Of a stretch of DNA of 49,582 bases, positions 1 through 49,582 are shown one piece after another. The translations under genes and the position numbers were made by a program. The notes beneath the pieces are model-generated. The model was not told where the DNA came from and made no database searches. It was given only the letters and a program-made list of their open reading frames with translations. Positions within the stretch are counted from its first letter, which is position 1, and the number at the start of each line of letters is the position of its first letter. Source of the DNA: a virus; IMG/VR virus record IMGVR_UViG_3300031758_004985, positions 1-49,582 of that record, one strand, 5' to 3'.

Positions 1-2
1 AG

Positions 3-74
3 AAGATTAATGATGAATACAACAAAGCGTTAGCAGAATATAAAACTTGGGAAACTTTAAAGGGGTCAAAATGA
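3..74 (+). CDS. 3' end of an upstream gene (partial)
   Basis: An open frame enters from the left edge and ends in TGA at 72-74, giving the last 23 residues of a Lys/Glu-rich protein. Its stop overlaps the ATG of the next gene (ATGA at 71-74), the coupling used throughout this block, which supports it as a real gene end. Function cannot be assigned from so little sequence. Confidence 0.6.
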   Translation, partial: KINDEYNKALAEYKTWETLKGSK

Positions 75-283
75 TTGAACAATTAATAACAGATCAAGCT
101 GCATGGAAGCTTCGGTTAAAAATTAACAACTGTGTAAAGCCAGACGGCTTTAACCATCTTATGTTTACTGGAGAACAGTATAACGACGAAGGTGAATTAA
201 CTAATACTAGCACTTACGATTTTTTCCTTAGCAAAGAGGAAATTGGAAAGCTTTGGACAACCTTAGCAAACGGTGTACGATGA
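71..283 (+). CDS. Small hypothetical protein (70 aa)
   Basis: I chose ATG 71 because it overlaps the previous stop as ATGA and has an AGGGG-type ribosome site just upstream. An in-frame TTG at 47 is less likely. The product is a soluble, mildly acidic protein with no membrane segment or recognisable motif. It overlaps the next gene by ATGA at 280-283, so it is translationally coupled to the phosphoribosyltransferase. No family recognised. Confidence 0.7.
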   Translation: MIEQLITDQAAWKLRLKINNCVKPDGFNHLMFTGEQYNDEGELTNTSTYDFFLSKEEIGKLWTTLANGVR

Positions 284-825
284 AAAAAATTTACTTAACT
301 TGGAGAAACGTTCAAGGACACGTTCTTGAACTAGCTAAACAAATTAACAATGATAATTGGCGTCCGGATTATATTGTAGGTATTACAAGAGGAGGTGCTG
401 TTCCAGCAGTAATGCTTAGTCAATATCTTGATGTTCCTATGCGACCATTACAGGTCAGTTTACGCGACGGTGGAGATTGTGTCAGCGACTTAGGTATGGC
501 CGAAGATGCATTTGGTTATGTTCCTGAAGAAGTACGAGGGGAGTCAGGTACTCAAACTGATCCTGCTTATCGAAAAAAAATTCTTATTGTTGACGACATC
601 AACGACACCGGTGCTACTATAGCGTGGATTAAGAAAGATTGGCCTAGCGGATGTTTACCAAATCACTTTGCTTGGGATACTGTTTGGAACAATAATGTTC
701 GTTTTGCTGTAATTCATAATAATCTTGCCAGCAAAGAAGAAGTAGATTACTCAGCTAATGAAATTAACAAGGCTGAAGAGGATTGCTGGATAGTATATCC
801 TTGGGAGAACTTTTGGCGTGGATAA
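280..825 (+). CDS. Phosphoribosyltransferase family protein
   Basis: This 181-aa protein carries the type I phosphoribosyltransferase PRPP-binding signature VDDINDTGAT at about residues 104-113. It is preceded by a strand-rich segment, VGITRGGAVPA, that fits the PPi-loop region (RGG). Such enzymes transfer the phosphoribosyl group of PRPP to a purine or related base; the base used here cannot be read from sequence. The start is ATG 280, overlapping the previous stop; an upstream in-frame TTG at 253 would give a longer form but has no support. The neighbours are nucleotide-metabolism genes (HIT protein, folE, queE), so base salvage or modified-base supply is a reasonable inference. Confidence 0.88.
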   Translation: MKKIYLTWRNVQGHVLELAKQINNDNWRPDYIVGITRGGAVPAVMLSQYLDVPMRPLQVSLRDGGDCVSDLGMAEDAFGYVPEEVRGESGTQTDPAYRKKILIVDDINDTGATIAWIKKDWPSGCLPNHFAWDTVWNNNVRFAVIHNNLASKEEVDYSANEINKAEEDCWIVYPWENFWRG

Positions 826-1198
826 TAAAGAACTAGATCGTTTCTGCTGTAATTGGGATATTCAATTGAGGCCTAGTTCACGCACTATTAGAAAGGCTAA
901 ACCACCACAGGTTAGCACTTATCAGGATGCACATGATTTTTATTTTGCTACAGAAGATTTAGAGTGTTATGATATTCTAATACCTAAAGATAACTTTCAT
1001 GCCTTAGCCGAAATTGATCAAAGAATGAATGACGTAATTGTTAAATCTCGTGGAGATCAAGATTACATCAATCATATAAAGCGTAAAGAAATGATTGAGA
1101 TTAAAGCAAGAAATAATAACCCTGCTGTTAAAAAGGCCTGGGATAATTATTCTACATTAATGAATATGGTTTGGAACGAGTATGCTGACAGATATTGA
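818..1198 (+). CDS. Hypothetical protein (126 aa)
   Basis: The start is GTG 818, overlapping the phosphoribosyltransferase gene by 8 bases; the stop overlaps the HIT gene by 17 bases. The protein is soluble, with a charged, probably helical second half rich in Lys, Asn and Glu and an aromatic C-terminus. I see no catalytic motif or signal peptide. Its position between two nucleotide-related enzymes in one coupled run suggests co-expression but not a function. Confidence 0.7.
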   Translation: MDNKELDRFCCNWDIQLRPSSRTIRKAKPPQVSTYQDAHDFYFATEDLECYDILIPKDNFHALAEIDQRMNDVIVKSRGDQDYINHIKRKEMIEIKARNNNPAVKKAWDNYSTLMNMVWNEYADRY

Positions 1199-1586
1199 AA
1201 AGGCCTTAAATGAAAAAAGAGCACCGTGGACAGAAATCGAGTACAGAACCAAAGACTTCTGGGTCTTCAGAGACGCTTATGCAGTTACCGAAGGGCATTT
1301 GTTATTTGTGCCTACCCAAGAAAACTGGAACAATCTCTGGGAATGCTACAAAGCAGCCTACAAGTTCGGACACGAGGGTGTTGAAGCTGAAAGGTGGGAT
1401 GCTTTTAACATCGGCCAAAATGTTGGAGAAGCAGCTGGACAAACAGTGATGTATCCCCACGTACACATGATACCACGACGTATAGGCGATATGGAGGATC
1501 CAAGAGGTGGAGTTAGACATGTTATACCCGAAAAAGGAAACTATAAAAAATCCACACACAGTATGGATCAATTGGCAGCACCCTGA
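1182..1586 (+). CDS. HIT family nucleotide-binding protein
   Basis: This 134-aa protein has the HIT-family core: FNIGQNVGEAAGQTV followed by YPHVHMIPRR at about residues 91-100 and DPRGGVRHVIPE after it. HIT proteins hydrolyse or transfer nucleotidyl groups (for example Ap4A or AMP conjugates), with the middle His of HxHxH as nucleophile. Here the first His of the triad is replaced by Tyr (Y91), while H93 (the nucleophile position) and H95 are kept. The last ten or so residues run past the usual family end and overlap the next gene in another frame. The ATG lies inside the preceding gene, so the two are coupled. Confidence 0.9.
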   Translation: MLTDIEKALNEKRAPWTEIEYRTKDFWVFRDAYAVTEGHLLFVPTQENWNNLWECYKAAYKFGHEGVEAERWDAFNIGQNVGEAAGQTVMYPHVHMIPRRIGDMEDPRGGVRHVIPEKGNYKKSTHSMDQLAAP

Positions 1587-1743
1587 TATGCCGTGGACTG
1601 AAATCTGTGCTAAGGTAATGGAAGTATTTGGATTACCTGGTCACAGATATACTAGTCATCCTACTACACACTTTATGACATTTACATTTAAATCAGAAAA
1701 AGATCGTGTATTATGTGAAATATTATTAAGCGAGTATTTGTAA
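1519..1743 (+). CDS. Small hypothetical protein (74 aa)
   Basis: The frame is open from GTG 1507 to TAA 1743. ATG 1519 is the first Met and gives 74 aa. ATG 1588, directly after the HIT stop, is an alternative but would cut off a well-structured stretch (VWINWQHPDMPW). The start is therefore uncertain. The second half (GLPGHRYTSHPTTHFMTFTFKSEKD) reads like a compact alpha/beta domain found in marine T4-like phages, but I cannot name a function. Its TAATG overlap with the next gene indicates coupling. Confidence 0.65.
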   Translation: MLYPKKETIKNPHTVWINWQHPDMPWTEICAKVMEVFGLPGHRYTSHPTTHFMTFTFKSEKDRVLCEILLSEYL

Positions 1744-2540
1744 TGTATGAAAAAATAGGAATTATTGGTCATGGCTATGTTGGAGAAGCAATAGCACAAA
1801 GCATAGTGCCTCCATTTCAAGCAGTTATTATTGATCCAGCCAAGGGATGGAACACAACTTACTATGATCTAAAAAAAGAATGTTCTTGTGTGTTTATATG
1901 TGTCCCAAGTCCGCAAGGTGCAGACGGACAATGTGATACTAGTATTATTGAGAGTGTTTTAAAAGAATTGCAATTTGGATTTACTGGAACTATTATTAGT
2001 AAAGTAACTGCGCCGCCAGACTTTTACGAAGACTGGGGTAAACTGTTACCTAATTTAGTTTACGTTCCAGAATTTCTTAGAGCCTCATCTGGTATAACAG
2101 ACTTTGCTAGAGCAGAATGGACTATAGTTGGCGGCACTGTTGGTGCTTATCAAAGAGAAGCAATAAGAATTATTAAACAACTGCAAACCGAACTTAGGCA
2201 TATTGAACTATGCGGTATCGGTGAAGCAGCATTTGTCAAATATTCCATTAACAGTTTCCTTGCTACAAAAGTTGTCTTTATGAATGAACTATATCAATTA
2301 TCCGATAAGAAAGGTTACAATTGGAGGCAACTGTCTAATTTGATTAATATGGACAAGCGCATAGGCGATAGTCATATGCAAGTGCCCGGGCCTGACAAGT
2401 ATTATGGGTTCGGTGGAGCATGTTTTCCTAAAGATACAGAAGCACTATTAAAATATGCAGATGATCATAGTGTAAACCTAAATACTCTTGATGCAGCCGT
2501 AAAGAAAAATACTCTTTTAAGGTTGACTAAACCTAAATAA
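1743..2540 (+). CDS. UDP-glucose/GDP-mannose dehydrogenase family protein (short form)
   Basis: The N-terminus has a Rossmann fingerprint GHGYVG (about residues 9-14). Further on are CVPSP, the PEFLRASS motif, a KYSINSFLA segment with the family Lys and Asn, and GFGGACFPKD with the catalytic Cys at about 227. These enzymes oxidise the C6 hydroxyl of a UDP- or GDP-sugar to a carboxylate in two NAD-dependent steps. At 265 aa it is much shorter than cellular enzymes (about 400 aa): it stops soon after the catalytic Cys and lacks the usual C-terminal nucleotide-sugar-binding domain. It could supply uronic-acid sugars for the glycosyltransferases farther along, but that link is inference. Confidence 0.88.
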   Translation: MYEKIGIIGHGYVGEAIAQSIVPPFQAVIIDPAKGWNTTYYDLKKECSCVFICVPSPQGADGQCDTSIIESVLKELQFGFTGTIISKVTAPPDFYEDWGKLLPNLVYVPEFLRASSGITDFARAEWTIVGGTVGAYQREAIRIIKQLQTELRHIELCGIGEAAFVKYSINSFLATKVVFMNELYQLSDKKGYNWRQLSNLINMDKRIGDSHMQVPGPDKYYGFGGACFPKDTEALLKYADDHSVNLNTLDAAVKKNTLLRLTKPK

Positions 2541-2569
2541 CATTGTAAAATAGCAATAAAGGAAAACTT

Positions 2570-3334
2570 ATGGTATATAACAAAATGTATGAAAGCAACG
2601 ACGAGACTGGCTTAGATGCTATGGCCGGAGATGGTGGCTACCAAGAATCAACATTATCTGCTGTACTACGTGCTAAAATGAAAAGAGAAGGAAAGCGTTT
2701 CTGGGCAGGAGACAATATCAGCGACTATCTTCATGACAGCGACAAAGAGCACTTAATTAATGAAGCTACAGAAGCATTTGAAGGTGTACTAGACACACTG
2801 CTGATTGATCGCGAAAACGATCCTAACAGTAAAGGCACAGCCCGCAGGCTTGCTAAAATGTATTTCAACGAAATAATGGCAGGAAGATATGACCCGGCGC
2901 CGGACTGTACAGCATTTCCTAACGATTCAGAAGAACGATATGAAGGAATGTTAGTAGTACGTAGCGAATTAAGAAGTATGTGTAGTCATCATCATCAACC
3001 AGTTAATGGTGTAGCATATATTGGTATCATTGCTGCTAATAAACTTATTGGCTTATCTAAGTACACTCGAATCGCTCAATGGTGTGCTAGACGCGGTACT
3101 CTACAAGAAGAACTGGCCAACGATATTGCAAGAGAAATTAGTCGAGCTACTGACGCTAAAGATGTAGGTGTGTACATTCAGGCCACACATGGCTGCTGTG
3201 AGAATCGAGGTATTATGGCACATAGTAGTCTTACACAGACTACAGTATTAAAAGGTGCGTTCAAAGATGATCAAGGCACTAAAAAAGAATTCTTTGATAA
3301 CATCAAACTACAACAAGATTTTGCTCCAAGATAA
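2570..3334 (+). CDS. folE: GTP cyclohydrolase I
   Basis: This 254-aa protein has the FolE signatures MCSHHHQPV (Zn-binding Cys at about 138), GLSKYTRIAQWCARRGTLQEEL and HGCCENRGI (second Zn Cys at about 210). It converts GTP to 7,8-dihydroneopterin triphosphate, the entry step for both folate and 7-deazaguanine synthesis. With queE downstream at 4683, a deazaguanine role (queuosine-type tRNA or DNA modification) is plausible; folate supply for ThyX is the other option. The start is ATG 2570 with AAGGAAA upstream. A roughly 60-residue N-terminal extension precedes the cyclohydrolase core, as is common in this family. Confidence 0.95.
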   Translation: MVYNKMYESNDETGLDAMAGDGGYQESTLSAVLRAKMKREGKRFWAGDNISDYLHDSDKEHLINEATEAFEGVLDTLLIDRENDPNSKGTARRLAKMYFNEIMAGRYDPAPDCTAFPNDSEERYEGMLVVRSELRSMCSHHHQPVNGVAYIGIIAANKLIGLSKYTRIAQWCARRGTLQEELANDIAREISRATDAKDVGVYIQATHGCCENRGIMAHSSLTQTTVLKGAFKDDQGTKKEFFDNIKLQQDFAPR

Positions 3335-3355
3335 TAAAATGAAAGAAACTTAAAT

Positions 3356-3634
3356 GTGACTTTAATTAACAAAGATGATATAATAGAAGTAGATGAAGAT
3401 CAGTATCTTTGTTTAACAGGAACACTTGAAGAACAATTTAGTTTTCAAATTATAAATGGAGAAAAATGGGATCTACTAGGAGATGAGGAATTTCCTGTCG
3501 ACTGGTGGCCCGAAAGAAGAGAAGCTAACGATTACTATATTGGATGGACTGCCGAAGAATTTTTATTATGGGGGCATTCGCCGTTAATAGATGATCTATG
3601 CAACTATCGTAATTTATTAAACAAGGAGAAATAA
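3356..3634 (+). CDS. Small acidic hypothetical protein (92 aa)
   Basis: GTG 3356 is used as the start because no in-frame ATG precedes the body; the upstream ribosome site is weak (GAAAGAAA). The protein is strongly acidic and Trp-rich (WWPERRE, GWTAEEFLLWG) and predicted soluble. No motif is recognised. It sits in a run of small genes between folE and queE that are spaced by 0-2 bases or overlap. Confidence 0.6.
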   Translation: MTLINKDDIIEVDEDQYLCLTGTLEEQFSFQIINGEKWDLLGDEEFPVDWWPERREANDYYIGWTAEEFLLWGHSPLIDDLCNYRNLLNKEK

Positions 3635-3635
3635 A

Positions 3636-3824
3636 ATGAATATAGGCGACAAGCTAGCAAAAGTAGGAGATAGTTTTACTATCAATATGTATGACAACGG
3701 ATTTATGGTAGAAGTGTCGGGACGTAATTCCGACGGCGACTGGGCAACTGCTAAAGTACTTTGTCAAAATTTAGAACAGGTAGTTTCTATAGTTACTGAA
3801 GTTTCATCAATGGAAAGAGAGTAA
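3636..3824 (+). CDS. Small hypothetical protein (62 aa)
   Basis: ATG 3636 follows the previous stop by one base and is preceded by AAGGAG, a strong ribosome site. The protein reads as a short beta-rich domain (FTINMYDNGFMVEVSGR) ending in a helix. This pattern recurs in small conserved proteins of T4-like marine phages. Function unknown. Its stop overlaps the next ATG (TAATG). Confidence 0.75.
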   Translation: MNIGDKLAKVGDSFTINMYDNGFMVEVSGRNSDGDWATAKVLCQNLEQVVSIVTEVSSMERE

Positions 3825-4042
3825 TGGACAAAAAAGTCGAAGATGTTATTCATAGGATGAAAAATCTTAGAGAGTACAAAGTAGTACGTAATGTCTCCGA
3901 AGGATTTGTTCTTAATGGCAAGATGCCGTATGATGTTAAGCTTGACAAAAACAATGTATTGACAGTAACATTAATGGCTGTTGATAGAGAAGAAGCAGAA
4001 CGTCGCGTTAGCGAATTTATTGCAGGAATGAACGATGATTAA
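3824..4042 (+). CDS. Small hypothetical protein (72 aa)
   Basis: The start overlaps the previous stop by one base and the 3' end overlaps the next gene by eight bases. It is a basic/acidic mixed soluble protein with an alternating helix-strand-helix look and no motif I recognise. It belongs to the same coupled run of small genes. Confidence 0.7.
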   Translation: MDKKVEDVIHRMKNLREYKVVRNVSEGFVLNGKMPYDVKLDKNNVLTVTLMAVDREEAERRVSEFIAGMNDD

Positions 4043-4340
4043 AAAATGGTTTAAGAAAAAATTCAGAGATTGGTCTAAGGAAGCGTGGGACGCCGGTATG
4101 GAAAAATCACAATCTTTAGGCATTGGTATTCCTAACAGTGTTTATGAAACTCGTCAATTGAATAGCGATGCTGTTTTACAGTTTACTGTATACAATGCTG
4201 TTGGCGGTAAAGTAGTAGAATTTAGATATCATGATCGTAACAGTGATCGTAGTCATAATCAGATGTATGTTATTGGTAAGGATGAAGACTTTGGAGAGAA
4301 AATAGCTAAGATAGCCACATTAGAGGTATTAAAGCAATGA
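4035..4340 (+). CDS. Hypothetical protein with basic N-terminus (101 aa)
   Basis: The N-terminus is strongly basic and aromatic (IKKWFKKKFRDW), followed by a compact alpha/beta region (FTVYNAVGGKVVEFRYHD). The basic amphipathic start could contact nucleic acid or membrane, but this is only suggested by composition. It overlaps both neighbours by a few bases (ATGA with the next gene). No family recognised. Confidence 0.7.
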   Translation: MIKKWFKKKFRDWSKEAWDAGMEKSQSLGIGIPNSVYETRQLNSDAVLQFTVYNAVGGKVVEFRYHDRNSDRSHNQMYVIGKDEDFGEKIAKIATLEVLKQ

Positions 4341-4690
4341 CACCGCAGATACCTGCAGAAGGAATTTATAAAACGGGCGAATGGGGGGACTCAGTGTCTT
4401 ACCGTATTGCCTGTAATTGTCACGATGCAAATCATTCTCACGATCTTTGGGTAGAAGCCAGCGACATAGGTATAGATATTACAATCTATACCACAGTTAA
4501 ATCTAAATGGTGGTCTATTAATCGACTAAAACAAATTTGGATATTATTAACTAAGGGCTATATAGAGACAGAGTCGTCGATTTCTCTTACAACACAACAA
4601 GCTCTTAATTATTCTGAAGTTTTAAAATCTTCTATAGAATATGTAGACAAATTAAGAGAAAGTTATATTAGAAAGAAAAAAGATGAGTAA
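4337..4690 (+). CDS. Hypothetical protein with Cys/His-rich segment (117 aa)
   Basis: Residues about 25-40 contain CNCHDANHSHD, a clustered Cys/His segment that could bind a metal, followed by WVEASD and strand-rich sequence. The C-terminal part is helical with a Lys-rich tail. This looks like a conserved small protein of T4-like marine phages, but I know of no assigned function. It overlaps queE by 8 bases. Confidence 0.72.
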   Translation: MTPQIPAEGIYKTGEWGDSVSYRIACNCHDANHSHDLWVEASDIGIDITIYTTVKSKWWSINRLKQIWILLTKGYIETESSISLTTQQALNYSEVLKSSIEYVDKLRESYIRKKKDE

Positions 4691-5540
4691 AATAAAAATA
4701 GCAGAGCTTTTTTATAGCATACAAGGCGAAGGACGCTTTATGGGTGTTCCTTCTGTTTTCTTACGTACATACGGTTGTAATTTTAAATGCGCCGGATTTG
4801 GTATGCCACGCGGTGAGATTAGTATTGAAGCAGATGATATTGCATATACACATGCCAATATTGAATCTTTTCATAAGTACGAAGAACTGCCGTTAGTTAC
4901 TACAGGCTGTGATAGTTATGCAAGTTGGCATCCAGCATTTAAAGATCTAAGCCCTATGCTAACTGTAGATGCTATAGTTGATAGAATAATGGAATTACTT
5001 CCTTATAATAAATGGCGCAGTGAGCATCTTGTTATTACAGGCGGTGAACCTTTGCTAGGTTGGCAACGTGCTTATCCAGATTTGTTAAGTCACGATAAAA
5101 TGAAAAAATTAAAAGATATAACATTTGAAACAAATGGTACTCAAGAAATATCTAAAGATTTTAGAAAGTACTTAGAAAAGTGGACACACAAACAAGGGTA
5201 TCACAATCTTACGTTTAGCGTGAGTCCAAAACTAGGTGTAAGCGGAGAGAAGAAAGAAGACGCTATACGTCCAGATATCGTTAGAGAATATGAAGAACTA
5301 GGACACACTTATCTAAAATTCGTAGTCGCCACTGAAGAGGATCTTAAAGATGCAGAACAGGCAGTTCAAGAATATCGCGATAACGGTTTCGAAGGTCACA
5401 TTTATCTTATGCCTGTCGGGGGTGTTGAACGGGTGTACAATCTTAATAATAGAACAGTGGCACAGATGGCAATGCAAAAAGGATGGCGGTACAGTGATCG
5501 ACTTCAAGTGCCGTTATTTAAAAACGAATGGGGAACCTAA
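4683..5540 (+). CDS. queE: 7-carboxy-7-deazaguanine synthase, QueE-like radical SAM enzyme
   Basis: The N-terminus (IAELFYSIQGEGRFMGVPSVFLRTYGCNFKC) and VITGGEPLLGW match QueE, the radical SAM enzyme that contracts 6-carboxytetrahydropterin to 7-carboxy-7-deazaguanine. Other QueE-like parts are FETNGTQ and FSVSPKLG. The Fe-S cysteines are unusual: C32 and C36 are normally spaced, but the third candidate, C76, comes after a roughly 39-residue insertion. The sequence after it (CDSYASW) still matches the canonical CDTxYAW. Length is 285 aa against about 210-240 for cellular enzymes, which the insertion explains. With folE in the same block it can form part of a 7-deazaguanine route; no queD or queC lies in this window. 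Confidence 0.9.
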   Translation: MSKIKIAELFYSIQGEGRFMGVPSVFLRTYGCNFKCAGFGMPRGEISIEADDIAYTHANIESFHKYEELPLVTTGCDSYASWHPAFKDLSPMLTVDAIVDRIMELLPYNKWRSEHLVITGGEPLLGWQRAYPDLLSHDKMKKLKDITFETNGTQEISKDFRKYLEKWTHKQGYHNLTFSVSPKLGVSGEKKEDAIRPDIVREYEELGHTYLKFVVATEEDLKDAEQAVQEYRDNGFEGHIYLMPVGGVERVYNLNNRTVAQMAMQKGWRYSDRLQVPLFKNEWGT

Positions 5541-5989
5541 TGAAAAACTTTATTAAAAAAATAACGGGCATCGAACGATTAGAAAAAGAAAGAGCTGAAT
5601 CATTAGCTCGTTTAGCTGAAGCTAAAGCTAGCGAAGAAGCAGCTAAAAAGGCAGAAGAAGAAGCTCGTCAACAAGAAGAATTGGCTAAAATGACGCCAAA
5701 AGAACGAGCTACTGCTAACCAAGAACCTTATATTGCTGTTTTAGATACTAAGGTCAATCCAGAAAATCCTAGAAATGGCTTTTTTGAACTTGACTGGAAC
5801 GAATACTTTATTGTACAATTAAGACAAGCGGGTTATGGTTTAGATGGTGATCCAGACGAGCTTGTTGTTGATTTATGGTTCCGTGACCTTGCTCGTAATA
5901 TCTTAGCCGAAGAAGGTCAAGATATTACTCGAGGAGCCGGATATATTAACGTTGTTCCAATTTCAAAAGGCAAATTAGAAGTTTCATGA
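5540..5989 (+). CDS. Hypothetical protein with N-terminal coiled coil (149 aa)
   Basis: ATG 5540 overlaps the queE stop (TAATG) and has GGGGAA upstream, so I prefer it to the in-frame ATG 5528. Residues about 10-55 form a long Ala/Glu/Lys/Arg-rich helix, probably coiled coil. A compact acidic domain follows (FELDWNEYFIVQLRQAGY, ELVVDLWFRDLARNIL). It may oligomerise through the coiled coil. Function unknown. It overlaps the exonuclease gene by ATGA. Confidence 0.75.
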   Translation: MKNFIKKITGIERLEKERAESLARLAEAKASEEAAKKAEEEARQQEELAKMTPKERATANQEPYIAVLDTKVNPENPRNGFFELDWNEYFIVQLRQAGYGLDGDPDELVVDLWFRDLARNILAEEGQDITRGAGYINVVPISKGKLEVS

Positions 5990-6990
5990 CATATATTCTA
6001 GTAGATACTGCTAATACATTTTTCCGTGCTAGGCACGTAGTTCGTGGAGATGCTGATACTAAACTTGGTATGGCTCTCCATATTACTTTTAACAGTATTA
6101 AAAAGGCCTGGCAAGATTTTGAGGGCAAGCATGTTGTATTCTGTCTTGAAGGTCGATCATGGCGTAAAGACGTTTATACGCCCTATAAGGCTAATAGAGC
6201 CGAAACTCGAGCTGCTATGACTCCAAAAGAAGCAGAAGAAGATAAACTCTTTTGGGAAACCTTTGATAAGTTTAAGGAATTCATTACTGAGAAATCTAAT
6301 TGTACTGTGTTACAACACCCACAGTTAGAAGCAGATGATCTTATTGCAGGATGGATACAAAGTCATCCTCACGACAGTCATGTTATTATTAGCACTGACA
6401 GCGACTTTGCACAACTAATTTCTCCAACTGTTCGGCAATACAACGGCGTAGCAAATGTAACTACTACGCACAAAGGATATTTTGACGATCGAGGAAAAGA
6501 AGTAATTGATAAAAAAACTAAGCAGCCGAAGCCGGCACCTAATCCACAATGGCTGCTATTCGAAAAATGTATGCGAGGTGATACAAGCGATAATGTGTTT
6601 TCAGCATACCCAGGAGTTCGCGTTAAAGGAACAAAAAATAAAGTAGGACTAACAGAAGCGTTTGAAGATAGAAACTCAAAAGGATTCGCGTGGAACAATC
6701 TCATGTTACAACGTTGGATGGATCATAACGGTGTTGAACATAGAGTGCTCGACGACTATAATAGAAATGTACAGCTCTGTGATCTAACTGCACAACCTGA
6801 TCATATTAGATCTTTGATTAAAGAAACTATTCATGCACAGACTAGTTCTCCTAAGAAAATTGACCAAGTTGGAATTCGAATGTTAAAATTTTGTAATTTA
6901 TTTGACTTACAAAAAATTTCAGACAACATTCAACAATATGCAGAACCATTCGCTGCCAAATATACTAGTAAAGAAGTTGAACTAATTTAA
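5986..6990 (+). CDS. 5'-3' exonuclease / T4 RNase H-like flap nuclease
   Basis: This 334-aa protein shows the FEN-1/5'-exonuclease metal-site motifs in order: LVDTANTFFRA at the N-terminus, the basic RKDVYTPYKANR segment, EADDLIAGW, ISTDSDFAQLI and RGDTSDNVFSAYPGV. The last resembles the helix-hairpin-helix region. T4 RNase H, the closest functional model, removes RNA primers and short flaps at the replication fork. The start overlaps the previous gene (ATGA). Cleavage specificity is not deducible from sequence. Confidence 0.9.
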   Translation: MTYILVDTANTFFRARHVVRGDADTKLGMALHITFNSIKKAWQDFEGKHVVFCLEGRSWRKDVYTPYKANRAETRAAMTPKEAEEDKLFWETFDKFKEFITEKSNCTVLQHPQLEADDLIAGWIQSHPHDSHVIISTDSDFAQLISPTVRQYNGVANVTTTHKGYFDDRGKEVIDKKTKQPKPAPNPQWLLFEKCMRGDTSDNVFSAYPGVRVKGTKNKVGLTEAFEDRNSKGFAWNNLMLQRWMDHNGVEHRVLDDYNRNVQLCDLTAQPDHIRSLIKETIHAQTSSPKKIDQVGIRMLKFCNLFDLQKISDNIQQYAEPFAAKYTSKEVELI

Positions 6991-7007
6991 ATCTATAAAG
7001 GATACAA

Positions 7008-7478
7008 ATGAATTTAAAAGCTAAACCCATTATAGAAGGAAAGTATTGGATAATAGAAAAAGATGGTGAAAAGGTTGCTATCTTACATAAAAAAGAAAAC
7101 AACAAGTTTATGTTAAGTTCCAAAGACGGCGAAAAATATTTTAATCGTAAAGACGAACTAACTAAAATTTTTGGAAAAGATTTCTTTGGAAAATCTATCA
7201 AAACTAAAATCTCTTCAATAGAAGTAAGAGATGTTTACGGATTTCCTACACCATGTCATCCATACAATCCTCTTTTTGATATTAAGAGAAAATTACCTTT
7301 GTTTACAAAGAGTAGTCAAAGTAAAAGTTTATACTGTGCAGGATATTATACCATTAGATTTGATAAAGGATGGGTAAAATCGTTCTGTCCTAAACTAATC
7401 ACTATTGAAAGATATGAATCCAGAGGACCTTTTAAAACTGAATTAGAAATGAAACAGGTACTTAGTCATGCAAAATAA
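7008..7478 (+). CDS. Conserved hypothetical protein (156 aa)
   Basis: ATG 7008 is preceded by AAAGGA. The sequence has two parts: a Lys-rich beta N-terminus (KYWIIEKDGEKVAILHKKE), then a segment with GFPTPCHPYNPLFDIKRKLPLFTKS and YYTIRFDKGW. This is recognisable to me only as a protein seen in marine T4-like phages, without known function. The 3' end overlaps the next gene by 11 bases. Confidence 0.75.
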   Translation: MNLKAKPIIEGKYWIIEKDGEKVAILHKKENNKFMLSSKDGEKYFNRKDELTKIFGKDFFGKSIKTKISSIEVRDVYGFPTPCHPYNPLFDIKRKLPLFTKSSQSKSLYCAGYYTIRFDKGWVKSFCPKLITIERYESRGPFKTELEMKQVLSHAK

Positions 7479-7704
7479 TACTATTAACACATTACCTATT
7501 CAGCAGTTTATACAACAGGTAAGGGCTGCAGAACTAAGCCAACAAAGAGAAATTAAGTTAGATATAAAAACTGCTAAAAATTTAGCATTTTGTTTAGGTG
7601 AAATTAGTGCTAAACTGCTGCAAGACTATACAGAAGTTCTTTCTGCACTACAAAAAACATCTGGAGAATCGGTTACTATAAAAATGGACGGTGGTGGTTT
7701 TTAA
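7468..7704 (+). CDS. Small hypothetical protein (78 aa)
   Basis: A mostly helical soluble protein (Gln- and Leu-rich first half, KLLQDYTEVLSALQK) ending in a Gly-rich tail. The ATG is inside the preceding gene. No motif. It ends 44 bases before the next gene, in front of a late-promoter/hairpin element. Confidence 0.7.
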   Translation: MQNNTINTLPIQQFIQQVRAAELSQQREIKLDIKTAKNLAFCLGEISAKLLQDYTEVLSALQKTSGESVTIKMDGGGF

Positions 7705-7714
7705 CTAAAAAATG

Positions 7715-7722
7715 GATAAATA
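7715..7722 (+). promoter_or_regulatory. Probable T4-type late promoter (GATAAATA)
   Basis: This octamer matches the T4 late consensus TATAAATA at 7 of 8 positions. T4 late transcripts start about 6 bases after the last A, which would put +1 near 7728, within the 5' arm of the hairpin at 7720-7750. It lies in the only real gap of this stretch and directly precedes a gene. Confidence 0.6.
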
Positions 7723-7750
7723 TATACGTACATTTCGGAGACGTATATAT
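7720..7750 (+). promoter_or_regulatory. Hairpin over the start region of the 7749 gene
   Basis: Positions 7720-7729 and 7741-7750 are perfectly complementary (10 bp) around an 11-base loop. The ribosome site CGGAG (7736-7740) lies in the loop and the first two bases of the ATG at 7749-7751 are in the 3' arm. A read-through transcript would form the whole hairpin; a transcript from the late promoter at 7715-7722 would start inside the 5' arm and lose most of it. T4 controls genes such as e and soc this way. Confidence 0.7.
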
Positions 7751-8033
7751 GTCGAGACCAAAACCAAAAGTTCTTCTGGAACAAGTAAATAAAAAAAATT
7801 ATAAATGCGATCAAATTTTAGAAGCAGAAGCAGTTTGGGCTGTCTTCTATAAAGGTAGTCCTTTCAATTTAAAAAGTTTTAATAGTTTAACTAGTTACCC
7901 TGGACCAAAATATAAAAAAGTCAGTTTTAGTAACCCCGGACATGCACACAATCTTGCTAAAAAATTAAATCAAATGTTTAATTGTAAAGATTTTCAAGTT
8001 TATAAATTAACATCCGGCGATCCAGTTAAATGA
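7749..8033 (+). CDS. Small basic hypothetical protein (94 aa)
   Basis: A Lys-rich protein with SYPGPKYKKVSFSNPGHAHNLAKKLN in the middle. The GHAHNLAKKLN segment reads like a helix after a turn, as in small RNA- or DNA-contacting phage proteins, but no family is recognised. The ATG is in the 3' arm of the hairpin at 7720-7750 and a late-type octamer sits just upstream, so this gene may be expressed late although it lies in the early block. It overlaps the next gene by ATGA. Confidence 0.75.
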   Translation: MSRPKPKVLLEQVNKKNYKCDQILEAEAVWAVFYKGSPFNLKSFNSLTSYPGPKYKKVSFSNPGHAHNLAKKLNQMFNCKDFQVYKLTSGDPVK

Positions 8034-8425
8034 TAGCCAAGGAAACATACACAAAAATTTTTCTTAAACAAAAAGAAAAATCTTGTGATCCTGCTAACAT
8101 AAAAATTCATATGTTCAAATGGTGGCAAAGTCACCGTTCAAAAAAAGAAGGCGGATTGAGATTATCCGATGAAGGATACGATTTCTTAACCAAAGAGCTA
8201 GAGTTAAGAAGTTACGAAGTTAAGTTCACTGAACCAATCGAACTAAGTCCCCAAACAATCATATTTTTTGATAGATATATTGATTGTCCTTATTATCTTA
8301 CTAACAGTTATTTGGTTGTTTTTTCTGAAAAAAAAGCTTTTGAACTTTACATGTTTTCGGACGACATTCGAAAATACGGATTGGTTAAAGCTATGAAAAA
8401 CAGAGAAGAAGTCCAAAATGGCTAA
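8030..8425 (+). CDS. Conserved hypothetical protein (131 aa)
   Basis: A soluble alpha/beta protein with MFKWWQSHRSKKEGGLRLSDEGYDFL near the N-terminus, IIFFDRYIDCPYYLTNSYLVVFSEKKAFEL in the middle and a basic tail. The pattern is familiar from marine T4-like phages, where it has no known role. It is coupled to the preceding gene (ATGA at 8030-8033) and is the last gene before the sigma70 promoter at 8433. Confidence 0.75.
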   Translation: MIAKETYTKIFLKQKEKSCDPANIKIHMFKWWQSHRSKKEGGLRLSDEGYDFLTKELELRSYEVKFTEPIELSPQTIIFFDRYIDCPYYLTNSYLVVFSEKKAFELYMFSDDIRKYGLVKAMKNREEVQNG

Positions 8426-8432
8426 AAAGTAT

Positions 8433-8461
8433 TTGACAGTTGCCTAACTCTGTCATATAAT
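8433..8461 (+). promoter_or_regulatory. Perfect-consensus sigma70 promoter with dyad spacer
   Basis: TTGACA (8433-8438) and TATAAT (8456-8461) are separated by exactly 17 bases. The spacer contains a 6-bp inverted repeat, TGACAG (8434-8439) and CTGTCA (8450-8455), whose left arm covers the -35 box and whose right arm abuts the -10 box. It drives the MoxR gene. The host RNA polymerase should read it, so it is probably an early promoter. Confidence 0.9.
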
Positions 8462-8507
8462 ACTGACTGTAACACAATTTAACCACAATTTTTTTAAAGG
8501 ATAATAA

Positions 8508-9596
8508 ATGAGCGAAATCTCATCTCGACAAGTTGGACCCAATGCTGCTAAAAAAGGTTTGCGTAAAGCATTCAAGCACAAGCGTCCTGTATTCCTTTGG
8601 GGACCTCCGGGTATCGGTAAGTCGGACATTATTAAGCAGTTGGGCGTCGAGCTTGATGCTCATGTAATTGATGTTCGTTTGAGCCTCTGGGAGCCGACTG
8701 ACATCAAAGGTATTCCGTACTTTGATTCTAACAATAGTACAATGGCATGGGCTCCCCCATCTGAATTGCCCAGTAAAGCACTAGCATCAAAATATAAAAA
8801 TGTCATTTTGTTCCTAGACGAAATGAATTCTGCGGCGCCCACAGTACAGGCTGCTGCCTATCAGTTGATTCTTAATCGTCGTGTTGGCACATATGAATTG
8901 CCTGACAATGTTTTTCTAGTTGCCGCTGGTAACCGCGAAAGCGACAAGGGTGTTACTTATCGTATGCCTGCTCCATTGGCGAACCGTTTTGTTCACTTGG
9001 AAATGCGTGTAGACTGGGACGACTACTTTGGTTGGGCTACTGAAAATAAGATCAATAAGGATGTCGTTGGTTTCCTTTCTTTCAGCAAAAAAGATCTTTA
9101 TGATTTTGATCCTAAGTCTGCTAGTCGTGCATTTGCTACTCCTCGTACTTGGAGTTTTGTAAGTGAATTACTCGACGACGAAGACGGTGACGAGAACACT
9201 CTTACTGACTTGGTATCAGGTGCAGTGGGCGAAGGTCTTGCTATTAAATTTATGGCACATCGTAAAGTGGCTAGCAAGATGCCTAAGCCTGAAGATGTGT
9301 TAACTGGCAAGGTTAAAAAGATGGAATCAAAAGAGATTTCAGCTATGTACTCTTTGACTATTAGTTTGTGCTATGAACTCAAAGATGCATGTGATAAAAA
9401 CGATAAGGATTGGAACAAAAAAGTTAACAATTTCTTTAACTTTATCATGAATAACTTTGAAACTGAATTGGTTATTATGGGTACTAAGTTAGCACTTACA
9501 CAGTATCAGCTGCCATTAGATCCAGACGAGATCGAATGTTTTGACGATTTCCATGCTAAATATGGCAAATATATTAGCCAAGCGACCGATCGATAA
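8508..9596 (+). CDS. MoxR-type AAA+ ATPase
   Basis: This 362-aa protein has Walker A GPPGIGKS (about residues 32-39), Walker B VILFLDE (about 99-105), an AAGN sensor 1 and a PAPLANRF box typical of MoxR ATPases. The helical C-terminal part has no named motif. MoxR ATPases act as chaperones that remodel a target together with a VWA-domain partner; such a partner is the next gene. Codon use is richer in GTT/GGT than in the small neighbours, which suggests high expression. It has its own perfect sigma70 promoter and an AAAGGA ribosome site. Confidence 0.93.
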   Translation: MSEISSRQVGPNAAKKGLRKAFKHKRPVFLWGPPGIGKSDIIKQLGVELDAHVIDVRLSLWEPTDIKGIPYFDSNNSTMAWAPPSELPSKALASKYKNVILFLDEMNSAAPTVQAAAYQLILNRRVGTYELPDNVFLVAAGNRESDKGVTYRMPAPLANRFVHLEMRVDWDDYFGWATENKINKDVVGFLSFSKKDLYDFDPKSASRAFATPRTWSFVSELLDDEDGDENTLTDLVSGAVGEGLAIKFMAHRKVASKMPKPEDVLTGKVKKMESKEISAMYSLTISLCYELKDACDKNDKDWNKKVNNFFNFIMNNFETELVIMGTKLALTQYQLPLDPDEIECFDDFHAKYGKYISQATDR

Positions 9597-9615
9597 TTGT
9601 TTGGTCCATTAAACA

Positions 9616-9644
9616 TTGACACCGCCTACGGGCGGTGTTATAAT
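9616..9644 (+). promoter_or_regulatory. Perfect-consensus sigma70 promoter with UACG hairpin spacer
   Basis: TTGACA (9616-9621) and TATAAT (9639-9644) are exactly 17 bases apart. The spacer is almost entirely an 8-bp perfect inverted repeat, 9619-9626 with 9631-9638, closed by the loop TACG, which in RNA is a very stable C(UACG)G tetraloop. No U-run follows. In read-through RNA from the MoxR gene the hairpin may slow polymerase or protect the 3' end; in DNA the dyad could be an operator. Confidence 0.9.
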
Positions 9645-9672
9645 ATGTACATACTAACAGTTAAGGAAAAAT

Positions 9673-10854
9673 ATGTATAATACTGATCCAATCGTTGATA
9701 AAATTGTTGTAGCTCGAGTTGGTCTCCTGCTACGTCATCCGTTTTTTGGTAACATGGCTACTCGTCTACAAATTAAAGAAGCAGACGATTGGTGTCCTAC
9801 TGCGGCTACTGACGGACGTCATTTATACTATAATACTAAATTTTTCGAAACTCTAAATATCAAACAAATTGAATTTGTTGTTGCACACGAAATTCTACAT
9901 AATGTGTTTGATCATATGAGTCGTGTCGAAGGCCGTGATCGATTCATTTGGAACGCGGCTGCTGACTATTGTGTAAATGGTCAATTAGTTCGAGACAAGA
10001 TCGGAGAAGTTCCGCCAGAAATTAAAATATTTCATGACTCCAAATATTACGGTTGGGGTGCAGAACAAGTGTATGATGAAATCTTTTCAAACATGGATGA
10101 AGAGCAACTTAAAGCTCTAGGTCAGTTACTTGACGAACACATTGACTGGAATAAAGATAACGGCGACGGTAGGCCGTCATATTCAAAAGAAGAATTGAAA
10201 AAAATTCGTGACGAGATCAGAGATGCTACTATTCAAGCAGCTCAAGGTGCAGGCGCAGGTAATGTGCCATCGGGTGTAGAACGATTAATTAAAGAATTAA
10301 CAGAACCTAAAATAAATTGGCGCACATTGCTACGTCAACAAATCCAAAGCACTATTAAAAACGATTATACTTTTATGCGTCCAAATCGAAAAGGTTGGCA
10401 CACTGGTGCTGTTTTACCAGGTATGCGATTTGACGAAACTATCGATATAGCTATTTCTTTAGATATGAGTGGATCCATTGGCGATGATCAAGCTAGAGAT
10501 TTCCTTTCAGAAATTAAAGGAATTATGGAAGAGTACAAAGATTTTAAGTTAAAGATTTGGTGCTTTGATACAAGTGTTTACAACGAGGCAGATTTTGACG
10601 GGTATAATGACGACATCGGAGGATACGAAGTCAAAGGTGGCGGTGGTACTGACTTTGATGCTAATTGGCATTATATGAAAGAAAACAATATTGAACCAAA
10701 GAAATTTATCATGTTTACTGATGGATATCCTTGGGGTAGTTGGGGTGACGAAAATTACTGCGATACTGTCTTTATTATTCACGGTAATGATAAAATTGTT
10801 CCGCCGTTTGGAACATATGCCTACTACGAAAATCCAAAATTTCAAGAATCATAA
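9673..10854 (+). CDS. VWA-domain protein with HExxH metallopeptidase-like domain (MoxR partner)
   Basis: This 393-aa protein joins an N-terminal zinc-peptidase-like domain to a C-terminal von Willebrand A domain. The first has HEILH at about residues 72-76, followed by NAAADYCVN. The second carries the MIDAS motif DMSGS at about 264-268 and a later GGTDF and MFTDG. This architecture fits the family of VWA-like proteins usually encoded next to a MoxR ATPase. Whether the HExxH domain cleaves anything is unknown. The gene has its own consensus promoter at 9616 and an AAGGAAAA ribosome site, so the two partners can be transcribed separately. Confidence 0.9.
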   Translation: MYNTDPIVDKIVVARVGLLLRHPFFGNMATRLQIKEADDWCPTAATDGRHLYYNTKFFETLNIKQIEFVVAHEILHNVFDHMSRVEGRDRFIWNAAADYCVNGQLVRDKIGEVPPEIKIFHDSKYYGWGAEQVYDEIFSNMDEEQLKALGQLLDEHIDWNKDNGDGRPSYSKEELKKIRDEIRDATIQAAQGAGAGNVPSGVERLIKELTEPKINWRTLLRQQIQSTIKNDYTFMRPNRKGWHTGAVLPGMRFDETIDIAISLDMSGSIGDDQARDFLSEIKGIMEEYKDFKLKIWCFDTSVYNEADFDGYNDDIGGYEVKGGGGTDFDANWHYMKENNIEPKKFIMFTDGYPWGSWGDENYCDTVFIIHGNDKIVPPFGTYAYYENPKFQES

Positions 10855-10916
10855 TTTTGCTCATTTCTGTTCTATGAAACAAATTTTTATCATATATAGT
10901 GTATAAGGAGATTATT

Positions 10917-11171
10917 ATGGAACACGAAACACAAGAAAATCAAATTAATTTAACTGCACAGTCTGCCGAAGCTCAGTCCGAGGCAGGCTCTCAAAATGCT
11001 GCTGGTACCGAATTAAACATCAATGATCTGGCTGCAATGAAAATGATTGTTGACATTGCTAGTTCAAGAGGTGCATTTAAGCCTGCAGAAATGATGGCAG
11101 TTGGACAAACTTATAATAAACTTACTGCATTCTTAAATGCTGTATCTAAAGGAGCATCTAATGGATCTTAA
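10917..11171 (+). CDS. Small hypothetical protein (84 aa)
   Basis: ATG 10917 has a near-perfect ribosome site (AAGGAG, 10904-10909) at good distance, so the upstream in-frame ATG 10899 is not used. The N-terminal half is Gln/Ala/Ser-rich and probably disordered; the C-terminal half (DLAAMKMIVDIASSRGAFKPAEMMAVGQTYNKL) is helical. It is a conserved type of small protein in T4-like marine phages. Function unknown. It overlaps the next gene by 11 bases. Confidence 0.78.
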   Translation: MEHETQENQINLTAQSAEAQSEAGSQNAAGTELNINDLAAMKMIVDIASSRGAFKPAEMMAVGQTYNKLTAFLNAVSKGASNGS

Positions 11172-11781
11172 ACACGTAGGTCGCGTTAAGGCTGATGCAA
11201 AAAAATGCTTAGTCGTTTTTCGAACACTGCCTGGTGACTCTAGTTATTGCCTTATAGTTCCTACAGAGTTATTATCAGACAGTCAACACGACGCGATTAT
11301 TAGCTGCGTCGAAGGTAATACTGCACAAGCTTCCTTTGAGTTTGGCGAGGTATTAGCTAGGGTTCCATTTTCAGATGGTAGAATGATGTTACCAGCTTTA
11401 CATGCTGAAGGAAAGCTAGTTAGAATAGCTACTAAAGATATTGAAATGATTCCTAATCATACTACTGCTATTCAGCTGTCTGAGTTAAATCAAATGATTG
11501 CCGAGCAAAGAGGAACCACTGTAGATGAATTAGCTCTTAAATCGCCTAGTAAATCAGAAGGTCCAAAATCTGAAACAGTAGATGTGGCTACTATTCAAGA
11601 AGTACCGAAAGTTTCTGAACCTGATTTAGTTACTCCTAATCCAAATGCAACACCAGAGGAGACTGCAAAACTATACAGAAGTCAAGCAGACAAACTAAGT
11701 AAGGAAGCTGCAAACTTAAGAAGACTGGCGGAAGATCTTGTCCCAACGAAAAAACCAGAGCGAAAACAAATGGTTTCCTAA
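11161..11781 (+). CDS. Conserved phage protein, possibly virion-associated (206 aa)
   Basis: ATG 11161 follows AAAGGAG and lies inside the previous gene; an in-frame TTG at 11137 is less likely. Residues 1-120 form a compact domain (LVVFRTLPGDSSYCLIVPTELL, FEFGEVLARVPFSDGRMMLPAL). The rest is Pro/Ser/Glu-rich, then a charged helix (AKLYRSQADKLSKEAANLRRLAEDL), probably coiled coil. I recall similar proteins in marine T4-like phages, sometimes listed as structural, but I cannot confirm this from sequence. Confidence 0.7.
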   Translation: MDLKHVGRVKADAKKCLVVFRTLPGDSSYCLIVPTELLSDSQHDAIISCVEGNTAQASFEFGEVLARVPFSDGRMMLPALHAEGKLVRIATKDIEMIPNHTTAIQLSELNQMIAEQRGTTVDELALKSPSKSEGPKSETVDVATIQEVPKVSEPDLVTPNPNATPEETAKLYRSQADKLSKEAANLRRLAEDLVPTKKPERKQMVS

Positions 11782-12076
11782 AGATATCAACGATACTTGG
11801 TCTGAAATTTTTGAAGAAATTGAATTTGATGCTATACCAATTGAATACATACATGCCATTGATGTTGTTTTCAAAAATAAAAAAGTTTGGTCAATAGAAG
11901 TAGAAAAAAAATTATCCTATACATCGTGGAGTGATTTTGAGAAGGAAGTTCGAGAAATGCTCGGATCTTATAAAGATGACATAGAACATGTTAATTTTAA
12001 ACTCGACACAGAGAGACTTAGAGTAGACATTACAAACAGTACTAAAAAATTCTTCAAAAATAGAAAGTTAAAATGA
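11738..12076 (+). CDS. Conserved hypothetical protein (112 aa), TTG start
   Basis: The frame has no ATG before the conserved-looking body (WFPKDINDTWSEIFEEIEFDAIPIEYI), so TTG 11738 is the likely start, with a 44-base overlap on the previous gene. It is an acidic alpha/beta protein with a basic tail (TKKFFKNRKLK). The second half (DIEHVNFKLDTERLRVDI) looks like a conserved strand-helix unit. No known function. ATGA overlap with thyX. Confidence 0.72.
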   Translation: MSQRKNQSENKWFPKDINDTWSEIFEEIEFDAIPIEYIHAIDVVFKNKKVWSIEVEKKLSYTSWSDFEKEVREMLGSYKDDIEHVNFKLDTERLRVDITNSTKKFFKNRKLK

Positions 12077-12741
12077 AAGTAAAGTTAATATCACATAGTA
12101 CACCATCTCCTGAAATTCTTGCACAAGGGCTCGAAGATGCACAAGATCTTATAGCTTTTTGTGCAAGAGTAAGTAATCCAAGTAATCAGTTCAATACAGG
12201 AACCAGCGAAAAATTAATTAACTATCTAGTTAAACATAAACATTGGAGTCCGCTTGAAATGGTATCAGTGTGTTTAGAAATCGAAACAACACGAGACATT
12301 GCAAGGCAAATGCTACGACATCGTAGTTTTAGCTTTCAAGAATTTAGTCAACGCTACGCTGATCCAACAAAGGACCTTAACTTTGTACATAGAGAGGCAC
12401 GACTCCAGGATACTGCTAATCGACAGAACAGTATAGAAACCGACGATGACGACTTACAACAACAATGGCGTCGGTGGCAGAACAATGTTATTACTGAAGC
12501 ACGTATGGCATATAATTGGGCTATTGAAAACGGTATAGCTAAAGAACAAGCTCGTGCTGTATTGCCGGAAGGGCTTATTGAAAGTCGTTTATATATGAAC
12601 GGTACATTGCGTAGCTGGATACATTATATCGAACTTCGTTCCTCTAATGGAACACAAAAAGAACACATGGAAATTGCTCGTGCATGTGCAGAAGTAATTT
12701 CTAAAGTAGTTCCTATGATCAATAATTTTATTACTGATTAA
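12073..12741 (+). CDS. thyX: Flavin-dependent thymidylate synthase
   Basis: This 222-aa protein contains the ThyX signature RHRSFSFQEFSQRY together with TSEKLINYLVKHKHWSPLEM and ARAVLPEGL. ThyX makes dTMP from dUMP using methylenetetrahydrofolate and NADPH through FAD, as a homotetramer. It would support DNA synthesis for the phage, with folE a possible source of pterin precursor. The start overlaps the previous gene (ATGA). Its stop codon lies within the end of a gene on the other strand (11-base convergent overlap). Confidence 0.96.
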   Translation: MKVKLISHSTPSPEILAQGLEDAQDLIAFCARVSNPSNQFNTGTSEKLINYLVKHKHWSPLEMVSVCLEIETTRDIARQMLRHRSFSFQEFSQRYADPTKDLNFVHREARLQDTANRQNSIETDDDDLQQQWRRWQNNVITEARMAYNWAIENGIAKEQARAVLPEGLIESRLYMNGTLRSWIHYIELRSSNGTQKEHMEIARACAEVISKVVPMINNFITD

Positions 12742-13849
12742 ACCATTCAGTAAGTTTTTCTTTAAGATTTTTTCCGATCTGCTCTTGAACAATCTGTCTA
12801 TGCTGATTGTTCTTTTTTAGCCTCTCGTTGAGATTAGTAACGGACATTATGGAATCTTTGTTCTTTAAAAGACGTTCTAGCTCTTCTGCTACCATTTTTA
12901 TTCGATTACCCGGATTTGGTTCTAAATCGTAAGAATGATCTACAATATCATCAAAGACATCAAACCCGTGATCCCTAACAGCTTGCACATGCCCTTTAAC
13001 TGTTACAAATAATGGTATCTGATAAGATTGAAAAGCAAAAAACGTTTTCTCTGTTAAAAATACTCTATCACTAAAAATACCTCCACAGTAGTTAGTACAT
13101 TTTGTTCCAGGTATAATAGAATCGTCATAAGTAGATTCTAAAACTACTTTTACTATTGAATCTATTGCTTCGGGCGGGTAAGTGACTACATACTGATTTC
13201 TTTTTACTATTCCGTCAGCATACATTGGAAACAAATGTGTGTATTCTGCAGGTATTAATTCTTTATATAATTCGTCCCCGTAATCGTCTGAAACTCCAAA
13301 ACTCACACACCCTAAATTTAAAAGGTCTCGTTTAACTAATTCTAAAGTAAATAATAATCTAAAATTTTTTGGATTTCTTGATAAAGAATTGTAAAAAGTT
13401 TTTCTTTGAGAAATAGGCGTTAGTGCTCGCACTACACTTGTTAGATCCAATACAGGATTAATAACAAAAGGATTTGTACCTATGTGAGGGTAACTTCCGT
13501 CTGTAGTATATCCTGCATCAACAACCATTATATCTTCAATATTTTTTCCTGTTATTTCTAAAATAAAGTCTACTATTTCTTTCCATCTGTAATTTGGTAA
13601 CGCTTCATTTCTGACCATTAATAAAAGTTTAGGGTATTCTTTTAATTTCTTTATGCTATGGCCAACAATAAAAAGTTTTATCCTGCCAAGGTTATCCCAA
13701 TATTTTAAAGCTGCTACATCAAAATTAATTACGCCTATTTTACGTTTTCCTCTACCTTCTAGAAGATGAACTATGTCTCTGTTTAACCATACCCAATCTT
13801 TATCTTTAACTCTCTCTTGTAGTACGTTTAAATGAGATTTACTTAGCAT
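12731..13849 (-). CDS. Putative glycosyltransferase-like protein (372 aa)
   Basis: ATG 13849 follows GGAG at about nine bases and lies just inside the 3' end of the upstream gene; the longer open frame to 13918 has no ribosome site. The C-terminal half contains a stretch, FLTEKTFFAFQSYQIPLFV, resembling the TEK(T/S) segment of fucosyltransferase- and exostosin-like glycosyltransferases, where it binds the nucleotide sugar. The N-terminal half is not recognised. It is last in a three-gene operon with a radical SAM enzyme and an SDR-like protein. The glycosyltransferase call rests on one motif and should be treated as tentative. Confidence 0.55.
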   Translation of the reverse strand: MLSKSHLNVLQERVKDKDWVWLNRDIVHLLEGRGKRKIGVINFDVAALKYWDNLGRIKLFIVGHSIKKLKEYPKLLLMVRNEALPNYRWKEIVDFILEITGKNIEDIMVVDAGYTTDGSYPHIGTNPFVINPVLDLTSVVRALTPISQRKTFYNSLSRNPKNFRLLFTLELVKRDLLNLGCVSFGVSDDYGDELYKELIPAEYTHLFPMYADGIVKRNQYVVTYPPEAIDSIVKVVLESTYDDSIIPGTKCTNYCGGIFSDRVFLTEKTFFAFQSYQIPLFVTVKGHVQAVRDHGFDVFDDIVDHSYDLEPNPGNRIKMVAEELERLLKNKDSIMSVTNLNERLKKNNQHRQIVQEQIGKNLKEKLTEWFNQ

Positions 13850-14999
13850 AAGTTTTATCTCCAGGAAATAACGGTAGTTCAGTATTAGGTGCTCTTTTAG
13901 GAATTTTACTATCGGCACTACTTACACAACTTGGAGTAATACAAGGTTTAGGACTATCAAATAATCTAAAACCTGTTTCTATATTTCCCAATGGCACATC
14001 GTGACAGCTATAACTTCGTTTGATGCTTCCGTCTGGTTCGCGTATAATAATACCTCGATATCCACTACTACATTCCCATCCTTCAAATTTGTTAAAATTA
14101 AAGGCATTAAATCGTTCGGCCTGATCCATGTACCACACCTTTTGTTCTTTATCTATAAATTCTACTTGAAAGTGTTGTGGGATATTTTGATTTTCTGCTT
14201 TATAAATTGGATCAGGCATCTTAACAAAAGTAGGAAATGGTCTTGAGACTAGTTTAGCAGTGGCAGCTTTAGCTTCAGTAAACGCCCGTTGAGGCATTCC
14301 GTTATGTAACTTTTCTAACATTTCAGAAGTATAACCATCTACTACCCGACTAGCAGTGGGATCGCTTTGAGGCTTTAATGTAACATTAATACCCCTATTA
14401 TGAAAGTAAAGAGCGTTTTCATAATCTTTATCAAACCACTCTGGTACCATGACCATATTAATTGTAACTTGTACATCATGGTCTTGACAAAGTTCTAATT
14501 TATCTCCAAATTCTTTTAGCTTCTCTTTAGTGTCAACATGTTCAGTGTGTAGACTAGCAGTTATACTTGCACGGTGGAATTTACTAACAGCAGGACAATA
14601 TTCATCGTTAAACCATTTTACAGTTCTGCTCATATTAGTTGTCATATGAACACTGGTGTAATTTGTATTTGGGGCATCATTATTCAAATGATTTAAAATA
14701 TCTATGTACCCTGGATGAAAGGTTGGTTCGCCTCCACTAAGGCTAAAATGAAAACTATTAAATCCTCTTTCTCTAGCCTGTCGTTTAATTTCGTCTACAG
14801 TTTTAATACATAATTCTGTTGGTCTATGATCTTTTTTATCACTCCGTGCATAAGGCCAACAATAGCTACAACGATAGTTACAATATCTGCCTAATAACCA
14901 ACTTACTGTAAAAAGGTCTCTATATAACATATTTCGTTGTCCAACACGAACTATATTTTCAAACGGTATTTTTTTAAAATCGTATTCTGATTTTTCCAT
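13839..14999 (-). CDS. Radical SAM protein with SPASM-like C-terminal cysteines (386 aa)
   Basis: The [4Fe-4S] motif is GRYCNYRCSYCWP with C40, C44 and C47, followed by the SAM-binding SLSGGEPTFHP. The C-terminal region has further cysteines at about 310, 332, 353 and 358 around YRGIIIREPDGSI, as in SPASM-type auxiliary cluster domains. SPASM enzymes often modify peptides, but others act on sugars or small molecules; the substrate here is unknown. It is coupled to the glycosyltransferase-like gene by an 11-base overlap and follows the SDR-like gene by one base. Confidence 0.88.
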   Translation of the reverse strand: MEKSEYDFKKIPFENIVRVGQRNMLYRDLFTVSWLLGRYCNYRCSYCWPYARSDKKDHRPTELCIKTVDEIKRQARERGFNSFHFSLSGGEPTFHPGYIDILNHLNNDAPNTNYTSVHMTTNMSRTVKWFNDEYCPAVSKFHRASITASLHTEHVDTKEKLKEFGDKLELCQDHDVQVTINMVMVPEWFDKDYENALYFHNRGINVTLKPQSDPTASRVVDGYTSEMLEKLHNGMPQRAFTEAKAATAKLVSRPFPTFVKMPDPIYKAENQNIPQHFQVEFIDKEQKVWYMDQAERFNAFNFNKFEGWECSSGYRGIIIREPDGSIKRSYSCHDVPLGNIETGFRLFDSPKPCITPSCVSSADSKIPKRAPNTELPLFPGDKTYAK

Positions 15000-15000
15000 G

Positions 15001-15555
15001 TTAAACTTTCTGAATTGGGTCTATGCTTATTTCGTTTATATGAAATTCTTTAGGCTGTTCAATAACCCATTTTATGTAATTTGCTGCAAGACTAATATCC
15101 ATACAAGTCCTAGTTGGATGTTTATGTTGTACATTAGATAAACTACCAAAACTTACTAAAGTGACTGTAGGACCTCCTTGCCATACACCGTTCATCGAAA
15201 GTGTATTACAATAATCTCTCAAAGCTTTTTTCTCTGCATTATATAACCATGCTCCGCCTTTTTTAACTCGATCAGTTGTTGATCCTACACAAATTATTTT
15301 TAGATCTTTTTTGTTTTCTATGCAAGATTTATAAACTGCATCTAGTAGTACAGTTTGGTTAAATTTCCATAGTGCTGAACAATTTATAAAAATATCGTAA
15401 TCTAAAACTTTTTTGGCTAGAGATAACTGTCCATCCGCTGAGGTTAAATCGTAGCCAGTTGTCCTTGATACAAAAGTAGCGTCCGGATATATTTTAAATA
15501 GTTCAGAAGACAATCCAAAATTTTTATTTCCGGTTATTAGTATTTTGGAGCTCAC
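15001..15555 (-). CDS. Short-chain dehydrogenase/reductase-like protein (184 aa)
   Basis: GTG 15555 is preceded by AGGAAG. The N-terminus (KILITGNKNFGLSSEL) is a Rossmann nucleotide-binding strand-turn, ICVGST fits the catalytic Ser strand, and YNAEK is a YxxxK catalytic pair. SDR enzymes oxidise or reduce hydroxyl/keto groups with NAD(P)H. At 184 aa it is shorter than the usual 250 aa, lacking part of the C-terminal substrate lobe. It starts the minus-strand operon that continues with a radical SAM enzyme, so a sugar- or cofactor-modifying step is possible but unproven. Confidence 0.7.
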   Translation of the reverse strand: MSSKILITGNKNFGLSSELFKIYPDATFVSRTTGYDLTSADGQLSLAKKVLDYDIFINCSALWKFNQTVLLDAVYKSCIENKKDLKIICVGSTTDRVKKGGAWLYNAEKKALRDYCNTLSMNGVWQGGPTVTLVSFGSLSNVQHKHPTRTCMDISLAANYIKWVIEQPKEFHINEISIDPIQKV

Positions 15556-15589
15556 ATCTTCCTCTTATTTTTACTTTGAAATAGTAGCA

Positions 15590-15597
15590 TATAAATA
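15590..15597 (+). promoter_or_regulatory. T4-type late promoter, perfect TATAAATA
   Basis: An exact match to the T4 late consensus in an 82-base divergent gap. The expected +1 is near 15603, so the transcript would begin at the base of the hairpin at 15602-15617 and reach the ATG at 15638 after about 35 bases. Confidence 0.75.
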
Positions 15598-15603
15598 TTT
15601 AGC
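15596..15603 (-). promoter_or_regulatory. Possible late-type promoter (GCTAAATA), minus strand
   Basis: On the minus strand this octamer matches TATAAATA at 6 of 8 positions and shares its core with the cyanophage-like CTAAATA form. With +1 near 15590 it would leave a 35-base leader with AGGAAG before the GTG at 15555. It overlaps the plus-strand late promoter, giving a compact divergent pair. Confidence 0.4.
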
Positions 15604-15617
15604 TAGTAAAAACTAGC
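15602..15617 (+). other. Short 5'-leader hairpin
   Basis: GCTAGT (15602-15607) pairs perfectly with ACTAGC (15612-15617) around an AAAA loop. Its position at the predicted 5' end of the late transcript suggests a stabilising cap-like stem-loop; it does not cover the ribosome site. Confidence 0.5.
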
Positions 15618-15637
15618 CAACATAATTTGAAGAACCC

Positions 15638-16990
15638 ATGAGAAAACTAGTTAAAAATACATACATCATATACATTGTTGATGATAACAAGGATTATAAA
15701 GACACCTTAGGTCAGGAAATTGGTTATAATCTTCTAGAAGCATCTGTAAGGCACGACATGCTTTACAAATACTTTTTATCTTACGACGATGCATTTAAAA
15801 GTTTACAAACAGAAACAGCTCCTAAAGTCATTTTTACAAGACCAGGAAACACATTTGATCCAATATGGTTAGCACAGTTAGTTTCTAAAAATCCAGAGTA
15901 TTCTCTAATTGGACATCTTTTAGACAAAGGTGAAGAATACTACGAACTACACAATCAATGTTTTATATTAGATGTTAAAGATTGGAAACAATCCGGATCT
16001 CCTATGTATAATTCTCCTGGAGAGCAAACATGTACAAATATCAGTAGGAGCGAGAACAATTTTCATGATCACCACACTCCTTTATCAGTTGATAAAGGTG
16101 ATGGAACAAAGACCTATAAAAAGATAAAGCCAGGCGGATTAATTATTAGTAAATTGTTAGAACACGGATTTAAAATTAGGCCGTGGACTTCAGAAGAAAG
16201 AAAGCATAAGTTTTACCTATACGATGATCTAGTTTTAAAGTACGGATCTTATCTACGTATAGAATGTACGTTTGACGACACTATCTTTAATTGTACAAAT
16301 GAACCAATTGTAAAATTTGAACTCCCGCAAATTAAAAGAATTGTAACTCCCGCAAACGGACTACAAGCCTTACAGATTATTGACAAGTGCCCTAATGCTA
16401 CTACTGTAGATTTTAGAGATATTAGTCAATCTGCAATCAATTTTACAAAAAATGTTTTAGACAATTATATCGGAAAAGATTATGACCAACTATGTTTTTC
16501 TAGCGGGTACAATCTTCAAGTTAGCAATCAAGAGTCTATTAGAAAATCAGAACAAGAATTTTTAAACGGGCTTGTAGAACCTTATTCCGAAATGCAGTTT
16601 AGATTACTAGAACTGAATTGTAACTATTTCAAAGAAAGCTTCTTTGAAATAGAAGATTTAATTAATAGGATGAATGGTAATACATTGTATGCGTTTAGCA
16701 ATATTCTGTCTTATAGGAAAACAGCATACTTGTACAGTCAAATTCATTTTAATTTAATGTTAAAAACATTAGCTAGTGCAGAAAGACTAGCAAAAAATGA
16801 TAGTTATTTTTTAGGAATGTTACCTACTAGCGAAGCATCGACAAGAGGATATGCGTTAATGCATGTTAAAGATGTTAGTTTAGATCCTGATACAGAATTC
16901 AACTTTCCTTGGAGACAAAAATTATATGAATACTACACTGAATATCTCGGAATTCTTCGAGAAAAGGAAAGAAGAAAATCATTATCATAA
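15638..16990 (+). CDS. Unknown two-domain protein (450 aa)
   Basis: Residues about 1-150 contain IIYIVDDNKDY and PEYSLIGHLLDKGEEYYELHNQCFILDVKDW, which read like a nucleotide-sugar or glycan-related alpha/beta domain. Residues about 230-290 contain VTPANGLQALQIIDKCPNATTVDFRDIS, which resembles the start of a Rossmann-type SAM-dependent methyltransferase. Neither assignment is firm. It is first in a plus-strand block behind a perfect late promoter. Its 3' end overlaps the hydroxylase gene by 65 bases. Confidence 0.75.
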   Translation: MRKLVKNTYIIYIVDDNKDYKDTLGQEIGYNLLEASVRHDMLYKYFLSYDDAFKSLQTETAPKVIFTRPGNTFDPIWLAQLVSKNPEYSLIGHLLDKGEEYYELHNQCFILDVKDWKQSGSPMYNSPGEQTCTNISRSENNFHDHHTPLSVDKGDGTKTYKKIKPGGLIISKLLEHGFKIRPWTSEERKHKFYLYDDLVLKYGSYLRIECTFDDTIFNCTNEPIVKFELPQIKRIVTPANGLQALQIIDKCPNATTVDFRDISQSAINFTKNVLDNYIGKDYDQLCFSSGYNLQVSNQESIRKSEQEFLNGLVEPYSEMQFRLLELNCNYFKESFFEIEDLINRMNGNTLYAFSNILSYRKTAYLYSQIHFNLMLKTLASAERLAKNDSYFLGMLPTSEASTRGYALMHVKDVSLDPDTEFNFPWRQKLYEYYTEYLGILREKERRKSLS

Positions 16991-17666
16991 TTTAACTGAG
17001 ATACCAAAACATCTAAATTTAGATGCTCAGTTAAAATGGATTATTGAAGAATCAAACTTAAGAACTCTTAGATTAAATGTTGAGATTCCCCATGAACAGA
17101 TGTATCAAGAAGCTGAAATTCTTCTTGACGAATTTTATTCTCATCGAGACGAAGGCGAAGATCACAGAGGGTGGAAAAGTCTTGTTATTCACGGACGAGG
17201 AAAACATATTACTCAAGGTGACGAACAATACGAAAATTTAAAAGATCTTCCCGACTATCATTGGACTGAGATAGCCGACAAATGTCCTATAACAACTATG
17301 TGGTTAAAAAGTTGTTGGCCTTTAGATAAATTTCTCAGGGTACGATTTATGCTTTTAGAACCAGATGGCTACATTATGCCTCATAGAGATAACAATAAAA
17401 GAAAGTTACAAGCAATTAATATAGCGTTAAATAATCCAGTTGGTTGCGAATTTGGTATGGAAAACTACGGAGTTATACCATGGAAATCTGGAGATGTTAG
17501 ATTAATAGATATAAGCACGAATCATGCTGTTTGGAACAATAGTAAAACTCCCAGAATACATATTATTGTACATGGATGGCCAGTTCAACAATATAAAGAG
17601 TACAGAAATTTAGTTATAGAAAGTTATAAAAAAACATATGAAGAATATATTGCATCTTGGAAGTAG
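16926..17666 (+). CDS. Aspartyl/asparaginyl beta-hydroxylase-like 2OG-Fe(II) oxygenase
   Basis: The C-terminal two thirds show the Fe(II) triad and 2OG-binding residue in order: MPHRDN with H153 and D155, STNHAVWN with H200, and R210 in TPRIHIIVHG. The preceding FMLLEPDGYI is typical of the Asp/Asn beta-hydroxylase family, which hydroxylates side chains of proteins or free amino acids. The start at ATG 16926 lies 65 bases inside the preceding gene; a later start would still keep the whole catalytic domain. Close relatives in phages exist, but their substrates are unknown. It overlaps the first SGNH gene by 29 bases. Confidence 0.85.
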   Translation: MNTTLNISEFFEKRKEENHYHNLTEIPKHLNLDAQLKWIIEESNLRTLRLNVEIPHEQMYQEAEILLDEFYSHRDEGEDHRGWKSLVIHGRGKHITQGDEQYENLKDLPDYHWTEIADKCPITTMWLKSCWPLDKFLRVRFMLLEPDGYIMPHRDNNKRKLQAINIALNNPVGCEFGMENYGVIPWKSGDVRLIDISTNHAVWNNSKTPRIHIIVHGWPVQQYKEYRNLVIESYKKTYEEYIASWK

Positions 17667-18372
17667 TTGGAGTGAAGTAAATGGTGTACCTAATCATAGC
17701 TTACCATTTTTTGTAACAGAAGGCCTTATTAATCGAGGTATTGATGTAAACTATTATTCAACAGCTATGGGCGGTTGTGGATTAGGTGTTCAATTTGAAA
17801 TTTTATTAAACATTTTAAACGGTAAAGAAAAAATTGATTTTGTTTTATTTGAAGTAACTACATTTGACAGATTTCATTGTCAACTATTAGACTCTGATAT
17901 TGTATGGGAAAAAGAAGATAGTCATCCTAATATTGTACAATGTCGAAACTGGCTTATTAAAAACTATATTTTTTGGATGCCGCTGCATAAAGAAATTATT
18001 AATCAACATTGGCCTTATCTGTCGAATAAAGGAACATATTTAAAAATGGCCAAACTTTTAAATGCGGGCGACTTTAATTGGGAAAGTATTTTTTTAAGTA
18101 GAATAGTAACAATTAAAAATTTACTTAAAAAAAGAAATATTCCGTTTTTAATATATGCACACGATTCGAAACAAATGGTAGATAAAACTCGGATATCTCA
18201 ATTAGTACTTAAAGAAATATACGACGAACTAGACTTTTGTGTTAACGAGTACATTGGTATTGAAACTTTTAAGAAATTTGCCATCGACAGAGGATTTCAT
18301 ATGTCGCCCAACGGTGACAGATATATAGCTGAAAATGTTTTAATACCAAAAATTATTGAAAAATTAAAATGA
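17638..18372 (+). CDS. SGNH/GDSL-like hydrolase, copy 1 (244 aa)
   Basis: The N-terminus KNILHLGSSWSE fits block I of SGNH hydrolases, with the nucleophile Ser in GSSWS. The C-terminus DRGFHMSPNGDRYIAE fits block V with the catalytic Asp/His. SGNH enzymes hydrolyse esters, including acetyl groups on sugars. No signal peptide is seen, so it would act in the cytoplasm or on the virion. It is clearly homologous to the next gene (same start, same TxEVxxYYSxxxGGC pattern and ending), so the two are a tandem duplication. It overlaps the next gene by ATGA. Confidence 0.75.
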   Translation: MKNILHLGSSWSEVNGVPNHSLPFFVTEGLINRGIDVNYYSTAMGGCGLGVQFEILLNILNGKEKIDFVLFEVTTFDRFHCQLLDSDIVWEKEDSHPNIVQCRNWLIKNYIFWMPLHKEIINQHWPYLSNKGTYLKMAKLLNAGDFNWESIFLSRIVTIKNLLKKRNIPFLIYAHDSKQMVDKTRISQLVLKEIYDELDFCVNEYIGIETFKKFAIDRGFHMSPNGDRYIAENVLIPKIIEKLK

Positions 18373-19076
18373 AAAAAATATTACATTTAGGGTGCAGTTG
18401 GAGTCAATTTAATCACGAAGGACAAAAAGGAGTACCTGAAAATACAGTCGAAGTATTAAAAGAGAAAAATGTTGATGTTCTCTATTACAGTGCATCCCAT
18501 GGTGGTTGCGATCTTGGAACACAATTTGAAGTACTAAAATCAGAGATAGGTAAAGGCTACGATTTTATTATATTTCAAGTTACTTCTGACAGTAGACATC
18601 ATATAAGAACTGGTCATTATAATTTAGACTGGACTCCTACTGTTTCTCATCCAAACATTTATAAGTGTGATGTTTCTTTAAGAAAAAGTTTTGTGTTCTG
18701 GAATCCAAATTACGGAAAAGCTATAGATCAATTCTGGCATAAACATAACAGAGATTATCGAATGGCTGCTAAACTTAGTTACTCTTACGACTGGGATGAT
18801 CAAAGTTTATACTTTGGTCAAATATGTTCGATTAAAAAAATATTAGAAAAATCTAATACTCCTTACATAATCTATAGTCATCGGAATATCTGGTGGGAAA
18901 AACATAATAATATCTTTCAGGCTCACACAACTGATCTACTTGATTTTGATGTTGAAACACAATTAGGTGACAATTTTAATTCTTATATTGTAGACGACGG
19001 ACACCATTTAAGTAGTCAAGGAAATAGGATAGTAGCCGAAGAATTAATTGTTCCTAGACTACTACCCTATCTATAA
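18369..19076 (+). CDS. SGNH/GDSL-like hydrolase, copy 2 (235 aa)
   Basis: Paralog of the preceding gene: KKILHLGCSWSQF at the N-terminus, YYSASHGGCDLGTQFEVL next, and VDDGHHLSSQGNRIVAEEL at the end. The nucleophile Ser would be in GCSWS. Whether both copies are active is unknown; the divergence suggests different substrates or a heterodimer. The stop (19074-19076) abuts the stop of the convergent minus-strand gene with no spacer. Confidence 0.75.
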   Translation: MKKILHLGCSWSQFNHEGQKGVPENTVEVLKEKNVDVLYYSASHGGCDLGTQFEVLKSEIGKGYDFIIFQVTSDSRHHIRTGHYNLDWTPTVSHPNIYKCDVSLRKSFVFWNPNYGKAIDQFWHKHNRDYRMAAKLSYSYDWDDQSLYFGQICSIKKILEKSNTPYIIYSHRNIWWEKHNNIFQAHTTDLLDFDVETQLGDNFNSYIVDDGHHLSSQGNRIVAEELIVPRLLPYL

Positions 19077-19979
19077 TTACATCTTAGCTTGTTCTTTTCG
19101 CCACTCTATAAGTAAATCATCATCGAGTTCAACTAAGAAAGTTAGTAATAAACCCATCTTAGCGTTCCATAATTTTTTACCTTTGCTCTTAGTACCTTCA
19201 TTAGTATTATGCAACTGTACTGCATCGAACCACATAGGTTTACCTGGTTCCCAATCTAAAATAGTTTCAGCACTTAAACCTTTTAATCTTTCATACGGAG
19301 TATTCATTACCTGCTCAAAAACAGATTTATCAAAAGGTGTTGCATTGTTTTCTTTAGGAACAGCAGTTCCTTGACCGTCATAGAATTGAAGTTCAGTGTA
19401 ATCAGTGGTAATTTTATACACACTAGCAATATTAGGAACTAGACCGCCACCATTATAAACATGCGCCCAGTCAATATGTCGCTGATCGAAGAATACAATT
19501 TGTCCACCATCTTCTTCATTAAGATGTGTTCCTATCCATAAAGGTAACAACCAATTTTTCCAACAAGTGTATTTTCGTTGTTCGTGATTCAACGGGACTT
19601 TATCAAATGTAGTTGTAAAATCTTCAGGCCTTATACTATCATTATGTAATCCATATTGTTGGGGAGTAATAAAATAATTACCGCCCACTTGTGGACTTTT
19701 TTCAGCAGGTATACCTAAACACTGATCGATTCTATCTTTAAATTTTAAATAAACTTCATGTAACTGTCCTGCTACTAACACAGTTCCGTTTTTATTCATT
19801 CTAACTTCTTTGCCTCCGGCAAATGCAAATTTCCAAATCCAATCTAATTCTTCTTTTGAAAACATTGCATCTTCAGATTTTGATGCTCGGCTAATATGCC
19901 TACGCATATTTTCAACTGCTATAGGATGATCCATTGGAAGCATATAATGCTCCCTTCTTAAACCTTTAGTGTACTCCAT
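19077..19979 (-). CDS. 2OG-Fe(II) oxygenase, prolyl-4-hydroxylase-like (300 aa)
   Basis: The Fe triad is H112-x-D114 in QQYGLHNDS and H257 in FDAVQLHNT, with a likely 2OG-binding Lys at about 274 (NAKMGLLLTF). Strands between them (WIGTHLNEEDGGQIVFFD) fit a double-stranded beta helix. The family hydroxylates protein or small-molecule substrates. ATG 19979 follows AGGAG and lies within the end of the upstream radical SAM gene (14-base overlap), so the two are coupled. It is last in the long minus-strand operon that starts near 29669. Confidence 0.82.
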   Translation of the reverse strand: MEYTKGLRREHYMLPMDHPIAVENMRRHISRASKSEDAMFSKEELDWIWKFAFAGGKEVRMNKNGTVLVAGQLHEVYLKFKDRIDQCLGIPAEKSPQVGGNYFITPQQYGLHNDSIRPEDFTTTFDKVPLNHEQRKYTCWKNWLLPLWIGTHLNEEDGGQIVFFDQRHIDWAHVYNGGGLVPNIASVYKITTDYTELQFYDGQGTAVPKENNATPFDKSVFEQVMNTPYERLKGLSAETILDWEPGKPMWFDAVQLHNTNEGTKSKGKKLWNAKMGLLLTFLVELDDDLLIEWRKEQAKM

Positions 19980-21372
19980 AAAATACTCCTGTCATTTCTG
20001 GAAAAATTTCTTCAAAATTTAAACCTCTATGTGTATCAAGTGCTTTTAAATATTCTGTTGTTTCAGGTAATCGGTTAGTCCAATCTTCTGATTTCATAAA
20101 TTTAATCATGCCGCGCAATCTTTTGATACCATACTCGGCGTTAAGCCACTGTTCTTTTGTTACCTTACCTTTATGCCATTCAGGAACACCTAGTTCCCAG
20201 TTTTCTATCCACCATGGTATAAATTCCTCATAGTGTTGTTCGCATTTGTCTTTAAACCATTGAGGTAAGATCTTGACATTTAGGTGTGGTGGCCAATATA
20301 CAAAATGATGATTAATTCCACCTGCACCAAATGGCCACATGTTAATCTTTTTATAGTTCTGTTGTAATTTCCATTTGATAAATTCTGGAATATAATAAAT
20401 GTTCAATGCCTGTACTGCACATGCAACTGTAATTTCTACGTTGTCAGATGTTTGTGTATCTAGAATCTTAAATACTTCTTCTGTACGTTCCCATTTACTA
20501 GGATATCTAATATAGGCATTCTTTTCACCTATTGCATCAACACTATAATGGAATCGAACAAGTTTAAATTCTTTCCATAACTCAAATAAATCTTCTCGCC
20601 ATTCGACTCCGTTACTGTTATAACGAAGTTCTAAATTCTTAGCATGTCCTTGCTTTATACATTCTTCTAAAATTTCGTAATGTTCTTCTATGATTAATGG
20701 CTCGCCACCTGCAAAATAAAGCTGTTGCATATTCGGGATTTGTTCATAGAATTGCTGCCAAAAAAGAGGATTATTTTTATGCCAATTAAAACTTGAGCCG
20801 TTAACACTGCCCTTGTTTTCCCATGCCATGGTCTTGCTTAATTCTCTATTCTGTATAGTAGGATGGATCTTATTCCATTCTGGAATCCAATTACTACTAT
20901 CATGCGGACTGCACATTACACAGGCTAATTGACATTTAGATCCGAATCTAAGATCAATATATTTTAAATTAGGAGGGACTTGTCCATCATCTGTTGTCTG
21001 TGCAATTAACTGATCGATGTCCACACGCTGAGCCCAATAGTTAGTTTCCCATTGTCTTTTGCTTACATGACCAGATTCTTCTTCTTTATAACATTTTGAA
21101 CAGCTTTCTGGCTGTCCATTATCTAACATAATTTTTCTTACATTTTTCATGTAAGTGCTGTTCCAGCTTGATTGGAAATCGCTAACATTTAAGTTAGCTG
21201 GTTTACCTTCTTCTGTCTTCAACATTCCGACATGACCCCCGGTTTCAGCATTTGTAGATCCAACACCGCTAGCATTAGCAGTGCAACATACTCTCATACT
21301 ACCGTCAGGTCTTGTACTTAAATGTATCCAAGGAAGAATACAAAATGTGTCTGATGGATATTTTTGTGTCAT
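19966..21372 (-). CDS. Twitch-domain radical SAM protein, copy A (468 aa)
   Basis: An N-terminal auxiliary-cluster region with FCILPWIHLSTRPDG (C11), VCC (C29/C30) and CSKCYKEEESG (C91/C94) precedes the radical SAM core. The core has KCQLACVMC with C147, C151 and C154 and FAGGEPLI. This order, Twitch-type cysteines first and SAM motif second, occurs in radical SAM proteins of marine phages, with unknown substrate. No ribosome site is seen before ATG 21372, while an ACTAAATA octamer ends six bases upstream. It is a paralog of the gene at 22555 but not of the SPASM type between them. Confidence 0.85.
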   Translation of the reverse strand: MTQKYPSDTFCILPWIHLSTRPDGSMRVCCTANASGVGSTNAETGGHVGMLKTEEGKPANLNVSDFQSSWNSTYMKNVRKIMLDNGQPESCSKCYKEEESGHVSKRQWETNYWAQRVDIDQLIAQTTDDGQVPPNLKYIDLRFGSKCQLACVMCSPHDSSNWIPEWNKIHPTIQNRELSKTMAWENKGSVNGSSFNWHKNNPLFWQQFYEQIPNMQQLYFAGGEPLIIEEHYEILEECIKQGHAKNLELRYNSNGVEWREDLFELWKEFKLVRFHYSVDAIGEKNAYIRYPSKWERTEEVFKILDTQTSDNVEITVACAVQALNIYYIPEFIKWKLQQNYKKINMWPFGAGGINHHFVYWPPHLNVKILPQWFKDKCEQHYEEFIPWWIENWELGVPEWHKGKVTKEQWLNAEYGIKRLRGMIKFMKSEDWTNRLPETTEYLKALDTHRGLNFEEIFPEMTGVFYGVH

Positions 21373-21377
21373 GGAAA

Positions 21378-21385
21378 TATTTAGT
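21378..21385 (-). promoter_or_regulatory. Weak late-type octamer directly before 21372
   Basis: ACTAAATA on the minus strand matches TATAAATA at 6 of 8 positions. Its expected +1 coincides with the ATG at 21372, which would make the transcript leaderless. Because the same stretch lies inside an operon, it may be chance. Confidence 0.25.
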
Positions 21386-21392
21386 TATTATG

Positions 21393-22571
21393 TTAATTGG
21401 CAAATTGGTTACTGAACATATCGTTTTTTACACCACATGTTTTGGCACAGATTTGTAATTTCCCGTCAGCACAACTAGATTTGGTCCAACTATTAGGAAC
21501 AATATCTTGAAAATATAATCCATTTACGATTGATTCTAAACTGTGATTTTTGGCATTTAAATTTTCTTTTCCTACTTTATTAATTGCTTGCCAAATTTGG
21601 CCGCCTTCTGGTAACCAATACCAAACATACATTTGTCCGGCGGTCCAACAACAAGGTTGAACAATACCTTCAGCTGAAACATAAAGACTTTTTTCTTCTG
21701 CTACTTTACATTTTATTGGAACTTCGTCCCAATACTTCTCCATTGGTTTTTTCTTAGAGGGATCAATATGAAATTTTTGTTTACTTTGCACAATGAATGC
21801 TTCTTCTGCTTTACTTGGAACAAAAGAAATAGTATCTTCTAGTTTTTTATCAATTTTACTTAATTCTGCTAATGCTGTATTTTTATACTTGTCATCAGTA
21901 GGAGGTTTTAAAAGAGTAGTTGCTTGTCCTTTACGATTGGCCGCTTGATGAGTGTCTTTTGTTGCGCCCGAGGCATTGCTGAAAAATCTTGCTGATTTTT
22001 TAAATTGAAACTTTTCAAACCCCATTTTCCCACTTAATGCTCTGGCCTCGTCGACCTGATGTTCGTTGTGTTCAAATACAATATAATCCCATCTTGCCCT
22101 GCCGCCAGCATTTATAAAAGCCTGAGCATTTTCCATAATTTTAGACCATATAGTATTTTGTCTGTACAGATGATTAGTATCTTCTAATCCGTCTAAACTA
22201 AACACTACATTAGAATTTTTTCCCATAACTTGAGCAAGACGTGCCCACCAATCCGGTTTCTTCGCACTGCCGTTGGTGTGCATACTTAAATTCATTTTAG
22301 GATTAGATTGTCTAAAATATTCAAATATTTCTAAAGTATCTCTAGCAGCAATAGGATCTCCATAATTGCCACACATATATAGTCTGTCTAATTGCTGTAT
22401 AAACTCAACTGTAAATATTCTTTTAACATCATCAAGATGTAATTCTGTGTTTGGTAACTGAGGATTGTCTTCGCCACCGTTAATGTTTCTAGCACACATT
22501 GGGCAGGCTGCGTTACAGCTATCTGTAACTTCTAAGTGTACAGTTCTAATGTCGTTATAGTGGTATATCAT
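21393..22571 (-). CDS. Radical SAM/SPASM protein (392 aa)
   Basis: ATG 22571 is chosen over the in-frame TTG 22580. SCNAACPMC gives C19, C23 and C26, then YMCGNYGDP in place of the usual GGEP loop, and FSLDGL. The C-terminal part has IKCKV, VQPCCW, SCADG and CAKTCG, a SPASM-type cysteine set for auxiliary clusters. SPASM enzymes often modify peptides, proteins or sugars. It sits between two Twitch-type radical SAM genes. The substrate is unknown. Confidence 0.87.
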   Translation of the reverse strand: MIYHYNDIRTVHLEVTDSCNAACPMCARNINGGEDNPQLPNTELHLDDVKRIFTVEFIQQLDRLYMCGNYGDPIAARDTLEIFEYFRQSNPKMNLSMHTNGSAKKPDWWARLAQVMGKNSNVVFSLDGLEDTNHLYRQNTIWSKIMENAQAFINAGGRARWDYIVFEHNEHQVDEARALSGKMGFEKFQFKKSARFFSNASGATKDTHQAANRKGQATTLLKPPTDDKYKNTALAELSKIDKKLEDTISFVPSKAEEAFIVQSKQKFHIDPSKKKPMEKYWDEVPIKCKVAEEKSLYVSAEGIVQPCCWTAGQMYVWYWLPEGGQIWQAINKVGKENLNAKNHSLESIVNGLYFQDIVPNSWTKSSCADGKLQICAKTCGVKNDMFSNQFAN

Positions 22572-23829
22572 CTTGTTCAAATAGATAACTAAATTGTTTT
22601 AAATAATCTTTATTTACTGCTTCTTGAAAATACAGAAATTCTTCTTTTAACTTATTATTTGCTCTTGTACTAAAATCGTGATTGTCTAATAAATCAAAAA
22701 CATTTTGAAAGTCTGATTTATAATCTAAATTACAATCGTTAATAACATTAATTAAAGATTGTTTTGACTTCATAATATATTTTTTTGGAAGAACATTAAT
22801 AGACATTGATCGTGGCCAAGTGAGTATAATTGGTTTAATTACACATCTTTTATCTCCAAGTGTTTTTTTCCACCAATAAATTAAATTATCTAAATATCTT
22901 ACATTTAACCCGCTGACTACAGGTACTAAAGTAAGTTGGAAATTATCGTCTACATGTTTGACCGCTAAGTTAACATTTTTTTCAATATTATTCCAATCTG
23001 AACTCGTTCTTAAATATTCATTCAATTCGCCATACGCATCAATACTTAAATTTAATTCTACACTTTTAAAACTTTTAAGAAGATTTAATTGGTATTCGCT
23101 AAACTGAGACGTATTTGTATTACACCAGAATACAATGTTTGATGAGTAACCTTGCTCAACAAGAAAGGTTATAAAGTTCCAAAGAGGTTTAATAATAAAA
23201 GGTTCGCCGCCTGTAACATACAGATGCTCTAACTTATTTGCAATGTCTTTAAGCCCTTCCCAAAAAGTTTCACTTTTATCTAATTGTTCTTCTCCTGGAT
23301 TATTAGACCACCATCGTTGATTTAACAACATTGTCTTTTTTTCTTCTCCCATTTTTTGCCCTATAGAAGTAATTAAAGAAGACCAATCTGTAGAACACAT
23401 AATGCAAGCATAGTTACAAGTTTTAGCTACTTGCAAATTATAATAGCTGGGTACTAACTTTGTATCAAACTTTTCCCAATTAGAAAAATCTTCAGGTAAT
23501 GAAGTATCATAATTTTGTTGAAAGACATTCCACTCTTCTAATCGTTTAGAAACTAATCCTTGTTTTTCTTTGATCCAACAAGATTCACATTCTGAAAGTT
23601 TTTCTCCATTTATCATCCGTTTTCTAGATTCGTTGTAGTATGAATTATTAAAAATTTCTATAATCTTTGTAGACTTACCGTCAACTTTTTCTATGTCAGG
23701 ATTATACTTTGCTTCGCAACAAAATTTTATTTGTCCTTTAGTTTCTGTACTAAAATGATTGAATAACAAAGGACACATTGTTGGATGTGTACCTGGAGAA
23801 AATCTATTTAAAAATTCTTCTCGATTCAT
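22555..23829 (-). CDS. Twitch-domain radical SAM protein, copy B (424 aa)
   Basis: It has the same architecture as the 19966 gene: an N-terminal MCPLLFNHFST (C19), KFCCEA (C37/C38) and CESCWIKEKQGLVSKR (C81/C84), then the SAM core KTCNYACIMC with C138, C142 and C145 and VTGGEPFI. The two share order and spacing but not identity, so they are diverged paralogs. Its first codon overlaps the stop of the gene upstream, and its stop overlaps the SPASM gene start by 17 bases, so these enzymes are produced together. Confidence 0.85.
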   Translation of the reverse strand: MNREEFLNRFSPGTHPTMCPLLFNHFSTETKGQIKFCCEAKYNPDIEKVDGKSTKIIEIFNNSYYNESRKRMINGEKLSECESCWIKEKQGLVSKRLEEWNVFQQNYDTSLPEDFSNWEKFDTKLVPSYYNLQVAKTCNYACIMCSTDWSSLITSIGQKMGEEKKTMLLNQRWWSNNPGEEQLDKSETFWEGLKDIANKLEHLYVTGGEPFIIKPLWNFITFLVEQGYSSNIVFWCNTNTSQFSEYQLNLLKSFKSVELNLSIDAYGELNEYLRTSSDWNNIEKNVNLAVKHVDDNFQLTLVPVVSGLNVRYLDNLIYWWKKTLGDKRCVIKPIILTWPRSMSINVLPKKYIMKSKQSLINVINDCNLDYKSDFQNVFDLLDNHDFSTRANNKLKEEFLYFQEAVNKDYLKQFSYLFEQDDIPL

Positions 23830-24197
23830 TGTGTTTCCTTATCCCAATACATTTTATTATTTTTTTGATAAAAGTAATCTTTTTGCATTTCATATACATC
23901 ATCGTAATCTACTCTATAATGAAATGCTTGACTTTTTAAGTATATTGCTATTCTAACATATGCAGCAGGTTTCGACTCTGGTCTAGGTCCCGAAGTTTTA
24001 TATTGGATGTGCCAAACTGCATTATCAGTTTGTATTTGACATCCACCTTTTTTATTCCAAAATCCTAATATTTTTTCAAAATCTTCCACCTTTAACATGT
24101 AAGTGTTTACTGTGTTAGAGCTGACAAGAATACTTAAACTAACTTCGTTAGTTTCTTTAAACAAATAAATTTTTAATGGCTTGGTAAATTCTAACAT
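23826..24197 (-). CDS. Hypothetical protein (123 aa)
   Basis: A beta-rich soluble protein (KPLKIYLFKETNEVSLSILVS, AVWHIQYKTSG) with a charged helical C-terminus rich in Tyr and Lys. No motif or signal. It overlaps its upstream neighbour by one base and the radical SAM gene by four bases (ATGA). Its place between a radical SAM trio and a small protein makes a carrier or binding partner possible, but nothing in the sequence shows it. Confidence 0.7.
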   Translation of the reverse strand: MLEFTKPLKIYLFKETNEVSLSILVSSNTVNTYMLKVEDFEKILGFWNKKGGCQIQTDNAVWHIQYKTSGPRPESKPAAYVRIAIYLKSQAFHYRVDYDDVYEMQKDYFYQKNNKMYWDKETQ

Positions 24198-24421
24198 TAA
24201 TTATCCAAAACTAATTTAACATCTTTTCCTGGACCAACATGACTTGGTAATCCACCATACTCGTTGATATACCATTCAATTACAGCCTTATACCAATTTT
24301 GGCTATCGTGATGAGCCTGCTGGTTAAATTTAAAAATATTATTGTTGGTAGCTTCTATAGCTACTAGAGCTCTTGCAGATTCTTTTTGAAGAGTTCTTAA
24401 ATCAAAATCATTTATATCCAA
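24197..24421 (-). CDS. Small hypothetical protein (74 aa)
   Basis: A short helical protein with Asn- and Gln-rich middle (EATNNNIFKFNQQAHHDSQNW), then IEWYINEYGGLPSHVG and a short tail. It is coupled at both ends by overlaps. Its size, its position next to three radical SAM genes and a GG followed by a short C-terminal tail make it a conceivable peptide substrate, but no leader motif is convincing. Confidence 0.65.
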   Translation of the reverse strand: MDINDFDLRTLQKESARALVAIEATNNNIFKFNQQAHHDSQNWYKAVIEWYINEYGGLPSHVGPGKDVKLVLDN

Positions 24422-25517
24422 TTCTCAAAAATCTCCTATATTTTGGTAATTCTAATTCACCTTCGTACAGACAATCTCTCATCGGAGTTTTGTCTGTAAA
24501 GTCAATCAAAGAACTAGAACAGTTTACGTGATCTTCAATGTCAAAATAATCGTTAGTTTGCAAAATCACTAGTGTCCCATCTGGTATACTTTCGTACCAT
24601 TGATTAAAATTTCCTATATGTTCACAACTAGTATTAATTATCGTATTAGGAATATCTACTAAAGTTACTGTTGTTCCGTCTGGCTTAAAAACATCGTAAG
24701 TTGTCTTATTATAATTTAAGCTTAAAATGTCAGCAATTCCAGCTTTAAATTTCCACGAATCCATTTCCCACGGTTTATTAAATCTTTCTGCTATTTTAAC
24801 ACAACTAGGATCAATATCAAAACTTCTAACTTTGTTAATTTTTAAATTGCTTTCGAACATCATTACAGCAAGAGTACCGTACCAGCCTGCACATAAAAAT
24901 ACCGTTCCTAAATCTAAATCAAGTTTCTTTAGCTCATGTATTAACCACATTTTGCTAGCTAGTTGTCCTCGAGAAAAACAATCGTCATCATAATTTACTT
25001 GTTCAATATAAAAACTTTTAAATGCTGAAACAAACTGTGTTTCTAATTCGTTAGATAAAATCTTCCAAAGACTCCAAACGTTGTCTTCTAGTACTAATTT
25101 TCTTAATTCTTCATTATTACAAATCCTAAAAATACTATATAAATTTTCTTCAACAACTGCCTTTCTTAATTCTTCATTTTCTACTAATCTAAAAATACTG
25201 TGTAAATTTTTTTCAGTTACAGCTTTTCTTAATTCTTCAATTCCATCGTTTTCTAAATTAGGAATAACTCTAAAAATACTATACATATTTTCTTCAATGA
25301 CTGCTTTTCTTATATCCTCAGTATATTCATTCTCATCAAAAAGTCTAAAAATACTGTGTAGATTTTTCTCCATTACAGCTTTTCTTAATTCTTCATTATC
25401 TAATAATCTAAAAATACTAGAAAAGTCTTTATCAGTATAAGACCTGCGTAAATCAGATATTCGTTCATTAGTATTGAATAACAGTTCAAATCTATCCAAC
25501 AAATCTTTAATTTCCAT
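24408..25517 (-). CDS. Tandem-repeat protein fused to methyltransferase-like domain (369 aa)
   Basis: ATG 25517 follows AAAGGA; an in-frame TTG three bases upstream is not needed. Residues about 20-153 are six helical units of 21-27 residues built on SIFRL..NEELRKAV.E.NL. The rest contains TVFLCAGWYGTLAVMMFES followed by VRSFDIDPSCVKIAERF, a Rossmann arrangement of a class I SAM-dependent methyltransferase. A catalytic motif IV is not clear. The repeats probably form a solenoid that binds a partner. It belongs to the operon of glycosyltransferase-like and radical SAM genes. Confidence 0.78.
   Translation of the reverse strand: MEIKDLLDRFELLFNTNERISDLRRSYTDKDFSSIFRLLDNEELRKAVMEKNLHSIFRLFDENEYTEDIRKAVIEENMYSIFRVIPNLENDGIEELRKAVTEKNLHSIFRLVENEELRKAVVEENLYSIFRICNNEELRKLVLEDNVWSLWKILSNELETQFVSAFKSFYIEQVNYDDDCFSRGQLASKMWLIHELKKLDLDLGTVFLCAGWYGTLAVMMFESNLKINKVRSFDIDPSCVKIAERFNKPWEMDSWKFKAGIADILSLNYNKTTYDVFKPDGTTVTLVDIPNTIINTSCEHIGNFNQWYESIPDGTLVILQTNDYFDIEDHVNCSSSLIDFTDKTPMRDCLYEGELELPKYRRFLRIGYK
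25062..25460 (-). repeat. In-gene tandem repeat array (six units of 63-81 bp)
   Basis: This stretch encodes residues 20-153 of the 24408 gene. The units keep frame and share the pattern of Ser-Ile-Phe-Arg, Glu-Glu-Leu-Arg-Lys-Ala-Val and Asn-Leu, while length varies by insertion of 1-5 codons. Similar DNA in several units (AAAATACT on the plus strand, repeated) indicates recent slippage or recombination. Confidence 0.8.
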
Positions 25518-26187
25518 CAAATTTTTCCTTTAACCATATAAAGTCGTTTATTTTTTTTAAGGCATCAACGTTGCCTTTGTTTTCAGTTCCGTAGTTAGTA
25601 CCCTCATGCGCACCGCGAATTGCATATTCTCCATAAGGCTTATCAGATCCTACTGATCTCCAAACATTTAATCTTTCCTCAGTCTCATTAGATTTTTGCC
25701 TATCAATTACTTTACTACTTAATTTTACACACTCTCTAAATGCACTTTTCCATGTATTAAACGGATCAGTATTAAAAACAGTAATATTACTAACCTGGGA
25801 AACTGGAACAAAATGTCTACTAATACTAGTTGTCATATCAGGTTTAGAAACATCCATATTTAAAGTTAGTTTTCTTGGGAGAAGTTTGATTCCTCCGTAT
25901 CCGTACACTAGTCCGTTAACTGGATTTAGACTTCTCCAGACGTGAACATGTTCTAGATACTGATTAGAAACATTATAATCAAAATTAAAATCTTCTAACA
26001 CTTTTGCATCACCATCAACAACCCAAAACATCTTAGTTAAACATTTCTGTGCTGCGGCAATGTGTGCTTGATGTATTCCTTTAACTCCGTGTACACGTTT
26101 TGTCATTGGAAAGTTGTTTAGTAAATTTTTGTAATTTTCCTCAGCATTAGGTTCTTGGTAGCTGATAAACACAATGTCATACATCAT
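25507..26187 (-). CDS. Glycosyltransferase-like protein, pair 1 copy A (226 aa)
   Basis: The N-terminus DIVFISYQEPNAEENY, then KRVHGVKGIHQAHIAAAQ and FWVVDGDAKV (DGD at about 58-60), fits a GT-A type fold, in which the DxD-like motif binds a metal and the nucleotide sugar. Downstream VNGLVYGYGGIKLLPR and EGTNYGTENKG are shared with the next gene. No transmembrane segment. The sugar donor and acceptor are unknown. It overlaps its paralog by ATGA, indicating coupled production. Confidence 0.68.
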   Translation of the reverse strand: MMYDIVFISYQEPNAEENYKNLLNNFPMTKRVHGVKGIHQAHIAAAQKCLTKMFWVVDGDAKVLEDFNFDYNVSNQYLEHVHVWRSLNPVNGLVYGYGGIKLLPRKLTLNMDVSKPDMTTSISRHFVPVSQVSNITVFNTDPFNTWKSAFRECVKLSSKVIDRQKSNETEERLNVWRSVGSDKPYGEYAIRGAHEGTNYGTENKGNVDALKKINDFIWLKEKFDGN

Positions 26188-27113
26188 CGTTTAACAACTC
26201 TAGCACCAGTAGTTACTCTAGAAGGGTTAGTAAACACTTCTTTAAAAAATTTACTCTGTATTGGATCAAGCGGACTACTCACAGGAATATCTAATTCGCT
26301 TTTAAGTTTTTCTCCTAAAATTTCTACTTCATCTTTCATACGATCTTCAGTCAGTGTTGCATTTTGATCTTCCCAAAATTGATTTAACCATTTAAAATCT
26401 CTAACATTTACATAATCCCAATCAGTACAATTTGTCATATAACATCCTTGTCTTGCCCCGAACATTGCCCAGTAACCGTTTTCTACATCTGATCCAACAT
26501 TTAACCAGGCTAACAATCTATGATAATTCTTTTTATGTACACTGTGAATAAATTTTTTAGTATTTTCTAGTTTAACTCCTTGTGTCAAACTCATTTTGAC
26601 ACCTTCACGGAATCCGGCCCGCCATGCTTGCCAAGGTGTAGCATTATTATACACCCAACTCATGCATTCGTCTAATGTTATGTAATTAATATCCCAACAA
26701 AAATCAACTTGGCTTTGAGGATTATTAGCGTCAGCGTTTTCATGAGTTTTCATGTTCAACACGAACTCTCTGGGCCAACTTTTGATCCCACCGTTTCCAT
26801 ACATTAATCCGTTTACTACATTTAATGCACACCAAGACACTACACTTCGATTATATAACTCTTCTGAATCAATTTCAATTGTTTGTTCAAAAAATTTAGG
26901 ATTTACTATGTTATCTCCATCAATTATAACGATTCTTTCGGTGTCTGCTAATTTTGCACAGGCCTTGTGCGCTGAATCAGATCCTTCAACACCGTGTACA
27001 CGCTTTGCCCACGGGCATTTAGTTAGCAAATCTGCATAATTTTTTTCAGCGTTTGGCTCGTCATAGCTCAAATATATCACATCGCAATCAATAATGTTAA
27101 AAGTTTTAGTCAT
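26184..27113 (-). CDS. Glycosyltransferase-like protein, pair 1 copy B (309 aa)
   Basis: Paralog of the previous gene: DVIYLSYDEPNAEKNY, KRVHGVEGSDSAHKACA, IVIIDGDNIV (DGD at about 65-67), VNGLMYGNGGIKSWPR. It is longer by an internal segment and a C-terminal tail of about 60 residues (SSPLDPIQSKFFKEVFTNP) that the shorter copy lacks. Such GT-A-like proteins are seen in marine phages without known substrates. ATGA overlap with the gene before it. Confidence 0.68.
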   Translation of the reverse strand: MTKTFNIIDCDVIYLSYDEPNAEKNYADLLTKCPWAKRVHGVEGSDSAHKACAKLADTERIVIIDGDNIVNPKFFEQTIEIDSEELYNRSVVSWCALNVVNGLMYGNGGIKSWPREFVLNMKTHENADANNPQSQVDFCWDINYITLDECMSWVYNNATPWQAWRAGFREGVKMSLTQGVKLENTKKFIHSVHKKNYHRLLAWLNVGSDVENGYWAMFGARQGCYMTNCTDWDYVNVRDFKWLNQFWEDQNATLTEDRMKDEVEILGEKLKSELDIPVSSPLDPIQSKFFKEVFTNPSRVTTGARVVKR

Positions 27114-27661
27114 AATAATCCATATGTTTTAAAATACTGTTCTGTTACCATTGAAAACTTTGTTAAATCGTTTTCGTTTTCGTAAGCATACGGAACTTCG
27201 ATAAAGTCATTTTCAACTAAATCATATAATTGAAATCTTATTGTTCTAATTAAAAAGTGTATGTCTTGTTTTTTACAAATATAGAAATTTATATTCCTAT
27301 TTTGATCTCTTAATATTCTTTTTTTAACTGTAGGCGAAAGTCTAAATCTCCAACAATTGGACATTCTTTGAATCAAGCACTCTTCACGTGAATCAATCAT
27401 TGGTCTAATAATGTGAATATAACTGTGTACTGTAGGAGGTATAGATTTTTCAACTTCTTTAATTTCATAACTACCGTCATCGGCAAAAGTTATCATACAA
27501 TTACCAATTTGAAATCCACTACTTGAAAATTTTTGCTGTTCGTCAAAGTCTAAAGCTATAAATTTTTTAGATTCTTCTAATTCAGGACTTATAGATTCTA
27601 TAACTCCGCTATCATTAAAATATAAAAATATGTCTGTTGGATTATATTTTTTCTTCGGCAT
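27110..27661 (-). CDS. Hypothetical protein (183 aa)
   Basis: A soluble protein with N-terminal strand-rich sequence (DIFLYFNDSGVIESISPELEE), a middle stretch PTVHSYIHIIRPMIDSREECLIQRMSNCW and a C-terminal basic region. No motif is recognised. It overlaps its neighbours on both sides and sits between the two glycosyltransferase-like pairs, so a role in the same process is likely, of unknown kind. Confidence 0.68.
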   Translation of the reverse strand: MPKKKYNPTDIFLYFNDSGVIESISPELEESKKFIALDFDEQQKFSSSGFQIGNCMITFADDGSYEIKEVEKSIPPTVHSYIHIIRPMIDSREECLIQRMSNCWRFRLSPTVKKRILRDQNRNINFYICKKQDIHFLIRTIRFQLYDLVENDFIEVPYAYENENDLTKFSMVTEQYFKTYGLL

Positions 27662-28496
27662 TTTTCTTTAATTTATTTTCAAGTTTTTGAATAATCTCAT
27701 GTGTTAAAAACTCATCTTCTACATAATGGAATACACCGTTTTGCAAAATATTTCCTATTTTTAATTCGCATTGATCAGTAAACACACTACTTACAGTATC
27801 ATACCAAGAAAAGGGCAACAATGACCAATCTTGTAATGCTGGTTTCATATGTGTAAAGGTTGGGATTGACAGAGTTTTTAGTGTACATTGTTCCTCAACA
27901 TCTAAAATTTTTAAAATCAATGCCGACGAAACATCCATACTAGCCCAAGTTTGTTGAGTGCTAGGACAAAATTTTTGATAAAAGGTCTGATAATTTTTTG
28001 TTAAAATTTCTAACCATTTATAAAATTCAAAAGAACTTTCATTTTTTTTGAAATAATGTAATCCAAAATATGTATTTGGTAATTTATTTTCTTCAAAAGA
28101 TTGTCTATAATAATTAGAAGTAATTTTATTACCTCGATAATTAAACACGTTGCTAGATAACACTACATCTTTATTTTTTAAAACATTCCACCAATGATCA
28201 TTAGAATTCAACAATAGCATATCGCTGTCATAAACTAAATTTTCTTTAAACGGTGTTACATAAATTATTTTCCATCTATTTTCAATTTTCCAAACACTGT
28301 CTTTAGCTTCATCATTCCACGGAATTTCGACTATATAATCAAATACTTTTTTATAGTGCTCGGGTACTTTGTCATTAGTAATAACACAAACTTGATTTAT
28401 TTTATTATGTAATTTTATACTTAATGCAAGTGCGTATGCCTGTCTAAGATAGTTTACATCAGAATTTTGAGCAAAAATAACATGACCTTTAGACAT
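27642..28496 (-). CDS. Glycosyltransferase-like protein, pair 2 copy A (284 aa)
   Basis: VIFAQNSDVNYLRQAYALALSIK at the N-terminus and LVYDSDMLLL (DSD at about 90-92) resemble GT8-type glycosyltransferases, which use a nucleotide sugar with a DxD-bound metal. A later HYFKKNESSFEFYKW fits the acceptor side of the fold. The 20-base overlap with the downstream 183-aa gene and the short overlap with copy B show coupling. Not proven active. Confidence 0.7.
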   Translation of the reverse strand: MSKGHVIFAQNSDVNYLRQAYALALSIKLHNKINQVCVITNDKVPEHYKKVFDYIVEIPWNDEAKDSVWKIENRWKIIYVTPFKENLVYDSDMLLLNSNDHWWNVLKNKDVVLSSNVFNYRGNKITSNYYRQSFEENKLPNTYFGLHYFKKNESSFEFYKWLEILTKNYQTFYQKFCPSTQQTWASMDVSSALILKILDVEEQCTLKTLSIPTFTHMKPALQDWSLLPFSWYDTVSSVFTDQCELKIGNILQNGVFHYVEDEFLTHEIIQKLENKLKKNAEEKI

Positions 28497-29322
28497 ATAA
28501 TTCCTTATTGTCCATTAATCGTAGTAAACTAAGTTTATTCATAACATGCACATCCATACCTTCAGTCTTGGACACAATGTATTCATTAGCAGACGAGGGA
28601 TGTTCTAATAAAAATGTCATTTTATTATCTTCAAATGATAAGATATGATCTTTATCTAATACATATGCTATTTTGGCTGGAAATATTTCTATAAAATTTT
28701 CTTTAGAAAACCCATTAAACATATGTATCGCAATACTATACGCGATGTCATTTCGATAATTTGAACTTAATGTTTGATACATCATCACATAATAGCTCCA
28801 ATTATCTTTAATATATTCAACTAAATTAAAAAATAATTGATTCTTTTCAGTTTTTCTAAAATAAAAAACAGTGGCCCAATAAAAATCAATGCTATATTCA
28901 CTAATGTGATTAAATTCTTTGATATTTCTCCAACTAGCTAGATCAAAACTATCTTTAAAAATTAAAAAATCGCTAGTCTTACCCCAGCAACAATTTAAAA
29001 AATCAGAGTTAATTATATAATCGCAGTCAATTACTAAAGTTTCATCGTAAGGACTTAGGTCATAACAGGTGTGTCTAGAAAGATTATTCCACTCATCGAC
29101 AAAGTTTTTTAAAGACCCGTCATGAAATAATCTTTTTTGACCCAATTCTTTCGCTAAAAGAATAACATTGTCAAATAAATTTTCTTTATCAACTTGTACA
29201 TCAGTAACTAATGTAACAGGTACCTTTAAAAATTGTGCGACTCTACTAGCAGCCAGCTTGGCTAATTTAACATAATCAATAGTTTCGTTATTGAAGGCAA
29301 AGATTAAGACACCCTTAGTCAT
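28489..29322 (-). CDS. Glycosyltransferase-like protein, pair 2 copy B (277 aa)
   Basis: GVLIFAFNNETIDYVKLAKLAASRV at the N-terminus and ETLVIDCDYIIN (DCD at about 99-101) give the same fold signature as the neighbouring copy. A later YWATVFYFRKTEKNQLFF matches the acceptor-side pattern of copy A. They are diverged paralogs. It overlaps the 29319 gene by ATGA. The substrate is unknown. Confidence 0.7.
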   Translation of the reverse strand: MTKGVLIFAFNNETIDYVKLAKLAASRVAQFLKVPVTLVTDVQVDKENLFDNVILLAKELGQKRLFHDGSLKNFVDEWNNLSRHTCYDLSPYDETLVIDCDYIINSDFLNCCWGKTSDFLIFKDSFDLASWRNIKEFNHISEYSIDFYWATVFYFRKTEKNQLFFNLVEYIKDNWSYYVMMYQTLSSNYRNDIAYSIAIHMFNGFSKENFIEIFPAKIAYVLDKDHILSFEDNKMTFLLEHPSSANEYIVSKTEGMDVHVMNKLSLLRLMDNKELYV

Positions 29323-29669
29323 AATTGAACTAAACTCTCAACCTTTCTAGAAAGTTTTAATTGTTGATATTTGGTTTGATAACTGTTAACTGCCATAAAG
29401 TACTGATTTAGAATATCTTCTAAAAACACATTAAGATTTTTGATCTTGATGGGAAGGTCGTTATCATCTATAAGCACCACATCTGTATCTTGTTTCAAGT
29501 CTATAAGAGTTTTTACAAAAGTTATTAGATCTTTTGATACTTGGAACGTGTGCCCTTGGAAAAAATAAACTAGATTTTGTTTGAATTCTTGCTTTAAAAT
29601 TGACTTTTGATTAGCTAAAGTTGTCATATAATTGGCAACTTCATACGCTTTTTGAACTTTGTCGTCCAT
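29319..29669 (-). CDS. Conserved small protein near tail genes (116 aa)
   Basis: ATG 29669 follows GGAGT; the open frame upstream runs through a hairpin and is not coding. The sequence is helical and amphipathic with TFQVSKDLITFVKTLIDL, VVLIDDNDLPIKIKNLNVFLEDIL and a basic tail. This resembles a small protein encoded beside tail-fibre genes in marine T4-like phages, where a chaperone or assembly role is possible but unproven. It is the first gene of the long modification operon. Confidence 0.72.
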   Translation of the reverse strand: MDDKVQKAYEVANYMTTLANQKSILKQEFKQNLVYFFQGHTFQVSKDLITFVKTLIDLKQDTDVVLIDDNDLPIKIKNLNVFLEDILNQYFMAVNSYQTKYQQLKLSRKVESLVQL

Positions 29670-29678
29670 TTTTACTCC

Positions 29679-29715
29679 AAAAAAATAACTATACTGCCTA
29701 AGCAAGTATAGTTAT
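29679..29715 (-). terminator. Intrinsic terminator between tail gene and small gene
   Basis: On the minus strand, 29715-29705 and 29695-29685 form an 11-bp perfect stem with a 9-base loop, followed by a run of six Us (29684-29679). It lies behind the tail gene at 29747. The plus strand also has an eight-T run after its stem (29717-29724), so it could work both ways. The ribosome site of the 29669 gene starts right after the U-run. Confidence 0.75.
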
Positions 29716-29746
29716 CTTTTTTTTAAGCCTTAATCTAAAGTCTTGA

Positions 29747-30802
29747 TTAAGTCATTGTGGATGTAACTGTTGGAGCGACAATTGTAACACTGTTAGTTCC
29801 GGAAGTTTGAATAGTTCCAACCGGTCTTAATAAAGCACAGTTACTAGCAAATGTTCCGTCAACTTGTTCATCGTTAGGGCCACCGCCGCCAACTGAAGCA
29901 TCATTATAAGTGATGATGAATGTCATTCCCGAGTTGTCTGCTGTTTTTTGAGCTGTCATAGTAACAGAAGCAGTATTGTACGGAGTGTTAGTCGCACCAG
30001 TTACAACTGAACCAGCAATAGTAAAGAATGTCTGTGGGCTAGTTGTTAATGTTCTATAATTAACACTAGTAGTAACTGTACCGCTATACAAACCAGCAGT
30101 AGAAACAGTAACAGTATCTCCTCTAAACTCAATTGTTCCAAAATTAAGCAATGCTGTCCAGTAGGTGTTTTTATTGTTAACTGATCCACCGGTACGACTT
30201 GCGCTAAATCTAAAACTTCCGCCTGCATTAAAGAAATGTCTTAGATTAGCAGCGGAGTTAGCTGTTGTTGACCCTTGATTACCGCTTGCTGGATTAGCAG
30301 TACTGCCAGTAACAGTAATAGTATGAACTCTAGTACCATTAAAAGTAGCAGTAGTTGAATTTGAACCAGCCGCATTTGCTAATGTTGTTAGCGAAAACTG
30401 AGCTGGGATCGTTACTGTGTTGTTGATAACTGAAACTATTAAATTAGCCTCAGCTGGTCTAACTAGTTTGTCTGTTGCAATTTGTCCGGACATGTTGGTA
30501 TATTGTACTCTAAGCGCATCAGAAATAACAGATGTACTTGTTGGAACAATAAGTTGATTATAGGAACCAGCTGGACTACCAGTTGCTCCGGAGCCGTTAG
30601 TAATACCCACTCCCTGGTGATTTCTGATTCTTATCAAATCGTTTCGTAGATTTGTAAACTGACTCAATCTAATAGTTGATCCTGCCACAACTTGAGAAGA
30701 AGCTACTGATTGTCCATAACCAGAATTCCCGCTACCGGTGCCTAAAATAGATGCAACTGAAGATTGAATAGCATTATATTGTGCTGCTGTAATTTTTGCC
30801 AT
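29747..30802 (-). CDS. Tail/virion structural protein (351 aa)
   Basis: The N-terminus (AKITAAQYNAIQSSVASILGTGSGNSGYGQ) and the long Ser/Thr/Gly/Ala/Asn-rich body are typical of virion proteins in marine T4-like phages. Cys is nearly absent and many short beta strands with Thr/Val alternate. It follows AAGGAATT and lies behind the tail-fibre gene at 30815 with a 12-base gap, so they are transcribed together, ending at the terminator at 29679-29715. The exact part of the tail is not known. Confidence 0.78.
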   Translation of the reverse strand: MAKITAAQYNAIQSSVASILGTGSGNSGYGQSVASSQVVAGSTIRLSQFTNLRNDLIRIRNHQGVGITNGSGATGSPAGSYNQLIVPTSTSVISDALRVQYTNMSGQIATDKLVRPAEANLIVSVINNTVTIPAQFSLTTLANAAGSNSTTATFNGTRVHTITVTGSTANPASGNQGSTTANSAANLRHFFNAGGSFRFSASRTGGSVNNKNTYWTALLNFGTIEFRGDTVTVSTAGLYSGTVTTSVNYRTLTTSPQTFFTIAGSVVTGATNTPYNTASVTMTAQKTADNSGMTFIITYNDASVGGGGPNDEQVDGTFASNCALLRPVGTIQTSGTNSVTIVAPTVTSTMT

Positions 30803-30814
30803 TTTTTCAATTCC

Positions 30815-32308
30815 TTATAAAATAACTGCTTCGACTAATTTGACACCAGAATCATTGTTTGATTCTAGGGCAATAGCGAAAATATTAAAAATTCCCTTGC
30901 TAATAGTGTTACCTACCGCAACTCTTTCGGCACAACCATCGTTGGCCGCAATTAATCGGTCACCTTTGTTTACTGGACCAACCACTTTTACTGGCACTCT
31001 TCCTTTTAAAGCAATGTATGTGCCGCCTTCTAGTGTACTGTTCATCATATAAGCAGGGTTTCCACTTACTACACCTAGTGCTCTGTCACCACTTTGTGAT
31101 GCAGTCACTTCAGCGTCACCGCCTACAGTAACTACGGTTCCTACAATGTAGTCACTGTCAGCTAGATATTTTTCTGCTAAGTCAGCAAATTGTGCTTGTA
31201 AAGCAATACCTGTAAAATATTCGCCTTTGATTGAGCCTGGAGGTATAGTAGTACCATCTATTACTTCTGAAGTATCGGTTCTACAAACAATCGTTCCGGA
31301 AGTGCCGGTAATATCAGCTGCTGCATAACTGCCGCCGGCTTCTCTTAAAGTATTAGATTGTGTAGCAGTACCATTAAATTGTGTAGCATATACTACAGCA
31401 TACTTTGCTCCAGGGTCACCAATATCGTACGTATTTCCAACATCGGGCATAATTTTAGTTGGAAATATCTGCATAAGTTTTGCATTACCTACACCTAATG
31501 TTAAACTTGAGCCAGTAGCTCTTACTGTAGGATCCGACCCTTGCATTAAACATTCAAGTTTAGGAGTCGAAGTTCCTACAGTAAAACCAGAATTAGAAAA
31601 TGATGCTACGCTAGTAAACGCTGCATTTACACCGGATTTAGTAACATAATCTGAAGATGGGATTCCACCTAACTGATCAGCATCAGATGCTACTCCGTGA
31701 TACTTATATCCTGCATCGGCACTTAGCGTGAGTCCTGTTTTGATTTCAGTAAAGTATTCTAATTCAGTAGGTTTATCTGGTTCCGATAATACAAAATCGG
31801 CCGAAGAACTTACTGTAAATACTCCAATATCTTCTACGATACCTGCAATAATATATCTTAGAGTATTGTCATCTGCTGTAACTTCAAGTGCCTTCATTTG
31901 AATAGTGCCTTGTCCGGCAATACCCTGTGGCCCAATTAGAACTTTTTCTGTTCCGTTCCAAACATATAACAAGTCGTTGTCTGTATCAAACCAAAAATCG
32001 CCTGCTACTAATCCCGATGGTTCTTGACCACTAGCAATAGAGCCGCCAGCGACTTTAAATCGTGTACCGTCAAAGTAATTAAGTTTTTTAGTGCTAGAAT
32101 TATACCAAAGTTGTCCGGCAATTTTTCGAGGTGGCTCAGTTCCGCCTGCAAAATTTTCTAGCAAATGTACAAAGTTTTCATTCTGCACTTCTCCGTATCC
32201 GGCATAGTTTTTTCCAACTAACTTGATATCTAAAGTGCTATCAACAGTGCCATCTTCTACGATTATTGGATCGAAAGCGCCACTGTATCTATCAATTGTG
32301 TACGGCAT
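30815..32308 (-). CDS. Tail-fibre-like virion protein, paralog 1 (497 aa)
   Basis: Residues 1-130 (VGKNYAGYGEVQNENFVHLLENFAGG, IAGQLWYNSS, YVWNG) are homologous to the starts of the next two genes, so this is the shared attachment or oligomerisation region. The last 120 residues include FADLAEKYLADSDYIVGTVVTVGG, ALGVVSGNPAYMMN and VPVKVVGPVNKGD, which look like the autoproteolytic Peptidase_G2-type end of some tail-fibre proteins; I am not certain of this. The gene has a late-type octamer at 32330-32337 and a 16-base leader with AAAGGGG. Confidence 0.8.
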   Translation of the reverse strand: MPYTIDRYSGAFDPIIVEDGTVDSTLDIKLVGKNYAGYGEVQNENFVHLLENFAGGTEPPRKIAGQLWYNSSTKKLNYFDGTRFKVAGGSIASGQEPSGLVAGDFWFDTDNDLLYVWNGTEKVLIGPQGIAGQGTIQMKALEVTADDNTLRYIIAGIVEDIGVFTVSSSADFVLSEPDKPTELEYFTEIKTGLTLSADAGYKYHGVASDADQLGGIPSSDYVTKSGVNAAFTSVASFSNSGFTVGTSTPKLECLMQGSDPTVRATGSSLTLGVGNAKLMQIFPTKIMPDVGNTYDIGDPGAKYAVVYATQFNGTATQSNTLREAGGSYAAADITGTSGTIVCRTDTSEVIDGTTIPPGSIKGEYFTGIALQAQFADLAEKYLADSDYIVGTVVTVGGDAEVTASQSGDRALGVVSGNPAYMMNSTLEGGTYIALKGRVPVKVVGPVNKGDRLIAANDGCAERVAVGNTISKGIFNIFAIALESNNDSGVKLVEAVIL

Positions 32309-32329
32309 TAATTACCCCTTTATTCAAAA

Positions 32330-32337
32330 TATTTATC
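32330..32337 (-). promoter_or_regulatory. T4-type late promoter (GATAAATA), minus strand
   Basis: It matches TATAAATA at 7 of 8 positions. The predicted +1 near 32324 leaves a 16-base leader with AAAGGGG before ATG 32308. It sits between two structural genes in a 30-base gap. Confidence 0.65.
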
Positions 32338-32338
32338 A

Positions 32339-34258
32339 TCAAACGCTACTTGTTAGGTTAGTTACAAAGGACCAAGCATGTTTTTCGGCAGTTCCTACGA
32401 CTGAAAATGATCCTTGATCTGTGCCCAGATTACTGTAGGTAAATGAGCTTGGGCCAGTTACTGTAATACTTGTTAAGGCACTAAATGTAGTGTCTGTTGA
32501 ACAAACAATATCAATTACATTTCCAGTGCTGTATCCATGAGGACTACCAACTGTAATTGTTGCTAAATTTGTCGCTCTAGCAGCAGTCGATAATGCAACT
32601 GTTGCAGAAGCAGTAACTTGAAATTTCTTTAAAAATCTAGATACAGGATTAATATTATCATCTAAAGTGCAGTGTACTCTAGCTACAGCACCGACTCGAA
32701 ATTCATCTTCGGGATAAATGTCATGACAGACTAATGCAATACTGTCATCAGTTGGTGCCGGTAAATCTGTAATATCTAATGAAAACCCTACAGGTCTAGT
32801 ATCAACATAAGATCTGTTTGCTGCATCAGTTTGACTTACTGGAGCTGTTACATTCTTAATTAAACTAGAATTAACATCAACTGATCCTGATCCATTTGGA
32901 CTAATAATAATATTGCCGTTTGTATCTGTAGAACTTACAGTATTTCCGTTAATGTTTATATTATCAATGTTAAGTTGTGCTAGAGTTCCTAAAGAAGTTA
33001 AACTTGAACTAACTACAGATGGGCCTAATGTGGTAGAACTTAAAATTAAAGAATTGTCAATTCTGTATTCTGTTCCGGTAGGAATATTAATAGTTTGAGA
33101 TAGTTCCCAAGCATCATTTGACAAGTTGTATAATATAGTTTTGTCTGTTGCTCCGACTAAAATTATTCCGCCACCGTCGGCACTTAAATCAGTCTGAGCA
33201 GTACTATCGCCCAATGCAGGACGATTCAATTCAATATTTTTATCTTCTGAAGTGATAACTGTAGTATTCATTGTAACAGTTTCACCTTCGACAATTAAGT
33301 CGCCTGTAATTCTTGCATCACCGGTTACATCAAGATTATATTCTGGGTATTCGTTAAAGATACCAACTCGACCTTCTAATGTTTCAATTTTTAAAGCAGA
33401 TATCGGGCCACCGCCCCGTAATGCTTTAATACTAAACCCTTGATTGATCGCATTACTAGAGATTTCAAATATTGTATCATCTACATATATTTGGCTTTCG
33501 TCTGCTTCTCCTAACTTTAAAGGAGTAGAGTTTTGAATAGTTATTGTACCTATTGTCCCAGTGTCTTGATAGGTTGTCATAAAATTAGACACGGATCTAA
33601 CTGTACCATTTTCATCAACTAAATTTTCTGCTGCTGAAGCAGTTACATAAAACTTAGGAGAAATAGTTCCAGGATTGAACCCTTTTCTAATTGTATTTGA
33701 AATACCGTTAGTGGAAGGATATCCAGGTATAATTTTCTTTGGTGTGAATTCTGAAGTGTCTTTACTAAAAATTCCTAATAATATTTGTGCGCACCAGAGA
33801 TAAACTAAAGTTCTACTTGTTTCAGTTGTATCTAAAATTGTTTCAACTGTAAATCCTGAAAGACCTTGACTACTTTTATATACTGGTCCAGCTAATACTA
33901 AATCTGACCCATCATAAAAATACATTTGATTATCAGTTGGGTTAATCCAAATGTCGCCTTGAGCTAGTGCAGGTTGTGTAGAACTGACTGTTGAACCGCC
34001 AGCTGCTTTAAATCTAGAACCATCATATACTTTTAATTTGTTTACGCTAGTATCGAACCACAACTGTCCTGTTATTTTGTTCGATGGTTCAGTAGTAGAT
34101 GCAAAATTTTCTAATAGTTTTAAAAAATTCTCATTGATATATTCACCGTAGCCGGAAACATTTTTACCAATTAAGGTAAGATCTGTAGTTTGATCAATGG
34201 TTCCATCTATAATTTGAGTAATCTCTACATTTTCTGTGTTATTAATTTTATAGGTCAT
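32339..34258 (-). CDS. Tail-fibre-like virion protein, paralog 2 (639 aa)
   Basis: The first 130 residues match the paralog families (IGKNVSGYGEYINENFLKLLENFAS, ITGQLWFDTS, YFYDGS). The centre (YNLDVTGDARITGDLIVEGETVTMNTTVITSEDKNIEL) is the short-repeat shaft pattern of phage virion proteins, ending in TDAANRSYVDT. Then a compact C-terminal domain of about 140 residues with short repeats (ATNLATITVGSPHGYSTGN) may be the receptor-side tip. It overlaps its upstream neighbour by ATGA. Confidence 0.82.
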   Translation of the reverse strand: MTYKINNTENVEITQIIDGTIDQTTDLTLIGKNVSGYGEYINENFLKLLENFASTTEPSNKITGQLWFDTSVNKLKVYDGSRFKAAGGSTVSSTQPALAQGDIWINPTDNQMYFYDGSDLVLAGPVYKSSQGLSGFTVETILDTTETSRTLVYLWCAQILLGIFSKDTSEFTPKKIIPGYPSTNGISNTIRKGFNPGTISPKFYVTASAAENLVDENGTVRSVSNFMTTYQDTGTIGTITIQNSTPLKLGEADESQIYVDDTIFEISSNAINQGFSIKALRGGGPISALKIETLEGRVGIFNEYPEYNLDVTGDARITGDLIVEGETVTMNTTVITSEDKNIELNRPALGDSTAQTDLSADGGGIILVGATDKTILYNLSNDAWELSQTINIPTGTEYRIDNSLILSSTTLGPSVVSSSLTSLGTLAQLNIDNININGNTVSSTDTNGNIIISPNGSGSVDVNSSLIKNVTAPVSQTDAANRSYVDTRPVGFSLDITDLPAPTDDSIALVCHDIYPEDEFRVGAVARVHCTLDDNINPVSRFLKKFQVTASATVALSTAARATNLATITVGSPHGYSTGNVIDIVCSTDTTFSALTSITVTGPSSFTYSNLGTDQGSFSVVGTAEKHAWSFVTNLTSSV

Positions 34259-36603
34259 GCAATTACCCCAGTAAAGATTATGTAGTTAATTGTTGTAAAT
34301 GGGTTAGTGACATCAATTGGTTGTCCTAACGAGCCTGTTGTGTCAATTCCGCCACTGTTTGTTAAGTATTGTGCTTGCAAAGGTGCAGTGCCTCCTAATC
34401 CCGATATCGCATCAAGATCCGGTGGAGTTCCAGCAACTTGTCTTACAGCATAATATTGATTTCCTGCACCACCTTTTAGATTGTGGCTATGCTGTGGAAG
34501 TTGGCTTACAGCTATCGAAACCTCCGGATTACCACTTGATTTTCCAATAGTTGTACTAAACGGAGTTTCGACACTACCATCAATGATAGGTCTAGCTCCA
34601 GAAAATCCTGTTATTGGTAACGTTACTGTTACAAATATTACTGCCGGTGACACCGGAGTTGGTAATGAAGGTATACCTGATCCAACAACAAGTGCCCCGG
34701 TAAATGTACCTTCAGTGAACTCTGTTCCTTTGGCATTAAGAACTACCGATGTTACCTGTCCAAGAGAATTTACTATCACATCAACAGTTAATCCTACGCC
34801 GTCTCCGCCGCTAATTTGAACATTAGTATAAGTTGTTGATACTGCTGCGTAACCATCGCCCGGATCGTCTATCACAAAATCAAACTGAGTAGATCTAGTA
34901 ATAAAGGTCTGATTGTCCATACTATCTCTACCTAGTGCGAATCTTCCTCGCATATCCGGTAAGGCAAATGTATTGATACCAATTAAAAGAGTTTGTTCTT
35001 TATATTTGTATCCAATGACTGCAAATAAATCAGGATAAGCACCAATGGTTATCTCGCTACCGTCGCAAAATAAATATCCGCTTGGAGGAGTTTCTCCAGC
35101 ATATGGTAGAATAGTTCCGGCTGGTATAATAGGAACATTGTTTAGAAGATTTGCTTTAGTTACTTTTCTTAAACCCGTATTAGGTCTGTGTATTAATAGT
35201 TCATCAGTAAACTCGGAACTAAAAATTTCAGTTTTATTTGTTACAAGGTTTTGGCTTAATGTTGCTTGGAATTGTACATTCCCTCCAACAGTCTCGCCAT
35301 TAAACGCAATAGCAGGAGCTGAAATATCCCCTGTGATACTAAAGTTAGTAGTACCAACTAACCTAATAGCCGAAGTTGCTGTTCCAGTTAAACTACCGGT
35401 CACGGGACCTATAAATTCTCCTGAATATACTTTATCAGCATAGACATTCCTCCATGCTTTTCCGCCAGATACTGACGGATTAGTTCCTAAATCATAAGAA
35501 CTATCTAAGTTTGGTATAATACTATTTGAGGTAATTTGCCCAGCAACACTAAGATTTTCTCCTACTGTTACTGATTTTTCTACGCTTATGCCGCCAGCGG
35601 TTGCAATAGATAATGCGCCCGTTCCTGATACAGTTAAGCTATTACTAATCTTAGCTGATCCTGTTACATCTAATTCTGTATCAGGAGATAAATTATTAAT
35701 TCCAACTCTAGGACCTGTTGCTAAAATTCTTAATGCAACTGAATCTGTTCCGCCGTTATTAACTACAAAGTCAATACTTGATCCAGATGTTTTGTGATAT
35801 ATCTTTGCTGATCCAGCAGTATCTGTACTAATAGATGTAGATGCATTTGCTCCTACACTAATGCCTCCATCATTTCTAACAGAAAAAGAATAGTTAGTAT
35901 AGGATGCTACATCTGACCGCAAAAAATTCGCCGCTGGTATAATCTTATTAGATACTACTAGCCCGTCAGCTGCTTCCGCTGTTCCCCAAAGTTTATTAGT
36001 TTCAGTGTTATCGTTAAAGTTTAAAGCAGAAACATTAATACCTTGTTTTATTTCTGTAAACCCAAGAATTGCTGCCTTAGGTGAAAATCTATCTTTACTA
36101 ATGATTGCTACACGATTACCGTTTGAAAACATTGTAACAACATTATAATCTTGGCCATCTTTACCTGTTATTGTTTCGCCTTCAGCACCAGTCTTATTGA
36201 CTTCGTTAAAGTTTGGTCCTATTAATGCCCAAGATGAACCGTTGTATAGGTACAACTGTTGATTTTCAGTATCAACCCATAAATCGCCTGGACGTCCTGA
36301 GGTCGGAGTTGCGCTTGCTCTAAAAATATTTCCAGCAGGAACAAAATTTTCTCCATCAAAAACTTGTAATTGTTGGGTGCTAGGACTTGCATCAAACCAA
36401 AGTTGTCCGGTAACTGGGTTTTCTGGCTGGGCGTTGCTGGCAAAATTTTCTAATAAGTGTAAGAAGTTTTCAGCTATGTCAACACCGTAAGAGGTAGTAT
36501 TCCTTCCGGTAAATTTTATACTAGTGGAGTTATCCCCAATCTGGTCTTGTACCTGTATTGGTTCCTTGTTAGTATCAGTGTAATTAACTAGGTAGTATCC
36601 CAT
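34255..36603 (-). CDS. Tail-fibre-like virion protein with tail-collar domain, paralog 3 (782 aa)
   Basis: ATG 36603 follows GAGGTG and comes right after the previous stop; an in-frame GTG at 36615 is less likely. The N-terminus shares the family start (FTGRNTTSYGVDIAENFLHLLENFAS, VTGQLWFDAS). The C-terminal third has the phage tail-collar signature PAGTILPYAGETPPSGYLFCDG, followed by FALPDMRGRFALG and LPQHSHN, as in short tail fibres of T4-like phages. Between them is VDVTGSAKISNSLTVSG shaft-like sequence. The collar domain folds the trimer tip and may contact the host. It also contains a GDGYAAVS/GLTVDVIV unit shared with the giant protein. Confidence 0.88.
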   Translation of the reverse strand: MGYYLVNYTDTNKEPIQVQDQIGDNSTSIKFTGRNTTSYGVDIAENFLHLLENFASNAQPENPVTGQLWFDASPSTQQLQVFDGENFVPAGNIFRASATPTSGRPGDLWVDTENQQLYLYNGSSWALIGPNFNEVNKTGAEGETITGKDGQDYNVVTMFSNGNRVAIISKDRFSPKAAILGFTEIKQGINVSALNFNDNTETNKLWGTAEAADGLVVSNKIIPAANFLRSDVASYTNYSFSVRNDGGISVGANASTSISTDTAGSAKIYHKTSGSSIDFVVNNGGTDSVALRILATGPRVGINNLSPDTELDVTGSAKISNSLTVSGTGALSIATAGGISVEKSVTVGENLSVAGQITSNSIIPNLDSSYDLGTNPSVSGGKAWRNVYADKVYSGEFIGPVTGSLTGTATSAIRLVGTTNFSITGDISAPAIAFNGETVGGNVQFQATLSQNLVTNKTEIFSSEFTDELLIHRPNTGLRKVTKANLLNNVPIIPAGTILPYAGETPPSGYLFCDGSEITIGAYPDLFAVIGYKYKEQTLLIGINTFALPDMRGRFALGRDSMDNQTFITRSTQFDFVIDDPGDGYAAVSTTYTNVQISGGDGVGLTVDVIVNSLGQVTSVVLNAKGTEFTEGTFTGALVVGSGIPSLPTPVSPAVIFVTVTLPITGFSGARPIIDGSVETPFSTTIGKSSGNPEVSIAVSQLPQHSHNLKGGAGNQYYAVRQVAGTPPDLDAISGLGGTAPLQAQYLTNSGGIDTTGSLGQPIDVTNPFTTINYIIFTGVIA

Positions 36604-36604
36604 A

Positions 36605-37213
36605 TTACACCTCACTTAAACCAGTTAGACTTTGAATTCTAACGGTGTAGTCTACTTGAATTACCCTATTCAGTGATTTCTGTACGGGATGGAATATTAC
36701 GTGAGTTAACAATCTTCCAGTACCTGTTGCACTGTACGCTCTAAGACCAAGTTCATCAAAAACGAAATCTCCGTTATTATTCGACGTATTATCAAATGCT
36801 TCTTGTCCGGCTGGCTCACCGTAATCTAAAAAACAAGTTACAAAAACATCTGTATAATTAGTTCCTGTAACATGTCTAGTCTCGACCCTATTTCTCGTAG
36901 GGTCTATATTTGTTCTTTGTCTATCGTTAACGACTTTAGAGAATTTTTCATTATACAAAGTTGCATTAGTGCCTGTTGAATTTGGTGTCAAATATGTAAT
37001 AATTCCGGTAGGATCAATTGTAGTTCCCCCGTTACCAAATACCATTTCTTGTATAAATCCTTGCCCTTCGTTCGCAATACTTTCAGCAAGGGCAATGCTA
37101 ATGTTTTCATAATGAATAGCATTTCTTTTATTCACAACGATTTCGCCCGTGTCTGGGTGCCATATTTTTATATGGCCTTCTATATGTAATCCTGAATGAT
37201 CTTTACCTTGCAT
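36605..37213 (-). CDS. Virion structural protein (202 aa)
   Basis: The sequence HIEGHIKIWHPDTGEIVVNKRNAIHYENISIALAESIA, then EMVFGNGGTTIDPTG and FDELGLRAYSATGTGRLLTHVIFHPVQKSLNRVIQVDYTVRI, matches a conserved structural protein of marine T4-like phages in my recollection. It is predominantly beta with no signal. It precedes the tail-fibre paralogs with one base between stop and start, and a late-type octamer (37233-37240) lies 20 bases upstream. Confidence 0.8.
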   Translation of the reverse strand: MQGKDHSGLHIEGHIKIWHPDTGEIVVNKRNAIHYENISIALAESIANEGQGFIQEMVFGNGGTTIDPTGIITYLTPNSTGTNATLYNEKFSKVVNDRQRTNIDPTRNRVETRHVTGTNYTDVFVTCFLDYGEPAGQEAFDNTSNNNGDFVFDELGLRAYSATGTGRLLTHVIFHPVQKSLNRVIQVDYTVRIQSLTGLSEV

Positions 37214-37232
37214 AATAATCTCGCTAATAAAT

Positions 37233-37240
37233 TATTTATC
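37233..37240 (-). promoter_or_regulatory. T4-type late promoter (GATAAATA), minus strand
   Basis: A 7-of-8 match to TATAAATA. The predicted +1 near 37227 leaves a 14-base leader with a weak GCGAGA before ATG 37213. This separates the structural operon of 36605-29747 from the giant gene upstream. Confidence 0.65.
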
Positions 37241-37288
37241 AACACGCATAATACACTATTTTAATAACATATCTGTTATTTTTTAAGA

Positions 37289-40200
37289 TTATGGTGTTTT
37301 ATTAGGCCATGCTCCTTCGTATCTTTTTAAAAATTTTGCTATTGGAGTATTAGAGAACGATAAGGATTTCCCTGGCTCATTCCAAATCTTCCCTTGTCGT
37401 TTAACTATACTAATCTTAGTTCCAATACTTGGAATTTCGCTTAACAATACACCCTTTGTAGTGCCATCGACTGCAAAATCTGCATCAAATTCAACATCTG
37501 CTCCAGGACTTTCGGGTCCGTTATCTAAGCAGTGTACTTCATAAGGATGTTTCTTTAATCTTCTGTTTCCAGTAAAGAATTTCCACTTATCTGAATCATT
37601 AAAAAAGCTATCAGAGCTTATATGATCGCTTGTACATCTATAGTTATAGCTACCATAAATTACAATATCTCCTAAATTGTAACTTGTATCTGATGTCCAA
37701 TCTCCCATTACTAGCCAACCCCCGACAAACACTTCAACATCATCGCACTGTCCAAACTGTGTTGGGGTTGATGATCGGCGCCATCCAGTATATAAAGTAC
37801 TTCCGTCGGCTACGGTTCCTGATGTTAATGCTGGAGTAAACTCTAACGGTACTAATTTAGTGCTACCGTCGCTATAATGATTTTCTATAATTAACTCATC
37901 ATTATAAGGAATAGTTTCTGAAAAACTAATATCTTGTACAAGCATACCAAAACTATGTAATGTAGGTACACCTGTACCTAAAGTTCCTCTTCTTAACTGA
38001 CCTAGAATATTTCCATTTTTATAAAGATATTCTATACGTTCTCCGTTAATTTCAATAATTCCTGGAATATTTTTTAAACTTAATGGATCTGCTAACACAC
38101 TTCCATTAGTAACTTCAATTTCTGAATCATAATAATTTAATTCTCTTGCTAAGGAAGTTTGCTTGTCAGAGCGTAATCTCTTATAATGCACCCTATTTAA
38201 AATATCTTTAAATTGCATGTAACTAATTGCTTGCTCAGTTACTTGATCATTGAATACTATAATCTCAACTATATCGCTAGATATTAGATCTTCAGACAGC
38301 ATTATTGATTGTTTTAAAGGATGTAAAGAATAATCTACACTATGAGTTAATAATTTTCTATTCTTAGTTACCCATACATAATCGTCTGAAGACACTGGTG
38401 CCTTTAAAGAAAACATACCGGCAGTATTTTTCTTAAATTCATAATAGTCTGCAGACATTGGAACTATTGTACCTTGGGATTCTAATTTGTTATTTGTTCT
38501 TTCTACATTAAGGATATCATGATTGTAGTATGTAATAACTTCAACCTCAGTACCTGTTGGATATGACTCTGTAAGTATTAAGTTAGTTACGCCGCCACTG
38601 TCAATTTCAATTCTGTAATCAGCATCAGTTAAAATTGCAATAGATAGCACTGTTCCTTCGACATACGAAGAACTTAACAATGTAACCGATATTCCTGCAC
38701 CATTAAAAGTATAATCAATCACAGGAGATAGCAGCTTACCATCAACATATACTGATAAATTAGAGATAGTTAATGTACTTGGAGTTAACTGATATTGAGG
38801 AATATTGTAAGTTAACTGACCTCCACTTAATGTAAAATAAAATGTTCTAGGAGATCTTAAAACTTCTTGTCCTACTCTTACAATTGAATTTCTTCCAAAC
38901 GGTAATTTTTTACCTATAGGAATAGTAAGAGTATAACTAAACACTTCTTCCTCTGCTTCAAAAGATTCAGATCGAATAATTGACATCTTATCAAGTACTG
39001 GTGTTCCTTCAATAATAGGAGTAATTGCATAGGTAATCACAGAATCTAATTCAGGCGGTGCTGCAAATTTTATTCCTAATTTACCTATACTAGATTCTCC
39101 ATATGATTCATCAGTTTCAAATAAAACATAGTCTATTGCTTCGCCGTTAACTAGAACGAATCCTTCAAAATTACTTGACCAAGATGCTCTAGTTATGAAT
39201 TCTGTCGAAACACCGTCAGCTATAAAATAATCTAAATCAACTACATTAGATGAATTTAATCCAAAAGATGTAATGTTAACTATCTGTGTATTAGACGCTG
39301 CTGCTGTTAACTTAACTTCATTTAGTTTCCAATCGTACTGATAATCAACACCTCTGGTTAAAATTTGATCGTCCAATTTTACAATTAATACAGCATTTCC
39401 ATTTGGAATCTGATCAAGGGTAAAACTAGATGTTGAATTGTCTCCTTTGTAATTTTTAGAGATAATTTTTGCAGACCCGCTTGTTGGTCTATTATAAACT
39501 TTAATTGCTACAGTGTCAGAAATATGTCCTGGTACAACTTCTTCGGGTGCCGAACTTGACGTTGGTGTAACGAATCCGTCACCGTCAATAATAATATCAT
39601 CTGCATTTAACCCTGTAGCAGATGAATAATCAATTGGTCCTCCGTCAAGACGTATGTCATAGTTAGTTTCTAAAGGTTTATAGCTGCCATCGCTTGTTGA
39701 TCGTCTTACAATAACAATATCATTGCTGTTAATTGTAATTTTATCTTCGGGGATCACCACTGTTTGGTTTACTCCGTCTCCTACAAATGTAGCCATTACT
39801 GCATCAGGGTATCCAGGAATAGGAACACCTTCATAATCATAGTTGTCGATTCTAACAGGCGGCAAATAACCGTTCACAGACCTTAGGTCCTCAGGATCGT
39901 ACCTACTAATATAAACGTTAATTTCTTCATTTAATGCAGGAACATAATCTAAAACTACTTCATAATTCGCACCGGTATAGACATAATCATCAAAAGAATC
40001 ATCAAATGTGTCCCACGGAATTGTCATCCAAGGTAAGTTATCCCAGCCGTATTGTATATTGAAATCAAGACCAACTATGTTTACGCCACCGTAGTCAACG
40101 CCTGTCATTAATTGACTTAGTTGCTTACCTAATTGAGCAGTCTGAGGATCGTAATAAAAATTAATTCTATCCGCAGCATTAAGATGTATAGATGATTTAT

Positions 40201-43200
40201 TATATCTAATAACTACAGTTGCACCTTTTGTTGGCGGAGTTTCAAAAATTACAGATCCGTAGTACTGTGTAAATCCATTTATTTGTGTATTCTTAACAAC
40301 TAATCTATAATCATCTCTTAATATTTCAACATTATTAATTGTAATTAAAGTTTTCCCAACCTCAGTATTTGGTGCCCATTTTAGATCAAATTGTAATCTC
40401 TTTCCTGTTACTTGAATGTCGCCAGAGAATGTTTCTGTTTCAAGAATACTAGTTACTGCATATGTTCTAGTTGTTCTATCAAATCTCATTTTAATCATAG
40501 AACTTCTAACGACACCATTTTCAATAATTGCTACAGCTCTAGCATAATTGTCTGATAAGGCTGTTCCCCCAGAAAGAGTTACAATTGGTGCTTTAAGGAA
40601 TCTAGTTCCGGAATTTATTATTCGAATTTTAGACACCTGTCCGTTTGAAATAAATGCTTTTGCTGATGCTTTTACTCCATAACTATCTTCTATAATAACG
40701 GTTGGGGCTGTTATATATCCAGAACCTCCATCTACGATTTCAATCGAACTTAGTGTAAATCCAACATTATCATACCAATGTTTCCACGGATATTCCGATA
40801 ATACACTAGTACCACTAATCTCTGTTACAGGAGGAACCGCATTTACGGTCTCAGAAACCCTAACATTTACTGGAATAATTGTATCCTGATTACTAATAGT
40901 AGATTGTAAATCAAAGTCTGTTAGACTTAACGGAGTATTTTGAACTGTATTATATGTACTGATAAATTCTCTAATTTTAGTTCTATAAGGTTTAACTTCA
41001 TTAATATAATCTTCAAAATTATCTAAGTTATCATTATTGTAGGTAACTTTTTGTTTTAAACTACCTACATTATGTTTTGCCTTTACAAAACTAGTTTTAA
41101 ATACCCAATCAACTAATGTTTGCTCCGATAGTACATATCTAATACTTGAGAAGAACAGTTTTAAATATTCAACTCTTAATGTATCGACAAAAATTTTATC
41201 TTTAAAAGAATTTAAAATTACTCTTAATTCGACTGAGGCAAATTCATCGTACCCGTCAGAATCAAATAAACTTCCATCGTAGCCAACACCACCTTCTTTA
41301 TATTTGTAAAGATTATCTTTAAATTGTATAGTTCCTTGATAACGACCAACGACACTATAACTTTGAGTATAATCAACACTTGTACTATCTGCATATTTTT
41401 CAAGGATTATCCAGCCGCCTGATCCTATATTGTTAACTTTAACTGTGTCTCCAATTTTGGTTTTAAGTAATGGTAGCTGATAAGTACCGTCTACTGCATA
41501 ATCTACTTTAGTAAATTGGTTGTAACCTGTAGCATAATAATCAATATAATCCCAATATTGAGTTACATCGTATGTTTGAGTTTTTGCTCTAAACCAGGAA
41601 ACATTATCCCACTGATAAATGCTCCATCGATTAAGAGCAGCAGAATCACTATTAACAAGTACGCTATAATATCTTACTGTTAATCGTGTACCATCTGAAT
41701 ATCCTTGTCCAGGATTATTAATTAAAACTTCAGTAATTTGGCCTTTTGAGTTTATTACTGGTAGTATATCTGCATTTTTTCCTGATCCGTATATTTTAAT
41801 AGACGGTGCAGTTGTATATCCATATCCAGAATTACTAATAACTACTTCAGTAATTCGTCCATCAGTAATAACAGGAGTTAATATTGCCTGGCGGAGACTA
41901 TCAGTATTAATAAATCTTAATTCTAATTCTGTATCGATAACTCTATCGTAAAGTCTAGAAACAGACGAGGGCTTTGGTTCAGTCATTAACAAATCGCTCA
42001 AGTCATAATCATCTGCTATTAGATTTTTAGCTAGTACAGAATTTGCACGTTCAAATAGTTGTTTTAATGCTTCTAATCTATTAACAAACATACTCTGTCT
42101 TGGCCTAGATTCAATACCATATCGTAATTTAATAGGTAAATTTAAATCCGGTAGAGGTCTATCATTAGCATCCTTGCCTACTAAACTGTAAAACCATTTT
42201 TCTTCAATCTCTTTAGGAATAGATGTATTCTCGTTTTCAGAAATAATTTTCCACTGATAATGTGAATTGTTATCTGTCTTATCAATTATCCAATACTGGA
42301 AATTTAGATTTACATCATTATTCTCAAGTAATGATTTAAAATTATAAAGATTTATACTGTTCTTTGATAAGAAAGAAACAAACTGATATCCCTGAGCTTT
42401 TGGATCTGAAATTAAATTTGCAACATCAGTAGCACTGATATTTCTTCCTGCTACTGATGGCACTGTAACTTTGTTTTTAACCCAAAAATAGTAAGTGTTC
42501 TTAAATGTTTTTGAAATACTATCGTATCGTTTCTTAATACTGTAGGCATTATCGCCGTATAAACTTTGACCGCTTATTCCTTGACTTAAACCGGATTCAG
42601 TATCTGCAATATCGTCCCATGCAGATGGTAAAATCTTTGATTCTACCCATTCGTAGATATCAATACTTGCATTTTTATGCAAGGTATTCCATGTGCTTGA
42701 TCTGTATATTAGGTCTTCAACATAGCTGTCTAAAAATTTTGCGTTGGTTAAGTCCCACCATAATACGCCAACCTGTTCCGACGTCCAGTCTAAACCTTCA
42801 TCTACGTTTAAGTCGTTATTACTATAAGAATAGATCGCAGGATCAAAATAGGTTTTAAATTTAATTTCTTGATCAGCAGGTCCGGCAATCTTTCCTTGCA
42901 CAGGATCTATTACGTCTAGGTAATTTAATAATGTATTTGTTCTTGAATTATAAACGAATAATTTTTTAATTTTTTCAACGTCTACTACTGCAGACTCTTG
43001 ATAAAGTTTTTTCCAACTGTATTGAGTTTTTAGTTTTTTAAATGAATATACAATTCCTGTATTTTCAACGTAGCTATCGTCATACTCTGGTGCCGAAACT
43101 AGTATAGTACTATCGGCTACCGCAATACTTTCTCCGTATTTTAGTAAGGAAGAATCATTAAACGTTAAACTTTCTCCATATATGAAGTTAGTATAATACT

Positions 43201-46200
43201 TGTCAAATATATCTATTCTTCCGTTATCTAGAATAACAGTGCTGCCGTCTTGGAAGGTGTCGCCTTTCTTACTAAACACTAATAGTGTTTTATCATCATT
43301 CATGAATTCAATAGTTGACCCAAATCTTTCGTCAATCTCATCACTGATACTACGAATAGTTTGAGCTTTTTCATAGGTTTCGCTAGTTAAATCATAGACA
43401 AATATTTTTCCGTTGTTGGAAGCGCCTACTATGTCTGTAATTCCAATGGCTAGAGAATCTCCAGTACTGCTTAATGCTACACTGGCACCAAATCTTGTGT
43501 TTGCTTCAAGATCGCCTGTTGCCGGTTCTAATACTGGTAAAATAAGATCGTAGCTATTGCCATTATACTGATATACAAATACCTTGTCTGCATTAGGGGC
43601 TGATATCGCTAAACGATCCCCTGAGGAAGAAAAATCAAAATCATAAGCAAACTTATCAGAAGCAGGGCTAGTGTCCTCAATGTTTAATACATCGTTGGGG
43701 AAATATCCTAATATATTTTTATCAGTTACTACTGTCCATTGATCAATATCAAATGCACCGGCAGATAAATCCTCAATTGCTTCATATATACTTTGATTAT
43801 AAAATACTAAATCTCCCTGGTAATACTCAATTAAACTGCTAAAGGCGCCACGATACCTTCTATCATAATCCATGTGCCACTCAATGCCGCTATCGTCACT
43901 TACGTTAGAGTATCTATACAGATATAATTTTCCAGATAGAGGACTTGTTATACCAAGAATATACTCTCCATTAGACTGAGAGAACTTCATCTTTGTACCA
44001 AATTCTTCGTTGTTTAATACAGGATGAGGGCTAGTAAATGATGTTACTACTCTGTATGTTCCATCAGCAATTCTTTTGTATAAAACAACCAATCCTTGAC
44101 CAACATAGCCAGAAGGTGTTCCTGATTTAGTTGCTTCGATTAATCTTGCGGGAGTCCAGTCTTGAGCAAATTGATCAATAGTTGATGTTTCAGCATCTAA
44201 TAAGTTAGTTGCAGCTTGCCAATGAACATTTCCAACTCGAACAATGTCGTTTTCATTATAATTTGCTGTTGAATTATAATTGCCGCGGTAAGTTGTTTTA
44301 ATGTTAGAAGCACGAGGAGCAGCAATAGCTAACCACTCTGCATCTTCTGACATTGCCAATTTAGTTCCAAAGCCGCTATTTGTAAAATCTGCTATAGGAC
44401 CTAAGGCTGACACAGTAAGTTCTTGTAGTCTTCCCCAAGTTCCATTGAATACATTGTATATTAATACTTTATTTTGTTCTGTTCCTACAGCCAAAGTAGT
44501 TCCAAGCTTGTTTGTAGCTAGGGCAATACCAAATTTTTCTTCGGTTCTTGGCTCATCATTTTTTAATTCTACTTTAGCATATACTGGAGAATTTTTCCAA
44601 ACTGCCCAGTTGTTAGACTGTTCATTTGAATCTGCCCATATCAGTTCTCCGGCTTTAATATTTGTAGATAAAATTTCATTAGCTAAATCAATACTTTCAA
44701 GTCTCTGACTAACAAAAATCAATTCTCTAGTTGCGCCTGATAATCCTTGAAAGTTTGGAATTTCTTTTTCTACAACTATAGTATCGTCTATTAGATCAGA
44801 CACTGTATAAAATCCGTCAGCGTCGCCTGACGATTGTAATCCAAATACATCCCCAATAGATAAATTAGGAGTTATATCACATTCAAATGTTAAGATTCCG
44901 TTGTCATATGTTGCACCTATAATAGTAAATGGTGCTCGAGTAATTCTATAAACATTCCAATAATCGCCGCCTGCATTTAATGTTTCAAAGGCGCACCAAA
45001 TGTAATCTCCTATTGAAAATTCATTTGGATTTTGATCTAAAAGGTCAAGTAAAGAATCAACACTAAGTGTTACGTCGTCGTATCTTACATACCCTGGAGT
45101 TCTTAAAAATCTTGTTTTATGAGATCTTATTGGCCAAGGATTACTAGAATAATTAACTGTTCTAACAACAAGGTCTGTTGGCACTTGTCTGTAAACAGAG
45201 TCAACAATATTAGAATCAATAGAATTAACAAATTCAATTGGCTGTGGATTAATTTTAAAATTATCTTCTTTTAGTTTAATTTCAATTTCATCAAACGCTG
45301 CACTTGCACCGTATTCTCCTACTCTAACAGCCCATTCTTCATCAAACACAAGACTATCTTGGTCGTTTGCACTTAAAACGTCAAACAGTTTGTTTAAAAC
45401 ATTCTTTGTGCCCTTCTCAATAATCATACCTTGATAAAACTTATACTGACTTACGTCGTCTCGAATAATATTTTCAAGGTACTGTCTATTTTGATATCCA
45501 ATTAAATGTTGCGCTACTTTTTGTTGGCCTGCATCAAAATTATCTGTGTCTAAATCATAGAAATCAGTAAACTGTTCTGCTTTATAATCCCAGTTAGGAA
45601 TTAACCTAGGTGTAGGTTTTTCTAATAGTAGCTTCCACTCATTACTATTAAACAGTTCTACTCCGGGAATAAATTTGTTTGCACTATAATAAAATTCTTT
45701 AAACTTTACAATTGTTCCTAACGAATAATCTGTCCAAGGCTCCCAATCTTTAATTACTGCTTCATCATAGATAAATCCTGGAATACTAAATCCGCCTGTC
45801 CAGCTTTGAGTAAGGTAGCCGTTTATTTTAATTCTTTCTTGACGATACCCTGGTTCTAAATCATAGATAACATCATTAAACATTGTTCTATTATCTATAA
45901 CAACTACATGTTCTTTTTGTATTAGATAAAAAGTAGCTGAATAAATTCCGTGGCTAGTGTTTGCAGGACTTACTGAATAATTGTTATCTGTTCTATAAAT
46001 GCTTGTTAGATCAGGATCTAATTTTTGCCCGTCAACTCTTAAAATGTTATATCCGTAAAAACTATCTTTAATATCATTAACTACTGAAAACTCAGTATTA
46101 AGAGTAATTTTTTCTGCTGCAGGACTTAGAGAGATAACTGCTCCAGTTTTCCATTTCTGAGTAGCCCAGAACATAAATTCTTTTAAGCTGGTGTTCCAAT

Positions 46201-49200
46201 TAGAAATACTTTCAGTGTTAGTATTAAAGTCGTCAAATACAAATCCTTGGTCTTCTAAATAGATACCGTATCCTTCTAAAAAACTTACCACTTCTTGTAT
46301 TGTACTAAGTGTAGTTCCGTAACTTAATTTTAATACTTTACGTTTTTCCCAAACTTTACCAAGAGTGGCAACTACTCCGCCTGTTTCTGGGAGACTTGGT
46401 AATAAGACATAAAGATCTTTATCAAAAGTATCTCCGCTTATGTGATTAGTTTTTACTCTATAATATCTTCCGTTGTATCTAATTACTTTTCCAGCTACAT
46501 AAGTTTGGTTAGTATCAAAATCTGTAAATGATTCGCTTATTCCGCCAATTCTAATAGTAGGACCGTCTTGTAATTTAGAATAGTAACTAAAATACGGTTC
46601 GTCTTGATTATACCCTGCAATATTAAATCCGTCAGACACTTTAACAATAATAACTCCACTATAAGAAATTTTTCTAATTGGAGAGCTAGTGTTAAGAACA
46701 ATGTTATAATTCTCCTGCGGAACAAATACATTATTTTTAGAAGTTGGAGATTTAGAATCAAGAATTAATCTAAATTTTTCCTTACTGGTAAATCCGCCAA
46801 GTTTGCTGACTATTCTATTTGTTAAAGACGACAAGTCACTCTTATAACTAGAAATATTATAATTGTTGATAGTAAAAATATGATCAGAGATATAATTTAT
46901 TAATCCGCTGGAATATTCTCGAGTAGCATCATTAACATTCGAAGGTAAAATTATATCCTGAAGTCTTATACGAAGATTGGTGTCTTTGTATACTAACTGA
47001 TTGGCTTTATTTTTTACAATTCTACTTCTATCAAAGCAAGTTCCTAATGTTTTGTTAGGAGATAAGGTTAAGAAGGCTAGAAGCGCAGCAAACGGATAAA
47101 GACTTGATCTTCTCCATGCTGTCTCAACTGGACCTTGATCTCCAAATTCTAAATATCCGGCTGGGCTTGGATTTATTACGCCAGTGACCATTCCGGTTTC
47201 GTACGGACTTATTAATCTTCCTTGATGGTCAACAGGAATCATATCTATCAGTCCTGGCCGCTTGTAGTGCAACTTTCTAGTTACTGGTTTTCCTGGCTCT
47301 CGAACTGCACCGTCATTTAAATCTTGCCAAAGAATTCTATTATTAGCAGTGTATGGCGCTGGTCCATATACTGATTCCCACCATACAGGTTTAATAGTAA
47401 ATCCTAAAACCTCCCAAGGATGTGAATGCGGTCTGTCTGTATCAAGGAGCCATTTATAAATTGCTCTCCAGTGTGCTGGCACGGGTCTTCCGTCAGGTGC
47501 AATGTTTCCTCTATAATTGAAAGTAAAGCCGTTAGTTCTGTCATACGTTGGTAATCTAGTGTAATCTTGATCTATCTGGCTTGACCAGTAATAAAAATAT
47601 TTTGATAGGACTTGATTGTATTCATCTAAATCATAGTCTGTATTTCTAAAGTAACCTGGGATAGTATCTTCAATGTTAAAAATTTCTGGATTGTAAGAGA
47701 TTTTTATATTATTATAAATTCTTTTTTCTAACTCTAGAAGCAATTCATCTCTATAATCACCAAATGCAATAGTAATACTTCCGTCGTGTCCTTGTATAAC
47801 ATCTGTAGGTTCAATATAAGTTGTATCTTGAAAAATTTCAGGAACAAACTTTGGCCAGATGCCTAATTTTGTTGGTGTAGGAGGTACGAAAGTTCCGTCA
47901 GTTGACTCGTACTCATATACTTCAATCAAGTCATCCTCGTTGATGTCTAAGATGATTTCTAAATATCCTGAAGAAGTAAAGGTATAATTCAATCCGTAAA
48001 GTAGTTGTTCACCATTTAGATAAACTAAAACTGACTTATTTGATAATGCTGACATATCAAATACATCAGAAATTGGGTACATCTTTACACGAGAATCCAA
48101 CACAGGATATTCAGTTTTTTTACTTGGTCCATAGGCAAACATATCGCTTAGATAATAAGGATTTGTTTTAGGAGTCTGTTGATTTATTTGATATAAAATC
48201 TCATCAACATGGTCCCTAATATTGCTGCCAGAACCTGATTCTTCGGCTAGTCTTAAAAATAATCTTTTGAATGTTGCATACGTTTCTTTAGCGTCTTCAA
48301 CAGATTTTAGAACATTAGCAGTTTTTGAACCAAGATGATAAAGGCTAAAATTTAACGGACATGTGTGCTGAACGAACCGTGTACCGTACGAGGATGTGTC
48401 TCCTAAGTCTCTAAGATTACCTTGTCCAATATAATTTCCTACAAATCCTGGAATATTTTCAGAGATTGAAGATACATGATCAATAACTTCGCCTAAAGTA
48501 AAGTATTGTAAATTATTGTTTAAAGGATTATTTTGTAAACTTAAAGGTATTTCGTAATATCCTTTTTTATTCTTAGCTTGTTTTGCAAAGCATTTTAAGG
48601 TTATTACATCTGAATCTGTAATTGTTATTCTACTGTTTTGATTAAGCGATACGTATTTGTAGTTTATTCCTGTTTCTACAGTAAACGCAGTCTTTGGAAT
48701 TCTTTTACCGTTAATTAAAACTCTAACTTCAAGATCTAATAAATCGTTTGCATTATCGTATACGTCAATAGGAAAGTTATTCTTATATTCTGTACCTTCG
48801 TAAATTCTAATAATAGGTTGAGCATTAGTAATTAAATTCTTACACCATCCATTAGAATATTCTTCAAGATTATATCCGTGAATAATTTTTAAAAATCCAG
48901 TATCTGTATTTTTTGATAGTGTAACAAAGTTTTCTTTATATTGAAAATAATCTGTTAATAGATTAAATTCAAATAATATGTCTCCTACATTTGCTATATT
49001 TTGATAAGATAACCCGAACCCTAATTCAGAGTCGGCACTAAGTGAAGAAGTTTTATATGAAAAAATCTTATTTCCTGCAAAACTTGATCCGTCGTAAACA
49101 GAAATGTCTGCAAAGCTATTTCCATCCTCGTCAAATAAATCAAATAAAGGAGACTGATTTACTGTTATTTTTTGCTGGCCTTTGTTCCAAATGGATCCAT

Positions 49201-49582
49201 TATAATAATACATTGATCCTTGATTTTCTTGGCCGAACTTTACAAGAACTGTTTCTCCGTTAATAGGAACAGTATCGTCAGTTTCAATTAGAGTAATTTG
49301 ATCTTGTGCTACCGTTACTATATCAAGCAAGTGATTTCCTTCACTTTGCGAGGTTAAGGTAACAACTTGTGTTAGATTTTTATCTGAATATAGTCTAATT
49401 CTTTTATTATCAACTACGTAAACATAATAAACTTGGCGATTAACTAGTCCACCAATTGCAGTGTTACCGTTTGACAAATATTCTACTCGTCTTCCGTTAA
49501 CTAATCCGTGATCAATATCAAGATTAAGGTGGTTAGTCGGAATTTCTACATTTGTAATTCCGTTAAATTCAACTTGTCGATT
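37289..49582 (-). CDS. Giant virion structural protein (at least 4097 aa; 5' end outside window)
   Basis: The frame is open from the right edge for 4097 codons, so the true start lies beyond the window. In translation order it starts with LVNGRRVEYLSNGNTAIGGLVNRQVYYV, a beta unit known from marine phage adhesins. It then has a long unique region with IWPKFVPEIFQDTTY and WRAIYKWLLDTDRPHSHPWEVLG. A seven-blade FG-GAP-like propeller lies at about 44550-43040, and five chitin-binding-like (CBM5/12) modules are at about 46395, 45625, 44150, 43725 and 37570. GGSGYxxAP beta units and many VxVNGxxL repeats fill the rest. The gene likely encodes a baseplate or tail-fibre-scale protein contacting the host surface. 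Confidence 0.85.
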   Translation of the reverse strand, partial: NRQVEFNGITNVEIPTNHLNLDIDHGLVNGRRVEYLSNGNTAIGGLVNRQVYYVYVVDNKRIRLYSDKNLTQVVTLTSQSEGNHLLDIVTVAQDQITLIETDDTVPINGETVLVKFGQENQGSMYYYNGSIWNKGQQKITVNQSPLFDLFDEDGNSFADISVYDGSSFAGNKIFSYKTSSLSADSELGFGLSYQNIANVGDILFEFNLLTDYFQYKENFVTLSKNTDTGFLKIIHGYNLEEYSNGWCKNLITNAQPIIRIYEGTEYKNNFPIDVYDNANDLLDLEVRVLINGKRIPKTAFTVETGINYKYVSLNQNSRITITDSDVITLKCFAKQAKNKKGYYEIPLSLQNNPLNNNLQYFTLGEVIDHVSSISENIPGFVGNYIGQGNLRDLGDTSSYGTRFVQHTCPLNFSLYHLGSKTANVLKSVEDAKETYATFKRLFLRLAEESGSGSNIRDHVDEILYQINQQTPKTNPYYLSDMFAYGPSKKTEYPVLDSRVKMYPISDVFDMSALSNKSVLVYLNGEQLLYGLNYTFTSSGYLEIILDINEDDLIEVYEYESTDGTFVPPTPTKLGIWPKFVPEIFQDTTYIEPTDVIQGHDGSITIAFGDYRDELLLELEKRIYNNIKISYNPEIFNIEDTIPGYFRNTDYDLDEYNQVLSKYFYYWSSQIDQDYTRLPTYDRTNGFTFNYRGNIAPDGRPVPAHWRAIYKWLLDTDRPHSHPWEVLGFTIKPVWWESVYGPAPYTANNRILWQDLNDGAVREPGKPVTRKLHYKRPGLIDMIPVDHQGRLISPYETGMVTGVINPSPAGYLEFGDQGPVETAWRRSSLYPFAALLAFLTLSPNKTLGTCFDRSRIVKNKANQLVYKDTNLRIRLQDIILPSNVNDATREYSSGLINYISDHIFTINNYNISSYKSDLSSLTNRIVSKLGGFTSKEKFRLILDSKSPTSKNNVFVPQENYNIVLNTSSPIRKISYSGVIIVKVSDGFNIAGYNQDEPYFSYYSKLQDGPTIRIGGISESFTDFDTNQTYVAGKVIRYNGRYYRVKTNHISGDTFDKDLYVLLPSLPETGGVVATLGKVWEKRKVLKLSYGTTLSTIQEVVSFLEGYGIYLEDQGFVFDDFNTNTESISNWNTSLKEFMFWATQKWKTGAVISLSPAAEKITLNTEFSVVNDIKDSFYGYNILRVDGQKLDPDLTSIYRTDNNYSVSPANTSHGIYSATFYLIQKEHVVVIDNRTMFNDVIYDLEPGYRQERIKINGYLTQSWTGGFSIPGFIYDEAVIKDWEPWTDYSLGTIVKFKEFYYSANKFIPGVELFNSNEWKLLLEKPTPRLIPNWDYKAEQFTDFYDLDTDNFDAGQQKVAQHLIGYQNRQYLENIIRDDVSQYKFYQGMIIEKGTKNVLNKLFDVLSANDQDSLVFDEEWAVRVGEYGASAAFDEIEIKLKEDNFKINPQPIEFVNSIDSNIVDSVYRQVPTDLVVRTVNYSSNPWPIRSHKTRFLRTPGYVRYDDVTLSVDSLLDLLDQNPNEFSIGDYIWCAFETLNAGGDYWNVYRITRAPFTIIGATYDNGILTFECDITPNLSIGDVFGLQSSGDADGFYTVSDLIDDTIVVEKEIPNFQGLSGATRELIFVSQRLESIDLANEILSTNIKAGELIWADSNEQSNNWAVWKNSPVYAKVELKNDEPRTEEKFGIALATNKLGTTLAVGTEQNKVLIYNVFNGTWGRLQELTVSALGPIADFTNSGFGTKLAMSEDAEWLAIAAPRASNIKTTYRGNYNSTANYNENDIVRVGNVHWQAATNLLDAETSTIDQFAQDWTPARLIEATKSGTPSGYVGQGLVVLYKRIADGTYRVVTSFTSPHPVLNNEEFGTKMKFSQSNGEYILGITSPLSGKLYLYRYSNVSDDSGIEWHMDYDRRYRGAFSSLIEYYQGDLVFYNQSIYEAIEDLSAGAFDIDQWTVVTDKNILGYFPNDVLNIEDTSPASDKFAYDFDFSSSGDRLAISAPNADKVFVYQYNGNSYDLILPVLEPATGDLEANTRFGASVALSSTGDSLAIGITDIVGASNNGKIFVYDLTSETYEKAQTIRSISDEIDERFGSTIEFMNDDKTLLVFSKKGDTFQDGSTVILDNGRIDIFDKYYTNFIYGESLTFNDSSLLKYGESIAVADSTILVSAPEYDDSYVENTGIVYSFKKLKTQYSWKKLYQESAVVDVEKIKKLFVYNSRTNTLLNYLDVIDPVQGKIAGPADQEIKFKTYFDPAIYSYSNNDLNVDEGLDWTSEQVGVLWWDLTNAKFLDSYVEDLIYRSSTWNTLHKNASIDIYEWVESKILPSAWDDIADTESGLSQGISGQSLYGDNAYSIKKRYDSISKTFKNTYYFWVKNKVTVPSVAGRNISATDVANLISDPKAQGYQFVSFLSKNSINLYNFKSLLENNDVNLNFQYWIIDKTDNNSHYQWKIISENENTSIPKEIEEKWFYSLVGKDANDRPLPDLNLPIKLRYGIESRPRQSMFVNRLEALKQLFERANSVLAKNLIADDYDLSDLLMTEPKPSSVSRLYDRVIDTELELRFINTDSLRQAILTPVITDGRITEVVISNSGYGYTTAPSIKIYGSGKNADILPVINSKGQITEVLINNPGQGYSDGTRLTVRYYSVLVNSDSAALNRWSIYQWDNVSWFRAKTQTYDVTQYWDYIDYYATGYNQFTKVDYAVDGTYQLPLLKTKIGDTVKVNNIGSGGWIILEKYADSTSVDYTQSYSVVGRYQGTIQFKDNLYKYKEGGVGYDGSLFDSDGYDEFASVELRVILNSFKDKIFVDTLRVEYLKLFFSSIRYVLSEQTLVDWVFKTSFVKAKHNVGSLKQKVTYNNDNLDNFEDYINEVKPYRTKIREFISTYNTVQNTPLSLTDFDLQSTISNQDTIIPVNVRVSETVNAVPPVTEISGTSVLSEYPWKHWYDNVGFTLSSIEIVDGGSGYITAPTVIIEDSYGVKASAKAFISNGQVSKIRIINSGTRFLKAPIVTLSGGTALSDNYARAVAIIENGVVRSSMIKMRFDRTTRTYAVTSILETETFSGDIQVTGKRLQFDLKWAPNTEVGKTLITINNVEILRDDYRLVVKNTQINGFTQYYGSVIFETPPTKGATVVIRYNKSSIHLNAADRINFYYDPQTAQLGKQLSQLMTGVDYGGVNIVGLDFNIQYGWDNLPWMTIPWDTFDDSFDDYVYTGANYEVVLDYVPALNEEINVYISRYDPEDLRSVNGYLPPVRIDNYDYEGVPIPGYPDAVMATFVGDGVNQTVVIPEDKITINSNDIVIVRRSTSDGSYKPLETNYDIRLDGGPIDYSSATGLNADDIIIDGDGFVTPTSSSAPEEVVPGHISDTVAIKVYNRPTSGSAKIISKNYKGDNSTSSFTLDQIPNGNAVLIVKLDDQILTRGVDYQYDWKLNEVKLTAAASNTQIVNITSFGLNSSNVVDLDYFIADGVSTEFITRASWSSNFEGFVLVNGEAIDYVLFETDESYGESSIGKLGIKFAAPPELDSVITYAITPIIEGTPVLDKMSIIRSESFEAEEEVFSYTLTIPIGKKLPFGRNSIVRVGQEVLRSPRTFYFTLSGGQLTYNIPQYQLTPSTLTISNLSVYVDGKLLSPVIDYTFNGAGISVTLLSSSYVEGTVLSIAILTDADYRIEIDSGGVTNLILTESYPTGTEVEVITYYNHDILNVERTNNKLESQGTIVPMSADYYEFKKNTAGMFSLKAPVSSDDYVWVTKNRKLLTHSVDYSLHPLKQSIMLSEDLISSDIVEIIVFNDQVTEQAISYMQFKDILNRVHYKRLRSDKQTSLARELNYYDSEIEVTNGSVLADPLSLKNIPGIIEINGERIEYLYKNGNILGQLRRGTLGTGVPTLHSFGMLVQDISFSETIPYNDELIIENHYSDGSTKLVPLEFTPALTSGTVADGSTLYTGWRRSSTPTQFGQCDDVEVFVGGWLVMGDWTSDTSYNLGDIVIYGSYNYRCTSDHISSDSFFNDSDKWKFFTGNRRLKKHPYEVHCLDNGPESPGADVEFDADFAVDGTTKGVLLSEIPSIGTKISIVKRQGKIWNEPGKSLSFSNTPIAKFLKRYEGAWPNKTP

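Follow-up and report, generated by a model that had tools for sequence, protein, structure and literature searches.

Clusters of radical SAM genes near the tail genes of phages had been noted by 2010 (PMC2853527) and again by 2020 (PMC7029224), and in the relevant portions of both papers their role is only guessed. Campylobacter phages CP220 and CPt10 carry an interchangeable radical SAM module near the baseplate genes, for which the authors, in that portion, guess at a metabolic benefit to the host (PMC2853527). The host recognition cluster of pelagimyophages is described as a hypervariable island with glycosyltransferases (GTs) and radical SAM cassettes (PMC7029224, same restriction). In the cultured Pelagibacter phage Mosig EXVC030M, the stretch 50,458-74,952 is annotated with three MoaA-like genes, two Asp/Asn hydroxylases and VrlC. 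Phage structural proteins can bear glycans: in mycobacteriophages, these are capsid and tail-tube proteins (Freeman et al. 2023, as cited in PMC12619734, where the lines concerned do not mention radical SAM tailoring). The ‘Moraphages’ of the same source have four core GT groups, and the words ‘radical’, ‘MoaA’ and ‘hydroxylase’ are all absent from its main text.

Here we analyze a stretch of viral DNA of 49,582 nucleotides (hereinafter, the window), in which the first-pass annotation had delineated a single possible surface-modification island of 17 genes at 12731-29669. The gene set is real, and the neighboring genes mostly overlap or abut, as had been claimed, but the genes number about 20, and the interval consists of two joined parts. 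The first is a conserved, fiber-linked GT block (25,507-29,705), whose four GT-A-like genes form one unit with the fiber genes. The second is a swappable block (12742-25506, no strand assigned) that spans 12,765 bp (about 12.8 kb) from the GT1 stop to the thyX stop and contains radical SAM genes, two 2OG oxygenase genes, and SGNH-like and MT-like genes. The far border of the block is a plus-strand gene (12073-12741) that we take to be ThyX-like. From fib1 to the ‘P4H’ gene, the genes form a single series with intergenic gaps of at most 41 bp. These are large uncultured aquatic phages in which a fixed four-GT set directly follows the fiber genes and precedes a swappable radical-chemistry block, the two together most likely decorating new particles with unusual sugars.

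The genes that precede the GTs, all on the minus strand, point to the virion. The giant virion structural gene (37289-49582; phrog_10938, E 3e-278; CBM_5_12, E 3e-15) extends past the window edge, encodes 4,599 aa in record G002, and shows about 31% identity to a virion structural protein of the PA5oct group. This giant gene is also found in Salicola phage SCTP-2, which is uninformative on GTs because the neighbors of the gene there are annotated as hypothetical or helicase-like only. Next come the virion-associated protein g36605 (36605-37213; phrog_11259, E 1e-70), 35% identical to PA5oct gp357, the annotation of which refers to ESI-MS/MS; the tail fiber/collar protein fib3 (34255-36615; tail families phrog_9116 and phrog_523), with an N-terminus that resembles the PA5oct long tail fiber gp358; the tail fiber-like protein fib2 (32339-34258; phrog_6002, virion structural), the N-terminus of which is 41-42% identical to gp358 and gp359; and the tail fiber-like protein fib1 (30815-32308), 26% identical over 544 columns to gp359, which is annotated as an MS-detected virion protein. 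The product of g29747 (29747-30802) is a probable virion protein, rich in Ser and Thr (28%) and fast-evolving (24-47% identity among relatives), with an N-terminus 42% identical over 64 aa to PA5oct gp360, likewise annotated as MS-detected. The cultured PA5oct differs from the window phage in that no GT is annotated downstream of its fiber genes.

Four GT-A-like proteins had been proposed, and this assignment is well founded for GT2, through its predicted fold, and for its paralog GT1, but weaker for the other two. GT4 (28489-29322) and GT3 (27642-28496), both on the minus strand, are GT-A/GT8-like by their DxD motifs and by a sub-threshold match of their joint profile to glycogenin (E 0.06). 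The model of GT2 (26184-27113, minus strand) shows a predicted GT-A fold at approximately residues 4-156 (pLDDT 92; Z up to 10.5, rmsd 3.2 Å, 141 aligned), and residues H49, D65 and D67 are invariant in 45 aligned GT1/GT2-type sequences. GT1 (25507-26187, minus strand; 36-38% identical to GT2) is the last gene of the fiber-GT block. The VIA-align neighbors of GT2 include B4GALNT1, a Leptospira GT, STIV A197 and ThuS, among others, with near-tied Z scores of 10.5-9.6 that name no donor or acceptor, the comparison barely covering the part beyond residue about 206; the GT1/2 profile gave nothing useful against PDB sequences. Because neither GT2 nor GT3 matched any of 50,697 phage records in tblastn, no cultured phage in this set has this exact core; the search worked, given that a control protein matched 771 records.

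To compare related loci, we used two sets: 74 loci picked with rSAM3, and 78 picked with GT2, the latter being the best 80 of at least 593 confirmed IMG/VR stretches minus the phage of the window and one further locus. The same families occur in the same order in most of the 74 and 78 loci, near-duplicates (among the 74) and two contigs common to both sets being counted in, so that the gene set is not a product of chance. The following counts refer to the 45 GT2-picked loci of at least 15 kb, all from the best 80 of at least 593. GT2, GT3 and GT4 occur together in all 45, and fib1 lies on the same strand in 41, which supports the linkage to tail-fiber genes; the small conserved protein g29319 (29319-29705, minus strand) is present in 42, and g27110 (27110-27661, minus strand), which has no library match, in 14. 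A radical SAM match is found in 34 of these loci, whereas the other 11 yield no relative of the radical SAM proteins, AspH or P4H in tblastn. Of the 17 GT2-picked loci that have a thyX match (best 80 of at least 593), 16 have a GT directly adjoining thyX, without an intervening radical SAM gene, at a spacing of -13 to +60 bp, measured between tblastn hits rather than stop codons. The empty sites are more complex than a simple missing block: of the 11 loci that yield no radical SAM match (again, best 80 of at least 593), 10 have an MT-like match past thyX on the opposite strand. Independent scattering of the families, named at the outset as evidence against a joint system, is seen in part: the GTs are tied to the fibers, the rest is swappable, and among 8 larger records there is one (G016/L028) with the block about 120 kb away from the fiber marker and on the opposite strand. 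A RecA-like gene, identified by eye, precedes the GT block in 4 of the 74 loci (L021, L028, L033 and L034).

The promoter motif supports late co-transcription of the run from fib1 to P4H. Late-promoter-like GATAAATA sites on the minus strand are located at 37233-37240, 20 bp upstream of the 36605-37213 ORF, and at 32330-32337, 22 bp before fib1; the latter is the last site of this type on that strand before the GT and radical SAM genes, with none down to P4H. After removal by eye of 12 near-duplicates from the 74 loci, 62 remain, of which 12 bear fib1; in 8 of these, the motif stands 19-24 bp ahead of fib1, and in the other 4, the exact motif is absent. On the plus strand, a putative late promoter, TATAAATA (15590-15597), about 40 bp before 15638, heads the plus-strand unit; as a late motif by itself, TATAAATA was rejected, with 1 exact copy in the window against 9.65 expected. 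The working motif is the 7-mer ATAAATA, in this phage often preceded by G: 22 of its 31 sites in G002 (71%) fall outside genes, compared with 21% for the next best and a median of 7% among 21 7-mers of the same composition, ATAAATA included, although some sites, merely 5-8 bp before a start, are doubtful promoters. The late sigma factor phrog_12791 is encoded in G002 (E 4e-77) and in 6 of the 8 related records; thus, both marks of T4-type late transcription are found: a gp55-like sigma factor and, ahead of structural genes, NATAAATA sites.

We give roughly even credence to the view that the locus is responsible for late, cytoplasmic decoration of virion, probably fiber, proteins with glycans tailored by the block. 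One late transcript would carry the fiber genes, the four GT-A-like GTs and then the swappable tailoring enzymes. We infer that active cytoplasmic GTs would build a glycan on new late proteins, most likely the adjoining Ser/Thr-rich fiber proteins, and that the radical SAM, oxygenase, MT-like and SGNH-like proteins of the block would alter sugars or attached groups, so that surface chemistry would differ between related phages. The benefit could be receptor binding, or a shield against host factors or other phages.

The same enzymes might instead change the sugars of host LPS or capsule and so block superinfection or coinfection; GTs of O-antigen synthesis are often soluble proteins, and lipid carriers of the host could serve them. 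Such remodeling of the host envelope appears unlikely, given that the late-type promoter layout suits superinfection exclusion poorly, that the GTs are tightly linked to fiber genes, and that membrane proteins are nearly absent from the clusters: by a crude hydropathy test (window of 19 aa, mean at least 1.8), 1,249 of the 1,268 cluster proteins have no hydrophobic stretch, 2 have two, and none has more. By the same crude test, a membrane flippase with a polytopic GT, the hallmark of a Gtr-type O-antigen conversion cassette, is not found in the clusters. For the GTs of the pelagimyophage host recognition cluster, remodeling of this kind is what the pertinent part of PMC7029224 proposes.

The swappable block encodes four radical SAM proteins above the Pfam cut-off, all on the minus strand and each with the CX3CX2C motif, which is kept in 360 of 360 ORFs across the three radical SAM clusters; arrays comprise up to eight such genes per sampled locus. 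The initial division of the four into two Twitch and two SPASM proteins holds for the former: rSAM2 (19966-21372; 430 bits) and rSAM4 (22555-23829; 272 bits) exceed the curated cut-off of 170 for NF033640 (‘N_Twi_rSAM’), whereas rSAM1 (13839-14999; 42.5 bits; Pfam 57.8 bits) and rSAM3 (21393-22580; 53.1 bits; Pfam 35.9 bits), which has SPASM-like cysteines at the C-terminus, stay under it. SPASM itself passes the Pfam cut-off only in rSAM2 (22.8 vs 21.5 bits), with rSAM3 and rSAM4 under it. rSAM2 is 68-88% identical to 19 aligned orthologs, and rSAM3 60-80% identical to the copies that the other phages among 80 retained loci carry. The best copies of rSAM1 (59-65%, measured from the nearest member of the phage family) are in Bdellovibrionota-type loci. 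Among the 50,697 phage records, rSAM3 matched 8 at 22.9-30.2% identity, and megablast with the interval and tblastn with rSAM2, ‘TEKT’ and AspH matched none. Against PDB sequences, the rSAM2 profile gave nothing useful and the rSAM3 profile a weak match to NifB.

The presence of two 2OG-Fe(II) oxygenases of different families, as first noticed, is confirmed. AspH (16926-17666, plus strand), an Asp/Asn beta-hydroxylase-family protein, matches Asp_Arg_Hydrox (PF05118, E 3e-17; 63.2 bits vs the gathering cut-off of 22.6), and ‘P4H’ (19077-19979, minus strand), which has no family match, adopts in its predicted model (pLDDT 79) a 2OG-Fe oxygenase fold, with H112, D114 and H257 invariant in 17 aligned sequences. 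P4H-like genes were detected in 18 and AspH in 6 of the 74 rSAM3-picked loci, and in 1 and 3, respectively, of the 45 GT2-picked ones (best 80 of at least 593), by tblastn with the window proteins at 1e-5 in flanks of up to 10 kb, a search that does not reach hydroxylases of divergent sequence or distant position. The SGNH, SDR, MT and ‘TEKT’ labels, which we presume from motifs, are weaker than originally stated, with no library match at a cut-off. SGNH-like protein 1 (17638-18372, plus strand) is presumably such by motif only, and SGNH-like protein 2 (18369-19076, plus strand) is 36% identical to it. The MT-like protein with N-terminal repeats (24408-25520, minus strand), in which N-S-EH columns are conserved in 28 aligned sequences, is encoded in 35 of the 45 GT2-picked loci of at least 15 kb (best 80 of at least 593). 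The SDR-like protein (15001-15555, minus strand) has a weak NCBIfam match only, with homologs in 16 of the 74 phage loci (35-74%) and in Bdellovibrionota-type genomes (39-42%). The ‘TEKT’ protein (12731-13918, minus strand) has no family match and no homolog in the 74 related phage loci; its C-terminal 138 residues are 24% identical (E 9e-8) to a Bdellovibrionota-type island gene (L107, 5873-6847). g15638 (15638-16990, plus strand), with no family over cut-off, has homologs in 7 of the 74 loci.

Radical SAM/SPASM proteins often have peptide substrates, AspH belongs to a protein-hydroxylase family, peptide maturases account for many of the sub-threshold radical SAM matches, and the enzymes adjoin fiber genes. 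Thus, the radical SAM and 2OG enzymes might hydroxylate, epimerize or cross-link fiber residues on which the GTs then act. We rate this as a rather poor prospect: no cut-off of the listed NCBIfam equivalogs for named radical SAM/SPASM peptide maturases is reached, all listed matches being far below (for rSAM1, the best 25 of 37). Furthermore, the top Foldseek matches of the 2OG model are a free-proline hydroxylase and antibiotic-tailoring oxygenases, and in VIA-align, SnoN/SnoK (Z 12.1-11.6, with SnoN at 12.1) come ahead of AlkB (10.9), PHD2 (10.6) and P4H (10.4), these three spanning 10.3-10.9, with H11 at 11.0. Of the original idea that the phage hydroxylates and then glycosylates its own tail proteins, glycosylation survives as a general proposal, but prior, collagen-like hydroxylation is not supported as a general scheme, the GT block occurring with no hydroxylase or radical SAM match in 11 of 45 loci (best 80 of at least 593).

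Related enzymes occur outside phages. Bdellovibrionota-type genomes (the MAGs behind L101-L107 and L111; G007 and G008) encode homologs of rSAM1/2/3, GT1/2, MT and SDR, the closest at 39-65% identity, in islands that, unlike the window locus, have a chromosomal context, and in which inspection by eye revealed no phage structural gene; an integrase-like ORF, also called by eye, lies about 3.5 kb past the G007 array. Among the literature matches listed, none describes such radical SAM/GT islands. Because these genomes carry related enzymes, the chemistry is not phage-specific, and because they carry them chromosomally, it need not serve virions. The block might make a natural product, either a small molecule or a peptide, that serves in phage or bacterial conflict: its architecture resembles a biosynthetic cluster, the Bdellovibrionota-type arrays are dense, and carbamoyltransferase, nitroreductase-like, PP-loop-like and SGNH-like genes (the last two called by eye) recur. 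Such a diffusible product is improbable, given that the hydropathy test reveals no exporter or other polytopic protein and that the GTs are tied to the fibers. In support of sugar chemistry, as the virion-decoration reading assumes, in a second clade of loci, cupin, NTP-transferase/kinase, KbaZ-like aldolase, shikimate-dehydrogenase-like and carbamoyltransferase genes, identified by Pfam on one member each, directly precede the GT genes; the island of the window phage yielded no such sugar module. Sugar hypermodification of DNA, on which phage GTs often act and to which the FolE- and QueE-like genes at other positions of the window might be linked, is highly improbable in view of the late-type promoters and of PF00303 (thymidylate synthase/dCMP hydroxymethylase) being found in none of 7, possibly incomplete, records (G002 and 6 related).

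Returning to virion glycosylation, we tentatively extend it to aquatic jumbo phages at large, in which a modular system of a four-GT fiber core and swappable radical SAM arrays, with enzymes common to Bdellovibrionota-type bacteria, may diversify virion sugars. If so, radical-SAM-tailored virion glycans would be a phage counterpart of O-antigen diversification, would offer radical SAM and GT chemistry that is so far untapped, and would explain receptor binding or shielding possibly varying faster than the fiber sequences indicate. Through the tight fiber-GT core, the existence of an empty site and the arrangement of late promoters, virion glycosylation becomes a testable claim, for which phages with and without the block offer a ready comparison.

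The initial assertion that no described phage system has this gene set has to be qualified, given the close precedents (PMC7029224 and PMC2853527, as far as the relevant portions go). The CP220/CPt10 module, with five radical SAM genes and two nucleotide-diphospho-sugar-transferase-domain genes, is replaced between relatives, like the window block, but, as described there, includes an amidinotransferase and no annotated hydroxylase, and its match to rSAM3 is 27.4% (PMC2853527). The pelagimyophage cluster lies between VrlC and the neck gene gp14, whereas the window locus is bounded by thyX at its far end and flanked by the giant structural gene at its near end (PMC7029224). The window phage belongs to a different phage group, with N-twitch radical SAM arrays and a tight block of four GTs, and its best match in phage Mosig is 22.9% (rSAM3). 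The two loci are nevertheless alike in general plan, each being, so far as the pelagimyophage cluster is described, a variable island, beside or with the tail fibers of T4-type myoviruses, that combines GTs with radical SAM genes (PMC7029224).

The first-pass annotation had proposed that 12731-29669 is an island of radical SAM, hydroxylase, glycosyltransferase and SGNH genes with which the phage may hydroxylate and then glycosylate its own tail proteins. The gene set is partly confirmed, with the four radical SAM genes and AspH firm; its boundaries needed correcting. Each of the four radical SAM genes is confirmed and has the CX3CX2C motif, rSAM2 and rSAM4 being of the N-twitch type by NCBIfam, and AspH is assigned by a family match. 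The "P4H" protein, without any family match, has a 2OG-Fe oxygenase fold in its predicted structure and an invariant H-D-H triad. The predicted structure of the glycosyltransferase GT2 contains a GT-A fold over residues ~4-156, and GT1 is its paralogue, while GT3, GT4, the methyltransferase-like MT, SDR, the SGNH pair and "TEKT" (12731-13918, minus strand) are assigned from motifs or weak matches.

The window is a phage record from IMG/VR, and the same phage is represented in six other records, with 99.99-100% identity over the compared stretches, the largest being G002 (180,861 bases). By sequence, it is placed near the PA5oct/GAP32/CBB-type jumbo myoviruses because an HNH-like protein and the giant structural protein (37289-49582) match that group. 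Close to the C-terminus of the latter is a carbohydrate-binding module, CBM5/12. In the cultured jumbo phage PA5oct, the gene order is giant - small ORF - gp357 - gp358 - gp359 - gp360; the giant and gp357-gp360 are annotated as detected by MS, and past gp360 only hypothetical proteins are annotated in the stretch examined. Homology is nearly full-length between the tail marker g36605 and gp357 and between the fibre gene fib1 and gp359, whereas fib2, fib3 and g29747 resemble gp358-gp360 at the N-terminus. Given this homology and the MS annotation, the genes upstream of the island enzymes are therefore virion genes. Outside the island, the window encodes GTP cyclohydrolase I (2570-3334) and a QueE-like radical SAM protein (4683-5540), probable 7-deazaguanine (DNA or tRNA modification) genes, as well as a UDP-glucose/GDP-mannose dehydrogenase-like protein of just 265 aa (1743-2540).

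The most enriched upstream 8-mers in G002 are ATAAATAT (9 upstream stretches, 15 copies) and GATAAATA (8 and 14). ATAAATA lies outside genes at 22 of its 31 sites in G002; among the 21 7-mers of the same composition, itself included, the next best is outside genes at 21% of sites and the median is 7%. The motif occurs ahead of structural genes, among them those for the baseplate wedge and tail tube. G002 encodes a member of a late sigma factor family, as do 6 of 8 related records. Across 62 related loci (74 less 12 near-duplicates removed by eye), its density is 0.943 per kb between ORFs versus 0.067 within. The last minus-strand site ahead of the enzymes lies 22 bp upstream of fib1, with no further site on that strand from fib1 through P4H, where gene gaps run from -26 to +41 bp; the plus-strand unit of g15638, AspH, SGNH1 and SGNH2 (15638-19076) has its own site. 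The exact motif is missing in 4 of 12 fib1 loci, some cassettes in related loci have a site of their own, and early promoters may lie within genes. TATAAATA is depleted in the window (1 copy versus 9.65 expected), and its sole copy likely sits at a late promoter.

Two locus sets delimit what is conserved. The rSAM3-picked set (80 of 189 matches kept; 74 loci, near-duplicates included, after taking out six from the window's own phage) has GT1, GT2 and rSAM3 matches in 74/74, rSAM4 in 68, rSAM2 in 65, MT in 63, rSAM1 in 32, P4H in 18 and AspH in 6, each locus carrying between 1 and 8 radical SAM genes, counting fragments. The GT2-picked set comprises 78 loci (the best 80 of at least 593 matches, less two), and the 45 of at least 15 kb contain GT2, GT3 and GT4 in every case, g29319 in 42, fib1 in 41, GT1 in 39, MT in 35, any radical SAM gene in 34, AspH in 3 and P4H in 1. 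Thus, what stays constant is the fibre-GT block; the radical SAM/hydroxylase/SGNH genes vary in content and may be absent. The far border of the latter is a ThyX-like gene (thyX; 12073..12741, plus strand), a match to which bounds the radical SAM block on that side in 6 of the 74 loci (L012-L014, L022, L023, L061). Among the GT2-picked loci, 17 of 78 have a thyX match, directly preceded by a GT match in 16 (the 17th, L139, being left out of the count) at -13 to +60 bp, as measured between tblastn matches rather than stop codons, with no radical SAM gene in between; the GT1-thyX interval in the window is 12,765 bp. Of the 11 longer loci lacking radical SAM genes, 10 (L134, L138, L140, L141, L150, L152, L154, L156, L157, L165) have an MT-like match beyond thyX on the opposite strand. 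A single simple insertion therefore does not account for the difference between the two states, and MT, judging from these matches, changes place between them.

In a second clade, comprising many of the rSAM3 loci, GT3/4 are missing and other genes stand before the GTs: cupin, NTP-transferase/APH-kinase, SnoaL-like, shikimate-dehydrogenase-like, KbaZ-like and carbamoyltransferase, a set (five families named by Pfam on one member each, cupin just at the cut-off, SnoaL by eye) that looks like a sugar-supply module. All 8 larger records tested contain the tail marker g36605. In seven of them it is upstream and shares the strand, separated by ~1.5 to 18 kb from the edge of the extracted locus; in G016 it is on the other strand, ~117 kb from that edge. 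In L021, L028, L033 and L034, a RecA-like gene (by eye) replaces fibre genes before the GT/radical SAM block.

A single pattern scan of 84,980 species' genomes, one per species, yielded 27 rSAM3 relatives: 16 in Microcoleus-type cyanobacteria (41-51%), eight in Bdellovibrionota-type MAGs (43-49%) and three in Myxococcota, Acidobacteria and Deltaproteobacteria MAGs (42-44%). The cyanobacterial proteins (L112-L127) are longer, mostly 527 aa, apparently through an added repeat-like part. In the Bdellovibrionota-type MAGs, varying sets of rSAM1, rSAM2, GT1/2, MT and SDR homologues accompany rSAM3, the closest copies being 39-65% identical to the phage families. In two of these genomes, with 18 and 22 stretches matching the rSAM2 profile, dense arrays of N-twitch-like radical SAM genes with AspH and MT homologues occur (L207-L214; G008:C1 732-789 kb; G007:C15 626-683 and 122-160 kb). 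No phage structural genes were seen by eye around the arrays, integrase-like ORFs lie a few kb past one, and one contains the sole detected relative of "TEKT". The chemistry therefore exists outside phages.

By a simple hydropathy window, 1,249 of 1,268 proteins (1,243 ORFs of the 74 loci and 25 window proteins) have no hydrophobic stretch, 17 have one and two have two, several of these being antisense or apparently miscalled ORFs. Given this scarcity, Gtr-type cassettes, flippases and exporters are unlikely to be present; soluble GTs can still act on host lipid carriers. Modification of the tail, in general form, is the best reading, with about an even chance of being right, and the hydroxylation-then-glycosylation order is unsupported as a general scheme.

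No radical SAM tail- or virion-modification system appeared in the titles and abstract openings searched, a range with subscription journals and preprints mostly outside it. The island belongs to a known but unexplained kind of phage island. Moraphages have four core GT groups (PMC12619734); in pelagimyophages, a host recognition cluster that includes GTs as well as "cassettes related to radical SAM" has been named, with a suggested change of the host O-chain (PMC7029224); and in the Campylobacter phages CP220/CPt10, a cluster of five radical SAM genes is described as an interchangeable module, likely non-essential and of possible metabolic benefit (PMC2853527).
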